NCBI GenBank assembly: GCA_948144175.1 | Contig: CANXME010002009.1 | Span: 310,001 to 374,000 of the forward strand | DNA: 64,000 nt | Direction of reading: 5' to 3' | Origin: Closterium sp. NIES-65 | Lineage: Eukaryota; Streptophyta; Zygnematophyceae; Desmidiales; Closteriaceae | In this document: positions 1 through 64,000 of the stretch, in pieces | How positions within the stretch are numbered: the stretch's first letter is position 1 | Layout of the letters: every line of letters begins with the position of its first letter | Notes under the pieces: generated by a model | Database searches by the model: none | Told to the model about the DNA's origin: nothing | Seen by the model: only the letters and a program-made list of their open reading frames with translations | Translations under genes and position numbers: made by a program

Positions 1-110
1 CCCACACCCACACCACACCCACATCCACACCCACACCACACCCACCTCCGCTCCCTCACACACACACATGCTTGCACGCACGAACACAGACACAACCACA
101 CACAGTGGCA
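1..110. repeat. CA/CCACAC-rich simple repeat
   Basis: Imperfect CCACAC and ACAC tracts run from the window edge to about base 110. They probably lie in the last visible intron or 3' flank of the HOL-like gene. No exon could be recognised here. Confidence 0.7.
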
Positions 111-3100
111 GGTGGGGCGCACATGCAATGAGCCAAAGACGGAGCAGGCAACACGCAGAGCAATGCGATCCGTGCACTCGTGCACATGCAAGGATACGGC
201 AATCCAGTGGGCAACAAACAGAGCACTAGGGACCCGTGTCCCTGTGCACACGCAGCCCACCAGGCGTACCTGTCTGGGCGGCACACTGACCTGTCTGGGC
301 GGCACACTGACCTGTCTGGGCGGCACACTGACTGTGGGCAAATCCTCTGCCGTGAAGCCCAGCGGCTCCAGCACCTCCGCATAGCTGCACGGTAGGCAGT
401 GGCACGCGGCGGGGGGGGGCAGGCAGGCAGTGGAGCCATGAGGAGTCGGTGGTGGTGGCGAGTGCGGCAGGAGAGAGGAGCAGAGAGAGAGGGAGGCGCG
501 GAGGGCGGTGGGGAACATAAGTGCGGAGGCCCAGGATGGGGAGGGCAGGAAGGGAATAGGAGAAACAAATGGCAGTACAGCGAGGGCTGCATAGGGCCGA
601 GCAGGAGGGGGAGGGGGCAGGGGGGCCAACAGCGGATGTGACAAGCGGACCAGGCGGAGCAGGGGGTACCGGGGGGAAAGGGGGGAGAGTAGGGAAAGGG
701 AGACAAGGAAAACAGGTTGAATGGGGACGAGAGGGCGCAGGGGCGAGGGGGGGCACGGGGGAGAGGAGGGGCGCACCTGTCCTTGGAGACGGCATAGGGT
801 GGGCCGCCCTCGTGTCCATCGATCTGCAGGCCAGGCGCACGCAGCGAGGGGCAGACACACAGCCAGCCAGCCGTGCGTCGTGAGCAGACAGCGGTGATTA
901 GTGTTTGCCCATAGGGAGCACACTCGGGTGCATTCATGCGTGCAGGTAACACGAGGGCAAACATGAACATTGAGTGACAGGCGTGCATGGATACGCATGG
1001 TGAGAGGTGCACGCACGGGGAACATGAGAGGGTGCAATGGATACGCACGGGGAACATGAGAGGGTGCAATGGATACGCACGGGGAACATGAGAGGGTGCA
1101 ATGGATACGCACGGGGAACATGAGAGGGTGCAATGGATACGCACGGGGAACATGAGAGGGTGCAATGGATACGCACGGGGAACATGAGAGGGTGCAATGG
1201 ATACGCACGGGGAACATGAGAGGGTGCAATGGATACGCACGGGGAACATGAGAGGGTGCAATGGATACGCACGGGGAACATGAGAGGGTGCAATGGATAC
1301 GCACGGGGAACATGAGAGGGTGCAATGGATACGCACGGGGAACATGAGAGGGTGCAATGGATACGCACGGGGAACATGAGAGGGTGCAATGGATACGCAC
1401 GGGGAACATGAGAGGGTGCAATGGATACGCACGGGGAACATGAGAGGGTGCAATGGATACGCACGGGGAACATGAGAGGGTGCAATGGATACGCACGGGG
1501 AACATGAGAGGGTGCAATGGATACGCACGGGGAACATGAGAGGGTGCAATGGATACGCACGGGGAACATGAGAGGGTGCAATGGATACGCACGGGGAACA
1601 TGAGAGGGTGCAATGGATACGCACGGGGAACATGAGAGGGTGCAATGGATACGCACGGGGAACATGAGAGGGTGCAATGGATACGCACGGGGAACATGAG
1701 AGGGTGCAATGGATACGCACGGGGAACATGAGAGGGTGCAATGGATACGCACGGGGAACATGAGCGTGAAGAGCACCCCGTGTGGTGCCAGCAGCTCCGC
1801 TGTCTTGGCCGCCCACTTGCCCCTCAGCGATGGCGGCAGCGCACAGAAGAAGCTGCACGGGGCGACGAGGGCCGTGGGGAGGGACAGGGGGGCATGGGGG
1901 CATGGAAGGATGGTGCGTGGGCCCGCGAGGGCGTGAGGGCCATGGCAGGGGCGATGGGGCATGTGGGCACTGACAGGGAGGGCCTGGATGAGCGGAAGGG
2001 GGGCAAGATGGGGTACGTGCTCTTAACCAAGATGGGGTACGTGCTCTTAACCAAGGCAGCAGAGGAAGAGCAGGCGTGGCAGCAGAGGAAGAGCAGGCGT
2101 GGCAGCAGAGGAAGAGCAGGCGTGGCAGCAGAGGAAGAGCAGGCGTGGCAGCAGAGGAAGAGCAGGCGTGGCAGCAGAGGAAGAGCAGGCGTGGCAGCAG
2201 GCGTGGCAGCAGGCGTGGCAGAAGGTGTGGCAGCAGGTGTGGCAGCAGGTGTTTGGGGCGGGGCTCTCACGTGTAATGCAAGGGGGTGGAGCAGCGGAGG
2301 GCAGCGGAGCCAGCAAGGGGGTGGCATGCAAGGGGTGAGAGGCAGAGGGCGGGGCTCTCACGTGTAGTCAAAGACTGCATCGACGGGCTGTGCTGGGCGA
2401 TACTCAAAGAAGTCGCCACACACAAACGCCATGGCCGCCCTGTTGGATGCCCCCTCCACCCGCTGAGAGCAGCAGGTTGAGTGTTGACAGGGATGAGAAG
2501 CAGGGGGGAAGGAGTGTTGCAAGGGATGAGAAGCAGGGGGGAAGGAGTGTTGCAAGGGATGAGAAGCAGGGGGGAAGGAGTGTTGCAAAGGATGAGAAGC
2601 AGGGGGGAAAGAGTGTTGAAAGGGATGAGAAGCGGAGGGGAAAGAGTGTGGAAAGGGTTGAGAAGGTAGAGAAGGTTACGCGGGTAGAATTTGAGCAGCA
2701 GGGGAGGGCAGCGGAGCCAGCAAGGGGATGGGCGAAGAAGGGGAAGGGCGAATGGGCGGCAGGAATCAAGCAACATGAGTGGAGTGAGCTATTGCGCGGC
2801 CATGTCACGTGCGCCCACCTTCTCTGCGTGCGCCACAGCAGATGGAGCGATGTCAAGGCCCGTCGCCTCCCTTCCATTCGATGCAAACGCCTCCACGTCA
2901 TAGCCCTGCCATGCCATGCCATGCCATGCCATGCCATGCCATGTCATGCAAGCATATCCAACATCACCCCATGCCATGCCATGGCATCCGAGCAGTGTCA
3001 TGGTATCCAGAACCCCCCCGATGCCATGCCATGACATGGACCCACGTGATAGCATGAGGTGATGTGCCAACGGCATTTTAGACAATCGGCCAAAGAGCAA

Positions 3101-4256
3101 TCATCGCACATGCATTGGACTTTCCCCCCGCTTGCTACAGCCCTGTTCACATCTCCCATAAAACACCCACTGTGCATTCCCGTGCTACAGCCGGGCGCAA
3201 GGCACTCACGGTGCTACAGCCCGGCGCAAGGCACTCACGGTGCCACAGCCGGGGACGAGCACGCGGCGGATGGAGGGCGGCAGGTGCAGCGGCGACCCCT
3301 CTTCCGCCGCCACGAGCGCCGCTACAGCCGGCGTCACGCCGCCCAGATCCCACGGCGTCGTGCTCGCCTGCCACGCCTTGTCCCACCCGCCTGGCCCAGG
3401 CGCAGGGGAGGGATAAAACTTAGGGTTAGGGATTCCCCGAGGGATGCGGAGGGATAGGGAGCGGCGAGTGGAGGCAATTGGGCGTGGTGGGCGGAGTGGA
3501 GCGAGATGCCACGATGGATGGCAATCAACCACGCCAGCGCCGGGGTACAGAATGATTCGGCGCGCCTTAAGGTGCGGATGAGGAGGTGCGAATGGTGGAG
3601 GTGCGAATGATGGAGGTGCGAATGATGGAGGTACGAATGATGGAGGTGCGAATGATGGAGGTGCGAATGATGGAGGCAAGCAGCGCAGATGCGCTGGCAC
3701 GGACGCAGCCAGGGCGGACGGAAATTACTGAGCCTGTGCAACGGTGCGTCACAGCGGTCACGCACAGTCCACCCTGTCGGCGGTCGGGAATCCCAGCAAC
3801 CCTGCGTTGGCGCCAAGGATTGGAATTCGGCTCACCGACGGGTTCATCGGCCAGCAGCTGCCGCACCTCCATCATCCCCGGAATGGTCTTCGGCGCGTCG
3901 AACGCCATCACCTCCGACTGTGCGCCAGGCGCGGACGCGGCGTCCGCTGCCCCTTCCGCCGGAGTGGACGGGTGCTCAGTCATGCCGCGAGCGGTGAGGG
4001 TGCTCGCGGACGAATCGAATTGCACGGAGGGATTTGCGGAAGACGCGAAACGATGAATCACTGAGCCCTTGCGGATACGAGTTTTGTTAGATGAGGGATG
4101 CCCGCGACGGTAGAATCCACCGGATACGCACGGAGCGGACAACAAACTGGAAGGCTGGAAGTCGCTCCGGGAACGACAGCTACTAGAGATAGAGGGGAGC
4201 CTGGTGAAGGCGACGCGGCGATAATAGGACGAGGCGGAAAGGAATAGGGTTGACAT
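1..4256 (-). CDS. HOL: HOL/TPMT-like S-adenosylmethionine halide/thiol methyltransferase, partial at the left edge
   Basis: Likely transfers methyl from S-adenosylmethionine to halide or thiocyanate ions, as in the plant HARMLESS TO OZONE LAYER family. Phase-consistent exons on the minus strand: 4256-3836, 3390-3239, 2905-2819, 2462-2362, 1852-1753, 823-777 and 384-about 270; the final exon was not found and may lie off the window. Exon 1 is a 140-residue Ser/Arg-rich leader, probably organellar. Exon 2 carries GWDKAWQAS, TPWDLGGVTPAV and the SAM motif VPGCGTGYD, whose last residues come from exon 3. Later exons give GLDIAPSAVAHAEK, CGDFFEY, VFDYTFFCALPPSLRGKW, GVLFTLMFP and DGHEGGPPYAVSKDSYAEVLEPLGF, all in the family order. 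Every intron is packed with minisatellites, and three donor sites are themselves tandemly repeated, so the mature 3' end is uncertain. The family call is firm; the exact substrate is inferred. Confidence 0.85.
269..331. repeat. Triple 21-bp tandem repeat carrying a 5' splice site
   Basis: Three exact 21-bp units lie at 269-289, 290-310 and 311-331. Read on the minus strand each unit encodes VSVPPRQ followed by a CAG|GT donor context, so exon 7 of the HOL-like gene has several in-frame alternative ends 21 nt apart. Being a multiple of three, the unit preserves frame whichever donor is used. Confidence 0.85.
1037..1764. repeat. 32-bp minisatellite of about 23 copies, derived from an exon end plus its donor site
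   Basis: Twenty-two essentially identical 32-bp units run from 1037 to 1740, followed by a partial unit to 1764; degenerate units precede it from about 984. On the minus strand each unit contains the last codons of HOL-like exon 5 (CTC ATG TTC CCC) joined to GTGCGT, a usable 5' splice site. The exon end and its donor have therefore been amplified as one block. Confidence 0.95.
2007..2054. repeat. 24-bp tandem duplication in a HOL-like intron
   Basis: Two exact 24-bp copies lie at 2007-2030 and 2031-2054, within the intron between exons 4 and 5 of the minus-strand gene, directly next to another repeat array. Confidence 0.85.
2059..2246. repeat. 23-bp minisatellite, six units, followed by 12-bp derivatives
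   Basis: Six 23-bp units start at 2059, 2082, 2105, 2128, 2151 and 2174. Shorter 12-bp units made of the second half of the motif follow. On the minus strand the array is a string of CTGCC and CTCTTCC pyrimidine runs inside an intron. Confidence 0.9.
2492..2656. repeat. 33-bp minisatellite, five units
   Basis: Units start at 2492, 2525, 2558, 2591 and 2624 and accumulate mismatches to the right. The array lies in the intron between exons 3 and 4 of the HOL-like gene, just beyond the exon 4 acceptor. Confidence 0.9.
2906..3040. repeat. ATGCC pentamer microsatellite and scattered derivatives
   Basis: A run of ATGCC pentamers occupies about 2908-2945, immediately outside the HOL-like exon 3 acceptor. 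Dispersed CCATGCCATG copies continue to about 3040. Confidence 0.8.
3181..3244. repeat. 29-bp tandem repeat containing the HOL-like exon 2 donor
   Basis: Two near-identical 29-bp units at 3181-3209 and 3210-3238 are followed by a third start at 3239. On the minus strand each begins with the end of exon 2 (CTGTGGCACC or CTGTAGCACC) and its GTGAGT donor. Copies beyond the first have an in-frame TAG, so only the first donor keeps the protein open. Confidence 0.85.
3575..3678. repeat. 15-bp minisatellite in the first HOL-like intron
   Basis: About six to seven copies of a GTGCGAATGATGGAG-type 15-bp unit occur in the intron between exons 1 and 2. Confidence 0.85.
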
Positions 4257-4469
4257 TTCTAAGAAGCCATGCGGATGGTGCGAAAATGTGAACGACCCCT
4301 AGATTCACCACAAGTCCAGCCTTGCGAGTGCTGTGAAACAGCGGAACTGTTTGTAAAAATTCGTCACGCCCAGAGACGTCGCGAAAGGTGGGCCTGCTGA
4401 AATTTCCCCTCAATAGGAGCTTGGGGAGTGCGGAGTGGAACGAAGGAACAAACCCTGTTTGAGATGTTA

Positions 4470-4968
4470 GGGCGCTTCACCTGAGGGGCGGAAGGCCAAA
4501 ATCCGAACCGACGTATCAGTTTGACTCTACGAACAGTATCCCAAATGAGTTCGAACACAAATACGTACAATGAGCGAATGTGACACAGGCCATCACAGGT
4601 GACGCCATCGCTATTCGCACACGCGGTCTGTTCGAACACAGCGACGTCGCCCACAAAAGAGCGACGTCGCCAAACATTGGGTCCCTCGCTTGTGTGTTTT
4701 CTCGCAAACGTTCATGGGCGACCCGGAAGACTGTGGACCAATCATATCAGTCGTTTGTGCGGAATTGTGTGTCACCTATCCCAACCTCTTCGAACAAACG
4801 TGTTCGAACGTGCGGGATGATGAAAATCGTGCTTGAGGTGACAGCTCTGTTCAAATTGGCGAAATTGTGCTTCGCGACGTCACGATCACCACTACGAACA
4901 TAGGCGAAACGAGTAACGTTTCGCCTGTTCGAACGACTGTGTTGTTCGAACCGACAGGTGAAGCGCCC
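4470..4968. mobile_element. PIF/Harbinger-like MITE, 499 bp, flanked by TTA
   Basis: The ends are perfect 14-bp inverted repeats (GGGCGCTTCACCTG on the left, its complement on the right) flanked on both sides by TTA (4467-4469 and 4969-4971). A TTA target duplication with a GG-starting terminal repeat is the signature of Tourist-like MITEs of the PIF/Harbinger superfamily. There is no coding capacity; internal TTCGAAC motifs recur. The structure is clear; the superfamily is inferred from the TTA. Confidence 0.85.
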
Positions 4969-4971
4969 TTA

Positions 4972-6858
4972 GGGTCTTGATGAATCATTCCAGAATGCCC
5001 AGGTCATGCAAACAGAATCCTGAGCTCCTCAGGGCTGGCGAACGTACCCTGTAAATTCAGTACTTCGCTGAATATATACCTTTCTTACGAGGGTGGTATA
5101 CTAATAACGTAAACAAGAGTCAGCAGCACGCGTGTTGCAACCAAAAAATTTTGCAGTGAAGTGGGTTGCTGATACAGTATTATGAGGAAGGAACCAGGAA
5201 ATGCAAATCGACTAGACGGAAGGGGCCTTCGGCCACAAAAGACAAACAGCTGTGAGCCAAGCCAAGCCAGAGTTCCTTTTGTCCTGGGAGAAGTCGGATC
5301 GCAAGTTGTTAATCCTTCCACTCCCCAGTGACGATTGCAACAGTTCCACAGTGGCTTTCCAGTGCTCTTGGAAAATTGCACTCAGTGAAATTACGGAATC
5401 TCTTTGTCCAGCCAATGAAGCTCGGTTCATTTCAACCGGGCCAGTCATTGAAGGGCAGTCTGATTGCCTTGTACGGCGACACTTGCCTGACCTCGTCAAC
5501 GCTCATCCGCTGGTTTTTGTGGAAGCCACGTCAACGAATTATGATTTTCACTTAGCTGTGTTTAGAGCCAATATCTGGGAGCCATGTCAAGAATTGCCGA
5601 AGATATCACCTGCGCGAGTGATGAATGCTTTGGAGTAACCCTAACCACTAACATCTGTTTCCAATGTCCCGCTGGCGGATCGTAGGGATTTCCGTGAAAC
5701 AAGGGCTGCCGGTAATCATTATTTTCTTACAGCTTGATTCTGGTGTCTGTCGCGGAAGAAACATTGCCTCCACGTCATCCGAACCGCACCACACACACAG
5801 CCCACAGCCCTCACAAATTTGCGATTCGGCTGCCATCCTCTGTGCGCTCCATTTCTTGCAGCTCAGTCTTGTGTGCCTGCCTTGCCTATGATGTTCTGCT
5901 TGCGCCACAGCAACCTCAAGTGCTTGGCCTGCTCGACTGGTGCAGGCACAACCAGCCTCTCTCAGCCTCAGCTTGCAGAGTCAGCGACGTGCTGGGAGCA
6001 CTCGTGCGATGCATCCGTGGCTAAGAGCAACTAGACGTCGCTGTTCATATATCTTTTATCACTCTCCCAGAACTTGGTGAAATGCTTGGCTGCGCGGACC
6101 AGTTTACCTTCAAGTTAAAACTCTAAGTAGCATTTAGCTTGACGTGCAGAAAAGTTTTTTTGAATCTGCTTGCACGCATTACTTACTCTAGTAGCATTTA
6201 GGGAGTTACTTCGACGTAGGGATGCAGCAGCCATCAGCATCGCTCTTCATAGACGCCTGGAGGCGGCATCCCAAATTTGTTTTTGGTGGGGGGTGTTTTG
6301 GACAGTGGTAGTCAGGAGTATACATTTCGGGCTGCACTGTGGCTACACTCGCTACTGACCCCCTACTCCAACCAATCTCCAACTACACACCCACTCATCC
6401 AATGCTCCGATGGCTCCAACAGAGTCCCTACAGTGTAAATCCAAGTGGACTCGTCACTACCTGGCAACTCCATCGCCACTCCACAGATTGGGTATACGTG
6501 TGCTCCGGCGATTGCACGCCCCAACCTCAAACATCCAAGCTCGCGCAAAAACGGCCCAACCAATCAAAAAGATTGCCAGGGTTCTGCCTTGGCAAACGGA
6601 ACATGCGCTTTAAACGGATTCTGGATGCTTATACAGTGCAAAAATAAATGAATGACTCCGAATATGACGACATGTCCATGAAGAATTTACGGGTAACACA
6701 ACTGTGTCGGATTGGCGTGCAATTCCTTACAGCAGTGCGAGAATGCCAGCCCCCCATTGATCAGCATTAGGCATTTACACACGCTCACTGGTCAAAGTTG
6801 TTGCAACTTTCCAGCGGCACACCTGACAGGTCAATCACATGATTTGATCAACCTAACT
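4972..6858. other. Intergenic stretch without a supported gene
   Basis: Both strands hold only short ORFs, several lacking an ATG, with no recognisable domain. The base composition is more AT-rich than in the flanking genes. I see no repeat array or RNA gene here. Confidence 0.5.
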
Positions 6859-6859
6859 T

Positions 6860-9800
6860 TGTATCATCTCAAAACAGCCGCTGATTGTGGTACAGGACGT
6901 CTGCTTCCTGAAAAGATTGCACCACGTGCAGCAACTGGTAGATCTTCGCCACAGGCTGGACAGCGTATCCATGCTCTTCGGGATCTGTGCCCGCAAACTG
7001 AAGGCGCGGCGCCAGTGTGTGACTGTCTTTGCCAATGTGTGATAGTAGCTTCACAAATGCGTAGCCATCCTCGGGCAATGATGAGTCTCTAAAAAGGAGC
7101 AGAACCTTCGCGATAGTCTCGTGGCCATTCATGTTGATGTGCACAAACGAGAAGCAAGGCTTCCCATGGAAGCTCGGTGAAGCCCGCACCCACGCTGGAT
7201 CGGCCGTCCGATTGTCGCCCTCACCTTGGGTTCCAAGGGCCAGTGCCGTGTGCACCTGCATACCACCACAACAAGGGATTCACTGCAGCATGGGATGCAC
7301 AGCCATAGCCATGGGTCATAACCAACCGTATCACATACCCCACACTGGCTGGCCATTCCCATTGTGACGACCCAACCCTGGCTCATGACCCCCCTTCTCC
7401 CTCCCCAACCTTGTCTGGCCTCCCCAGGTCACATTCCCCACTCTGGCTATCCCACCCCCCTCCCTCCTTTCCCCCTACGCTGGTCCAGTCCCCCTCTGAT
7501 TCCGCCCCCAGGCTTCCCTCCGCGGCTCTCCCTCTCCAACCTGTAAACGTCTCTCCCCTCCAGGGTCCACGCTAAGGTTTGCATTTCTCTTCCCCGCCTG
7601 CCTCCCACGCATGCCCTTTCCCCTTCTGCCAGGGTTGAAACCCAGGCTTGCCTCCCTCCATCTCGATCTCCGCCAGGCTGGCCTAAACCCGCGTCCCTCC
7701 CAACCCTGGCTATCCTTTCACCTACTCCCTCTCCACCCAGGCTTGCCTATCCCCTTCTTCCTCCCCACCCTGGCTCGCCTTTCCTCTTCTCCCTCTCCAC
7801 CCAGGCTTGCCTTTCCCCTTATCCCTCCTCAACCCTGGCTATCCCTTCCCCTTCTCCCTCCACCCCCCCCTTGCTCGCCTTTCTCCTTCTTCCTCCCCAA
7901 CCCTGGCTATCCTTTCACCTACTCCCTCTCCACCCAGGCATGCCTATCCCCTTCTCCCTCCCCACACTGGCTCGCCTTTCCTCTTCTCCCTCTCCACCCA
8001 GGCTTGCCTTTCCCCTTATCCGTCCTCAACCGTGGCTATCCCTTCCCCTTCTCCCTCCACCCCCCCCTTGCTCGCCTTTCTCCTTCTTCCTCCCCAACCC
8101 TGGCTATCCTTTCACCTACTCCCTCTCCACCCAGGGTTGCCTATCCCCTTCTCCCTCCCCACCCTGGCTCGCCTTTCCTCTTCTCCCTCTCCACCCAGGC
8201 TTGCCTTTCCCCTTCTCCCTCCTCAACCCTGGCTATCCCTTCCCCTTCTCCCTCCACCCCCCCCTTGCTCGCCTTTCTCCTTCTTCCTCCCCAACCCTGG
8301 CTATCCTTTCACCTACTCCCTCTCCACCCAGGGTTGCCTATCCCCTTCTCCCTCCCCACCCTGGCTCGCCTTTCCTCTTCTCCCTCTCCACCCTGGCTTG
8401 CCTTTCCCCTTCTCCCTCCTCAACCCTGGCTATCCCTTCCCCTTCTCCCTCCACCCCCCCCTTGCTCGCCTTTCTCCTTCTTCCTCCCCAACCCTGGCTA
8501 TCCTTTCACCTACTCCCTCTCCACCCAGGCATGCCTATCCCCTTCTCCCTCCCCACCCTGGCTCGCCTTTCCTCTTCTCCCTCTCCACCCTGGCTTGCCT
8601 TTCCCCTTCTCCCTCCTCAACCCTGGCTATCCCTTCCCCTTCTCCCTCCACCCCCCCTTTGCTCGCCTTTCTCCTTCTTCCTCCCCAACCCTGGTTATCC
8701 TTTCACCTACTCCCTCTCCACCCAGGCATGCCTATCCCCTTCTCCCTCCCCACCCTGGCTCGCCTTTCCTCTTCTCCCTCTCCACCCTGGCTTGCCTTTC
8801 CCCTTCTCCCTCCTCAACCCTGGCTATCCCTTCCCCTTCTCCCTCCACAACCCTTGCTATCCCTTCCCTTTCTCCCTCCTCACCCTTGCTCGCCTTTCCC
8901 CTTCGCCCTCACCAACCCTGGCTATCCCTTCCCCATCTCCCTCCCACCCCTGGCTATCCTTACCCGGCTATCCTTACCCCTTCTCCTCCCCCAACCCTGG
9001 CTATCCAGTCCCCTTCTGCCTCCCACATGGCCTTGGTGACCTATGCTTTCCTCCCCCTACTCCCCCTACTCCCTCGCCACCCAGGCTTGGCTATCCCCTT
9101 CTTCCTCCCCACCCTGGGTCGCCTTTCCCCTACTCCCTCGCCACCCAGGCTTGCCTATCCCCTTCTCCCTCCCCAACCCTTTATGCCTCACCCACACTGG
9201 CTGTACGCACTCACATGTACTGTTGCCATCCTCGTGCCAGCGTTGGTTAACGTGTGTGCAAACACACGCATGTCTTCCGGCATCGCCCGCATGAAGGTGT
9301 GCCACAATCCCTCCCCCCTCCCTCCGCCTCTAGTGTCCACAGGAACCACCATGCGCTGCGACGTCTTCGTCAGCACAGGGAGCCCTTTTTCAATTGACTG
9401 CGATGGTGAAGGAGGCATGAGGCACAGATGTTGGTGGATGGACAGCACTAAAACAACAATGTGGGCAAAACGCATGAATACATGATACACTTACCTCTCT
9501 CATGGCTGTCATGTACTGTGTGTCAACCGAGTCCCTCCATGGCAGGGCACGCATGGCTCTTCGCATATCGTCAGCAATGATGATAGCTGCATGGATTTGA
9601 CGCCGGTTAGAGCTGCGGTACGGCCTCTTAACAAGTGACACATGCGAGTGCTCGAACGTGTTAGTGGAATACTCTTCTGGAATCCCGCGTGTCATCATGG
9701 CATAAGGAATGTGCGCCAAGGCGTGAACTTTGACTAGGCGCCATGCTGACTTCTGATTGGGAAAGACCACCTTGCAGCGGTTTATCAACCTGCACGCAAC

Positions 9801-12252
9801 CAAAGAGGGTGATTTCAGGGAACCGGGGTCGGTAGGGAGGTTTCACGAAATGGCCTCGGGCACGGTGTACGCGTTTCAGGTTCCCCACCCCGGTCACGTA
9901 CAAGAGGTGTGCAGCCCCAAACTTACACTTCTGTTTTGCGGGCTACCAGATTGATAGAGGCTTTGGTGTGTCCCAAGACGCGGAAGCTTGCTTCATACCA
10001 TTCCAGGAACAACACAATGAGATGCATCTCATGCGCGTCAAGGATGCCGTCGAAGACAAAAATAGCAACCTGCATCATGGCACGATGTTCCGCGGCTGCA
10101 AAGTTTGCCCCTCCCTTGAAGTACCGGCCGGGTTTTGGCAACTTCAGGCCCGCTGCTCTCGTTACCAAGTAGAGGATGGCATGCCGTCTGTAACAAGTAT
10201 ACGCCATGTGCATTATTACCACACCAGGATTAGCACAAGTAGATGCCACCTGAATCCCAGGTTTAGGGTATAGATTCTCGCCCAGAAACGCATGAGCTTA
10301 CCGATCCATTTCAGCCAGAAGTCCAGGCGAGTATTTTTCCCGTATTTGCTCCAGGATATGTTTCCAAAGACCAAGGTCCACCACGTGCATCACATCAGGC
10401 AGCACTGTCCCGTATGGGTTGCCCCAGCGCTTTGTGGCGAAAGCCCACTTACAGAAAGCATTCTGCACGACAGGATAGCTATAGGTGTAAGGATAGTAGT
10501 TTGCTGCTCGCCAACGCTGACCGAGACATTAAAATAGGAAACGGCGGAGTCTCGCGCACCTCTACGGGATGTGTGCCCATGGGCTTCCACAATTCCTTGT
10601 CATGCACCATTGACATTTGCTTCTTAGGGCAGCGAGTCGGAAAGAGACGGTCGACAAAGTCAAGACTATCCCCTGGCACTTCGCACATTGAGCAAGGACG
10701 TGCGGAGCCTTGCTGCATAGTTGCAGTCACCTTACACCCTTCCGGGTAATCACACACGTACGCGTACATCATGGGGTAAGCAACTCGCTGTATCCCATCC
10801 GGATCAACCATGGCCGTCCCGCTGCACCTCATGCACAAACAGTCAACGTAGGTGCGGATTTAGATAGCCATCCAGGTTATCGCCCCTAACTGAAACAACC
10901 AAGAATATCATATCGGATGCACCTGTACGAAGCATTGATTAGCGGCTCGAATATGATGTCCATACACGCCTGGAACAAGCGTGTCTTGACTGCAAGCTTG
11001 AGGTCGGGTTCGCCCATTGGCAAAAGTGCTACCAGGGCTCGTCCAGAATCCCGCCACCGGCCCTCACGGGGGATGTTAGCGAGGGTGAGTTGTAGGGGCC
11101 ACACCCTTTGCCGACCGTTGTGACTTAAGTGGGTGACATCACTGTATGCAATAACCGAGGCTATTACACCGTCCGTATTAGGAATGTCTTTTTGTATTGC
11201 ACGCAGCGACAGGACACATATCATGCAGTGTCAAGCCCGGGTCCAGGTCCCACCTATTGCGCATGCATACACCCGATACACAACAACAACAGTGAGTTGC
11301 ACACATACCTGGGCGTTCTCCCACCACAACCCGGTCTCCGGTCTGGAAAAGACCCTTTCCAGATCGGCGTTGAGCTCCACTCGTGGTCGTAGGACAAACC
11401 CAGACTTGTTCTCAGGGTCTCCAAACAAGGTCTGTATAGCCTGTGGGAGGGAGTGGTTGGGTGGGGTGTGCACAGCGAAGCACGGAAATTCACGTAGTAG
11501 CGTCGTATGTATGTGCAAATAGGACATTCCAGGGGAAAGTGGGTTACGAGACGAGAGGCAAGCACAACGACACTGTTACGTACTGCGCGAGGAGTACTTA
11601 CTGCCAGAGAATCGCAGTACTCCAGCTCCACCGGTTCAGTCATCCCCTCCACCATCACCATCTGCTTCTTCCAAGTACCGTGATGACGCCCTAGGACATC
11701 AGTGGCGTATCGATCGACGTCTTTGAGTCCGCCCCACGCCCTCACGTCGGCCCTGTTGAAGCCTGGATGATTGATGAGTCTAAAAAAAGATTTAGCCTCG
11801 TCCTTGGTCATGCCAACGCCATTACGGAAGGACTTGACGAACTTAAACACTTCCCGTTGAGTATCAAATGAAGCAAGCACCGGGTCATCGGTCTGCATTT
11901 CTGAGATACCATGGTGAGGCAGACTGGTGTGGGTAACCATGGCCTCTGGCTGATCGGGAATGTTGGGATGCACACTGTGTTGTCTCGTGTCTGGAGGTGG
12001 ATGGGCGTCATTCTGTGCCTGCTCTGCACTGACAGTATTCGCGTCACCCTGCTCTCGTCTTAAGCTTGCCGCTCTGACTTCGCAGCACGCATCTGAAAGC
12101 CGGTGTGCGATGTGGGCAGAAGACGACCCAAACCTCCGTTCGCACTTGCAAGTAACCACCGACAGTACGAACAGAGGCAGCACTATGGCGGTGAACAACA
12201 TTAACTGTCGTGGGTTTAAGAATGCGCGCCCGGAATGCGTGGCCTGGGTCAT
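6860..12252 (-). CDS. Plavaka-type DNA transposase, multi-exon, probably degraded
   Basis: Fragments in order on the minus strand match the Plavaka (CACTA-related) transposase layout. Exon 12252-11602 includes RADVRAWGGLKDVDRYATDVLGRHHGTW (in two pieces). Exon 11440-11309 carries IQTLFGDPENKSGF and RPETGLWWEN. A later exon near 11220-10890 carries YSDVTHLSHNGRQRVWPLQ and ANIPREGRWRDSGRAL. Next come a cysteine-containing block (PCSMCEVPGDSLDFVDRLFP) near 10.5-10.8 kb, LPDVMHVVDLGLWKHIL near 10.4 kb, GLKLPKPGRYFKGG near 10.1 kb, EYSTNTFEHSHVSLVKRPYR near 9.65 kb, and a tail in 7261-6869 with HINMNGHETIAKVLLLF. The first two exons join in phase; I did not resolve all later introns. A 1.6-kb satellite occupies the intron between 7.6 and 9.2 kb. 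It is unclear whether the protein is still intact. Confidence 0.7.
7611..9185. repeat. Pyrimidine-rich satellite with a 197-bp higher-order period
   Basis: C/T-rich units of roughly 30 bp (CCCTGGCTATCC, CCACCCTGGCTCGCC and relatives) are arranged in a higher-order repeat. The landmark TTGCTCGCC next to a C-run recurs at 7871, 8068, 8265, 8462 and 8659, exactly 197 bp apart each time. The plus-strand ORFs of 400-620 residues here are repeat artefacts (LPxxPGLPIPFSLP runs). The array sits in an intron of the minus-strand transposase. Confidence 0.9.
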
Positions 12253-12982
12253 TAGCGGTGCTGCTGCCTTCGTACGCGAGCCGAAACCTAGGGAGACGGC
12301 GCGTCATATAAGGGGTGAGACTGTCGGCTGCTCTTTCTCTGCGCTCGCGGTCCAGCAGGGTATGATGGTTACGTGATTACCCCACAGCATATTTGATCGA
12401 AACCCTAAGAGCGTCTTGCGTACCTCGTATTCCTGTGTTGGATGAGTCGACCTGCCCATTTTGAGTATGAAAACACTTCGGTTGGTTGCGTTTTGTTTTC
12501 GAACCTTTACGGTAATGTGCGGTGAACTTGGCTGGTTGCCTGGACCCCGGACACCATACAATGGGGTTCGTTTCACGCTCTACGGATACCCCAACGGTGT
12601 GTGTTCCGACCGTAAGGTTTGGCATCCATCCCTCATGTTTATGCAGTTCCTAGTAGTTGTCTACGTCGCTTTGCACCGCACTGCACTGTTCTCGGTACTC
12701 AAAACGCACATTGGCCTGAAACCATTTTCGACTCCCTGCAAGATCTATCATCTGCAGGGTAGATGCGCACGATCGGGCAGTGAAGCTGACGTGGTCAACG
12801 TCGTCAAAACCACAAAACAATCGAGACGGGAACATACTCGATGCTTCGGTACATCTTCGCAAATTGCAATATAAACGTAACAAAACTCATACACACATAG
12901 GACCTTAACACAACAATAACTTAGACAATGCTGCAGCAGACCAACAATGCGCAATAACAACCACAATTATCATCAACGTGGC
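12253..12982. other. Spacer between the transposase and the 248-residue gene
   Basis: This 730-bp stretch separates the transposase start from the stop of the next minus-strand gene. Only short overlapping ORFs are present and none is recognisable. Confidence 0.5.
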
Positions 12983-15402
12983 TCAGAAGACATCATCCTC
13001 ATGGTCCATCTGATACTGCTGATCGTCGTTCTGCGTCACCGTGGATCCCAGGAGGTCTATGGTGCAGTGATGCGGCATCAAGAGCAGCGACATCTCCATG
13101 TGCCTGTCGTAACGGGCCCACGGGTTCTGGCTGTCGTCGCGATCCCGTGATGCACGGTTCCCAACTGTACAGACAACATACATGAATACGGGGTAATGTG
13201 ACGTTTTTGTCAAGATACTAGCAATGGGTGGGCTTAGGAGCCATGGTTGAGTTCGAGTAAGTTTAGGAGAGTCAAGAAATTGGAAGAGAAGAAGTGGTTT
13301 CACTATAGAGCGAGCAGTACATATAGGCAAAATGAAAGGTGCACCACCAAAACAGAACATTGTATAACTACAGTAATCTACACTACAGGCAGTTACAAAA
13401 CAATATATAAAACTATATATTATTCTGACACGCCCCCATAAGTGCCTGTAGGGAAGAATGTGCAGTCAACGCCCCCATAATGGGGTACACCAAGAGTGCG
13501 TAGCAGTACGGGAGAGGGCAGGCAAGGAGGAGGAGAGAGAGAGAGGGAGAGAGAGGAGAGGAGGTGATAGGCTCTGGTTGGTCACCACATACATCCCCTC
13601 ATCCTCCCCCTCCCCCTCCCCCTCCCCCTGCTGCAGGAGCAGCAGAGGGGGGGGACAAACAGAGGAGAATGGAGCCGTAGGGCCAGGGGACCACACTCAC
13701 CCATCACCCCCACACCCGCCACCCCCAGTCCCTCCCCGGGCTCCCCACACTCTCACACCCTCCCCCCCAGCGGCAGCTGCAGCAGAGGGAACAAAAGGAG
13801 GAGGAGAAAGGGGTGGGGGGGGGAAGGAGGGGGGGGGGGGGGGCCGACGCACGGCCTCCCTGGGCGCCAAAGCAAGCGGCAGAGGGGGCGACGACTCCCC
13901 CCCCCTTTCAGGTCGCCCCTCCCGTCACCGGTCGAGGCGACCTGAGGGGGTCGCGTGCGGCCCCCGAAGGAGCCGCGACGGGTGACGGGAAAAGGGGGGG
14001 GGGCGGTGCACGTGCCCCCGGTGTGCCGCGGCTGGCGATAGGGCATGGCCGGGGCGGGGTCGGGGCCGCAAGAGGGCGGGGCCGCAGGTGGCATCGGGGC
14101 CTGGGGCGGGTACCGCACGGGCGGCGACGGGCCGGGACGGGCGGCGACGGGCCGGTACGGGCGGCGACGGGGCTGCAGCGGACGGCGGCGCGTCGTACGG
14201 GCGGTACGTGACGCCGCGAAGGGCGGCGACGGGCTGGTACGGGCGGCGAGTAGGCCGCAGGTAGGGCGGCGCGACGGCCGCAGGTAGGGCGGCGGGTGGG
14301 CCGCGACGGAGTGGCGGGGCCGCTCGAAGGAGTGGCGGGGCCGCGACGAAGTGGCGGGGCCGCGCGAAGGGGAGGCGGGGCCGCGACTAAGTGGCGGGGC
14401 CGCTCAAGGGGTGGCGGGGCCGCGACGAAGTGGCGGGGCCGCTCGAAGGGAATAAGGGGCACGCCACGGGGCGTGCCAAACACAGAGTAGCAGCGGAAGC
14501 TTTAAAGTGGGGCCCACAGGTCAGGACCTTGTCACTCTGATAGCATGTCAAGATACTAGCAATGGGTAGGCTTAGGAGCCATGGTTGAGTTCGAGTAAGT
14601 TTAGGAGAGTCGAGAAATTGGAAGAGAAGAAGTGGTTTCACTATAGAGCGAGCAGTACATATAGGCAAAATGAAAGGTGCACCACCAAAACAGAACATTG
14701 TATAACTACAGTAATCTACACTACAGGCAGTTACAAAACAATATATAAAACTATATATTATTCTGACAGTTTTCAGTCATCCATTAGCAATCATATCGTG
14801 CTTAGCGAAACTGGAGTGAGTAAGGCTCAAGGATCACCTCTGTCGCTCCCATGCCCGATAGAGCATTTTTTGCATACTTTATGAGCTTCTCCGTCTCCCC
14901 TGAGGCGCTTCGGCGCCTGCCCCGTGTGGTTGTCCGTGTTATCAGGCGGGATTGGCACATCGCTGTGTGCAGCGCGATTCCGCGCATTTCGGGACATAAT
15001 TTTGGTGAGCCACGGCTCCTCTTCGTTGATGTACGGATTGGCGCGACGAATGCGTTTTTCCACACTCTTCCTCTCCCCCGGGCTCTTGTACGCAGCCGCC
15101 AAACGTGCTGCACGCAGTGTTCTCGGCCGCACCATGGTTGGAGAAGAGTCCGCTTTCACGGCCGGTTCAACATCGCCTTCCGCCGGGATTACAGTCGCAC
15201 CGGCAGCTTCAACATCATCGTCGTCAATCGGAGACTCGCCCCCGCCGAAGCCGAAAACCTTCCAGTTAGCCTTGAACTGCTCATGGCTCCGCGACTGCGA
15301 GACTGTGCGTGGCGGGCGAGGCTGGGCAGTGTCGTTTGTAGCTCCTTCATCCATGGGCAACGTCTGTGAGTCTTCTAGAACAACTACCTGGCTGTCAATC
15401 AT
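12983..15402 (-). CDS. Two-exon hypothetical protein interrupted by a miniature LTR element in its intron
   Basis: Exon 1 (15402-14838) and exon 2 (13164-12983) join in phase 1 across a GT-AG intron to give about 248 residues. The N-terminal third is acidic (DDDDVEAAGATV), followed by a basic stretch (RTLRAARLAAAYKSPGERKSVEKRIRR), an Asn/Arg-rich patch and the run KVCKKCSIGHGSDRVGNRAS. The end is acidic and Gln-rich (DQQYQMDHEDDVF). I recognise no family. The 1673-bp intron contains a complete 1561-bp miniature LTR element plus its target duplication, so the intron was about 107 bp before insertion. It lies head-to-head with the plus-strand gene starting at 15997 and may be an accessory gene of the same mobile unit. 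Confidence 0.6.
13208..13430 (-). repeat. LTR of miniature element copy 1 (3' LTR in element orientation)
   Basis: 223-bp terminal repeat adjoining the polypurine tract. It shares GTTTCACTATAGAGCGAGCA and GTGCACCACCAAA blocks with the other three LTRs in the window. Confidence 0.92.
14546..14768 (-). repeat. LTR of miniature element copy 1 (5' LTR in element orientation)
   Basis: 223-bp terminal repeat adjoining the primer binding site, nearly identical to the copy at 13208-13430. Confidence 0.92.
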
Positions 15403-15642
15403 GTTTCGCTAGACAAGTGACGCCCCTTCCGCCCACTCTACTGCATTATATGCCATGGAGTGCCGTAGAGAGACAGAGTGGGGAACTGGTGGTAAATGTC
15501 TCGGTTCTCTCAAGTTGGAATGTGAACCGTGGATTATGGAAATGTTGGATAAGTCATATCGTAACCGTTAAATGGCGGTGAACGAGATCGTGCGTTGGAT
15601 TAACCCTCCAGTTGAACGGTTCGAGCGTGAGGAGTTATCCAA

Positions 15643-15664
15643 CCCCCCCCCCCCCCCCCCCCCC
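15643..15664. repeat. Homopolymer C run between the divergent genes
   Basis: About 22 consecutive C residues lie in the 594-bp spacer between the gene starting at 15402 (minus) and the one starting at 15997 (plus). The spacer presumably holds both promoters; no motif in it can be named. Confidence 0.8.
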
Positions 15665-15996
15665 TTCACACCTCAACCCTTGTTGGTTGTGTTGGTAACG
15701 CAACATCGGAGAGGAGCATGAGGTGTCAATCGACGGCTGGGCGCAGTTGCGGTTCTGTGGCTTGGGTCTTCTCGTTGCACAATGTAGCGGGATTGGATAA
15801 TTTGTACGCACACGGATCGTGGCTTCTCTCGTCATTCAAACCCTCTGCTCCCTCTTTCTGAGCTGCTGAAGTCAGACTCTCAAACCCTAGGATAGCCAGT
15901 TTTCCTTGCACTGTATGCGGGAGACATGCTGGCGACCAGCACGTATATGAATCATGAAGCTTCTTACCGAGCATGTCGTAGCGTGCTTCGTTCACG

Positions 15997-18900
15997 ATGG
16001 CGGATGATGCCGAGCCATCCGGAAGCCTTGGTGGTACCGGGCGTGATAAGCGTACGCGTAGGGATAACACCATGTATTCTGGTGATGAGTGGGAAAGCGG
16101 CACCCCTCAGGCACATGCTACGCGTCGTAAACAGAGCGGTAAGAAGAGGCTTATCGCTGTTACGGAAGAAGAATACCCCCGAACGTGCAGGGCGTTGGGT
16201 CGTCGTACTGGCGTTGATTCTGACATGGATGACCAAGGTGATGCGAGCGCTGACGACGATGAGGACGTCGACGGCAATGACGAGGGTTAGTGACCTATTT
16301 CGGTGAGCGACAAATTGCACCACAACAATATTCTCTCGGATGCTTACAATCGCCTTTATTCTTGTTAGACGACGAGGAGGAGCCGCGTGTTAACGGTCAG
16401 GCAGGGAGAGGTCAACAAGTGCGACGGATCATCGGACCGTTGAACAAGAGTACAAGTACCGCTCGTCAGCGAGACGGCAACGGCACAACGGGTACGGCCC
16501 CCAACGGCACTTCGTGAGAGCAGAGCTTATCCGTTCCTGTAGTTTGCTTGGGTGATTGCACTTATGTTTCAGTACATCCGCTTGCCCTTTCGCAGGTCTC
16601 TAGCATTGGGATGGTGCCAAGCACGGGGCCCGCATTGTATGTGTTCTTGCCTAGTCAGCCGAGAACACACTCTGCACGCCTCACACTCTTGTACCCTCCC
16701 TGCCATCACCTTGGAACACACAGCCCAGGGTGTACGCACGAAGGGCGTCAACGAACTGAGCGGACGCGCTGCATTCCACCATGGTAATGGGCATGGATGG
16801 GCGACCCCGGACGACGACATCGCCCATGAATATGACGTGTGCTACGCGAACCGTGTAGGTCAGTTTTTTTTTAGCTGCGGTGCCATTTCTCAACGTCTTT
16901 GTGTTTAAGAATATTCTCCACCTGTGATTTTTTCTGCAGACGAAGAGGAGGAGCAGCGTGGTCATGGTCAGGCCGGGAGAGGGCAACATGGGCGTCGGGT
17001 CAATGCGCAGCTGAACAAGAGTACATGTACCGCTCGTCTGCGAGACGCCAACGGCACAATAGGTACCACCGTTGGCCTCTGCTTCGCAAATTTCAAGGAG
17101 TGCACACTAGCTGTACAGTATTCACCTTTGTTACAACGATAACCCGCGTACTCCATAATATGACAATGTCAAATTGGCGTGTTTTACATTTCTGCCTCGA
17201 CAACACGCTGCACGCCTCACGCGTCCTGTGTACTGATCCTCCCCTCGTTTTTCTCCACACTGCCCATGCAGAACGCACGAAGGGCGTCAACGGACTGAGT
17301 GGACGTGCATTTCATGGCCTCACCGATTTTGGCTGGACCGAGACTCGCCAGGATGATGGCGACACAAGCTACTCTACGCTTACGGCCCAGGTTGCGGAGC
17401 TGCACCGTGGCATGCGAGACAACAAACGAGTGTTGACTGAACTCAATTCGTTCTTGAGACAGTATCTCCCTAAGCAGGTCACAGCCGCTGACGTTAGACG
17501 CGCGATACAAGAGGCTATGACAAGCCTCCCCATTCCTTCGCCGTCTCAGCAAACCGCTGCGCCGGGTTCTGGTAGTAACGACCCGTCCCCGCCGGACTTC
17601 AATGAGGAGGTCGCCCTAGCGGCAAAGGCGTTAATGTCGCCCAATGCTATGTCGGTAAGCCTTAGGGTGCATTATTTGCTTGGTAGTTGCGGTCGACTGG
17701 CATTAGTGGATCCGTAAATGTAGCTATCGTGAATGACTTCTGGCAACGTCCCTTGTTTCTGCTCTATCCTGTACCCCGCATGCGCCCCATGTGCACCCTT
17801 CCTCTCCCCCGTGTGCTTCACACAACATCCTCGTGAAGGCGGAAGGCGGCGGTGACGGTGTCTCGCACGGGCAATGTGCGCATTGAAGCGCACATACCCT
17901 CGGTATCTCCCTCTACCCCGCGTTGCATCACACTGCACCCTCAGGGAGGCGGAAGGCAAGGTGAAGGAGTCGACCACGGGCAAGGCATGGCTGGCAGCGC
18001 TCCTCATCTTAACCTCCATCTTCCCCCCTCTCCCTCCGTGTGCAGCCTGTGGTGCAGCGGACTGCAAGGAAGAGGCGTCATACCTCAAGCAATTCGCGGC
18101 TGGAAGCTCACATTCCCTCTTCCTTGTCCGCCGCTACTCCTCCTTTCCCTCACTTCTCCCTCCCACTGCAGGTGAGTGGGGGCGGACGGAAAGGCGACGA
18201 CGTGGAGAAAGGGGGAGGCGCAGACGGAAGCACCTATTCCTTTCACCGTTCGTCGATCCTGCGCTGTCCCTCCCTCTCCGTAACCTTCGCAGGTGATCGG
18301 CGGTTGTCGGCATCGTATTCGCGTCGAGAAAGGGCAGGGCGCGGCAACCTGCGCTCCCATTCCCTACGCCGTCTGCCGCTCCTCCTCCTTTCCTCCCTTA
18401 TCCCTCCCTCGGCAGGTGAGGGGGGCGGCCTGCGGCGAGTACGGGCAAGGCGCGAGTGGCAGCGCATCTCCCCGTCTCCGTCCGGCCTTTCTCCTATGTA
18501 ACTCCATCTCCCCCACTCTCCCACACCCTGGCAGAAAAAGCTGGTGCCAGCCTATTTGCGATGCTTCTCACGTGTCCCTGCTGAGGGAGAGAGGCAACTG
18601 TCCATGTGGCCGAAACCGGTTGTCGCTGCGCAGGCATGTCTTGAGATCGAGCTCATAAGGCCTGTTCAACTGCCTGCGTTGAAACTATGCTTGACGGACT
18701 CGATACCCCACATCAAGGCGTGGAACAGGATGACGACGCGTATTCGGGGGGCCATAACGCGGCACGGGAAAACTATAGTGTTTCGCGCAGTGGGCATTCC
18801 ACGGGAGTGCGCGGACATGCCAACCGATGTTCCGTGGCGCAAGGTGAAGACTAAGATGCAGCGCACGCTGCAGCAAGCCTACAGCGACTTTATCCCACGT

Positions 18901-20133
18901 ACGTATTCCCAACCCATGCTCTGCTACGTGCGTGAGAAGCCTAGGGTAGTTTGTGAGAGAGTGTCAGCACTGAATGTGAGCTCCACCATCTTGCCCCCTT
19001 TCACCCAGAGCAAACTATTCTAAGAGGCCTGAGGCCCTACAATGGGTATAGGCGGGGATGGCGGCTTGTCAGGCCGTTCAACCTGCGCCATGCTCACCGT
19101 ATTTACCTTGCTTTCCTTCACTCTACCGACCACCACATCCACAGCCGACTAGCGGCGGCGGACGGCAAGGTGACGGCGGGGAAGCTCACCTTCATCTTCT
19201 CGTATCTCTGCCCCTTCTACTCCTTACCTCCCTCCCCCTCCAACAGCCAACAAGCGGCGGCGGTCGGCAAGGTGACGGCGTCGAGCGCAACCCTGGCGGG
19301 GACAGCAGGTCACATTCCACTCATCCGCTCTCCACTCCTCAGATTTCCCTCCCTCTCCCCTCCACCCACGGCAGGGTGAGCGAGTCAAGGGTGAGCGGCG
19401 AATAACGGCAGGGTGAGCGAGTCAAGCATGAGCAGCTCACCTTCTCTTCATCCCCCTCACTGAACCCACCTCCCCCATCACTTGTGCTTCCCCACCCAAT
19501 CCAATAGGTGGGTTCTCCCTCACGTGGCATTGTGACGAGAAGGGGATGCCGTTTGCAACGGTGCAGTTTGAGATCTTCATTGCAGCTGCGTACAGTCGGA
19601 TCTTGGATGGCAAGACCGTCAGGGTGTTCCCCTACACCCTGGGTTACGCGCTGTACGGGGTGAGTCATACTCCCAGCCTTGTGAATGTTGTGTTGTTTCC
19701 GCTGGTGCCGAGAGTAGTACCCTTCTGCCCACCCACCCTGCATGTCATCTTTAGGGCCTGGCTTATCCTTGCTTGTCTTGTGGTGCAGGCTGAGTATCCC
19801 ATCCTGCATTACACTAGTGGGAAGATGGGACTCCCCACGAAGGATTCACCAAATGTGCACAACGCCGCGCGCATGTGCGCCATCGTGCGCAACTGGCTGC
19901 GGACAGCCATTCTGCAGTGGGCTGGGCAGGATGATGGGCCAGTATGGGTGGCTGACGAAGAGGCATGGAGGTTTAGCCCCGGCAAGTACTTCAACGTCTT
20001 CATCAAGTACCCACACTTGGAGGAAGTGAGGGGCCTCCCGGAGGAGATTGTGGGGGATGAGAAGGAGGACAAGGATTTTGCAGATGTTGATGCAAGCGTG
20101 GGAGGCGAGGAGGACGAGGATGAGGATGTCTAG
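15997..20133 (+). CDS. Multi-exon hypothetical protein, likely transposon-associated, with duplicated exons
   Basis: The start ATG at 15997 opens MADDAEPSGSLGGTGRDKR, an acidic/basic low-complexity head ending DDEDVDGNDEG. Candidate exons follow at about 16369-16514, 16937-17062, 17271-17655, 18535-18900, 19508-19660 and 19789-20133, most with consensus acceptors and donors. The middle has a likely coiled coil (TAQVAELHRGMRDNKRVL, then LRQYLPKQVTAADVRRAIQ). The later exons encode TDSIPHIKAWNRMTTRIRGA, TVQFEIFIAAAYSRILDGKT and AARMCAIVRNWLRTAILQWAG, and the protein ends in an acidic tail. I do not recognise the family. Exons at 16.4 and 16.75 kb are duplicated at 16.94 and 17.28 kb. Position opposite a Plavaka transposase suggests, without proving, a transposon accessory gene. 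Confidence 0.5.
16365..17320 (+). repeat. Tandem duplication of an exon pair (about 0.55 kb)
   Basis: The segment encoding DEEEP/DEEEEQ, GQAGRGQ, LNKST and TARxRDxNGT occurs at about 16369-16514 and again at 16937-17062. The downstream block encoding TKGVN(E/G)LSGRA occurs at about 16738 and again at 17277, each preceded by CTGCACGCCTCAC. Both exons and their introns were duplicated together. Confidence 0.8.
17828..19440 (+). repeat. Degenerate array of GGCGGACGGCAAGGTGACGG-like mini-exon units
   Basis: Related 40-60-bp GC-rich segments recur near 17828, 17941, 18048, 18170, 18291, 18415, 19138, 19245 and 19376. Neighbours are separated by CT-rich tracts that mostly end in CAG or AG. Units share a CGGAAGGCAAGGTGA or GGACGGCAAGGTGACGGCG core. 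Spacing within the first cluster is about 110-125 bp. I cannot tell which, if any, are spliced into the host gene. Confidence 0.6.
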
Positions 20134-21152
20134 ACAGTGTGTCGTAGTGGTTTTGCTCCCGTGTGCTGTCACGGTTTATTGCAGCTGTTTGTATTGTTGG
20201 TTAATCATTTTTCATGGGAAAAAACCATGCAGGATATTAATTATAGAACAATATGTGGTGTTTTAAATGCAATGTACGTTGTGTTACATGCTGTAACATG
20301 CGTTACCCTGTAATGTTGGGCGGAGTAGCTACACTGTAACTAGTTATTATACAGGATGTTCCCGATGGGCTACTACAGAGTCAGTCCGTACTGCACCGCC
20401 AGCCAACCTCAAGGGGTAGCGTTACGACACAGCACATGCATGGTGGGAACTCCTCACATCCGCGGAGTAGGAGCAGGGTTGGGACATTGTACCTACTCCA
20501 CGCTGCGGTGGGTTGTTGTTTGTATGTATCAGCACATATGCGTACATACCCCCCAGCAGTGGAGTTGCTACATAGTAAGTACACAGCACGTTTATAGTGC
20601 ATAGTATGCACGTTCGCGTTAACAACTTTGGGATGGGAGAGCGTGTGAGGCGCATGGATGAAGCCGTGGCATTGCGACAGCGACGGGCCCGCGCGAGTGG
20701 AAGTCATTAAGCGAATAATTGAGTACGGCCCACGACATCCGCTCAACCTCTCCATTGTGTTCTACAAATGCGTCCATCACGTCGCTTAAGGCTCCACCTT
20801 GGAGCTCGTTTTCCGAAGCTTTCTCACGAGAAAAGCAGCATCCGTGCACCTTTCTGATGCCCTCTCCTTTTCGCATAAAACACGGGTCGATTATTTGTAA
20901 TCTAACCACGGCAGTGGCTCCGTGTGCTGGCAGGCACGCGGCAACGATCCACAAGGAGGCGACTGTGAGCAGCGCGGTGTGGCGGGCGGCGCTGCCCAGC
21001 GTGGTGGTCCGACTCGAAGACACACTCTACTGCCGCGCCTCCTCGCTAGTACGCTCTCTCTCATAGCCCGCATTCAGTGCATTTATTTGAAAAAGAACAC
21101 GTTAATTGAGCTGGCTTTGCTCACCGCAAGCATTGAAGCGGCCTTTTGACAC
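20134..21152. other. Intergenic region, no supported gene
   Basis: About 1 kb. An open frame on the minus strand ending at 20619 lacks an early ATG. TGTAACATG and TGTAAC motifs around 20270-20345 are AT-rich and may include the 3' end of the preceding gene. Nothing else was identified. Confidence 0.5.
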
Positions 21153-23567
21153 ATGGCAAGTGGCTTGCTATGCACGGGTCGTGGTGTGCGACGCATGATA
21201 ATGGGTGCTTCATACCTCCGTGTGGTCGCGCAGAAGGAGTATTCCGAGCAGCGCACGCTAGCGCCGCGGCTAACGGCGGCGTTGGAGGCGGTGATTGGCC
21301 GCACGGAGCGCGAGGACCGCCACTTCCTCGCGCACGGCCGCTGGGACCCCGCGCCCACCTCACCCGCCTCCCCCGCAGCCTCCGCGCTTCCAGCGCCGTC
21401 TCCCAAACAGCCTGTGGCACAGCAAGGCGAGCGGCGTCTCCTCCTTCCGTGCGTGGAAGGTACTTTCTGTTCCTGCGAACGCGCCGTTTGTGTTGGCAAG
21501 TTGCGTCCATTGGATAAGCGCGTCTGTTCCTCTTCGTGTGCCGACGAGTGCAGGGGTGATTCAGCACCGGTCTCCCGCTGCTTGGGAGCGCGGCGTTGTC
21601 GGACAACGACGAAACTCGCCTCCCTCCCATGCCGCGTGTTGTTTGTCGTTTCAGCGTCCCTCGCGCTCTTCCCTCAAGCGAAGCCTCTATCACCTCAGTC
21701 CGCCAGCGCCGCTCACTCCGCCTTCTCCCGCCGCGCCCTTCGCCAGATCGCACCCGGCCGAGGCGTCCCTCGCATCCCGCCGGCTGCCACGAGGATCCCC
21801 CACGGCAGCAGCAGCAACAGCAGCAAGCGACAGAGCGCGGTGAGGGCGCGGACGGGCGGAGCACGGGGGGGAATGGCGAAGAGGGAGACGCGAGAACAGG
21901 ACCTTCATGGCATCGGCAGCGGCAGCAACAGCCCTGCCTTGCCTCTGCGCCCCTGCCTCCCTCACACACTGCCTATGGCCATGGCGCCTGTGCGCCCCGC
22001 TCTGCATCCTGCCAGCACAGCAGTCCCCGCCTTGCCCGCCTTACCACCACAGCATGCCGCACACGCCTTCCACTCGCTCCCTTCCATGCCACCCCCGATT
22101 TTCCAGGCGCAGCACATGGCACCGCCAGTGCCCCAAGCGCAGCACGCGGCAGCTCCGGTGCCCCGAGCGCAGCACAAAGCACTGCCACATGTGCTGATGC
22201 CGCCACTGCGACATCAAAGCCAGACGCACTGCGCCTCCAACCCAGCGGCAGTGCGCAGCACACTGGCACCGCGCCCTCAGCCCACGAGCAGAGGGAGCGC
22301 ATGCGTCGGAGCGGGTGCCGTGGTCGCGCCAGGAGCACTGCAGCAGTTCCCTCGCGCCCCCTCTCCCGCCCAGCCACTGATCGCTGCCCCCTCACCACCG
22401 CTTCCCTCGCCGCTGCAAGGCGACCCCGCACCAGCAGAGCGGGCGCAGAGCGGAATGAAGAGGCGGCTGCCGCATGATGCTGCAGCTGGGCGACTCCCCT
22501 CACCATCCCTCCGCCCCCTAGCTCTCACTGCTCACAGTGCCTTGCCACCTGCTGCCCACGCAACTGCCGCTCCTGCCGCCCACGCACCTGCCGCCCACGC
22601 ACCTGCCGCCCACGCACCTGCCGCCCACGCACCTGCCGCCCACGCACCTGTCACCCACGCATCTGCCGCCCACGCACCTGCCGCCCACGCACCTGCCGGC
22701 CACGCACCTTCCGCCCACGCACCCGGCCTGCCGTCATCAGCCTCAGGGTCGTCTGCGTGTTCCCCTTGCGAGCCCTCTCCCCGGACAGGCGTGGATGGCT
22801 CTGCTCTGCCTCCGCCTCGCGCCATGCTCTCCCCGTCCGCCCACCTCATGCAGGCTCACCTTGACAGGTTGCACCTGGAGCAGGCTGTATCTGCCACGCG
22901 CTTATCTGTCAAAGGGACGCAGTATGGGAGCCAAGCAGTGCCTGCAGCCCAGACTGGCGAGCATGCAGGGCCGCCAGGCAGCCTCATGGACCATGTCGTG
23001 CGCCTGCTGCCCCGCTCCCACCCCCTTCAGACGTCTGCGCCAATGGCAGCACACCACGTGGCAGCAGTGCACTCAGCATCTGCACCTGCAGTGGGTGCAG
23101 GTTTGGCTTCGCCTGGGGGTTCCGTGGCAGGACACACTCTAGAGGCGATTCAACTGGCCCTGCGACAACACTTGTCCGCCACCGGCCCTGCTGCCAGCCC
23201 CACATCTCTCCCCACAGCCACGACGGTGCATGCTAGAGATCCCCCCATAGCCGGCGCACCACTGGGAAGGACAGTTCCTGACACTGCAGCAACTGCACTC
23301 AACCTGGCCTCCTCATCCAATGTCTCCTCCTCCATGTCTTTTCTGCGCCCTGCTTCTGGCCTCGCTAATGACCATCACATCAGTCAGTATGTGCCCGTTG
23401 GTGAGGGGCATCCCCATGATAGAGGGATTGAACGCAAAGTCGAGGAAAACAAGCAGATACATGGCGACAGGAGAGATGAGGAGGATGACATAAGCTCGCA
23501 TGAAGTCCCTCGCCTTTTTGGAGTTCCGCTGCGTCATAAGACATCGAGAAATAATTCAGCTAGCTAG
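21153..23567 (+). CDS. Low-complexity protein with an RLFGV motif near the C-terminus, function unknown
   Basis: An ATG at 21153 opens an 804-codon frame. A GT-AG intron at 21460-21654 (195 nt, 65 codons) is possible; its removal keeps the frame and gives about 739 residues. The first 70 residues (KEYSEQRTLAPRLTAALEAV, RTEREDRHFLAHGRW) look ordered. The rest is Ala/Pro/His/Ser-rich, with about eleven APAAH-type pentapeptides from a 15-bp repeat. The last 50 residues turn charged (ERKVEENKQIHGDRRDEEDD) and contain EVPRLFGVPL. R/KLFGV is a known plant repressor motif (class B heat-shock factors, RAV and some B3 proteins), but no DNA-binding domain is visible here. It could be a transcriptional co-regulator; that is inference from one short motif. 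Confidence 0.5.
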   Translation: MASGLLCTGRGVRRMIMGASYLRVVAQKEYSEQRTLAPRLTAALEAVIGRTEREDRHFLAHGRWDPAPTSPASPAASALPAPSPKQPVAQQGERRLLLPCVEGTFCSCERAVCVGKLRPLDKRVCSSSCADECRGDSAPVSRCLGARRCRTTTKLASLPCRVLFVVSASLALFPQAKPLSPQSASAAHSAFSRRALRQIAPGRGVPRIPPAATRIPHGSSSNSSKRQSAVRARTGGARGGMAKRETREQDLHGIGSGSNSPALPLRPCLPHTLPMAMAPVRPALHPASTAVPALPALPPQHAAHAFHSLPSMPPPIFQAQHMAPPVPQAQHAAAPVPRAQHKALPHVLMPPLRHQSQTHCASNPAAVRSTLAPRPQPTSRGSACVGAGAVVAPGALQQFPRAPSPAQPLIAAPSPPLPSPLQGDPAPAERAQSGMKRRLPHDAAAGRLPSPSLRPLALTAHSALPPAAHATAAPAAHAPAAHAPAAHAPAAHAPAAHAPVTHASAAHAPAAHAPAGHAPSAHAPGLPSSASGSSACSPCEPSPRTGVDGSALPPPRAMLSPSAHLMQAHLDRLHLEQAVSATRLSVKGTQYGSQAVPAAQTGEHAGPPGSLMDHVVRLLPRSHPLQTSAPMAAHHVAAVHSASAPAVGAGLASPGGSVAGHTLEAIQLALRQHLSATGPAASPTSLPTATTVHARDPPIAGAPLGRTVPDTAATALNLASSSNVSSSMSFLRPASGLANDHHISQYVPVGEGHPHDRGIERKVEENKQIHGDRRDEEDDISSHEVPRLFGVPLRHKTSRNNSAS
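22568..22722 (+). repeat. 15-bp in-frame coding repeat
   Basis: About ten copies of a CCGCCCACGCACCTG-type unit encode repeated Ala-Pro-Ala-Ala-His within the ORF starting at 21153. Because the unit is 15 bp, copy-number change preserves frame. Confidence 0.9.
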
Positions 23568-23983
23568 TTCTTTGTAGCTATTTAGGAGATGATTAAATAG
23601 AAAGATAGATTCAGATGGTATTTTGTTTTTGTCGTTGTAGGCTAATTTTGACAGCGCTGTTACATGCCTTTATCTCGTTGATTTTGAGCTTGTGTTGGTG
23701 ACATCGCAGAGCACAAATGACGGCTCGCCACTTGTCAGTCAAGATTCACAGTGCCCTTCTTTGGGATATTTTCGTCGTGACATCTTCCGTCCGCCCGCGC
23801 AAGGCAGCACCTGCTCTGTGAAGTCCCAAATTCCAAGGCTGCTGTGTTTCTTCAGCATTTCTGCTCAGCTGTCCTCCTCACGCCTATTCCGTGCATTGTC
23901 GCACTTTTTGAACATTTCTCCTTCCTCCTGAGTTTGTTCGGTGAAAGCGCGGATCTAGCCACTTCTCCGAAGCCTGAATCGCA

Positions 23984-25502
23984 ATGAACGGAAGCGATGC
24001 CTCAGGATCTGCCACCGCATCAGCCGCGGGCGAAACGCCTGTACCGCCTGCCACGTCACCAGGGACCGACAGGCGCACTGCAGCGCTGGGTGCGCTGGCG
24101 GTGCTGCCCGATGAGGTGATCGACAACATCATTGGACGGCTGGGAACGAAGGATCTCATGGCCGCCGCTTGCGTCAGCAGGCAAGCCCCTTTCTCCGCCC
24201 GTCGTCAAGCCCCGTTACAATCACTAGCCGCGCGAGAAGGCGCTTAATCACGACCTGTCATTCACGCAACCCCGTCGTTCCCCCTTCCTCCCGACGCTCC
24301 GCTTCCCCATTCCCCCCGTGTATCGGCGCGCAGCGTGCTGTACGTGTTCTGCATGGAGGAGCCCACGTGGCTGGCGGAGTGCTTCCGCGAGTACAAGGGC
24401 GAGGTGCTGCGCTTCGACCGCTCGTGGCGCCAGACCGTTCTCAATAAGTGCGCCGCGGGAAACGGGGGAGGGGAAGGGGGGCGAAGGGAAGGAGGGAAGG
24501 TGGGAAATAAGCGCAGGGGTGGGACAAATGGTCTAATTGGAATTCGGAGGAGGGCGGGGCGTGCGGGGTGGAATTGGGTGTAGGTATGGTGGCTGTAGGC
24601 AGCAGCGCGCTCCAAGTCCGACGGACGTTTGGCTCCATCTCATCTCTCCGTCTCATCTCTCCGTCTCTGCATGCGTCCGTCACTCCATGCCTCGCCTCAT
24701 TGCCGCCTCACTGCCGCCGTTGCTGCCTCGTGGCGTGTTGGACGGGATTGGCATGGCATGGTGTGGTTTGAATTCATGCATGGGGTGCTGGGGTGAATGG
24801 GGTCCATGGCAGGTTGTCGGAGGAGAAGGGAGTGGAGTGCCGAGATCTCAAGGAGCCGCTTCACTTCAAAGGTACCGCGCTTGCGATGCACACATGCTCA
24901 CACACACACACATGCAGGGTCGAATTAGAACACACACACTTGTGCGCATGCACGCATGCAGGCACGCACGCACGCATATTCGTGCTCTGGAAGGTGGGCA
25001 ATGTAGAAGTGGCAGCCACGCTATCCCCCTTCTGTTCCTCTCCCTTGCGTGCTGCCCCCACCCCCATTCTTCTGTGCCCTTACACACTTCCACCCCGCAT
25101 ATGCGCGTGCGTGCGTGCGTGCGTGCGTGCGTGTGGGCGCGCTCACAGACTTCCAGTCCATGTTTCTGTACCGGCGGTGGTACCGCTGCCACGTGAAGCT
25201 GGAGGCGTTTGAGGGCGACACGGGCCACGTGGAGCGCCGCGCTGGCCTCTCCCCTGACGAGTTCCGCCACTCCTACGACGGCCGCCGCCCCGTGCGTTGA
25301 GGGGGAGGGAGGGGGAGAGTGGGGGCGAGGGGGGAAGAATGGGGGCGAGGGGGGAAGAGTGGGGGCGAGAGGGGAAGAAGAGGGTGTGGAGTTGAAGGCG
25401 GTCACAACAGATTCCATGCCCAGTGCTGTGCTCTGTGCCCCACCACACACGCTTCCCTTGCTGTTCGTGCATGCCCCACATGCAAGCACACACACGCTCT
25501 CA

Positions 25503-25537
<35 letters not shown>

Positions 25538-25558
25538 GCATGCACCCACACACGCTCA

Positions 25559-25611
<53 letters not shown>

Positions 25612-25632
25612 GCATGCACCCACACACGCTCA

Positions 25633-25684
<52 letters not shown>

Positions 25685-28600
25685 CACGCATGCACCCACA
25701 CACGCTCACACACACACATACACACACACACACACTCTCACGCATGCACCCACACACACCCACACACACCCACACGCACACACACAGGTGATCATGACTG
25801 ACCTGACGGAGAACTGGAGGAGAGCCACGTCACAGTGGAGCATCGACAGCCTGGCGGAGGAGCACGGTGACGTGGCGCTGAAGGTGTCGGTGGCGAATGG
25901 GCACACGGTGCGCATGAAGCTGAGCGACTACCGTGAATACGTGGCGGCACAGCACGATGAGGAGCCGCTCTACATCTTTGATCCAAAGGTGACTCTGCTT
26001 CATCACCATTCCCAGATGGGGCATGTCAAATCAACCCAGGTCAACCCTTCTCACCCCTGTGTGCTGCCATTCGCCACAAGCATCACCCCGCACTCCACCC
26101 CCCTTCACCCACCACCCCCGCACCCCCCCTCCTCAACACCCAACCCCCCATCCCCTTCTGCAGTTCGGAGAGCAAGCACCAGCGCTAGTCACAGACTACT
26201 CGGTGCCGCCGCACTTCACGGAGGACGTGTTTGAAGCCATGCCCGCGCTCAACCGCCCCATGTACCGCTGGCTCGTCGCGGGCCCCCAGCGCTCGGGCGC
26301 GGGGTGGCACGTGGACCCCGCGCTCACCAGTGCCTGGAACACTCTGCTCGCGGGGAGAAAGCGATGGGCGCTCTACCCGCCCGGGAAGGTGCCGCCAGGT
26401 GTCACGTTACGAGTGGATGATGACTCGGGCGATGTGGATTACGATGGGCCCACGTCGCTCAAGGTGAGTTGAGTGTTGGGCGGATTTAAAGGGACAGCTC
26501 AGCTGTTTCAGTACACTTACGGTATGCTACCTGCTCGTCCCCCTTGCAGTGGTGGCTGGAGGTATACCCTTTCCTGTGCCCGGAGGACAAGTAATGCACT
26601 GCTGAGGCCATGTCTGAGGCGCCTCAACAACCGTGCGCCTTTCCCACTCTCACCGCCCCCCCGCCTCTCCTTCCACCACCCCTTTCCAGTGGTGGCTGGA
26701 GGTGTATCCTCTCCTGCGCCCGGAGGACAAACCAATGGAAGTCATGCAGCGACCAGGCGAGACCATCTACGTGCCGTCAGGGTGGTGGCACAGCGTGCTC
26801 AACCTCGACCTCACCGTCGCTGTCACGCAGAACTTCGCCTCTTCGGCCAACTTTGACTGCGTGTGCCTTGACATGGTACCCGGGCGGCACAGGGGCGTGG
26901 CGCGCGCTGGGCGACTGGCGATCGAGGCCGGGGAGAAGTGGGACGAGCGACTCAAGGCCATGTATGGGGAGGGCGAGGAGGAGGAGGATGAGGATGAGTG
27001 GGAGGAGGTGGAGGACGGCGAGGAGGTGGAAGGGAGTGAGGAGGGGGAAGAGGAGGGGGAAGAGGAGGGGGGGGAAGGGGAGAGCGAGGGGGAGGAGGGG
27101 GAGGGGGGCACGTGGAATGGCATGCAGGGGCGGCTGTCAGCGTTGGCAGCGCAGCAGTTTCTGAGCGAGGGGGGCAACGAGGGGTGGTCCATGCCTGAGA
27201 TCCGTATCCTGCTGCGCTCGCTCTGGCCCGCCCAGCCCCAGCTTCAGGATCGCATTTGGAAGGTGCGGCTCGCTGCACTGCCGTGCTGCCATGCTGCCAT
27301 TCTGCCTGTGTGTGTGTCCATCTGTGTGTGTGTCCATCTCTGTGTGTGTCCATCTGTGCTCTCACCTCCTCTGTCCCGCTGCCCCACTCTCTACGCACGG
27401 ATCCTATCATTCGTCCCATGATCCTGGTTCGCCACTCGCCCTCCCTCCTCTGAGTGTGCAGAACGCGTGTCTGTGCATGGATGCTGCCACGTGGCACAGG
27501 CGTGTGGTCACAGTGTGCCAGGCACACGGCCTGCCCGCCCCCAACGGCCTGGACGCCCTCCCCCTCGGATCCGGATCCAATGCTGTGAGCCCACCCACTC
27601 CCCCTCTCTCTCGCCTCCTCCCTTCTCACTCACCTCTCTCTCCCTTCCCGCTCTCCCTTGTGCTTGCTCGCGCGCTCTCACATTCGTTCTCAGCCTTCTC
27701 TGCATGCACCATTGCACCTCGCATCACCTCCCCCCCGCTCCCCCCTCGGTGCAGGTATACATGGTGGGGCAGCACGTGGTGAAGCTGTATCTGCCCATGG
27801 GCTCTCACGATGAGTCTGCCGCCACCTTCCTCGCCAAGGAGGTACCCACCACTGCACGCCCTGCCCTGCCCTGCCCTGCCCTGCCCTGCCCTGCCCTGCC
27901 CTGCCCTGCCGTGCCCTGCCGTACCCTGCCGTGCCCTGCCGTGCGTGTCTCTTGTGCGTCACCCAGGTTCTATTGCCAACTTCTTCTGCAATCCCGCTGG
28001 TAGCACCGCCCCTCCACTCCACCTCACCACCCGTCCTCCTCACAGCTATCCTTCCCTTCCACCACCACCTAAACTCATCACAATCGTTCCTCCTGCTCCC
28101 TGCACCTCCCCACCTCCCACTTCCCCCTCGCAACTCCCCCGACCCCCCTTGACTGTTTCCAGTTGGCCTTCTACCGCGAGCTCCACGCGTCCCAGTCACC
28201 CCTGCTGCCCTGCATTCCGCCCCTCGTGGCCTCGGGCCTGCTCTTCTCATCCGGGGTTGTGGACAAGAGCGAGGAGGAGAATGGTGCGAAGGGGCGGGAA
28301 GGAAAGGACGGGGCGGGGGGAAAGAAGGACGTGCAGGCGAATGGGGTGGGGAGCAACGGGCGGAGTGCAGAGGGCGAGGGCGGAGAGGCAGGGGCGGAAG
28401 GGGCGGAAGGGGCGGAAGGGGAGAAGCAGCAGGAGGGGTACCCGTTTGAGGTGAGCATAGCACCGCAAGAGGAGCAGCTGGTCGCAGCACAGTGGGACGG
28501 GCTGACCGAGCACCGGCCTGTGAACCCCTTCGAGGAGGCACAGGGGGCTGTGGCGCGAGGGCGGGCGGGGAAGAAGGGGAAGAGCGGCAAGGGGAAGGAG

Positions 28601-30706
28601 GAGGGGAGGGATAGGCGGACCCCGGCGTATCGACGGCGCGCCAAGAAGAAGGCTGAGGAGAGGCGCCGGCGCAGGGAGCTGGCTAAAGGGAAGAAGGGGA
28701 AGGACGGTGGGGTGGGAGTGGGGGTGGGAGAGAAGGGGGAAACAGAGCAAGGGGAAGGGGAGGAATACGATGAGGAGGAGGAGGAGGAGGAAGAGGAGGA
28801 GGGGGAGGAGGAGGGAGTGTGGCCGTACATCATCACGGGGCGGTGCCCTGGGTGGCAACTGGATGCTGTGTGAGTGGCGCACTGCTCATGCTCTCACATG
28901 GCTGCGCACACACGCTCACATGCTCACGCTCCAGACCTCTTCCAGTGAACACAGATCCTTACATGCACATTGCTGTCCCCGTCACAGTCCCCCTCTTCGC
29001 CCATCCCATTCCTCCCTCTCCCCACCCACCTCTTTCCCTCCCCTCTCACCCCCTCATCCCTCCTGCCATTCACCCCAGTGCGGACCTAGCAACACCAGCG
29101 GACAGGCAGGCTCTGGCGGACTTCTTTGCGGCGTGCCTCTCCCACCTGCACTCGCTGCCGCTGCCCGCCTCCCCGCTCTCCCCGCCGTCCCGCAAGGCCA
29201 AGAGCAAGAGCAAGGAGGAGAAGGCAGGGGCGCAGGGCGCAGCAGGGGAGGCGGTTCAAGCGAATGGGACTGCAAAGGAGGGGGTGGGGAACGGGGCGGT
29301 GGAGAGTGGTGGGAAGGAGGAGGAGCAGGAGGAGGAGGTGGTGGTGAGTGAGGAGTGGAGGCCGTTTGCAGAGATGATGCGCGAGCACAGCAAGTACATC
29401 AAGGAGCGACTCCAAGACATGTGAGTGCAGCACGGCGAGTGTGTGAGAGAGTGGGGCACGTGTGTCACAGCCGGGCATCTGGGTGGCAGCAGGGTAATGT
29501 GAGAGACGAGATCGCAGCAGTGCCGGTGTCATTCCTTCGCCCTTCCCCCGTGGTTCCCATCCATCCCATGCCAAGCGCCCTCCATGCGTCTCACCCACCT
29601 CTCTCCCTTGCTGCACCCCTCTCACACCACAGGGGCAGCCTCCCCCCACACCTGGTGAAGCAGGCAGTGGCCTATCTGCCCAAGGACCCCGCATTGCTCT
29701 TCCAAGGCCTTGTTAGTCCCCTCCCCCTCCTGCCACACCCGCTTCCCTCTTCTCTCTTTTGTTGCTTTTTCCCAGCTGCTTGCTCCAACTAGCCCTGCAT
29801 AAATTCGTCAGCACACCTTACTCTTCCTGTATCTTTTGCTCCACCCTCATTTCCTCTCCCCTATCCTAATACCGTGCATCCCTTGCATCGTACACCCCTC
29901 CTCTGGTCACAATCCCGAATCATCACGTGCCACGGCAGGAGCGCCCGTCATGGCTACACACGGACATCATGAGTGACAACGTGCTGCTGGCTGCCGCCTC
30001 GCCCGCTGCCACGCCCGTCATCGAGGAGTTTGTTGCGCGCGGCAAGGACGGCGCGGAGAAGAGCAACGGCGAGAAGCCAGGTGCAGGCGAGGGGGGTGGA
30101 GAGAAGGAGGTGGCAGCTGAGGGGGAGCGGGTGCTGCAGCCGTCTTCCATCATCGACTTTGGCACCCTCATTCTCGGTGCGCTGCTCCTTCTTGCCTACT
30201 TTGCATCCCGGGTCGTCAAGATGATTGTTGGTGCTGAAACACTCGCGCATGTGTTGTGAATCATCAACCCTTGCATGCTGAATCCCCCACCCCTCCCCAC
30301 ACCCCCGTGTGCGTGGCACACCAGGTGACCCGCTGTACGACCTGGTGATGCTGCATGTGAGTGCACAGCGCTGCAACAAGGCCGACCTCGCCAGGCTGTT
30401 CTCCACCTACAAGCCGCCACGGCCAGTGCAGGGAGCCGGAGCAAACTTCACCCTGTCCTATCGTGCCATGTGAGTGGGTGGGGATAGGCTCAGCTGCATT
30501 TCTTGATAAGGTTGTAGCACAGATTCGTGTGCAGTCAATTTAACCATCTCCTTTCACCATCTTGTGCTGTTCACAGGTGTTACACTCTGCTGAACCAGAA
30601 CGATGCGCTCAGTCGTGTGTTCCGCTATCGCAAGGAGCTTTCTGACGTGAAGACCTTGGAGGAAATCGCCACTGCAGTGTGGGGCCAGCTGGATGAGTTG
30701 GTTTAA
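23984..30706 (+). CDS. JMJ21: F-box/JmjC/kinase-like protein, JMJ21 orthologue (1145 residues)
   Basis: Fifteen phase-consistent exons: 23984-24180, 24334-24447, 24813-24871, 25149-25291, 25788-25988, 26164-26463, 26690-27262, 27462-27584, 27755-27841, 28163-28869, 29079-29420, 29633-29711, 29939-30176, 30325-30469 and 30577-30706. Domains in order: F-box ([13 protein letters not shown], about residue 40), JmjC with iron ligands His287 and Asp289 ([15 protein letters not shown]) and His372 ([11 protein letters not shown]), then an aminoglycoside-phosphotransferase-like domain ([46 protein letters not shown]). This fusion is that of Arabidopsis At1g78280. The JmjC part should be a 2-oxoglutarate/Fe(II) oxygenase and the F-box suggests an SCF partner; substrates are unknown. 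Two long Glu/Lys-rich insertions (exons 7 and 10) enlarge it over the plant homologue. The first intron appears to use a GC donor. Confidence 0.92.
25497..25787. repeat. Compound CA microsatellite in a JMJ21 intron
   Basis: Long (CA)n runs alternate with a CTCACGCATGCACCC spacer repeated about four times, immediately before the exon 5 acceptor CACACAG. Confidence 0.95.
26551..26597 (+). repeat. Decoy copy of the start of JMJ21 exon 7
   Basis: Following a TTGCAG acceptor, this segment repeats the first about 44 bp of exon 7 (26690 onward) with few changes and then hits an in-frame TAA. It encodes [14 protein letters not shown] against [14 protein letters not shown] in the true exon. It is a tandemly duplicated 3' splice site plus exon start, now unusable without truncating the protein. 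Confidence 0.88.
27860..27945. repeat. CCTGC pentamer microsatellite
   Basis: More than ten CCTGC units with a few GTGCC variants directly follow the JMJ21 exon 9 donor. Confidence 0.9.
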
Positions 30707-31770
30707 TAGTCTTATTGTAAATCATTACATTTTACTATTTTGAGAGTATGTTGTGTTGGTGGTAAAGCACATGAGATGGCACAGTGATCAAACCTGGCTG
30801 GTTCTAGTTTGTCTGGTATATATCTGCATGATATACTATGTGACAATGATAGGATTTCATAGGTGGCTTCCTACCTATATTTTTACCTCTGCTTTAACTC
30901 CGAGGTGTACGCATTGCACTATCTCTGCACTTTTGCTTCGCTTCAAAAGCACTCTTCCAGAGATTCATGTCAAAATACATGGAGCAAAAAAAAGCCAGCT
31001 GCACATTTCCTCGGCGGGCTGTGTTGCTGCGGCATGGGCCTGTAACGCCAGCTGCATGGGTGGCCCTGGCGTGGCTCTACCGAACACGTCGTTCTCTGTT
31101 TCCATCTCGTGTTCTGCCGCTGCCCGCTGTCCCCACCTGCACCCACTACCTCCACCATGACTAGCCTTGCCCTTGAGCTCGCACACACGTCGCAGCCCTC
31201 GCCAGTGCCGTCCTCCGCGCGGTCGATGATACGATATTTGCCACCGCCTCTCGTGCCGCAAACTCGCCATCCACGGAATAAGCAGACTACGCAGAATTCA
31301 CCCAATAGAAAAGCTTGGAGGAGCTTACCTGGCAGAGAACGAGGATCGCCGTGTGCTCTACAGTGCAGCGCTGCACCCGCAGATTGGCCGTAGGAAGGGA
31401 AGGCCGGAGCGATTCGTCCGTCCCAGCATGGTGACGTCTAACTCCCGCGAGCGCGAATTGCGCGCACGAGGCGCGTGTCTTCGCCATGGTCTCTCGCTCC
31501 GTGTATAACAAGGTTTGTCGCTCTGCCTCGTGCCTCCCGTCGCCTCCTGCGCTAACACGCTTGAAGCTTGCCCGGGTCCGACTCGACAAGCCCAGCCTTC
31601 CAGGAGCCTACTACCGTGTGCTTCCCAGCTCGACGTAACACGCGCGAAGCCTCCCGCGCCATACGCCGCAACCCACTTGATCTGCTTCTTACCGACCTCC
31701 CGGGCCCATCGCACGCCACCATCGCGAGACTGCGGCACCGTCGCGAGGCGTGTCACACCTCGCCTGCCGC
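30707..31770. other. Intergenic region between JMJ21 and the next ORF
   Basis: An AT-rich stretch follows the JMJ21 stop to about 30980 and is likely the 3' untranslated region. GC-rich sequence to 31770 probably holds the promoter or leader of the next gene. No coding segment could be defended. Confidence 0.5.
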
Positions 31771-33540
31771 ATGGCCGCGTCCGCATCCACTGAAGCCGAC
31801 CCACGAGATGCGCGGTTCGTGGGGGCCGCTGAACGCGGGGACCAACTGTCGTTGCGCAGATGTAAATGGACATGCGGCTTAAATGATAGCTGTTTTCCAG
31901 TGTGTGTCTCTCGGCGCCCTCGCAACGCCCGATCTAGTCCGCCTCTTGACACCCTGTTCGCTGCGCAACCGGCAGAATCACATCCGCCGGAATCAAATCC
32001 GCCAGAATCACATCCGCCAGAATCACATCCGCCGGAATCACATCCGCCGGAATCACATCCGCCAGAATCACATCCGCCGGAATCACATCCGCCAGAATCA
32101 CATCCGCCGGAATCACATCCGCCAGAATCACATCCGCCAGAATCACATCCGCCGGAATCACATCCGCCAGGATCACCAGGGCCACCAGCACCGGCGCCAT
32201 CAACGATGGTGGCAGGAGGGAGGCACGCGAGACGGACAGCGACCATGGCGCTGGAGCGAATGATGGTGGGCGACTTGGCTGTCCGGCTGGCGGCGCGAGG
32301 CGGGGCAATGAGCGACGAGAGAGGCGGAGGGGCGGGGTGGGAGAGACGCACAGACGTGCTCTGTGAATCTGGCGAGGAGGGTGCTGGAGAGGGAGGTGAT
32401 GGAACGGACAGTGGAGAGGGAAAGGAGGGCGAGAAGAGAAAGTGTGGATTGATAAATGCGCCAGATGACGGTGTCGGTGAGAGCACGCACGCCACAGCAG
32501 ATGCGGGAGGTGGTGCATACGGAATGGAGAGCACAGCAACGCCGCCAAGGGCAGCGTCATGTGATGTGAGCGGGGCAGAGGTGGGGTCGGAAGGCATGCA
32601 GCAGGCGACGCAGCAGCCCTTGGCCAGGTCTGCTATTCCGAAGAGTGTGACGACTCCCAGCAGCGCGTCCCACTTCGCCCTGGGCGCACCTCTCTCGTGG
32701 GCTGTGCTGCCTGACTCTGTCTCCAGCTTCCTCCACAGCCCCACCCCTCTGCACCACAGCGGAAGCGACGCAGCAATCCTACTCGCATCTGACCCAGCTT
32801 CTCATGCTGTTGCACCGCTCCGTGCTGCTGTGAGCCCATATGGATTGAGTCTTCCAGCCATCCAGGATACAGCGGAAGGGGAGGTGGCAGCGGCACAAGC
32901 GAGGCAGGATGCTGAGGTCAGAGGTAGCAGGCGCCCCGCTGCTATCTCACACCAGTTGTTGAAGCACCCAGAGGAGGTGGAGGAGGGCGAGTGCGATGGC
33001 AGTGTGCTGTGGAGCACAAGGTCTGAACGCCTCTTCCCGCCCGCATGGGCAAGGTCCCCGCTGAGGACGGGTGGAACGAGGCATGAGGAGCACGGGGAAG
33101 TGGCACGGGCGAAAGCAAGAAGAGCACGAGGTGAGGGTGGTTCGCAGGCAGAGACGGGGATGCTGAAGATGCACACAGTGAATGTGGCGATCCTTGCACG
33201 GGAAGCCAACGCCAGACAGGAGAGGCTTGCAGAGGCGCTCAGAGGGGTGAGAGTGAGGCAGACAAAGCCCTCTGGAGCAGGTGTGGCAGAGAAGGCAGAG
33301 GAAGGGACGTGCAAGATGGAAGCTGCAGGGGGCAGGCAGAAGCACAGGCATAGAAGGGGAGGGTCGGTGGATTTGGATGCACGGACTCCTCTGAAGGAGC
33401 GAACGTCGCGAAACCAGAGGATCCAAGGCGGGAAGTGCAACTTCGTGGAAGATGAGTTTATGGGGATAGTGGAGGAGTTCTTGAATAGGCCCAAGGCTAA
33501 AACCGTGCATCCAAAAGGTACCGTTCAGCTGCAAAAGTAG
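31771..33540 (+). CDS. Hypothetical low-complexity protein with PPESH repeats
   Basis: The first ATG in the open frame is at 31771, giving about 589 codons to the stop at 33540. The head (MAASASTEADPRDARFVGAA) is followed by about twelve PPES(H/N) pentapeptides from a 15-bp repeat, then Gly/Glu-rich and Ser/Ala-rich segments. The C-terminal 120 residues are charged and more complex, with MHTVNVAILAREANARQERL and KCNFVEDEFMGIVEEFLNRP. I do not recognise it. Short introns cannot be excluded; the antisense frame of 351 codons is a mirror of the repeat. The C-terminal block is the best evidence that it is a real gene. Confidence 0.45.
   Translation: MAASASTEADPRDARFVGAAERGDQLSLRRCKWTCGLNDSCFPVCVSRRPRNARSSPPLDTLFAAQPAESHPPESNPPESHPPESHPPESHPPESHPPESHPPESHPPESHPPESHPPESHPPESHPPESHPPGSPGPPAPAPSTMVAGGRHARRTATMALERMMVGDLAVRLAARGGAMSDERGGGAGWERRTDVLCESGEEGAGEGGDGTDSGEGKEGEKRKCGLINAPDDGVGESTHATADAGGGAYGMESTATPPRAASCDVSGAEVGSEGMQQATQQPLARSAIPKSVTTPSSASHFALGAPLSWAVLPDSVSSFLHSPTPLHHSGSDAAILLASDPASHAVAPLRAAVSPYGLSLPAIQDTAEGEVAAAQARQDAEVRGSRRPAAISHQLLKHPEEVEEGECDGSVLWSTRSERLFPPAWARSPLRTGGTRHEEHGEVARAKARRARGEGGSQAETGMLKMHTVNVAILAREANARQERLAEALRGVRVRQTKPSGAGVAEKAEEGTCKMEAAGGRQKHRHRRGGSVDLDARTPLKERTSRNQRIQGGKCNFVEDEFMGIVEEFLNRPKAKTVHPKGTVQLQK
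31975..32175 (+). repeat. 15-bp in-frame repeat, about 13 units
   Basis: Units of the type GAATCACATCCGCC(A/G) run without interruption and encode PPESH. Confidence 0.93.
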
Positions 33541-34250
33541 TGTTGCCTTTATGTTGTTGGTTGTTGCTCTGTCTGCTCCATAATGGCTGAGATGCTTCAA
33601 TTAAAGCCCGGGTACAGCATGGTAATTTTCAAGTTCAAGATTCTTGAACTTGAAATTGCAAAAAACAGGGTTACCCTACATGTATTGAAGAAACTCTCGC
33701 AACCCCAGGCAATCGTCCTGCGACAACGGAACCCGAGTGCCCAAAAACAGAACTGACGCGATGATCGCCAACCATATGCACTGTTCACCACTCACATAAC
33801 TTGCTTACCAAGTCGTACTCATAGACTAGGAGGCTCCAAAACAAAAACTAGCGCTAGTTGGCAAAAGCGAGTCGTTGTTAGGGCTTTTTTTTTGTGCGGA
33901 AAAAAAAAATAGGTATCCACCTCAACCATCTTAGTCAGTGCACGCTCCGATTTCCCCCTCACGTCGCCGGTCTCGTGTTACAACCCGTTCACCCGCAGCA
34001 CTTACGTTAGTGAACAATCGTCGCGTTACTCGCGCCTTGCTTTCAAGCTCGCGTCGCACAAGATGCTCTTTTCACACTTGCTGCGGTTCAGCCTCGCGTC
34101 CCGATCGTACCGTTTTAGGCACGGGTCGCTCACGCGAATGCCGTACAGGGTCGCCAGACGCGCGCTGCCGTTAGTCTCATATGTTCCCCCTCGTCGGCCG
34201 CTCTTTCCCACGTCATACCGCTTTCCTCGTCGCCCGCAATTTCCCTCATC
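33541..34250. other. Non-coding spacer with a small palindrome
   Basis: Around 33629-33657 a near-perfect palindrome (TTCAAGTTCAAGA followed by its complement) occurs. No gene is supported. Confidence 0.5.
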
Positions 34251-34269
34251 TCCCTCGCCGACCCTCGCC

Positions 34270-34450
34270 GCCCTCGCCTCTGCTTGTCGCCCGCGCTTCC
34301 CGTCGTCGCCCTTGCTTCCCCGTCACCCGTGCTTCCCGTCGTCGCCCTTGCTTCCCCGTCACCCGTGCTTCCCATCGTCGCCCTTGCTCTCCCGTCACCC
34401 GCGCTTCCCGTCGTCGCCCTTGCTTCCCCGTCACCCGCGATTCTTCTCAT
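34270..34450. repeat. 36-bp minisatellite
   Basis: About four to five units combining CGTCGTCGCCCTTGC with TTCCCCGTCACCCG occur here. Long frames across it on either strand are repeat artefacts. Confidence 0.85.
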
Positions 34451-34879
34451 CTCTCGCTCTCCTCCTCGACGTCTTCGTTTTCCTCGTTGCCATAACGCCC
34501 TCGCTTCTGCCCGTCGCCCTCGCCTCCCCACATACCCGCCTCCATCTCCCCCACATACCACCCGCCTTCCTCCCCACATTCTATTCTGCTTGTCATACGC
34601 TCTTCTCCTCTTCCTCCCTTCCATCTCTCCCTCGCTCCCTGTCCCTCTCTCTATCTCTCTTTCTTCGAACCTCTCTCTCACCCTTTCTTCCACCCTTCTT
34701 CCTCCTGAGGGGAAGGGACTGAATGAGAGACACAGAGGGGATAGGACAGAAGGGTATGCAGATGTTCTTTTCCCCCACGCGCTTCCCCTCATCGCCCTCA
34801 CTTCCCCCAAATTGTTGCCCCCTGTCTCTGTTTTTCCCAACCACCCGTTCTCCCACCAGCCCTGCTTCCCCCTTTGCCC

Positions 34880-35415
34880 TGATTCCTTCCACCCTCTGCC
34901 CTGCTCCCCCCCATCCCCTTCCCTGCTTCTCCCCACCCTCTGCCCTGCTCCCCCCCATCCCCTTCCCTGCTCCCCCCCACCCTCTGCCCTGCTCCCCCCC
35001 ATCCCCTTCCCTGCTCCCCCCCACCCTCTGCCTTGCTTCCCCTCATCCCATTCCCTGCTTCTCCCCACCCCCTGCCTTGCTTCTCCCCATCCCCTTCCCT
35101 GCTTCCCCCCATCCCCTTCCCTGCTTCCCCCCATCCCCTTCCCTGCTTCCCCCCATCCCCTTCCCTGCTTCCTCCCATCCCCTTCCCTGCTTCCCCCCAT
35201 CCCCTTCCCTGCTTCTCCCCATCCGCTTCCCTGCTTCCCCCCATCCCCTTCCCTGCTTCACCCTACCCTCTGCCCTGCTCCCCCCCATCCCCTTCCCAGC
35301 TTCCCCCCATCCCCTTCCCTGCTTCTCCCCATCCCCTTCCCTGCTTCCCCCATCCCCTTCCCTGCTTCCCTGCTTCCCCCCATCCCCTTCCCTGCTTTAC
35401 CCCATCCCCTTCCAT
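34880..35415. repeat. Pyrimidine-rich minisatellite, about 17-bp unit
   Basis: More than 20 units of CCCCATCCCCTTCCCTGCTT and variants (CACCCTCTGCCCTGCT) occur. The six-frame proteins here (PPIPFPAS runs or GKGMGGSRE runs) have no other support. Confidence 0.9.
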
Positions 35416-35725
35416 GTCTCCGTGTTACCCGTTTCCTTGTCCCTTTTCCCTGTGTCTCCCCACCCTCTGTTCTTGTTCTTTCACCCTCGCACACCTTACC
35501 GCCTGCCGACCTTACCGCGTGCCCACCTTACCGCCTGCCCACCTTACCACCTTCCCTTCTCATCCGCACGCAGGTGTGCCCGGAAGGTGCACGTGCTACC
35601 TTGTGCCTGCCGCTTGCTGTCCACGCCTTCCATCCCACCTCTCCCAAACCACGTCTTTTTCTATATGTGCCTCCCCTGCTGGCCCATACCCTCTGCTGAT
35701 CTGCGCCCTATGAGGCCGTGCCCTC

Positions 35726-35969
35726 TGTTGAAAAGTACTAGTAAGAGTTAGGCTTAGGAGCCATAACTTAGGAGTCTTGGTTGAGTTCGAGTAGTTGAGT
35801 TAGGAGAGTCGAGAAAGTTGAAAAGAGAAGAGAGAGGTTTCACTATAGAGCGAGCAGTACATATAGGCAAAAAGAAAGGTGCACCACCAAACAGAATATT
35901 GTATAACTACAGTAGTCTACACTACAGGCAGTTACAAAACAATATATAGATTTATATATTATTCTGACA
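35726..35969 (-). repeat. LTR of miniature element copy 2 (3' LTR in element orientation)
   Basis: 244-bp terminal repeat with one extra A relative to its partner. The polypurine tract ATGGGGGC lies directly to its right on the plus-strand map. Confidence 0.9.
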
Positions 35970-37091
35970 TGCCCCCATAAGTGCCTGTAGGGAAGAATAT
36001 GCAGTCAACGCCCCCATAAAGGGGTACACCAAGAGTGCGTAGTAGTACGGGAGAGGGCAGGCAAGGAGGAGGAGAGAGGGAGAGAGAGAGAGAGGGAGAG
36101 AGAGGAGAGGAGGTGATAGGCTCTGGTTGGTCACCACCTACATCCCCTCATCCTCCCCCTCCCCCTCCCCATCCCCCTCACACTGCTGCAGGAGCAGCAG
36201 AGGGGGGGGGGGGGGGGCAAACGGAGGAGAATGGGGCCGTAGGGCCAGGGGACCAGACATTACCCATCACCCCCACACCCGCCACCCCCAGTCCCTCCCC
36301 GGGCTCCCCCACACTCTCACACCCTCCCCCCCAGCGGCAGCTGCAGCAGAGGGAACAAAAGGAGGAGGAGAAGAGGGGGGGGAGGGAGGGGGGGGCCGAC
36401 GCACGGCCTCCCCGGGCGCCAAAGCAGGCGGCAGAGGGGGCGACGCCTGCCCCCCCCTTCCAGGCCGCACGCGGCCCCCTCAGGTCGCCTCGACAGGTGA
36501 CGGGAAAAGGGGGGGGGGCGGTGCACGTGCCCCCGGTGTGCCGCGGCTGGCGACAAGGCATGGCCGAGGCGGGGTCGGGGCCGCAAGAGGGCGGGGCCGC
36601 AGGTGGCATCGGGGCCTGGGGCGGGTACCGCACGGGCGGCGACGGGCCGGGACGGGCGGCGACGGGCCGGTACGGGCGGCGAGGGGGCCGCAGCGGACGG
36701 CGGCGCGTCGTACGGGCGGCACGTGATGCCGCGAAGAGCGGTGACGGGCTGGTACGGGCGGCGACGGGCCGGTACGGGCGGCGACGGGGCCGCAGCGGAC
36801 GGCGGCGCGTCGTACGGGCGGCACGTGACGCCGCGAAGAGCGGCGACGGGCTGGTACGGGCGGCGACGGGCCGGGACGGGCGGCGACGGGGCCGCAGGAG
36901 TAGGGCGGCGAGGCCGCAGTGTAGGGCGGCGGGGCCGCGACAGTAGAGAGGCGGCGAGGCCGCGACAGTAGGGCGGCGGGGCCGCTTAAGAAGGGCGGCG
37001 AGGCCGCGACAGTAGGGCACACCACGGGGCGTGCAGTACACTCAGTAGCAGCGGAAGCAGGAGTCCAGGAGCGGAACACGCTCTGATAACA

Positions 37092-37334
37092 TGTTGAAAG
37101 TACTAGTAAGAGTTAGGCTTAGGAGCCATAATTTAGGAGTCTTGGTTGAGTTCGAGTAGTTGAGTTAGGAGAGTCGAGAAAGTTGAAAAGAGAAGAGAGA
37201 GGTTTCACTATAGAGCGAGCAGTACATATAGACAAAAAGAAAGGTGCACCACCAAACAGAATATTGTATAACTACAGTAGTCTACACTACAGGCAGTTAC
37301 AAAACAATATATAGATTTATATATTATTCTGACA
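37092..37334 (-). repeat. LTR of miniature element copy 2 (5' LTR in element orientation)
   Basis: 243-bp terminal repeat next to the primer binding site (about 37078-37091). Confidence 0.9.
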
Positions 37335-37898
37335 CCCTCTCTGTTCCCCGCCCCTGCATGTACGGAGGGATTGGGAGCCGCTTTGCCTAGCAGCCAGCAC
37401 TGTGCAGGCAAGGATTCGAACTGGTGGATCATGGGGCAAGGGTAAAGGAGTGTGTTGTGCGGCATGGTCAGTGCGGAGTGGCGTGGGAGGGAGGCAAAAT
37501 GGCAAGCACAGGGTGAAGGCAGGCAGGGGCCGTGGCAAAAATATGGAGATTGGCAGTGTCAGCAGGATGTGCGGCAGGATGCTGGCGGCAGCGCACGTCA
37601 GGGCATGTGCGGTGGGGCAAGGCTGGTATGCGCTACGGTGGGCCGGGGGAGTGCAGATTGGTGCAGCGAAAGGCACGACATGTTCCTATGTGGCCGGCCG
37701 AGACCCTTATGAGTTGCGGGATCTGAGCTTGAGAGTGTACGCTTGGAAATGTGTTGCTAATGTGTTTCTTGATACCGTATTTCCCTGGATAAAAGCGCAG
37801 GTGCGCTTATAATAAAACAGTGTTTTTTGGGGGGGTGCGCTTCTAATTGAGTCAGAATTATAAGCGCATGCGCTTATAATAGGACAATTACAGAAATA

Positions 37899-40008
37899 CC
37901 GTCACCCCCCGGATATACCCCCATGGAGGGCTATAATATAACATGCTTTTTTGAGGGGGTGGGCTTATAATATAGTAAATTTATAAGCGCCGGCGTTTAT
38001 AATTTGTCAAATTTGAAATTTGTTTTTAAATATACCAAATCGAAGCATTCTCAAAGGCGGATTCACCTGGGTCGAGAACGTTCGAAACTGTGCATGCATT
38101 GCGCGTGAAACGGCCAACAAGGCGTGGCTTCCCGCCTTCCACGCCTTGTTGGCCAGGCCAGGTTCATCAAACGTGAACCTGGCCCATGCCAGTGCACACG
38201 TACCTCGCATCACAGCGGCCCAATCAGGGTTGCATGCGATCGTGGGCACGTCGTGGTTCAGCCACGGTGTGCCCATCAACAGCAAAATTCCCCGCCACCG
38301 AGGCAAGGAGCTGCCCAGCTCAGCTCCTCTGCGGGGAATCTTGACTGGGGCCACCCTTTTCCCGCAGAGGAGGCCGGGCCGCGAAAATGAAGGGGTCTCG
38401 GGCGAGGGCTTCATACAGCCCTCATTCTCGACTTTTGCCTTCAGTTTCTTTGTTTGTTTGGCCTGCCGTGGCCATGGCGGGCCTTCCAGGCACGCATTTC
38501 TTGTTCCGCCGCCATCCTGCTGCCAGAGAAAACACCCGCCGAGACACCTGTGACTACTCTCAATGGCAGTCGCGCCCTGCGCCCGTCCCTCCGTGTCAAC
38601 CAGTAGCTCCTCCCGTTCCTCCCACTCCTCCAACTCCTCCTGCACCTCCCGCTCCCCCGGCGCCTCCGGTTCCTCCAGCTCCTCCGTCCCCTCCTGACCC
38701 GCCTGTGTTTGGTGCTCCACGTCATGGGGTCCTGCAGCTTCTCCTCCCTCCTGGCTACTCGGCGTTTGACGCGTACCTGTCCGAGCCCGACCGCGCCGGT
38801 GGCGCATCGTCTTCCTCCGCACCGTCACCACGCTGGGGAGCCCCGGCTGATTGCCCGTTGGACGAATCCGCGACTGGTGCGGAGGATGACGTGGAGTTTT
38901 GGGCTGCCGACGGTCTTCCAGAGCACCTGCCTATTCCCACCTTCCCCCCCCCCAATAAGAAACGGCCCCACCCTTCTCGCGAGAATCGCGATGCCCGTCC
39001 TCCCTCCCCCAGGCACAAGCCTTCAAGTCACAAGCGGCACTCTTACACATCGCAGGAGAAACTGCAGTGGATTCTCAAGCTTGAGTCCGGGCAGATGAGC
39101 GTGCGGCAGATGTCTTGGATTCGTACCGCGGGCACCTGATTGCGGAGGTGAAGAAGAAGTTCGGGGAGCTGAACATCGTCCCTGCCGTTATCCCAGCTGG
39201 CTGCACCTCGGTGATTCAACCTCTGGACGTCGCGGTGAATCGCTCCTTCAAGGCATCCGTTCGCCAGCTCTACCAGGAGTGGTTCGAGAGCGAGGGGGTC
39301 GACACCTTGACAAAGAAGGGTGAGAGAGGCAGGCCATGCGTGTGCTGCTTTATCAATTTGTAGCGGTGGCTGACTTTTGATTGTTTAAATTTTATGGCAG
39401 GCAACATCAAGAAGCCACCACCCGAGCTAACGCTCAAGTGGATATCAGCGGCTTGGAAGGCCGTGCCCAAGGACTTGATTCAACGGGCTTTCCTCACCTG
39501 TGGCATTAGTAACGCCCTGGATGGGTCCCAGGGCAAGATCTGCCTGCAACACAGGCGCGACGAGCTTGAGGGCGACGAAATAGACATCGACGACGACATT
39601 GCAGCTGATGGCTTTTTCTGCAACAACGTAGAAGAACCAGAGTCGGACTCTGAGGCCGACCCGGATGATCCTACCGCAGCTGATGACTAGATTACGTAGA
39701 TCTAGAAATTGCTGTAGCCTGTGAGACTCGTAGGTAGATTTAGAACTGTAATTAGAAAAAACTGTAGATAAACTGACTTTGTAGTTAATTAGATGAAAAT
39801 ATAAGTTGTTAATGTGGTTAGTGAAGCTTGTAGAAAAAAAATATTTAAAAAAGTGGCGGTTATAATGTGTAAGGTACAGGTATGCGGCTATAATCCGTAC
39901 GACTCTAGGGTATGCGCTTATAATCGAGGAGGGGATATAAGCGCCATATGCCAATTAGAAGCGACAGGCGCTTATCCTAGGGTGGCGCTTATATTCGGGG
40001 GGTGACGG
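37899..40008 (+). mobile_element. pogo/Tigger-like DNA transposon with internally deleted transposase
   Basis: Inverted ends CCGTCACCCCCCG with ATATA following (left CCGTCACCCCCCGGATATA, right complement CCGTCACCCCCCGAATATA) are flanked by TA on both sides, as expected for the Tc1/mariner-pogo group. Subterminal regions on both sides carry repeated GCGCTTATAAT-like motifs, probable transposase binding sites. The interior encodes pieces of a DDE_1 transposase described separately. Confidence 0.85.
38474..39690 (+). pseudogene. pogo-type DDE_1 transposase remnant
   Basis: The N-terminal part (ATG at 38474) is Pro-rich and ends at a helix-turn-helix start, SYTSQEKLQWILKLESGQMSVRQ (in two pieces SYTSQEKLQWIL and KLESGQMSVRQ). 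It then runs abruptly, in a different frame, into the second half of a DDE_1 catalytic domain: ADVLDSYRGHLIAEVKKKF, VIPAGCTSVIQPLDVAVN, an intron (about 39320-39399) and LKWISAAWKAVP with GISNALDG. The rest of the DNA-binding region and the first catalytic Asp segment are deleted at about 39115, with a frameshift at the join. The copy cannot encode an active enzyme but its ends could still be mobilised. Confidence 0.8.
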
Positions 40009-40604
40009 TATGTTTTAAATTCACCAAACTGTACATCTCAGTCGTGCAATTTCAATCGAATCAGAACATTACAGCGTCCCAAATCAAAGAATCGCGCGAG
40101 GGCGATTTCTGCCGCCGCACAAGGGCGAGGACACGTCACAGCGCAAAGGGATGTGTCAAGCTCGCCCCGAACCAATGTACGAGCCAGTCGCACGGAGTCG
40201 CTTGCTCGCAGCGCAGAGGCATAGTCGTTCCCGAGCCCCCCCGCCTGCCCCTTTTTCTCTCGCACAACGCACAGGACAGTCATTTCCAGCGCCCATCTTC
40301 CCTCCCCCCCCCTCCCAACGATGTGCTGTCAGTCAGTCATCTTCACGCCGTTTCGCTTCTTTCTCCTGCAATCGCTCGCCTCAAGCGAGTCAAACGAAGT
40401 AGAAACGGATTTGGACTCGCTGCAAAAGGGAAATCGTTACTGTATTAATTAGGACTGAACTGTAGAATTATTGATGCGCTTATAATAAGTCAAGGTTTTA
40501 CAGGGGGTGCGCTTATAATCGAGGATCGGCCATAAGCGCATTGCTCCAGATATAAGCGCATGCGCTTAACATAGGCCTGCGCTTATATCCGTGTCAGAAT
40601 GTTA

Positions 40605-41211
40605 TCTTATGTTCTAGCATGTAGTGGGGTGCTCTATAGCGAGTACAACCCTTCTAGGGTTTGTTATTTGTATCCCCATTTCTGCTAGTTCAATCCTCTT
40701 TCTTCCTTCTAACTTTGTCAATCCGAGGTGATACGGTATGTAACTTTCATGATTCACAATTTGCTTTTCTATGCCAATTCAGCACTTGAAATTTTTATGT
40801 TATTCTGAAGTGAAGTCTCAAACTTATCCAAATAATTTAGTTGATTAGTAATCACAGGAAATATTGTTCAGTGTACTGCCTCACTCTTTCTCGCGTGAGT
40901 TTCGCGTTCCCCACCATTTCAACCCCAAGAGAAGCGCAGTGTGCCCCACCAGTGCTGGGGCGGGAGCAGTGCTCTATCGCACACTGGGTCGTTCGGCCCT
41001 CCCATATCCTCGGGGACAGCTGTCGCATAGTATCGTGGCGAAGACTGTTTTTCCCGCCTCCTGAATTCGGTTTCGCCCCACACACATTTTCGAAATTCAC
41101 GATTTTCAGGTTTTCGCCTAACTGTTTCAACCCCACATAACTTGAAAAATTACCATGCTGACCTCGGGACTCCACAATTTCAATTAACTCCATGAGTACT
41201 CCAGTCCTAGT
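40605..41211. other. Non-coding spacer downstream of DEG1
   Basis: AT-rich sequence without a recognisable gene. A segment near 41140-41165 (complement CAGCATGGTAATTTTTCAAG) matches one at 33617, so it belongs to a dispersed repeat. Confidence 0.5.
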
Positions 41212-41271
41212 TATTGGCGCTGAGTGATGGGCGCAACAGTGTTTGTCTCCTCTCAACAGCTGTACATCAAT
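41212..41271 (-). repeat. Degenerate duplicate of the DEG1 last exon
   Basis: On the minus strand this segment starts ATTGATGTACAGCTG and resembles the true last exon at 41420-41349 (GTTGATGTACAGCTG), including the LLRG codons. Its acceptor reads CAA instead of CAG and it drifts out of similarity after about 55 bp. It lies about 150 bp downstream and looks like a decayed tandem copy. Confidence 0.8.
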
Positions 41272-41348
41272 TTGTCCAGCACCAATAGATAGCCTACATC
41301 AATAACTCAGCTAGCACAGCTGAGAGAGCCATCTCCTCACGCAACAGT

Positions 41349-44290
41349 TCACCCGCTGAGCCCGTCCAGAGTGACGGGCACAACAACTTCCTCGTTCCCT
41401 CTCAGCAGCTGTACATCAACCTGCGCAGACACAAGTGCCAGTAGCTCATGTCAGTCACAAATTCATTGCCAGGAGGAGCAAAAGCCTAGGCATAAGTACA
41501 AGTGCTTCACACGCATCCACACATCCAGTCACCACAAGTAAATGCTCAGAAGGTAGTGACATGAGCACACTCACGGTCTGGCCAACTTGGCACTTATCCA
41601 GGATCTTGTAGAGGTCCGAGCCGGAATAGATGGGCTTGCCATCAATGGCCGTGATGATGTCCCCCAGCATTAGCCGCCCAAAGCTGTCTCGTGACGTTGG
41701 GCGCAGGCCCTGAGCACAACGTGCACGAGAGGAGTCACTGAGAGGGCTAAATGGCTGCAGTTGCAGCAAGGGATTGACCAATGACCCTGGTGAGCCTGAA
41801 TGCCAGTGTCAAGCTCTGCGCTGGATTCAACTGAGCTGCGTGAATACAAGTCGAAGAACAAAAGAGCTTCTCTGCTAGCGATGTGTTTGGGCAAAACGAT
41901 GCATGGGCTCACAGCCTTGGCAGCAGCGCCGTTGGGGTTGACTTCCAGCACGAGCACCCCCGAGATGCCGAGCTGATCCACCAGCTGCTCCGGTGCAAAG
42001 GCCAGGTTGAGCGCCGGCCGTGTCACCTGCCCGTACTCTATGATCTGCTCCACGATGCCACTCACCTGCCATGCACATGCCATGAAAGAGTCAGTATGAT
42101 GAGTGATATTCCAAGCACGTGTCATGAGTAGTGAGAGGATTGCGCTGAACATGGGCTGTTTGGCGTGAAACAGAATCGGCTTCTGACCCAAGCATGGGGA
42201 AGATGGGACCTGAGAGGCGGGTGAGATGGAGTGCGGGAAATCTACCTTCGAAAATTTCGTGTCGTAACGCTCAGGAATACTTACTGTGTCTACAGGGATA
42301 GCGAATCCAACGCCTGAGGATGCGCCAGATGGCGAATAAATAGCGGTGTTGATGCCGATGAGGGTGCCGCTGGAGTCGAGGAGAGGCCCTCCGCTGTTGC
42401 CAGGGTTGATGGCAGCATCAGTCTGAATCACGTCCTGAATGGGCCGTCGCGTTACTGATGTTATTTCGCGCTGCAATCCACTGAGAAAAAAGTGGTGGGC
42501 CGTGGGAGAAGACGTTTACGATTGCATGGTTGTAACGAGGGTGTATAGCCAGAGGATATGCAGATGGATGAGGAAGTGAGAGTGAAAGGAAACAGGAAGA
42601 CGAGTGGAAAAGGATGTACCTGATGACTCCTGTTGTGAGTGTGTGGTCCAGTCCGAACTAAGGCATGACAAAAGCACAAAAGAAAAGGGAAAGGAGAGTA
42701 GGGAGACAAAATATGTTCATTAGGGAAATACAGTGTGCAGATCAAGGGGAGAAGCCACATTGAGAGAATATGGCAGGCGGACAGAGTAGAGGGAGGAACA
42801 AAGATGCGAAGAAGGATGGAAGATGGGTTCAACTTCTAGAGGGGTAGGCAACAAGTTGACGGATGGAGCAGAACTCACGGGGTTGCCGATGGCGAAGACC
42901 TTCTGGCCGACCAGCAGGTCCGAGGAGGAGCCTACTGGCAGCGGTCTTAGCTTCTCAGGGGGCGCATCAATGTGCAGCACTGCCACGTCCTTGTTGGGAT
43001 CCGCTCCCACCACTGTCGCCTCGTACACTGACTGGTCCGATAAGGTCACTCTGTTAGGGACGATGTTGGGAGCGGAGAAAGAGGAACGATAAGAATAGTG
43101 CTCTTGTGGAGGTCTTTCTGTCACTATCCATTGCCCCATTCTAGCTTGGATGTGCAACAATTGTCAATTCAGTTCATACGCATCTGCATGAATAACTTCC
43201 GTCCTCAGACCATACCTGAGGTCAGTGGCGCGCCTGATGACGTGGAAGTTGGTAACCACATGGCCTTCCGTGTCCCATAAGAAGCCTGACCCTGTCCCCT
43301 GAGGCACCTGCATCACATCCAGTGTGAACGCGTCCTTCCTGCAACGACAGTCGCATGCATACAATGACACACACACATTTTCCCATGCACAGTCAGTCAC
43401 ACGCACATGCTCACATCACACTCACATAGAGATGGTCATGTACAGACCAACACATACAAGCACGCGAGCATGAATGCATTAGAACAGAACGTGCATGCAT
43501 AATCATTGAGATATGGACACGGATATGTATTTGGTGAGAACCATCTCAGTTCGCGTGCACAAGTTCAGTGATACAAGTTCAAATTGCCATGCGATGCCAA
43601 TTCCTGACCTATGTTTCATTGTGAGTTCTCCAGACTCCTTACATCCTCGTCGATCGAGCGGGCACGCACGTACCTAGTGGCGAGGTTCGTTATGTACACG
43701 ACGGACGCGGTGTTGTCATTGAACAGCTTCACAGTCGCCAGCTCATCCGCCATAAGCTTACGTGGCGGTGCCACCACCGCACCAGCGTATGCCGGCATGG
43801 CAGATGACAGGACTGTAGCAGTAATCGCGACAGACGCTGCAAGCCGTCCGAATTGGTCGCATGCTTCGCGAATACTATGCGACGGGTTTGCGAACAGCTT
43901 TGAAAAGGATTCTCCTAAGCGACGCTTCATCAAGTCCAATGACTCCTTCAGCTCTTGACCTGGTGGTGCTCTAGAAGGAACATCACGCGCTAAGGACCCA
44001 CTCCTCTCGTGGTGTGCAGGTTCATTTTGACCCGCCGAGGCAGCTGTGACTAGAGCCCTTCTGTGAGAGGCTACTGAGACGACACGAGGACGGCACGGCC
44101 CTGGACGGAGGAAAGAGGAGGCAAATCCATGGCTTCGTAAGCTTGCAATAAATGCTATATTATTAGCCTTGACGAAATGCGTGGATCGAGGTGCGACATC
44201 GGTAAGTGGTCCGCTTCTGGCGGAAAAGATAGGATGCGATGCTCCCGGCGATGAGTGCACACGAAGCGAGTGCACAGGCTGAAGAGCCAT
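41349..44290 (-). CDS. DEG1: DEG1 thylakoid-lumen serine protease (501 residues)
   Basis: Eight phase-consistent exons: 44290-43674, 43338-43216, 43050-42879, 42657-42620, 42480-42285, 42065-41913, 41709-41575 and 41420-41349. DegP/HtrA-family ATP-independent endopeptidase involved in photosystem II repair and lumen protein quality control. A Ser/Arg-rich chloroplast transit region is followed by a thylakoid-type signal ([21 protein letters not shown] in two parts: [11 protein letters not shown] and [10 protein letters not shown]). The trypsin-like triad is intact: His238 (VVTNFHVIR), Asp268 (NKDVAVL), Ser346 ([10 protein letters not shown]). One PDZ domain ([32 protein letters not shown]) closes the protein, with the DEG1-like tail [12 protein letters not shown]. 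It is divergently arranged with the Kir gene, start codons 563 bp apart. I know of no unusual feature in the protein itself; the oddity is the decayed duplicate of the last exon downstream. Confidence 0.95.
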
Positions 44291-44853
44291 AGCTACCTAA
44301 GTACTAGCTGCAACTCTTCGACGGGAAACACAGCTGAAATGGAGAGAGATAGTCGGAATGTGAATGAAATGGAAATTTGGAAAATTTGGAATAATGAACT
44401 GGGTTGTGCGACTGATTTCCCTACTAGGCTCGGCTTACAGGAAGGCCTCCTTGACACGGCAATCCCAAAGAAGGCTAGGTTCGGCGCACAACCAAATTGT
44501 AGGCTCCAGGGATTGCCGAGGCAAAATGAGGGGGAATTGTGGACAGCTGGCACATCCACCGCAAGCATTTCGAAGTCCACGTCACTCCCTCATGTTCCCT
44601 CATTCGCTGTCCCCATTCAGTGTGTCACTCTAAGCCAGCAGTTTACAAGGTATAAGGCAGCAGCCACCTGTCATCAAGCTGCTCCACCACACAACTAGCG
44701 ACTTCCTGATCACGTGATTCATTTTTCCAAGCACGTGGGTATTTGAAGCACTTCTCTGGTAGAACCATCAGTTTCCAAGGCTCTTCCTGGAATACCACCC
44801 TTGCTAGTCACTCCTAAAGAGGTCTTATTACATCGGCTCGTCGCTTCGATCCG
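44291..44853. promoter_or_regulatory. Shared 563-bp intergenic region of DEG1 and the Kir gene
   Basis: The two genes point away from each other from this interval, so both 5' untranslated regions and core promoters should lie here. CACGTG-type cores occur near 44712 and 44731 (TCACGTGAT, GCACGTGGG). Binding by bZIP or bHLH factors is only a guess from the G-box-like core. Confidence 0.45.
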
Positions 44854-45851
44854 ATGCCAAAGCGGCGTGTCGAAGGCGAAATAGCGGTTTCGTACGATCC
44901 TGGACCAAGCAGCTCCGGCAGTAGGAGCCCTGTCGACAGTCCGCAGTCTGCGTGTAGCAGCGGTAGTCGGAGCAATCTACGACGCGATAACAGCTGGAAT
45001 GACAGGGAACCGCTGCTTCCGGTTCACACAAAGCAGGCGACGAACCAGCAAAGGACTCCTTATGGATCGTTCTTGCGGAAGCGTGGGTCGCAAGGCGACA
45101 TGGAGCAGAAACCAGCCAAGCTGCCGTTGGTCGATACATCGTGAGTCAATAGTTCCTTCAATCTGCTCTCTATGAGGCAGGCACTTGGCTTCGCGCTCTC
45201 ACTCTCTAGACCACCTCACAATCCTCTTGTTGCTCTGACGGCATCCTTGGCTTTGTGCGTACAGGGGTACTTTGAATGTGGAACGGCGTGGAGTTCCCAA
45301 GCTGACAGCGTATTGGAGTGATCTATTTCACACGCTGATCAACGTACGGAAGTTCTCATGCTGCGGTTATCCCAGTCCCTCGCTGCTGATTGTTGCATGT
45401 TCCTGATTTTGCTGGATCAGCTGGATCACACTGTGTAGTAGATGCATCATGCACTCCAAAATTCACTGAACCGTTACTCTTTCATCTGACGTGTGACGGC
45501 TGTCATCGTATCTGTTCTTTGCAGATTCCTAACGTCCGCTTCTACCCGTTACTTCTGCTTGGCTACTCGCTGCTATTTGGAGGGTTTGCTGTCCCCTATT
45601 ACTATCAGGTGGGCATCAGCTCTCGGACCTGTCCATTTACATTACATCACGAGATTTTATTTCTCTCTTGCATTAATGTATAGCTTGTAGTGCCCAGGTT
45701 CCATTGAAGTAGCAGCATTGTTGATTCTATTTTCATGGATGTGTGGAATGTGCATATCTTTGACCAGTCTGTGCAGTATAACTGCATCCCGGGGGTTAAG
45801 AATTACTGGCATGCTTTATGGTTCAGGTAAGACAATAACTGCTGGCAATGC

Positions 45852-45938
<87 letters not shown>

Positions 45939-48900
45939 CGAGTGACTGACATCCTCTTTGTTCTTGTCTGTGGACCTGTTGTGGCAATATTTTGTACACC
46001 TTAAACACAATCTGTGTTGTGAAATCAATCAGTGTTCAGTCCGCCATGACCATTGGTAAGCAGTGTTGTGTCACTTGCTTCCCATTTTCAACATGGTGTT
46101 ATCTTTTGCTTGCAGCCTTTGGCAGACCTCACCCACCCCTCCTGTTCTTTTCCTTCCTGCTACGCTGAATTCTTTTTGTGTGCAGGGTTTGGGGGAGATC
46201 TGGTTCCTGATCCTAACTGCTTCACACTGAACCTCCTTATCGCCCTCCAATCACTTGCTGCTTTGATTGTCGCCTATGCCTTGCTGGGGATAGTCTACAC
46301 ACGGTAAGTGGAGAGCAGGAAGCACATGTTTAGTAGAGAGATTGAGTAGGATGTTTCAATCAAGATACAGTTCGATATGCTGACATGCATATCACAGACA
46401 CGCTCACCGCTTGTCAGGCAACAATGATGTGATATGTCTGCTTTGTCATCCGTGCAGGTTTGCCCTTCCCTCCCGTCGAGCTTCATCACTCGTGTTCAGC
46501 CAATGCATGGTGCTCAACGAGGTGATGATGTTTGTTGCTCCTGCTGTTCTAGTGCATCAGAGGCTGCCATGGCTTTCCTTTCCTTGTCTTGACACCCTGC
46601 TGCTACTGTATTTGCTTTGGCTTCAATTTGCGCTATGGCAGGAAGACGGAGTGCCTCGCCTTTCATTCCGGGTTGCTAATGTTCGCAAGCACCAACTCAT
46701 AGAGGTAGGCACCAACTCATAGAGGTAGGCACCAACTCATAGAGGTAGGCACCAACTCATAGAGGTAGGCCCCAACTCATAGAGGTAGGCACCAACTGGA
46801 ACAGCACGATCAGGTTGTTTGGGCTTGCTGACTGCTAACTGTTGATCATCAATCTTGCAGGCACATGCACAGCTGCTGGTGGCAATCAACAATATCATGA
46901 GTGCAGAGAATGAGGCGCTCTTCAAGTTCTCCAATCTTCCGGTCAGTCTCATCTCATCGTAGCTGTGAAGATTCCCGCTGCAGACCCATGTTTCGGTTGA
47001 ATGGCATCATGGGCCTCTTGGTGCGAGACTGCCAGTTTTCATGATTTGTGATAGTAGCACGTTGTGCCTGTCAGTTCAAACGTCCTGCTAAGTCGTCTTC
47101 CACCCTTCCCCGTGTCCTTGCGTCGCAGATCCTAGGAGGGGGCTTCGTTTTTCTTGCTCTCCCCTGCATCATCACTCATGCAATCACGAAGCACAGCCCA
47201 CTCCATGGCATGTCCCTTGCTGTAAGTCCCGTATCCCATCTCATTTCGCATCCCACCTCAGTAAGTCTTTGCTGCTGCTACATCCTATGTTCGCCCTTTC
47301 TGCTTGCCTGTGGTCCACATGAATTTGGAGCATGTTGTCCAAGAATGCCTTTAACTGTCACTTTTATTCCAACAACTCTCTTTCACTCCCAAAAGTCCCA
47401 TCCCGCATCTTCTGTTCCACATGGATGTGATTGTAGATGATGGAACGCGCTGACATTGAGTTCCTTGTGCTTATAGAGGGCGTAGATGCTCCAACATCAG
47501 CCAAGCTGCAAGGTGCTTATGACCCACTGTGTAGTACCTCGTGCTAAGATGTTTTGCAAATGCGTCTGAATAGCTTTATTGTCTTCTTCCGACAGCTGCT
47601 GTCTTCACACCCCGAAGCACTTTTCTGGTTGCCCAGTTAAGTTAACTACCGCACTGTGTCCTTGCTGTTCCTCCCATGTGCACCTGTGACTTCAGCCCGA
47701 CATTCCTACTCGCCTTGTGACATCAAGTTCAACCACCGCTTCTCGTGAGCTGGGAGCACTTACCTCTTCATTACGGCCACACACTTTCTTCATCACTCTT
47801 TCTTGATTTATTAAATGTCTTTTGTAGTTCCTGTGAAATTGCTGAGGGTTTGTTTCTTTGCTTGCTCATCCTTTTTATGTACCCATCTGGTTCGTTCATT
47901 GTGGCAGCACCATGGTCAGGCGGTCACCAAGTGGAATCCGATGCGTGGTGAGTTGCCATATCTGTTGTTCCATCCTTTCTGAGCCCAATCTCCTGTTTGT
48001 CCTTTCTGTCTATCCGCCAAGCATCTACACTCCCGCTCGTTTGTTCGCTCCACACACGCTCGCACACATGTGCACGAAGTATTTTCTGGTCCTTCTTGCT
48101 GCTTGCAACATTTCAGTTGTTGTCCATTCCACCTAATCAACACTCGTGTCCCCCACTGCTTGTGCAGGACTTCACCAAGTTTCACGACGTCCAGCCTGTC
48201 CCAGCTACTCTTCGCCGCCCCCACTTCCTCCCCCACGCTCCCTCCTGGGAAAATCTCCGCAACCTCTCCTCCCTCTCCTCTCTCCCCGGCGTTCTCCGCC
48301 ACCCCACTGCTGTCTCAACCGACAAATCAGGTGCCATTATGGGCCGAAGGGATGCCCCTCACCCCTTCCCAGGCCCTGCTGACTCTGCTTCTGCCTCTCA
48401 AGCTTCACTGGCTTATCCACCCGTGATTTCCGCTGCTGGTGGTGGTAGTGGTGGTGACCCTGCTCCTGTTGCAGCTGACACGATTCGAAAGAACTCAAGC
48501 TTCATGAACATCCTTTCTCTTGGATTTGGGCCTGGGTCAGGCTGGGGAGGTGGGGTATGGGGGAGTGGAGTGTGGGGTGGTGGAGTGTTGTGGAGCGGAG
48601 GAGCAGGCGCAGGAACAGATGAAGGGTCAAGAGGAACAGTAGCAGCAGGGAGAGGGAGTTTACCAGCCGCTGGGAACACGGCTAATGATGTGGTCCGTGG
48701 AGGCAGTGTGTATGCAAGCACATCTGGTGTTGCTGCTGAAGACTGGGGAAGAGTCCGTGAATGCAGAGCTGCAAGTGACTCTGCAGCTGTTGGGGAAGGA
48801 GCAGGAGGAGGGCTAAGGGGTGGGCAGGGTCACAATGGCGGGGCGATGTTCTTGCCTCTGGCCGGCATGGAGCATGAACTGTCCATGGCCTCTCTCCCTC

Positions 48901-50077
48901 CAGTTATTGAAGGCAGCTCCGGCAGCAGCAGCCCATCCAGTGTGCCTCCAGCTGTTATTTCAAACTCAGGTGTTTTCAACAGATCAGGTGTGTGGAATGC
49001 TGCTCATGTAGGGACATGGTCCATGGAAGCAACAGCAGAGGCTGCAGTGAGTGGAGCTGTGGTTTTAGCTCCTGTAGCAGTCGCAGCCACATCAACAGCA
49101 GTCATAGCAGGAGGTGGAGATGCAGCAGTCACGGTAGGAACAGCTGCAGGATCAGCGTCACAAGCTCCTGCGTTTGAAGGGAGGAAGCAGATGAGGCGTA
49201 TGGTTAGACGGGGGAGCGCAGAGAGATGGGACCGGATTGGTGGTGGGATGACAACGGAACAAGGGCGACTTAGCAGGTGTGTATCATTTGAGGTATCACC
49301 TGTCGCTGAATTGATTGGTGAGGGAGGGGCACAGCGAGGGGCTGAGCTGACAGCAGGGAGGGAATGTGCGAGTCCAACTGCAGCAGTGCTGGATGGGGGG
49401 GGGTCTACAAGGCATGAAGCCTGCAAGGAATTTACTCAAACTGCAGACAGGCAAGAAATGGAGGAAATGGGTGTTGAAATTCCCAACAAGAAGGGGCGGA
49501 GGGAGCAGAGGGATTCAGGTGGAAGGAGGCATGGGAGGGCCTTCAATGAACCACCCATTCCTGTTCCCAGCAGCAAACGAAACAGTGCCTCTAGCAGCAG
49601 CAGCATGAGAGGAGGCATTAGAATTGGTGGCAGGAGGAGCAGTGGTGCAAGCAAGCAGGAGAAAAGTTCCAGTGCCTCAGGCCTGCCAGGCTGCTGGACA
49701 GATCAAAGTCCGCTGCTGCTGATGAACTCCTTCAGTGTGCGATCGGCATCACACATGCTGGAAATGGATGCACGCCACAGGGTGAGTGCATGCTTCATTG
49801 CCAATTAGCTGGCAAAGGACACTGTTGTGCTCAACTGAAATGCGGTCGTCAGCTTTTGATTCATTTAGCGTCTCCTATTTCTCTGGTCCTCGCTTGTCAG
49901 ATTGCTGTGGCAGAGAAGAGGGAGCAGCAGTGGCGATCACTTGTTGTGGACCTTGCCATCAAGGTGCAGAGCAGCAAAGCACTCCATGCGCCTGATGTTG
50001 ATTGTCATCTACTCCTCAATAGAGCCAAGGAGTTTCTAGAAAAAGCCGCTGAAGAAGATGAAGTTTCTTCTGACTAG
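44854..50077 (+). CDS. Inward-rectifier (Kir/KirBac-type) potassium channel with long C-terminal extension (1005 residues)
   Basis: Fourteen phase-consistent exons: 44854-45140, 45265-45343, 45525-45608, 45777-45826, 46033-46055, 46186-46303, 46458-46704, 46861-46941, 47129-47221, 47437-47512, 47696-47744, 47908-47947, 48168-49781 and 49901-50077. The slide helix (YWSDLFHTLIN), M1 (about 128-147), pore helix (NYWHALWFSVQSAM), filter Thr173-Ile-Gly-Phe-Gly177 and M2 (FTLNLLIALQSLAALIVAY) are followed by the Kir cytoplasmic fold: LSFRVANVRKHQLIEA, HSPLHGMS, FLVLIEGVDAPTSAKLQARHSY, FNHRFSTM, CVDFTKFHDV. A 46-residue insertion with a hydrophobic core (LDTLLLLYLLWLQFALW) splits the first cytoplasmic strands. 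A roughly 590-residue low-complexity tail ends in a helical segment (KREQQWRSLVVDLAIK). It should form a tetrameric K+ channel; membrane location and gating ligand are unknown. Confidence 0.9.
45853..45938. repeat. 86-bp poly-T run in a Kir intron
   Basis: An uninterrupted T run follows GCTGGCAATGCG within intron 4 of the Kir gene, shortly after the exon 4 donor. It could be the tail of a minus-strand retroposon or slippage; no element body was recognised beside it. The length may be assembly-dependent. Confidence 0.9.
46691..46790 (+). repeat. 20-bp repeat, five units, spanning the Kir exon 7 donor
   Basis: Five units of ACCAACTCATAGAGGTAGGC start at 46691, 46711, 46731, 46751 and 46771 (the fifth has one change). 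Each reproduces the exon end (CAACTCATAGAG, encoding QLIE) plus the GTAGGC donor. The first donor (after 46704) gives the family-consistent protein. Confidence 0.93.
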
Positions 50078-50415
50078 GCAATGATACTGCAGCGTCATGG
50101 GCTGGAAAATGGAAATGTGGATCTGTATTGCTATTGGCCTGTATGCATAGTGTAAATAGTTCTATTTTCCATGTGCATATCCTTGATCGAGAAGGTAGCA
50201 GAACGATGCATTGATTCGGCCCTATGCTTACCGGATCGACGCAATGTCGAAGCACTTCGTCTTTCAAGGTCCAGTCACCAATGCGATTTGGTTGCCTGTA
50301 TTTGCAGTCTTCCCGTCCAGGCTCTCTTGTTAGATCCTCTGCTGGTCACCCTTACTTACAAAATCTGTGTGCATCCTGCACTTCTAGCAGTATAGCATCC
50401 CTCATCTCTTGCAGT
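50078..50415. other. Spacer between the Kir and aminotransferase genes
   Basis: Holds the Kir 3' untranslated region and the promoter or leader of the next gene. No motif was identified. Confidence 0.5.
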
Positions 50416-52423
50416 ATGGCGTCCTTCACCTCTAGCGCTTTATCCGCACCCGCCCGTTTGCTTGGAGTGGATAGTTCTCCCAATGTGTCGTCGACATCTC
50501 TTTCGTCTGCACGCAGATCCAATCGCGTGTCCGTTTCGCTTGAGGTTCTGTGCTGCTCCTTCAACCCTCGGCTTAAGGAATTGCCACGTTCTAAGCCCTT
50601 GAAACCCTGCAGGAGCAGTTGCGTTGCGCCTGCCACAATTCTGAGCGAAGTTACGAAGAGCAATGTAGATTCAATTCCCGTCCTTTCGCAAACGGAGGTA
50701 GGTATTTCTCAGCACAATGTCAAATTTCCCTTCTCACGACTTTTCTCACAGTCAAACGCATTTATCAGGTGGCGGAGAGGCTTGCTGGCCACAAGCATCC
50801 TAATCAACGAAACTATCGCGCGTTTTACTCGAGTGTGGTCGGTGGAATCACGACGGATCCAGCAACTATGGTAATTCCTATTGACGATCACATGGCTCAC
50901 AGAGGCCACGCTGTTTTTGACACCGCCATTATTTGCTCAGGGTAAGTTGCGCACATAAAAAGGGTTTTCTGATGTTTGTACCCATGGCCGCCTTCAAGTT
51001 GCAAATTGTGGTCTTTTTTTTTCCACGTGCAGGTACTTATATGAGCTTGATGAGCATGTTGACCGTTTTATAAAGTCAGCTCGTGCGGCAAGAATTGAAC
51101 ACTCATATTCTCGAGAAGAGCTTAAAGCTATTATCATCCAGACTGTCGCTGGTCAGTGACCGCACTCTCACGTTTGCACTTGCCGTATCGTAGGAACAAG
51201 TCCTTATCCAGCGATGCGTCAGGTGCATTTTATGTCCATTCAATACCTGTGCAGTTAGCGGAGTGAGGGACGGCAGTACTCGATACTGGCTCTCAGTTGG
51301 ACCTGGTGGTTTCACTTTATCCACTAAAGAGTAGGCGCATTGCCGTGTGTCTTTGTAGCATTCCAAAGGTTTCCGGTCAGTCAATAATTATTGTCATCCA
51401 TTCTTGCAGGTGTCCAAGAAGTACCTTTTACGTCATGGTCGTTGCGGATAATAAGTTCACAAATCTGGAGGCTCCAGTTGATGGGGTTACAGTGGTCAGT
51501 TACTCTTTTTTGCTCTTACTGCCTTTTCCTTCAGTGGAGATTGGTGTCTGAGCTCGGTGTGCTCGTTTGGTAACTTGCAGGCTACGTCAAGTGTTCCAAT
51601 GAAAGCTCCAATGTTCTCAACTATGAAGAATGTAAATTACATGCCTAATACTCTGGTGAAGATGGAGGCTGAAGAGGTATGGGCTAACTTTTTAGCAGAT
51701 TTTGCCTCATAATGTGGATGGGAACGCTAAGTTAGCCTGTGTGTTTGAAACGTGCAGAGGGGTGTGTTTGAAGGCATTTGGATTGATGAGAATGGCAACG
51801 TTGGAGAAGGTCCCAGCATGAATGTTGCCGTAAGTCTAGGCAACGTCGTCTGGAGAGGGATGACATTGCATGGCTGATAAAATTGTTTTAACGTCCACTG
51901 GTTTGCTCTTCTGCTGGCAGTTTGTTAATGACCAAAACGAGTTTCTTGTTCCTGAGTTCAGCCGGGTGAGTTTGGTTCTGTGCTATTTTTTTTTCTTATC
52001 TGCCCTTCGGCTTTTGGCTGCGGATGCTAATTTTTTGTAATGTGCTGCAGGTATTGGCAGGGTGTACAATGAAGCGAGTTTTGGCACTTGCAGAAGAACT
52101 GTTGGAAGAAGATTCAGTTCCTAGAATAAGCAGGATTTACCACCGGCCAGTTTCAGAGTCTGAAGCACGACAGTGCAAAGAAATGATGCTTGTGGGCAGC
52201 GGGGTGTTGGTGACCCCTGTGATTCGATGGGATGACCAAGTCATTGCAAGCGGTAAGGTTTTAACGAAGTTGTGTTGCGCCAGGGTCATAATGATTACTG
52301 CTGACACTTGTTTCGTTCTTCCACAATTCAGGTTCTCCAGGGGCAATTACCATGGGTTTGCGGAAGCTGCTAGCAGAGGACCTACATGGCGGTTATTCTC
52401 ATATCAAGGTCAACTATGTGTAA
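50416..52423 (+). CDS. DAT1: Plastid class-IV aminotransferase, D-amino-acid aminotransferase type (413 residues)
   Basis: Ten phase-consistent exons: 50416-50697, 50769-50941, 51033-51151, 51255-51330, 51410-51494, 51581-51676, 51758-51829, 51921-51965, 52051-52252 and 52332-52423. PLP-dependent fold-type IV enzyme, closest in my recollection to Arabidopsis At5g57850, which has been assigned D-amino-acid transaminase and aminodeoxychorismate lyase activities. Landmarks: SSVVGGITTDPATMVIPIDDHMAHRGHAVFDT (in two parts, ending HMAHRGHAVFDT), GVRDGSTRYWLSVGPGGF, the PLP lysine Lys261 in TMKNVNYMPN, GIWIDENGNVGEGPSMNVAF and LAGCTMKRVL. About 95 Ser/Arg-rich residues precede the domain and fit a chloroplast transit peptide. 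The start ATG at 50416 is the first in frame, though an upstream one in another exon is possible. Choice between the two activities cannot be made from sequence alone. Confidence 0.92.
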
Positions 52424-53369
52424 TCGTTATCTGCAAGTAGAGTTGAGTGGGACAGGTTCAACCAAGCGGGGTTGAGGGGGACGGGTCAACTATGGGTAAT
52501 CATTATTGCAAGTGCAATAGCCCCTGGTGGTATGGCGATTTTTTCAGGTAACAGATATTGCTGTTTATTGATGTTCGCGCATTGAATGGTATATACATTG
52601 AACCATCCGGCTGAGTGTGCCTCCGTGCCTACTAGCTACAAAGTTTCTAGAAGATCAGGAGATAGTGTGTTGATTTTGATGAGATAGTGTAGCTGGTTTT
52701 GAATCTATAGCTGCTAAATATGTCTAAGTGAAGAGGCTTTCAGCTAAGGTGAGAACCATAAAAAAAGAATTACACTTGTATTTGTCCCAGCCATACTAAT
52801 ACCGGAACAGAAACGAAACCGATTTCTCTCTGAGAGGTGCTGACAGGAAGAGTGGCCACGTGGCGCTGAGTAATTTGCACTCGAAGGCGCTGCCAGACTG
52901 TGCTCCCACGGCAGAGTGTCTGACTACCGTTCCCCTGTTTTGCACGCTCCAGCCTATCACGACACGGATGGGGCAACAAGTCATTTGTCAGGCTCGGACA
53001 TCCCAGAGATTGTCAGGCATCATGAATGTTTGAATTCTTGATGCGTCCTGCCTGTCGTCGTATGGCTTGATGGACTTCATCGCTGTCATGGTGTGTGCCT
53101 CGGACGGAAGTCTGATTCGTCCATATCAGACCCTTTATTTGCCGTTGGACATGCGGAACGACGAAATAACAGCTTACTAAGCTTGACAATATGTCGACCC
53201 AGTGCGTGCAGGTTAATATAGTTGTCCTGAAGTTCGTAATTTGATAAAAATCAGGTGACCTTCCAACAGTCAGAAGAAGCTTATCAACACATACCAGTGA
53301 AGGATATCATTATATCACACCTCTCGTTGTCGCACTTAAAAAAGCAGACCAACAGTACAGTAAGGAGCC
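52424..53369. other. Intergenic region
   Basis: About 950 bp, AT-rich, with no supported gene. A local duplication is visible just after the stop, where TCAACTATG(T/G)GTAATC occurs at about 52410 and 52487. Confidence 0.5.
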
Positions 53370-56300
53370 ATGGACGACCCGAGTCCTAGCCGAGTGAAGC
53401 AGCTCGCGTCTCGATTCGAGCCGCAGCTGTCTAAGGTGCAGCGTATCGCCTCCATGTTCGAATGCGAGCCGCCGTCGCCGTCCACGGCAATCTCCCTATC
53501 ACGCCGCGTCGGCGGCAACAGCACCGCCAAAATTCAGTACAAGCGAGTCCAATCTGACCGTCCAAGTCCAACCGGCGATTCCCAGCAGTCCGTTAGACGA
53601 CAGTCAATTCCCTCCCCGAGAACAGTCGAAACTCCTGCCTTGCAATACGACCCTGCCGAGGAATCCTTCGGCGGTGGAGAGCAGTTGACGGAGGAGCAGT
53701 TGGCGGAGGAGGGGTTGGACGGGATGAGCATGGAGGAGATGGAAGCGCTTTGCGAGATCATGGCGCTCGAGGAGTCGCGCGCCCGCGCCGAGCGCATGGA
53801 AGCGCTGGGCTACGAGGTGGCGGGCGGGGAGGGGCGCGAGGAGTACCGCAAGGAGGGGGATGGTGGGGAGGGCGGATGGTGGCAGGTGGGGTACAGCGAC
53901 GGGCGCGCGGGTGGAGAGGGGAGCGGTGGTGGGGAAGCGGAAGGCGGGGGAACAGGAGGTGTGGAAGGGGTTGCAGTGGTTATTGGGGATGACGAAGAGG
54001 GTGACAGTAAGGATGGGGGCTCGGTGGGCTCCTTGATTCGATCCATCGAGGGACTCCCCAAGCAGAGCAAACAGCAACCTCAGCCCATCTCTCCAGAAAA
54101 AACGCCAGGCAAATCGCGCAAGTCGTCGGGCGGAAAGAAGAGCAGGGAGAAGCGGAGAGGCGAGCCAGGGGGTGCGGACACCGTCGCGGGAGCGATTGAG
54201 CGGTTCAGCGGCAGCGGAAAAGACCCTGAGCGGGTTTCAACGTCCCGAATGACGCTTTCCACGTCAGAACCGTCGCTCGCTCGCGCTGCTGCTGGCGCGA
54301 CCGCGGGGAATCGGCGCTATGGCCTGGCAAATGGCGGCCCTCTGGAAGACAGGGCGGTGGGAATGGCGGGTGGTGGAGCAGGGAGGAGCTCTGCGGGACT
54401 GAGTGGGGAGTTTCCTCTTGAGCTCTCGTCCAGTCCCTCTGTCTCTGTTGTCGATGCTGAGCTGTCAAGGAAGAAGACTGAGGTGGCACGATATGAAACT
54501 GAGCTGGCACGGCGCCGTGCTGAGCTGAACCGACTCAGAGTTGAGCTGGCGAGTGTGAGCGTGGAGAAGGTGCAAGCGGAAATCGCCCTGACTCGGCTAA
54601 AACAAGAAGTAGAGGACTGGTCGTATGTCCCCGCGGAAGGGACAGGACAGGGAGGAAACGAAGCGGATGAGGCAGGGGAAACAGGCGAAAACGGGGCGTC
54701 GGATTTAAAGAAAGATGGGGACGGAGGAAGAAGCGAGGAGTCTTCCTCTTCTGCCCAGTTGAAGGCGCAACTGGGGAAGGTGAGGCTAGAGAATGAGCGG
54801 CTGAAGCGGCGAGAGAAGAGCCTCACTGCTGACGTGGAATACATCGAAACCATGCTGGCGCAGGAGAAGGGCGAGTCAGCAGCGCTGCGGCGTGAGCTGG
54901 CGGAGGTCAAACAGCAGCGAAAAGATCTCGACAAGGAGCTCTCAGCTGCCCAGAAAGAACTCTCCTCCCTCAGACGATCAGCAGCAGTGGCAGAACGGCG
55001 GGCAGCAGCAGAGGAAGCAGACGCAGCGCTGCTGCGGCAGCAGCTGCAGAAGGCACAGGCAGCAGAGATGGGGCTGCTGGAGCAGCTGCAGTTGGCGACG
55101 AAGGAGGCGATGGGGCTGCGGAAGACGCTGGTGTGGAGCAAGGAGACGCGCGAGGACGCGGAGGAGTGGGAGCGCGGGCTGCAGGGCACGCTGGCTGAGC
55201 AGGTGCAGCGGAATGGCGAGCTGGAGGTGAAGGGCGGCGAGATGATGACGCGGCTGCTGGTGCTGGAGAAGGAGCTCGCTGAGGAGCAGCAGCGCCGCAG
55301 TGCTGCTGAATTCCAGGTGGGCTTTGGCCGCTGGCTGGGGTGATTGAACTTGTTGTACATGAAGAATGTTTTCCGCCCTGGTTTCTCCTCCTCCATCCTA
55401 TCTCATCGTCCTCATCTTATTTCCTGTTTTATGCTCTTGACTTGGCAGGCACGGGATGCAGTGGCAGCAAAGGAGTTGCTGGAGGAAGAGGTGATGCTGC
55501 TGAGGCACACCAGAGGGGTGATCAAAGATGCGATGTTGCAAGGGGGGGCCGATGGTGAGGAAAGAAGGGCAAGCAGCAGAGCAGAGGACATGGTACCAAG
55601 TGGTGGGAGTGCTAAGGTGGTGTCTTCTGACGGGCTCAAGATGGAGGTGCCTGCTCGAGTGTGGGACATTCTGGACCAGGTGAGACGCCCACACCATGAA
55701 CCTCATGTGTAACCCTCCCTTCCCTCCTCCCGTACACGCCTCCTCGTCCCCCCCCTGCGCTTTCCACAACCTCCCCCAACCCCCCCCCACCTTTCACCAC
55801 ACCACTCTCCGTTTTCCCCCATGCAGCACCCCAGTTGGCTTCAACTCATGCATCATCATGTGTGCCTTCCCGACTGTGGGTACAGGTGGAGGAGACCAAG
55901 GCGAGGGGTATGGCAGAGCGGGACGAGCTGACGCGCCTGCACTGGTTGACGGCCTGTGTGCGTGGCGAGCTGCACAAGGCCAGATTCGCTGCTATCCAAG
56001 CCGCTGCCTCCACCAACCCCACTGCCACCACCACCAATGCCACCACCACCATGGGCGCCGCTTCTGCCAGCTCCTCTCCTGCTCCTTCTCTGGTCCCTGC
56101 TGCAGGCCTCGCCAAGCCACTGGGCAAGGCTGTCTCCAAGAAGCTCTCCCTTGTGCTTGACTTGGATCAGCATGCTGCTGCTGCAGCACCAGCAGACCCT
56201 GCAGCTGACAGTGCTGCTTCAGCAGCCTCAGGCACGAGTGTGTCCGGCACCACGTTTTCCACCACGGCCAGCACGCCCCGCACGCCCCCCCACTCCACCA

Positions 56301-56632
56301 TCGCCGCCAGTGCTTCTGCCTCCGCCTCAGCTGGCAGCAAGTTTGTACGCTGGTTCTCCCACCGCTCCTCCGACAGACCAGCATATAGCAGCGCCGCCAC
56401 CAGCGCTGCTGCATGGCCTGCTGGCTCCATGGCTGCTTCAGCTGCAGTGGTAGCAGAAGAGGGAAGTGCCTCCCCTCAGGCACCTGATCCAGTGCCTCGA
56501 GTGGCCACAGACGAGTCCGCGCCCAGCACTGCACTGCCCTCACTCCTGCCTGCCCAATCAGCTCCTTCCACTCCTGCTCCTGCTCCTGCTGCCTCTGCTG
56601 CCACTGCTGCTACCACACCATCTGGCAGGTGA
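53370..56632 (+). CDS. CHUP1-like coiled-coil protein (about 974 residues)
   Basis: Three exons, 53370-55316, 55449-55679 and 55886-56632, join in phase. The N-terminal 110 residues are basic and Ser/Pro-rich, followed by an acidic linker (GGGEQLTEEQLAEEGLDG), a Gly-rich segment and a long coiled coil (about residues 350-720) of ELARRRAELNRLRVELASV type. Near residue 740 the run DELTRLHWLTACVRGELHKARF (in two pieces DELTRLHWL and TACVRGELHKARF) matches the signature of CHUP1-family proteins, which link chloroplasts to actin. The tail is Ala/Thr/Ser-rich with LGKAVSKKLSLVLDLDQH and KFVRWFSHRSSDRP. The actin-polymerising C-terminal module of true CHUP1 was not clearly seen, so I call it CHUP1-like only. 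The last exon may instead be spliced at 56628 into a short downstream exon. Confidence 0.72.
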
Positions 56633-57953
56633 GGGGATTCTGTGTTAATGTTGCTTTGGCTGAAGACATCTCACTCTTTCGCCCATCTAATTCACCATTG
56701 CCCCATTCCCCTTTCCCCACTCCTCCTTCAACCCCTCGTTGCGATGGCCACACGCAGAAAGCATCACTTGCTTTCGTTCAGGCGAATGACCTCCCACAAA
56801 TGAGATGCCTCGTGGCATGCTTAGTTGTCACGTCACCACCTTCATGGTACCCACCACTAATCTCTGTTGTGGTTACTGCATGGTCAGCTAGCTAGTGGAA
56901 TCCTTGCGGCAATATTGGTAGCAGTGTCATTGCCGGTTTTGGAAGTTATGGGTTTTTTTGAGGAGCAAGACGGGCTTCGTAGTATCTGGAGCTCTGGGAG
57001 TGTGTCAATCCTGTTTGTTTAAGTTATTGCTCAATCTGTTGCTCTTGCAGGCACCTGAGGTTCATCAGTCCCATTGTTTATGCATGTATCTAAATGTTTG
57101 CACCTGTTTCTTGCTACATTGCAGCATTAAATCCTATATTATTTAGTGAGGTCTGCAAAACGGAATCTGTTCAACAACGGGGCGCGGATTTTGCACGTTC
57201 CCCTCATTCGGGAGTTTGGCGACGGATAGCTGGTCGTGTCTAATCGCCAAACGGACAGTGCGATTCGGTGATGTCCAGGTTTCCTCCATCCCATTTCTTT
57301 TCGAACCAATCTCCAAGGCCTTGACTATTTTTGCAAAAAGAATCGAGTGTCACTCATTTCGCGAAAGGGGGAAATCAGAGTGCAATAACAATCAGAGTGC
57401 AATCTGCCCAGCGAATTGAGGTCCCAAGCGACTCCACCAGCCGACAAACCGCGATTCGGAAATCGACGACCCGAGGATGAAACGCGAAATGCGCCAACTG
57501 AAAACTCCCCGATCTCGGCTCGCCATCATCACGAATGTTGCCCCCCGCCGGCCCCTCCACAACTAATAAACTCCCGCTACCATCCTTGTTGCAAGCAAGG
57601 AGAGCTGAGTGACATCACCTCAACATTCCCTGCATCAACCGAGCGACCGACACCGAACTGAAGGACGCACTGAATTGTATCGCTGTAGACATCTGGAGCT
57701 TGAATCTAGGGTCTGCCGTGTTGCCTCTCGCAGCCCATCGTTCGCTTGTAACCACGAAGCTCCGCGCTTTGGGAATTTTAGCTTTGCACAGCGACAATCC
57801 GTGTGATCTACCGAGTCAGGCATTCTCGCGCGCCAGAAAATCCTACTACGCGGGTGCTCATCGATTGCCTCGTCGATCACACCGCTCTGATCTCCCCACA
57901 GCGCCTTATCTGCACGTGTGGCGTAAAGAGAGCATTTGAAATTTGTATCTGCA
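56633..57953. other. Intergenic region upstream of the TBL gene
   Basis: About 1.3 kb containing the CHUP1-like 3' region and the TBL promoter. A small direct repeat (AATCAGAGTGCAAT, about 57373 and 57387) is visible. No gene is supported. Confidence 0.5.
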
Positions 57954-60401
57954 ATGGACTCGTCGCTTGCACGGAGTCGCGTAACGCCGAGACCGTCTCA
58001 TCTCCCCGCGACCATGCTCTCGCTCCTTGTCCTCGTCGCATCTTCCTCCCTTCTCCCCCATCCGGCTCGATCGTCCAGCGCACTCCTTCGGTCCCGTGCG
58101 AGCGACGAGTGGGCAGATGCCGCTGTGCGGTGGCTCATGCGACAAGCGAACAGCTCTGGCGACGGTATTGTACGTCGCTCCCTAGTCGGAAGTCGGGCAT
58201 CAGCAGGTTGCGACTATCGAAGAGGGAGGTAAGCTCCGCGTGGATGTTGCTTTCATGCTTACTCTCCTCTTAGACTACCTTTCTACACCTCCCCGCACCC
58301 CGAAATTCCCCTCATTCTTCCTACCCATGTTGTTCTGAAGAGCCTCATTTGAACGCTGAGCATCTGGCATCTCTCCCCTTGAACTTCTTCACACTCTTGT
58401 CAAGCACTCCGCAACCCACCAATGTGCGCTTCCCCCCTCGATCTCACCTCGCAATCCCAACCGCCCTTCCCCAACCGCTCCGCGTGCGCAGCTGGGTTCG
58501 CACGTCCGCCATCCCCAACTACAAGCCGCCCTACGCCAGCGGGTGCGCGGCGGGCTTCTCATGTGACACTGTCGGGCGGAACCCGGCCGGATACGTGTGG
58601 GTCCCGGCGCCGCCTTGCTCGTACGACCGATGGAGGTACGATCAATGGATTACGAATGCTTATTTTTCCCCATTTCTTCCTCCTCCTCCATTCGTCGCCC
58701 CCTCCCCTCCCCCCTTTCCACCCCATACGAGACCCATGTGTTGATTTGATTCTTGGCTCCCTTTCGTGCGGCGGCAGATTCAACCCCAAGACGTTTCTCG
58801 AGACCATGCGGAACAAGATCGTTGCGTTTGTGGGTGATTCGCTAAGCGACAACCTGCACGCGTCCGTCCACTGCATCCTCTCCGCATACACAAAAATTGA
58901 GGTGCGCGTTCGCGAATTCCGAAGTGAATTCTCTCGTCGAAGCACGAATCGGCCGCGCTTATCCCCTTATCAACGAATCATTAGCCATCCCATCCTGAGT
59001 AGGCTAACTAGGAATAAAAACCCTGTTGCTTTTGCTCCGTCGCCCCCATCCTCGTCGGCCCAAGCCAGCCCCACCAACCCACTCCACCCCAATCCACCCC
59101 AATCCACCCCTCCCCGTCCCCACCACCAGTTCAAGAAGTCGTGGCTAGGCGGCGCGAGGCCAGTGGGGTCGCTGCACGCGGCGCAGTACAACTTCACGCT
59201 GCTCTCCATCAACAGCGGCTACATCGTGCAGAGCCCGCGATACGTGAGTCACCCGCCATACGTGAGTTGCCCCCCATTTGTGGCGAATCCATCTTCTCTT
59301 GAGCACGCCTCCCTCCCTGACGTTTCCTCTCGCCTCCCTCTCCACTTTTCCCCCTCCCTGCTTCCCTCCTCCGTTCTCTCCCCCCTCCCTACGTCCCCCC
59401 TCCATTCTTCCCCCCCGTGCTTTCTTCTTCCGTGCTTCCCCCGTGGCTGCTTTCGCCTTACTGATTCTCCCCTCCTGCTCACCGTGTGCCTGTTTTCCCC
59501 TGGCCATTACCACCCCTGGCCGCTTCACCCCTGGCCAATTACCCCCTGGCCGTTTCCCCCCGGGCGCAGTACAAGGATCAGACGCAGCCATACGTGGTGA
59601 ACCCCAAGTGGGCGGGCATTCTGCGCTACACGCACTCTATCATTTTCAGCGCCGGCCACTGGTTCTTCCACCCGGTATGCCCCATGCTCTCTGGTTCTTC
59701 CACCCGGTATGCCCCGTGCTCTCTACTTTTCCACCCGGTATGTCCCATGCTCTCTGGTTCCCCCATTTGTTATGCCCCATGCTTTCTGGTTCCCCCATTC
59801 GAAATGTAACGCCTGTAAGCGCAGTGTGATCCCACTGGTTCTCCCTTCGCATCTCCTCCCACTCATTCATCCCATCTACCTCGCCCCACTGTATCCCATC
59901 CCATTGTTGAATTACATTCCACTCCAATCATGACTCACCAATCCCATCCATCCCACTCTCTTCCCCTCATACCCTTCTGCTCCTCAGCCAAGCTCTAAGC
60001 TCGGCTCCAACCCCAATTGGCAGCCCATGGGGGCATACCGCAAGGCCATGGGCGTTCTATATGACTATTTTGATAAAACACCCTACAGCGGCCTTCCCAT
60101 ATTCATGACCTTTTCCCCAATTCATGCCGGGAATGCTTGCGCCACCGCCAATGCCCCTTTTGCCAATGAGACCGATGGCGTTGCGCATCTCAATGGCTAC
60201 ACCATTCCGGCTATGAAAAAGCAAGTGTCGATATTCAAACGATCCAAGAAAATCCGGGTTGCGCAAATCACTTATATGAGTGCCCAGCGCCCCGATGCGC
60301 ATCTGCGATCAAAGAGAAAGGATTGCAGCCACTGGTGCTTGCCAGGGGTCCCTGATGCGTGGGCTGATGTGGTTTACAACATGATGATGAATTATTATTA
60401 G
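57954..60401 (+). CDS. TBL: TRICHOME BIREFRINGENCE-LIKE polysaccharide O-acetyltransferase (391 residues)
   Basis: Six phase-consistent exons: 57954-58228, 58492-58635, 58778-58901, 59130-59243, 59570-59674 and 59988-60401. A short basic N-terminus and one hydrophobic segment (MLSLLVLVASSSLLP) suit a Golgi signal-anchor. The TBL domain (CDYRRGSWVR, CAAGFSCDTVGRNPAGYVWVP in two parts, CSYDRWRFNP) leads into the esterase-like domain with the GDS motif (FVGDSLSDN, Ser161), FSAGHWFFHP, and the catalytic DxxH near the end (Asp366 and His369 in DCSHWCLPG). Members acetylate xylan, mannan or pectin in the Golgi; the acceptor here is unknown. At 391 residues it is close to family length. The exon 5 donor lies inside a tandem repeat. 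Confidence 0.9.
59661..59812 (+). repeat. 32-bp repeat, about five units, spanning the TBL exon 5 donor
   Basis: Units start at 59661 and 59693 (near-identical) and continue as three more diverged copies to about 59812. The unit is the exon end (GGTTCTTCCACCCG, encoding WFFHP) plus GTATGC donor and intron start. Later copies have mutated donors (TTATGC, AAATG). Confidence 0.9.
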
Positions 60402-60736
60402 CATAAAGGTTAGCCTGCATGGGTGGTTGCGTTTTGAAGGTGGTTTTTGGAGATACAAGTCCAGTAGCCAATAGCTGCAAGGACGTTAGGAAAGAGTTTG
60501 CAATAAAGTTCTGAATTTTGCCTATGTGAGAATTAAAGTGTATGAAATTGTATAGACGAGTCTTGTATCACGCAATTCTTGCCGCAGTCGGACAATTTGT
60601 TTTTGCTATCTGCAAACCCGAAGTGACAGAAGCACCTCCGCTGAATTCCGATGCACCATCCGGTTAGGAGAAATACGAGACGAGACTGTGGTGGCTTGTT
60701 CCTCGTTTTTCCGCCACTACTGCCGCTGCAGTAGCA
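60402..60736. other. Spacer between TBL and ALG8
   Basis: 335 bp that must contain the TBL 3' untranslated region and ALG8 promoter. Nothing specific was recognised. Confidence 0.5.
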
Positions 60737-63700
60737 ATGGCGCGCAAAGAACGGGCGAGTGCGTCCACGGCGTTAGTGGACGTGGCGTGGATGGCGGGCG
60801 TGGCGACGTGCATCAAGGTACTGCTGGTGCCGGCGTATCGCAGCACGGACTTCGAGGTGCACCGCAACTGGCTGGCCATCACGCACTCGCTGCCGCTCTC
60901 GCAGGTCCGTCCGTCGACAATCGAGATTCATCCCATTCGCCAACCCTAGAATCCAGCAGCCCATTGCGCTTCATGTACTGCCGTCTCGAGGCACCGTACC
61001 TCAGGGTTGAATCCCGACCAGACTTTTAAATCCAGATGCTGCACGCGCCCCAAAGCTTTGACAGCTCCTCCCGCTCGTTCTCCGAACAGCTCCATCTCTA
61101 ATCGTCCACATCCGCTCCTTCGACTCTCCGGGGGGGCTATCACGCGCCTCTTGCTCCCTCCGTTCCCTCGCAAACGTGTGCATCCTTGTTCTGCGACAAT
61201 GGCAGTGGTACGAGGACGCGACGAGCCAGTGGACGCTGGACTACCCGCCGCTCTTCGCCTTCTTCGAGCGCTGCCTCGCGCTGCTCGCGTGCCGCGTCGA
61301 CCCGCTCATGACCCACCTCGTTAACGGCCTCGAACACGCCAGCTACGCCACCGTGCTGTTCCAGGTGTGCAGTGCCACACCCCGTGTCATCACAAAATTG
61401 ACATTGTTGTTTCAAGGCACACCCAAGCGTCACGTCGCAACATGCCACACATCGCACCAGACAAAATCCAACCTGATTCAGAACTCAACACAGTTTATAA
61501 ACCAATCCTCCCGGCTGCTCCCCCCAGCGCGTATCAGTGATGGCCACGGACTGCCAGCTGGCCGTGGCACGAAATCCAACCCGATACAGAATCCAATCCA
61601 AGGTTTAAAATTACGGTTTTCGAAAAGTACGGTCCGTTTTTTACGGTGATTTTCCAAAAAAACGGCCGTTTTTTTGTTAGAGAACTCTGTTCACCAAGAA
61701 AAAAAAGAGAAAAACAAGGTCAAACACATTTTCAATCATGCCAACAAGCGCATACATGCAAGAAGGGGTCCATCCCCTTCATGCTGCTGCATTTCTGGTT
61801 CAATTTGGTCCCACTAAGTGGCCGTTTTGTTAGTTACAGAGGAAACACCTCCTGGAACCGTTTTAAACCGTTTTTTACGACCGTTTTTTACGGTACCGTT
61901 TTTAACGGTAAAATTTCAATAAAACGGTCGTTTTTTTTAACCCTGATCCAATCCCCCTCCCGGCTGCTCCCCCCAGCGCGTATCAGTGATGGGCACGGAC
62001 TGCCTGCTCGCCGTGGCAGCGTGGCGCTGCACGCTCGGCCTGCCCTCTCGGGCGCACCGCAACGTGGCAGCGGGGGCGGTGGTGCTGTCAGCAGGGCTGC
62101 TGCTGGTGGATCACATGCACTTCCAGTACAACGGCATGCTGCTTGCAATGCTGCTACTCTCCCTCGCCCTCCTCGCTGTACGTCTCCCCCGTGATGCATC
62201 TGCGTCTCGCGCCGCTGCTGCTTCACTCAGTCGATCGTTGCTTCTAGTGCTTCATCTCACTTAAGCTGACTCGAATTTCCCGCACCGATGGCTCGGTGTG
62301 TTGCGTGGCATGGCAGGACGGGAGGCACGTGTGGGCGTCACTCACCTTTGCGTCTCTCTGCTGCTTCAAGCACCTCTTTGCCGTCGCTGGTCCCTTCTTC
62401 CTCGTCTTCCTCCTCCGCCACCACTGCTTCCCTTCACCCCCCGCCGCCGCTGCACCGCACACCACCACACACAACAGCTCCAAACCGCCCAGACGCATTT
62501 CCCCTGGTGCGAAACAGCAATCCACTTCAGCCTCGGCGCCAGGCAGCTCCATCCCCCTCCTCACCTCGCTCGCCCGTATAGTCACACTGGGAGCAGTGGT
62601 CGTCACAGTGCTGCTTGTTTCCTTCGCCCCCTTTGTAGTCACAAACCAGATGCCCAACCTGATCGCCCGTCTGTTCCCCTTCGGCCGCGGCCTCATGCAC
62701 GCCTACTGGGCGCCCAACTTCTGGGCTCTCTACACTCTCGCGGACAAGCTCCTCGCTGCTGCAGCTTCGGCAGCAGGCTCGTTAATAGGGTCGGCAGGAG
62801 GTCCGGCGTTGGGAATGAAGGGCGGCTGGACCCGGGGGTTGGTGGGGGATGCAGTTGGGTTCAGCGTGGTGCCACAGGTGACGCCGCTGGTGTCTCTACT
62901 GCTGGTGCTGGGTGCTATGGCGCCCGTGCTGCTGCATATATGGCTCCGACCCTCCGCCTACATCTGTGGTGCTGCCAGTGACGCTGCTGACAGGGATCGT
63001 GCAGACAGGAATGTTGGTGAGAGGGATGGTGGCGAAAAGGGCGGGAGAGAGGGTAGGGGGAGTGAGCCCTATGACACGCCCACAGGGGAGCGGCGGCGGT
63101 GGAGCATACAGGCCATAGCAGCAGCGCTGGCGCATGTGTTTCTGAGTGCGTTCTTACTGGGATGGCACGTGCATGAGAAGGCAGTGTTGCATTTCCTGCT
63201 GCCGCTCTCCCTCCTCGCCTCCGCCTCGCCTGCATGGGCGTCTGAGTTCCTCATTCTCGCCACCGGTGAGTGCATGCTGCTAGCCCTTCTATCACTCTCT
63301 CAACTTTGAACCCATCATGCTTCATCTCCAGCGCACTCATTGCGCTCTTTCTATCTCTCCGCCCTTCACGCCCTTGCATTTCCTGGCCTGGCCTCGCTGT
63401 GCCTCGCCGCTGCCTGCTCACCCATCTCCATGCTTTGTTGTGTCCTGCATGCGTCATCCTCTCCCCTACACGTTTCTGACCCTTGCAACCCCCCCCCCCC
63501 CCCCCCTCTCTCCCACCCACACCTCCAGTGGCTCATTATTCCCTCCTCCCCCTCCTCTTCACACTCCCCGAGTATCCCATCAAGATCCTCCTCCTCTCAC
63601 TCTTTTCCCTTGCCCTCCTCCTCTCCTCCCTCCGCCTCTTCTCCCCCACTCTCAACCGCCAACCCACTACCTCAATGCACCAATCACCACCGCATAAAAA

Positions 63701-63932
63701 CTCGTCAAATCTACGGCTCCCCAAGTTGCAGTATCCATCGTGGTTGCACAGGCTACGAGTGGTACATGCTTTGGGTGTTTTACCCTTGGAAATGCTGTGT
63801 CAGCTGCTGTACCACCATCCACGGCTGCATGCACACCTCCCTTTCCTTCCTCTGCTCCTCACTTCAGTATACTGTGCAGTGGGCATTACTGTAGCCTGGG
63901 CTGTACAATTGTATGTTATTGTCAGTTCCTGA
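60737..63932 (+). CDS. ALG8: ALG8 dolichyl-phosphate-glucose alpha-1,3-glucosyltransferase (626 residues)
   Basis: Five phase-consistent exons: 60737-60904, 61206-61364, 61977-62177, 62317-63265 and 63529-63932. ER membrane enzyme that adds the second glucose to the lipid-linked oligosaccharide used for N-glycosylation. Family landmarks: [110 protein letters not shown] and [15 protein letters not shown], the last being specific to ALG8 rather than ALG6. Many hydrophobic segments give the expected polytopic topology. A luminal Gly/Arg-rich insertion ([13 protein letters not shown]) and a Ser/Thr-rich insertion after LLRHHC make it somewhat longer than animal ALG8. Intron 2 contains a decoy copy of exon 3's start and a likely MITE. 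Confidence 0.93.
61496..61572 (+). repeat. Decoy copy of the ALG8 exon 3 acceptor and exon start
   Basis: The acceptor region and first about 40 bp of exon 3 (CGCGTATCAGTGATG...) occur here and again at 61950-62015. The decoy has GCCACGG for GGCACGG and then leaves the exon sequence after GTGGCA. AAATCCAACC-like sequence precedes and follows it, which indicates a tandem duplication of about 106 bp. Confidence 0.88.
61600..61945. mobile_element. hAT-like MITE candidate in ALG8 intron 2
   Basis: Both ends are dense in AAAACGG(C/T)CG and ACGGT(A/C)CGTTTT motifs in opposite orientation, with outer ends near GGTTTAAAATTACGG and its inverted partner around AACGGTCG...TTAACC. AAACGG is the known subterminal binding motif of Ac-type hAT transposase. 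Termini and target duplication could not be fixed, so the class is tentative. Confidence 0.5.
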
Positions 63933-64000
63933 CCCCTCCTTTTGTCCACATCATTATGCAGTCTGATTTGCACACTTTCATCGTACATTTCAATAATCTC

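Follow-up and report, generated by a model that had tools for sequence, protein, structure and literature searches.

Tandem alternative donors and acceptors of the GTNNGT and NAGNAG types are known cases in which one junction offers several candidate splice sites in succession. In some Closterium genes the exon-intron boundaries recur inside the introns, in runs of 2 to about 23. These repeats differ from the known types in that their spacing varies between 15 bp and hundreds of bp, the copying extends to exon sequence, and distal use of the 29-, 32- and 20-bp units would shift the reading frame. They resemble intronic minisatellites (VNTR) in forming arrays of 20-35 bp units with variable copy number, but the Closterium repeat unit contains the donor. 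Small tandem duplications are attributed in passages of PMC8355091, which cite the work of Vaughn and Bennetzen on rice insertions, to patch-mediated or Pol alpha-primase fill-in repair. The Closterium duplications share with the break-repair products described there for plant and animal DNA the form of adjacent direct repeats, but repeatedly include splice junctions, reach 23 copies and, in the CCT chaperonin genes, frequently end close to the splice site. In intron gain by tandem genomic duplication, as presented in parts of PMC4974935 and PMC2891723, the duplication also adjoins a splice site; in that process the intron is formed by the duplicated unit, whereas in Closterium the introns pre-exist and the unit lies at one end of a longer intron. 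The signature of such gain, a unit equal to intron length with the exon tail just before the acceptor, was not found in CCT introns, where 0/37 shifts lay near intron length; donor-side tail copies begin there 45-302 bp past the donor, and the shifts in the window are alike in this. Literature searches listed no publication that deals with splice junctions repeated in the introns of Closterium.

Splice-junction duplications in the window

The window, meaning the whole stretch analysed, comprises 64,000 nucleotides of Closterium sp. NIES-65 (contig CANXME010002009.1, positions 310,001-374,000 of the forward strand, assembly GCA_948144175.1). Eight junction duplications in six genes had been claimed in the first-pass annotation, six of which were recovered as described while those of DEG1 and ALG8 held in part, and three donor duplications (HOL exon 4, TBL donors 1 and 3) were found beyond them. 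The confirmed arrays are genuine tandem duplications, and the duplicated segment takes in an exon-intron boundary. Junction duplication is real but differs strongly from gene to gene.

The HOL-like methyltransferase gene (312..3983, minus strand; exons 3983-3836, 3390-3239, 2905-2819, 2462-2362, 1852-1753, 823-777 and 384-312) has its last exon outside the window, and its model is 99% identical to public protein P0001. Four of its donors are duplicated, all on the minus strand. The exon-2 donor (exon 3390-3239) lies in a 29-bp unit repeated 2.4 times (3182..3250, TRF; 19/20 match at +29 bp with a 20-base probe), and the exon-4 donor (2256..2366; exon end 2362) has a copy 91 bp downstream at 2275-2256 that is identical at 20/20 bp (18/20 by the 20-base probe). 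At exon 5, a 32-bp unit is repeated 23.6 times (1011..1764, TRF) in an array that begins 12 nt inside the exon and holds 23 exact copies compared to 9 in C170, a second HOL locus, in agreement with the claimed copy numbers of up to about 23. The exon-7 array (268..332, TRF) consists of 3.1 copies of a 21-bp unit that is identical to the final 21 nt of the exon and is in frame. C170 carries the same four donor duplications, with copy numbers that differ at exon 5 (10.6 vs 23.6) and exon 7 (2 vs 3) and agree at exon 2; consequently, the HOL arrays are not an assembly slip, which had been named as a possible refutation.

The Kir-type K+ channel gene, whose window model has one intron placed from public proteins, carries 5.4 copies of a 20-bp unit at the donor following ...RKHQLIE (46689..46797, plus strand, exon end 46704, TRF). 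In the TBL gene (plus strand), the first modelled donor has a 15-bp unit x 1.9 (58621..58649, TRF score 44; 12/20 only by the 20-base probe), the third an 18-bp unit x 2.1 (59240..59277, TRF; 16/20 by the same probe) and the fourth a 32-bp unit x 4.2 with decayed distal copies (59659..59792, TRF). As in minisatellites, units run head to tail, with TRF matches of 95-100% for HOL exons 2, 5 and 7 and for Kir, and of 83% for TBL donor 4.

On the acceptor side, the JMJ21-like gene (26539..26730, plus strand) has a copy of its acceptor and exon start at 26539-26590, spaced 140 bp from the used copy at 26679-26730 (88% identity over 52 bp; 17/20 by 20-base probe). For the DEG1-like gene (41222..41419, minus strand), a duplicated acceptor plus last exon had been claimed; the copy of the last-exon start (41419-41369) does exist at 41270-41222, 149 bp downstream and past the stop, with 78% identity over 51 bp, but the acceptor part fails, its AG being lost. 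The claimed ALG8 acceptor duplication (61507..62018, plus strand; copy 61507-61569, used copy 61956-62018) stands as a duplication (63 bp, 95%; 20/20 by 20-base probe) and not as a tandem one, since 449 bp separate the two copies and the intervening sequence includes a palindromic ACGGTTTTTT-rich stretch.

Judged from the public gene models, splicing appears to use the boundary copy that adjoins the exon: P0001 for HOL, P0121/P0122/P0123 for Kir and P0138 for TBL all join at the exon-proximal site. The claim that this copy gives the family-consistent protein thus holds for HOL, Kir and TBL, less certainly so for HOL exon 7, because distal use there would keep the frame. Other donors are duplicated in HOL paralogs: L030 has a duplicated exon-3 donor and an exon-5 array of 32 bp x 2.1, while L033 has an exon-7 donor duplicated with a different unit and an exon-5 array of 35 bp x 31.9. 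Exon-edge copies were found at 1/14 donors and 0/14 acceptors of the HOL paralogs.

The TRF arrays (period of at least 12, score of at least 40; 25 arrays) in 49 introns of the window were compared with an expectation in which units are placed uniformly on introns plus flanking bases. Donors are spanned by 7/25 arrays against 1.75 expected (P=0.001), acceptors by 0/25 against 1.63, and all junctions together by 7 against 3.38 (P=0.037), all these P values being post hoc since the window was seen before testing. With HOL left out, 4/14 arrays span a donor compared to 1.10 expected (P=0.018); raising the TRF score to at least 60 gives 2/10 against 0.89, which is not significant (P=0.22). By geometry, a unit of length p strikes a junction of an intron of length I with a probability near 2p/I, and as this yields 1.75 donor-spanning arrays where 7 are seen, something more favours donors in the window. 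Donor strength was rejected as the cause, array donors being no weaker than other donors (P=0.68). With 60-base probes as used for CCT, copies were detected at 2/47 donors and 2/47 acceptors of the window genes.

Exon-edge copies in CCT and kinesin loci

The claimed recurrence across unrelated genes is borne out and extends outside the window. CCT loci were picked by family and size (8 of 11 locus groups, one per near-identical group, with smaller spans), the eight being listed on the basis of the family table ahead of any look at their sequence; L041 had no usable junction. Junctions of CCT and kinesin loci were placed by HMM anchors plus GT/AG and frame. The flanking exon edge is copied in the adjacent intron at 30/42 CCT junctions, mostly about 150 bp away (29/42 for 60-base probes at a threshold of 30, the control draw having reached 30-37 for 3 of the listed junctions). 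An acceptor at 5882 of L035, added after its array was seen, brings the count to 31/43; a 124-bp unit x 11.5 lies there over the acceptor, which gives about 11 near-identical acceptors. Seven kinesin loci showed an exon-edge copy at 0/26 junctions, these loci having been chosen compact, which favours short introns (13/17 candidate introns passed).

In CCT introns with both ends known, 37 duplications were found (12 donor-side, 12 acceptor-side and 13 internal), of which the 24 that span a junction compare with about 17.6 expected. The best match to the exon edge is 117-190 bp away in 23/31 cases and the nearest copy in 26/31 (median 153, hand-compiled list), a cluster into which the JMJ21 (140) and DEG1 (149) spacings fall. 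Similarity reaches the splice site in 25/30 copies, a count from exon-only probes that cannot extend beyond the exon edge; the tendency to stop near the splice site rests on alignments free to extend, of which 14/24 (hand count) stop at most 16 nt from it, 8/24 extend 40 to 204 nt past it within the intron and 2/24 end before it. The whole unit, exon plus intron part, is duplicated at HOL exons 2 and 5, Kir, TBL donor 4 and in 8/31 CCT copies, the intron part being unrecognisable in the other 23/31; many copies are of exon sequence alone.

The exon-proximal edges of CCT2 match solved CCT2 chains (one alignment), and its copies alter conserved residues, for example TND to TNE, with non-conservative changes among them. 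As shown by such comparisons for HOL, Kir, TBL and CCT2, a predicted join at the boundary beside the exon body yields the conserved protein, with the other copies left in the intron.

Origin of the extra junctions

An even chance is given to a combination of ordinary small duplications, purging inside exons and minisatellite growth, with a second, homolog-templated step in CCT. Small duplications born of replication slippage or break repair would arise all over genes; those within exons would be removed by selection, and intronic or boundary-crossing ones would be tolerated, as they leave one boundary intact. With units of 15-35 bp or of about 120-190 bp, an appreciable length relative to the introns, a boundary must fall within many of the duplications that survive, and short duplications may later expand as minisatellites. 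The earlier proposal of slippage or repair fits the short arrays in particular. Unit length relative to intron length and the purging of exon-internal duplications explain much of the junction bias, so that the special process which the first-pass annotation read from this bias is for the most part dispensable; the donor excess in the window goes beyond geometry and, together with rates that differ strongly between genes, speaks against this explanation.

In CCT and other conserved genes, repair would have used a diverged version of the gene as its template, and the duplicate would tend to end at the splice site because homology with that version ends there. Copying from a diverged homolog is suggested by the third-position differences (50:43:176 by codon position), the stops near the splice site and the little intron shared. 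Neutral drift of intronic copies was rejected, the third-position excess being too large (P about 1e-9 in pairs lacking an intron part, 0.03 in those having one) under a 1:1:1.7 expectation that is a simple model of our own, with the pair split entered by hand. Against the homolog step stand the 8/24 alignments that continue into the intron and the 2/24 that end before the splice site, the equal third-position excess of pairs with a duplicated intron part (0.645, seven pairs) and of the rest (0.655), and CCT2 intron 1, for which no diverged donor locus was found among the best candidates and only two near-identical copies are full length. Nested insertion of an entire intron along with its two exon edges was also discarded, one-sided CCT cases arguing against it. 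A bolder version, which is doubtful, is that in this lineage recombination or repair tracts end at the boundary, diverged homologs sharing exons and not introns, and that every tract that fails adds one more exon edge, its splice site still functional, about one nucleosome from the real one; introns would then grow by spent junctions while the exon-proximal site is still picked.

Mutation linked to splicing or transcription (R-loops, spliceosome-bound chromatin or nucleosome-sized release at exon edges) could instead favour junctions directly. The window donor excess agrees with this, as do the spacing cluster near 150 bp and a duplication density (shift of at least 80 bp) of 1.77/kb in CCT loci vs 0.14-0.30/kb in six other sequence sets, but the CCT excess over geometry is modest and internal CCT duplications have units of 65-228 bp that overlap the junction ones in size; such a process is possible, though unlikely. 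Slightly less credit is given to an assembly or polishing artefact behind the two-copy class of about 150 bp, a unit close to the usual short-read length, in which short reads of a diverged copy would have been forced in. The NIES-65 assembly, according to the portion of PMC10407611 on its construction, combined Canu and Arrow with ARCS scaffolding by 10x reads and with Pilon for indel errors, and the CCT copies do resemble a functional diverged version. Arrays of 11.5 and 5 copies with similar unit size exist, however, and cannot come from one read; the short HOL, Kir and TBL arrays belong to another class, CCT2 intron 1 lacks a diverged source among the best candidates, and C1757 and C2261 share its structure, although one set of reads probably served to polish both.

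That extra junctions are kept for a function, such as stepwise splicing, unproductive splicing tuning expression or higher U1 occupancy, is improbable. Among copies that reach the splice site, those of donors do keep GTNNG (13/13) and those of acceptors the preceding AG (10/12), although the intron beyond usually differs, and their differences are mostly synonymous (173 vs 93, 3 stops). A splicing decoy, on the other hand, would not predict constraint at codon third positions, and neither the strength of the array donors, the non-conservative changes in copies nor the variable copy number between near-identical HOL loci favours a function. Copying from spliced RNA or cDNA, which the first-pass annotation had offered as one source of repair, would suit the many copies of exon sequence alone, but 13/13 donor-side copies reaching the splice site go on with GT and not with the next exon, and some copies contain intron sequence; this origin is hardly credible.

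Splice-site choice and further observations

Since a single intron can contain about 23 donors that are identical, or about 11 acceptors that are nearly so, the ranking of equal sites by the spliceosome becomes testable in a living cell, and Closterium genes offer a natural test of correct splice-site choice. Boundary-limited copying, if true, ties genome divergence and hybridisation to intron growth. Gene finders are warned that introns of conserved genes hold copies of exon edges whose splice sites are intact. A gene finder based on codon usage seemed too weak and was set aside. The sequences L009-L028 (200 kb), used solely as background for duplication density, are rich in mobile-element ORFs. 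A mid-window probe for a homologous copy of the window fell in a repeat of about 13 kb common to C492 and C1934. Among two 601-bp kinesin pieces (L050 and L051), a biased sample taken because their HMM matches overlapped, one shows an exon copy ending at GTGAG.

Junction duplications in the window and the copy in use

The exons of HOL, DEG1, Kir, ALG8, TBL and JMJ21 were placed by homology and GT/AG borders, with Kir corrected from public proteins, giving a set of 49 introns, one of which, in HOL, is truncated where the window ends. The first-pass annotation had counted eight tandemly copied splice junctions in these six genes, an observation that largely holds and extends further than was claimed. 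Six of the eight events were found as described; the DEG1 copy lacks the acceptor, the ALG8 copies are spaced rather than tandem, and three additional donor duplications were detected (HOL exon 4, TBL donor 1 and TBL donor 3). The two ALG8 acceptor copies are separated by a palindromic ACGGTTTTTTACGGT-rich stretch (window 61570-61955), perhaps a small mobile element. With 20-base probes, a copy matching at 16/20 or better was present within the own intron for 7/48 donors and 2/47 acceptors. Because the arrays have expanded, 16/20 was also attained at intron-internal positions in many array-bearing introns, and duplication events were therefore counted instead.

The exon-proximal copy had been proposed to give the family-consistent protein in every donor array examined, which is borne out for Kir and TBL and, as consistency, for HOL. 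The HOL model with exon-proximal donors, read from the copy on contig C170, equals the public protein P0001, an agreement that is consistency and not proof because P0001 guided the alignment. At HOL exon 7, exon-proximal use is less certain, since the 21-bp unit is the exon tail and distal use would add 7 or 14 residues in frame. The Kir proteins of NIES-64, -65 and -68 read RKHQLIE-AHAQ with no insert, and at this site their Mesotaenium and Klebsormidium relatives differ by substitutions alone. For TBL, the NIES-68 protein P0138 joins at all three exon-proximal donors. The published annotation is described as guided by RNA-seq (PMC10407611).

Chance expectation and HOL family history

Where an intron had length I before duplication and a unit of length p may land anywhere on it with equal chance, the probability of spanning the donor is about p/(I+p). 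Among 25 TRF arrays (period at least 12, score at least 40) in the 49 introns, seven spanned a donor against 1.75 expected (P=0.001) and none an acceptor against 1.63 expected, or 7 against 3.38 for both together (P=0.037), with a donor to acceptor imbalance of 7/49 versus 0/48 (P=0.012), all P values being post hoc. Without HOL, the donor excess persists at score 40 (4 versus 1.10 expected, P=0.018) and is not significant at score 60 (2 versus 0.89, P=0.22). This expectation ignores an ordinary factor, namely that copies anchored in a constrained exon stay recognisable longer than wholly intronic pairs.

The HOL gene of the window was compared with five fetched loci (L029-L033), of which L029 is its near-identical copy. 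The donors of exons 2, 4, 5 and 7 are duplicated in the window gene and L029; L030 has a duplicated exon 3 donor and an exon-5 array of two copies, L033 has a 35-bp x 32 exon-5 array and a different 33-bp duplication at exon 7, and no donor is duplicated among those tested in L032 (0/6) and L031 (0/3). As the duplicated donors differ among loci, duplication recurred independently; the exon-5 arrays of three lineages, with units alike by eye, may share an origin. The L031 locus also carries an array of about 106 copies of an 18-bp unit (2963-4867).

Chaperonin genes and the origin of the copies

Outside the window, CCT/TCP1 chaperonin genes were picked by family search and locus size. Exon-only 60-base probes detected a copy in the neighbouring intron, scoring at least 30, for 14/22 donors and 15/20 acceptors, with mean scores of 62.7 and 64.8 against 15.5 and 15.9 in introns of other genes, and by BLAST 30 of the 42 junctions have such a copy. 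The best matches lie 117-190 bp away in 23/31 cases, 35 of 72 duplications have a shift of 130-170 bp, and duplication density reaches 1.77/kb in CCT loci versus 0.14-0.30/kb elsewhere. Multi-copy cases comprise one further acceptor, repeated as 124 bp x 11.5, a donor present in five copies and another in 173 bp x 2.6. In the CCT loci L035, L037 and L038, exon parts recur about 220-370 bp off, visible even as overlapping HMM matches. Generality is countered by seven compact kinesin loci (0/26 junctions duplicated, no TRF array of period at least 12), by the HOL paralogs with long probes (1/14 donors, 0/14 acceptors) and by the window genes with 60-base probes (2/47 donors, 2/47 acceptors). Kinesin motor-domain exons appeared in the family search as apparent inverted pairs at G000:C511:712945-713361 and G000:C1052:556971-557362 (G000, the genome).

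Exon similarity extends to the splice site in 25/30 CCT copies, where GT follows in 13/13 donors (all GTNNG) and AG precedes in 10/12 acceptors; only 8/31 copies show a recognisable duplicate of the unit's intron portion. When alignments were allowed into the intron, 14/24 ended no more than 16 nt from the splice site, eight went further (40-204 nt) and two fell short. Copying limited by the exon boundary is an unlikely reading, made slightly less likely still because the stop at the splice site is seen in 14/24 free alignments and not in nearly all. Between copy and used edge, differences at codon positions 1:2:3 number 50:43:176 (173 synonymous, 93 not, 3 stops), while about 1:1:1.7 is expected, under our own simple model, of a copy drifting freely beside a constrained exon. 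These features are not easily obtained from a duplication inside one gene that then drifted. A copy from a diverged yet working version of the gene would yield them, and within this species complex NIES-4550 is a documented case of lineages hybridising and recombining (PMC10407611). This homolog idea does not predict that the third-position share is the same in pairs with a duplicated intron part (0.645) as in the others (0.655), and for CCT2 intron 1 the best candidates held no diverged locus, only contigs C1757 and C2261, each 100% identical along the entire query. That the two-copy CCT class is a polishing artefact seems unlikely, and the multi-copy arrays are beyond the reach of such an artefact. 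The junction-specific process suggested earlier is partly supported: geometry leaves part of the window's donor excess unaccounted for, as well as the tendency of CCT copies to stop near splice sites, but many junction cases need no special mechanism, and templating by RNA is disfavoured.

Further features of the window

The window (C1711:310001-374000) belongs to an assembly that totals 874 Mb and has 2400 contigs. For NIES-65, a Zygnematophycean alga whose haploid phase was sequenced, Table 1 of PMC10407611 lists 876 Mb, a mean intron length of 485 bp and an average of 5.0 introns in each gene. The window genes match public Closterium sp. NIES-64 and NIES-65 proteins at up to 99%. JMJ21 intron 1 (window 24181-24333) is apparently a GC-AG intron, and the 3' part of intron 4 is a 300-bp CA-rich microsatellite (25487-25786) running up to the acceptor. 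A Kir intron holds a pure run of 86 T (45853-45938), and in the public NIES-65 models P0121 and P0131 the exons of the Kir channel are run together with those of an aminotransferase class IV gene lying downstream (44856-51156), probably an annotation fusion. A multi-copy segment of roughly 13 kb (6265-20638) matches contigs C492 and C1934 at 95-99%; its stretch 13208-14763 is missing from both these copies, carries repeats with AAAACAATATAT close to each end and resembles a more recent insertion.
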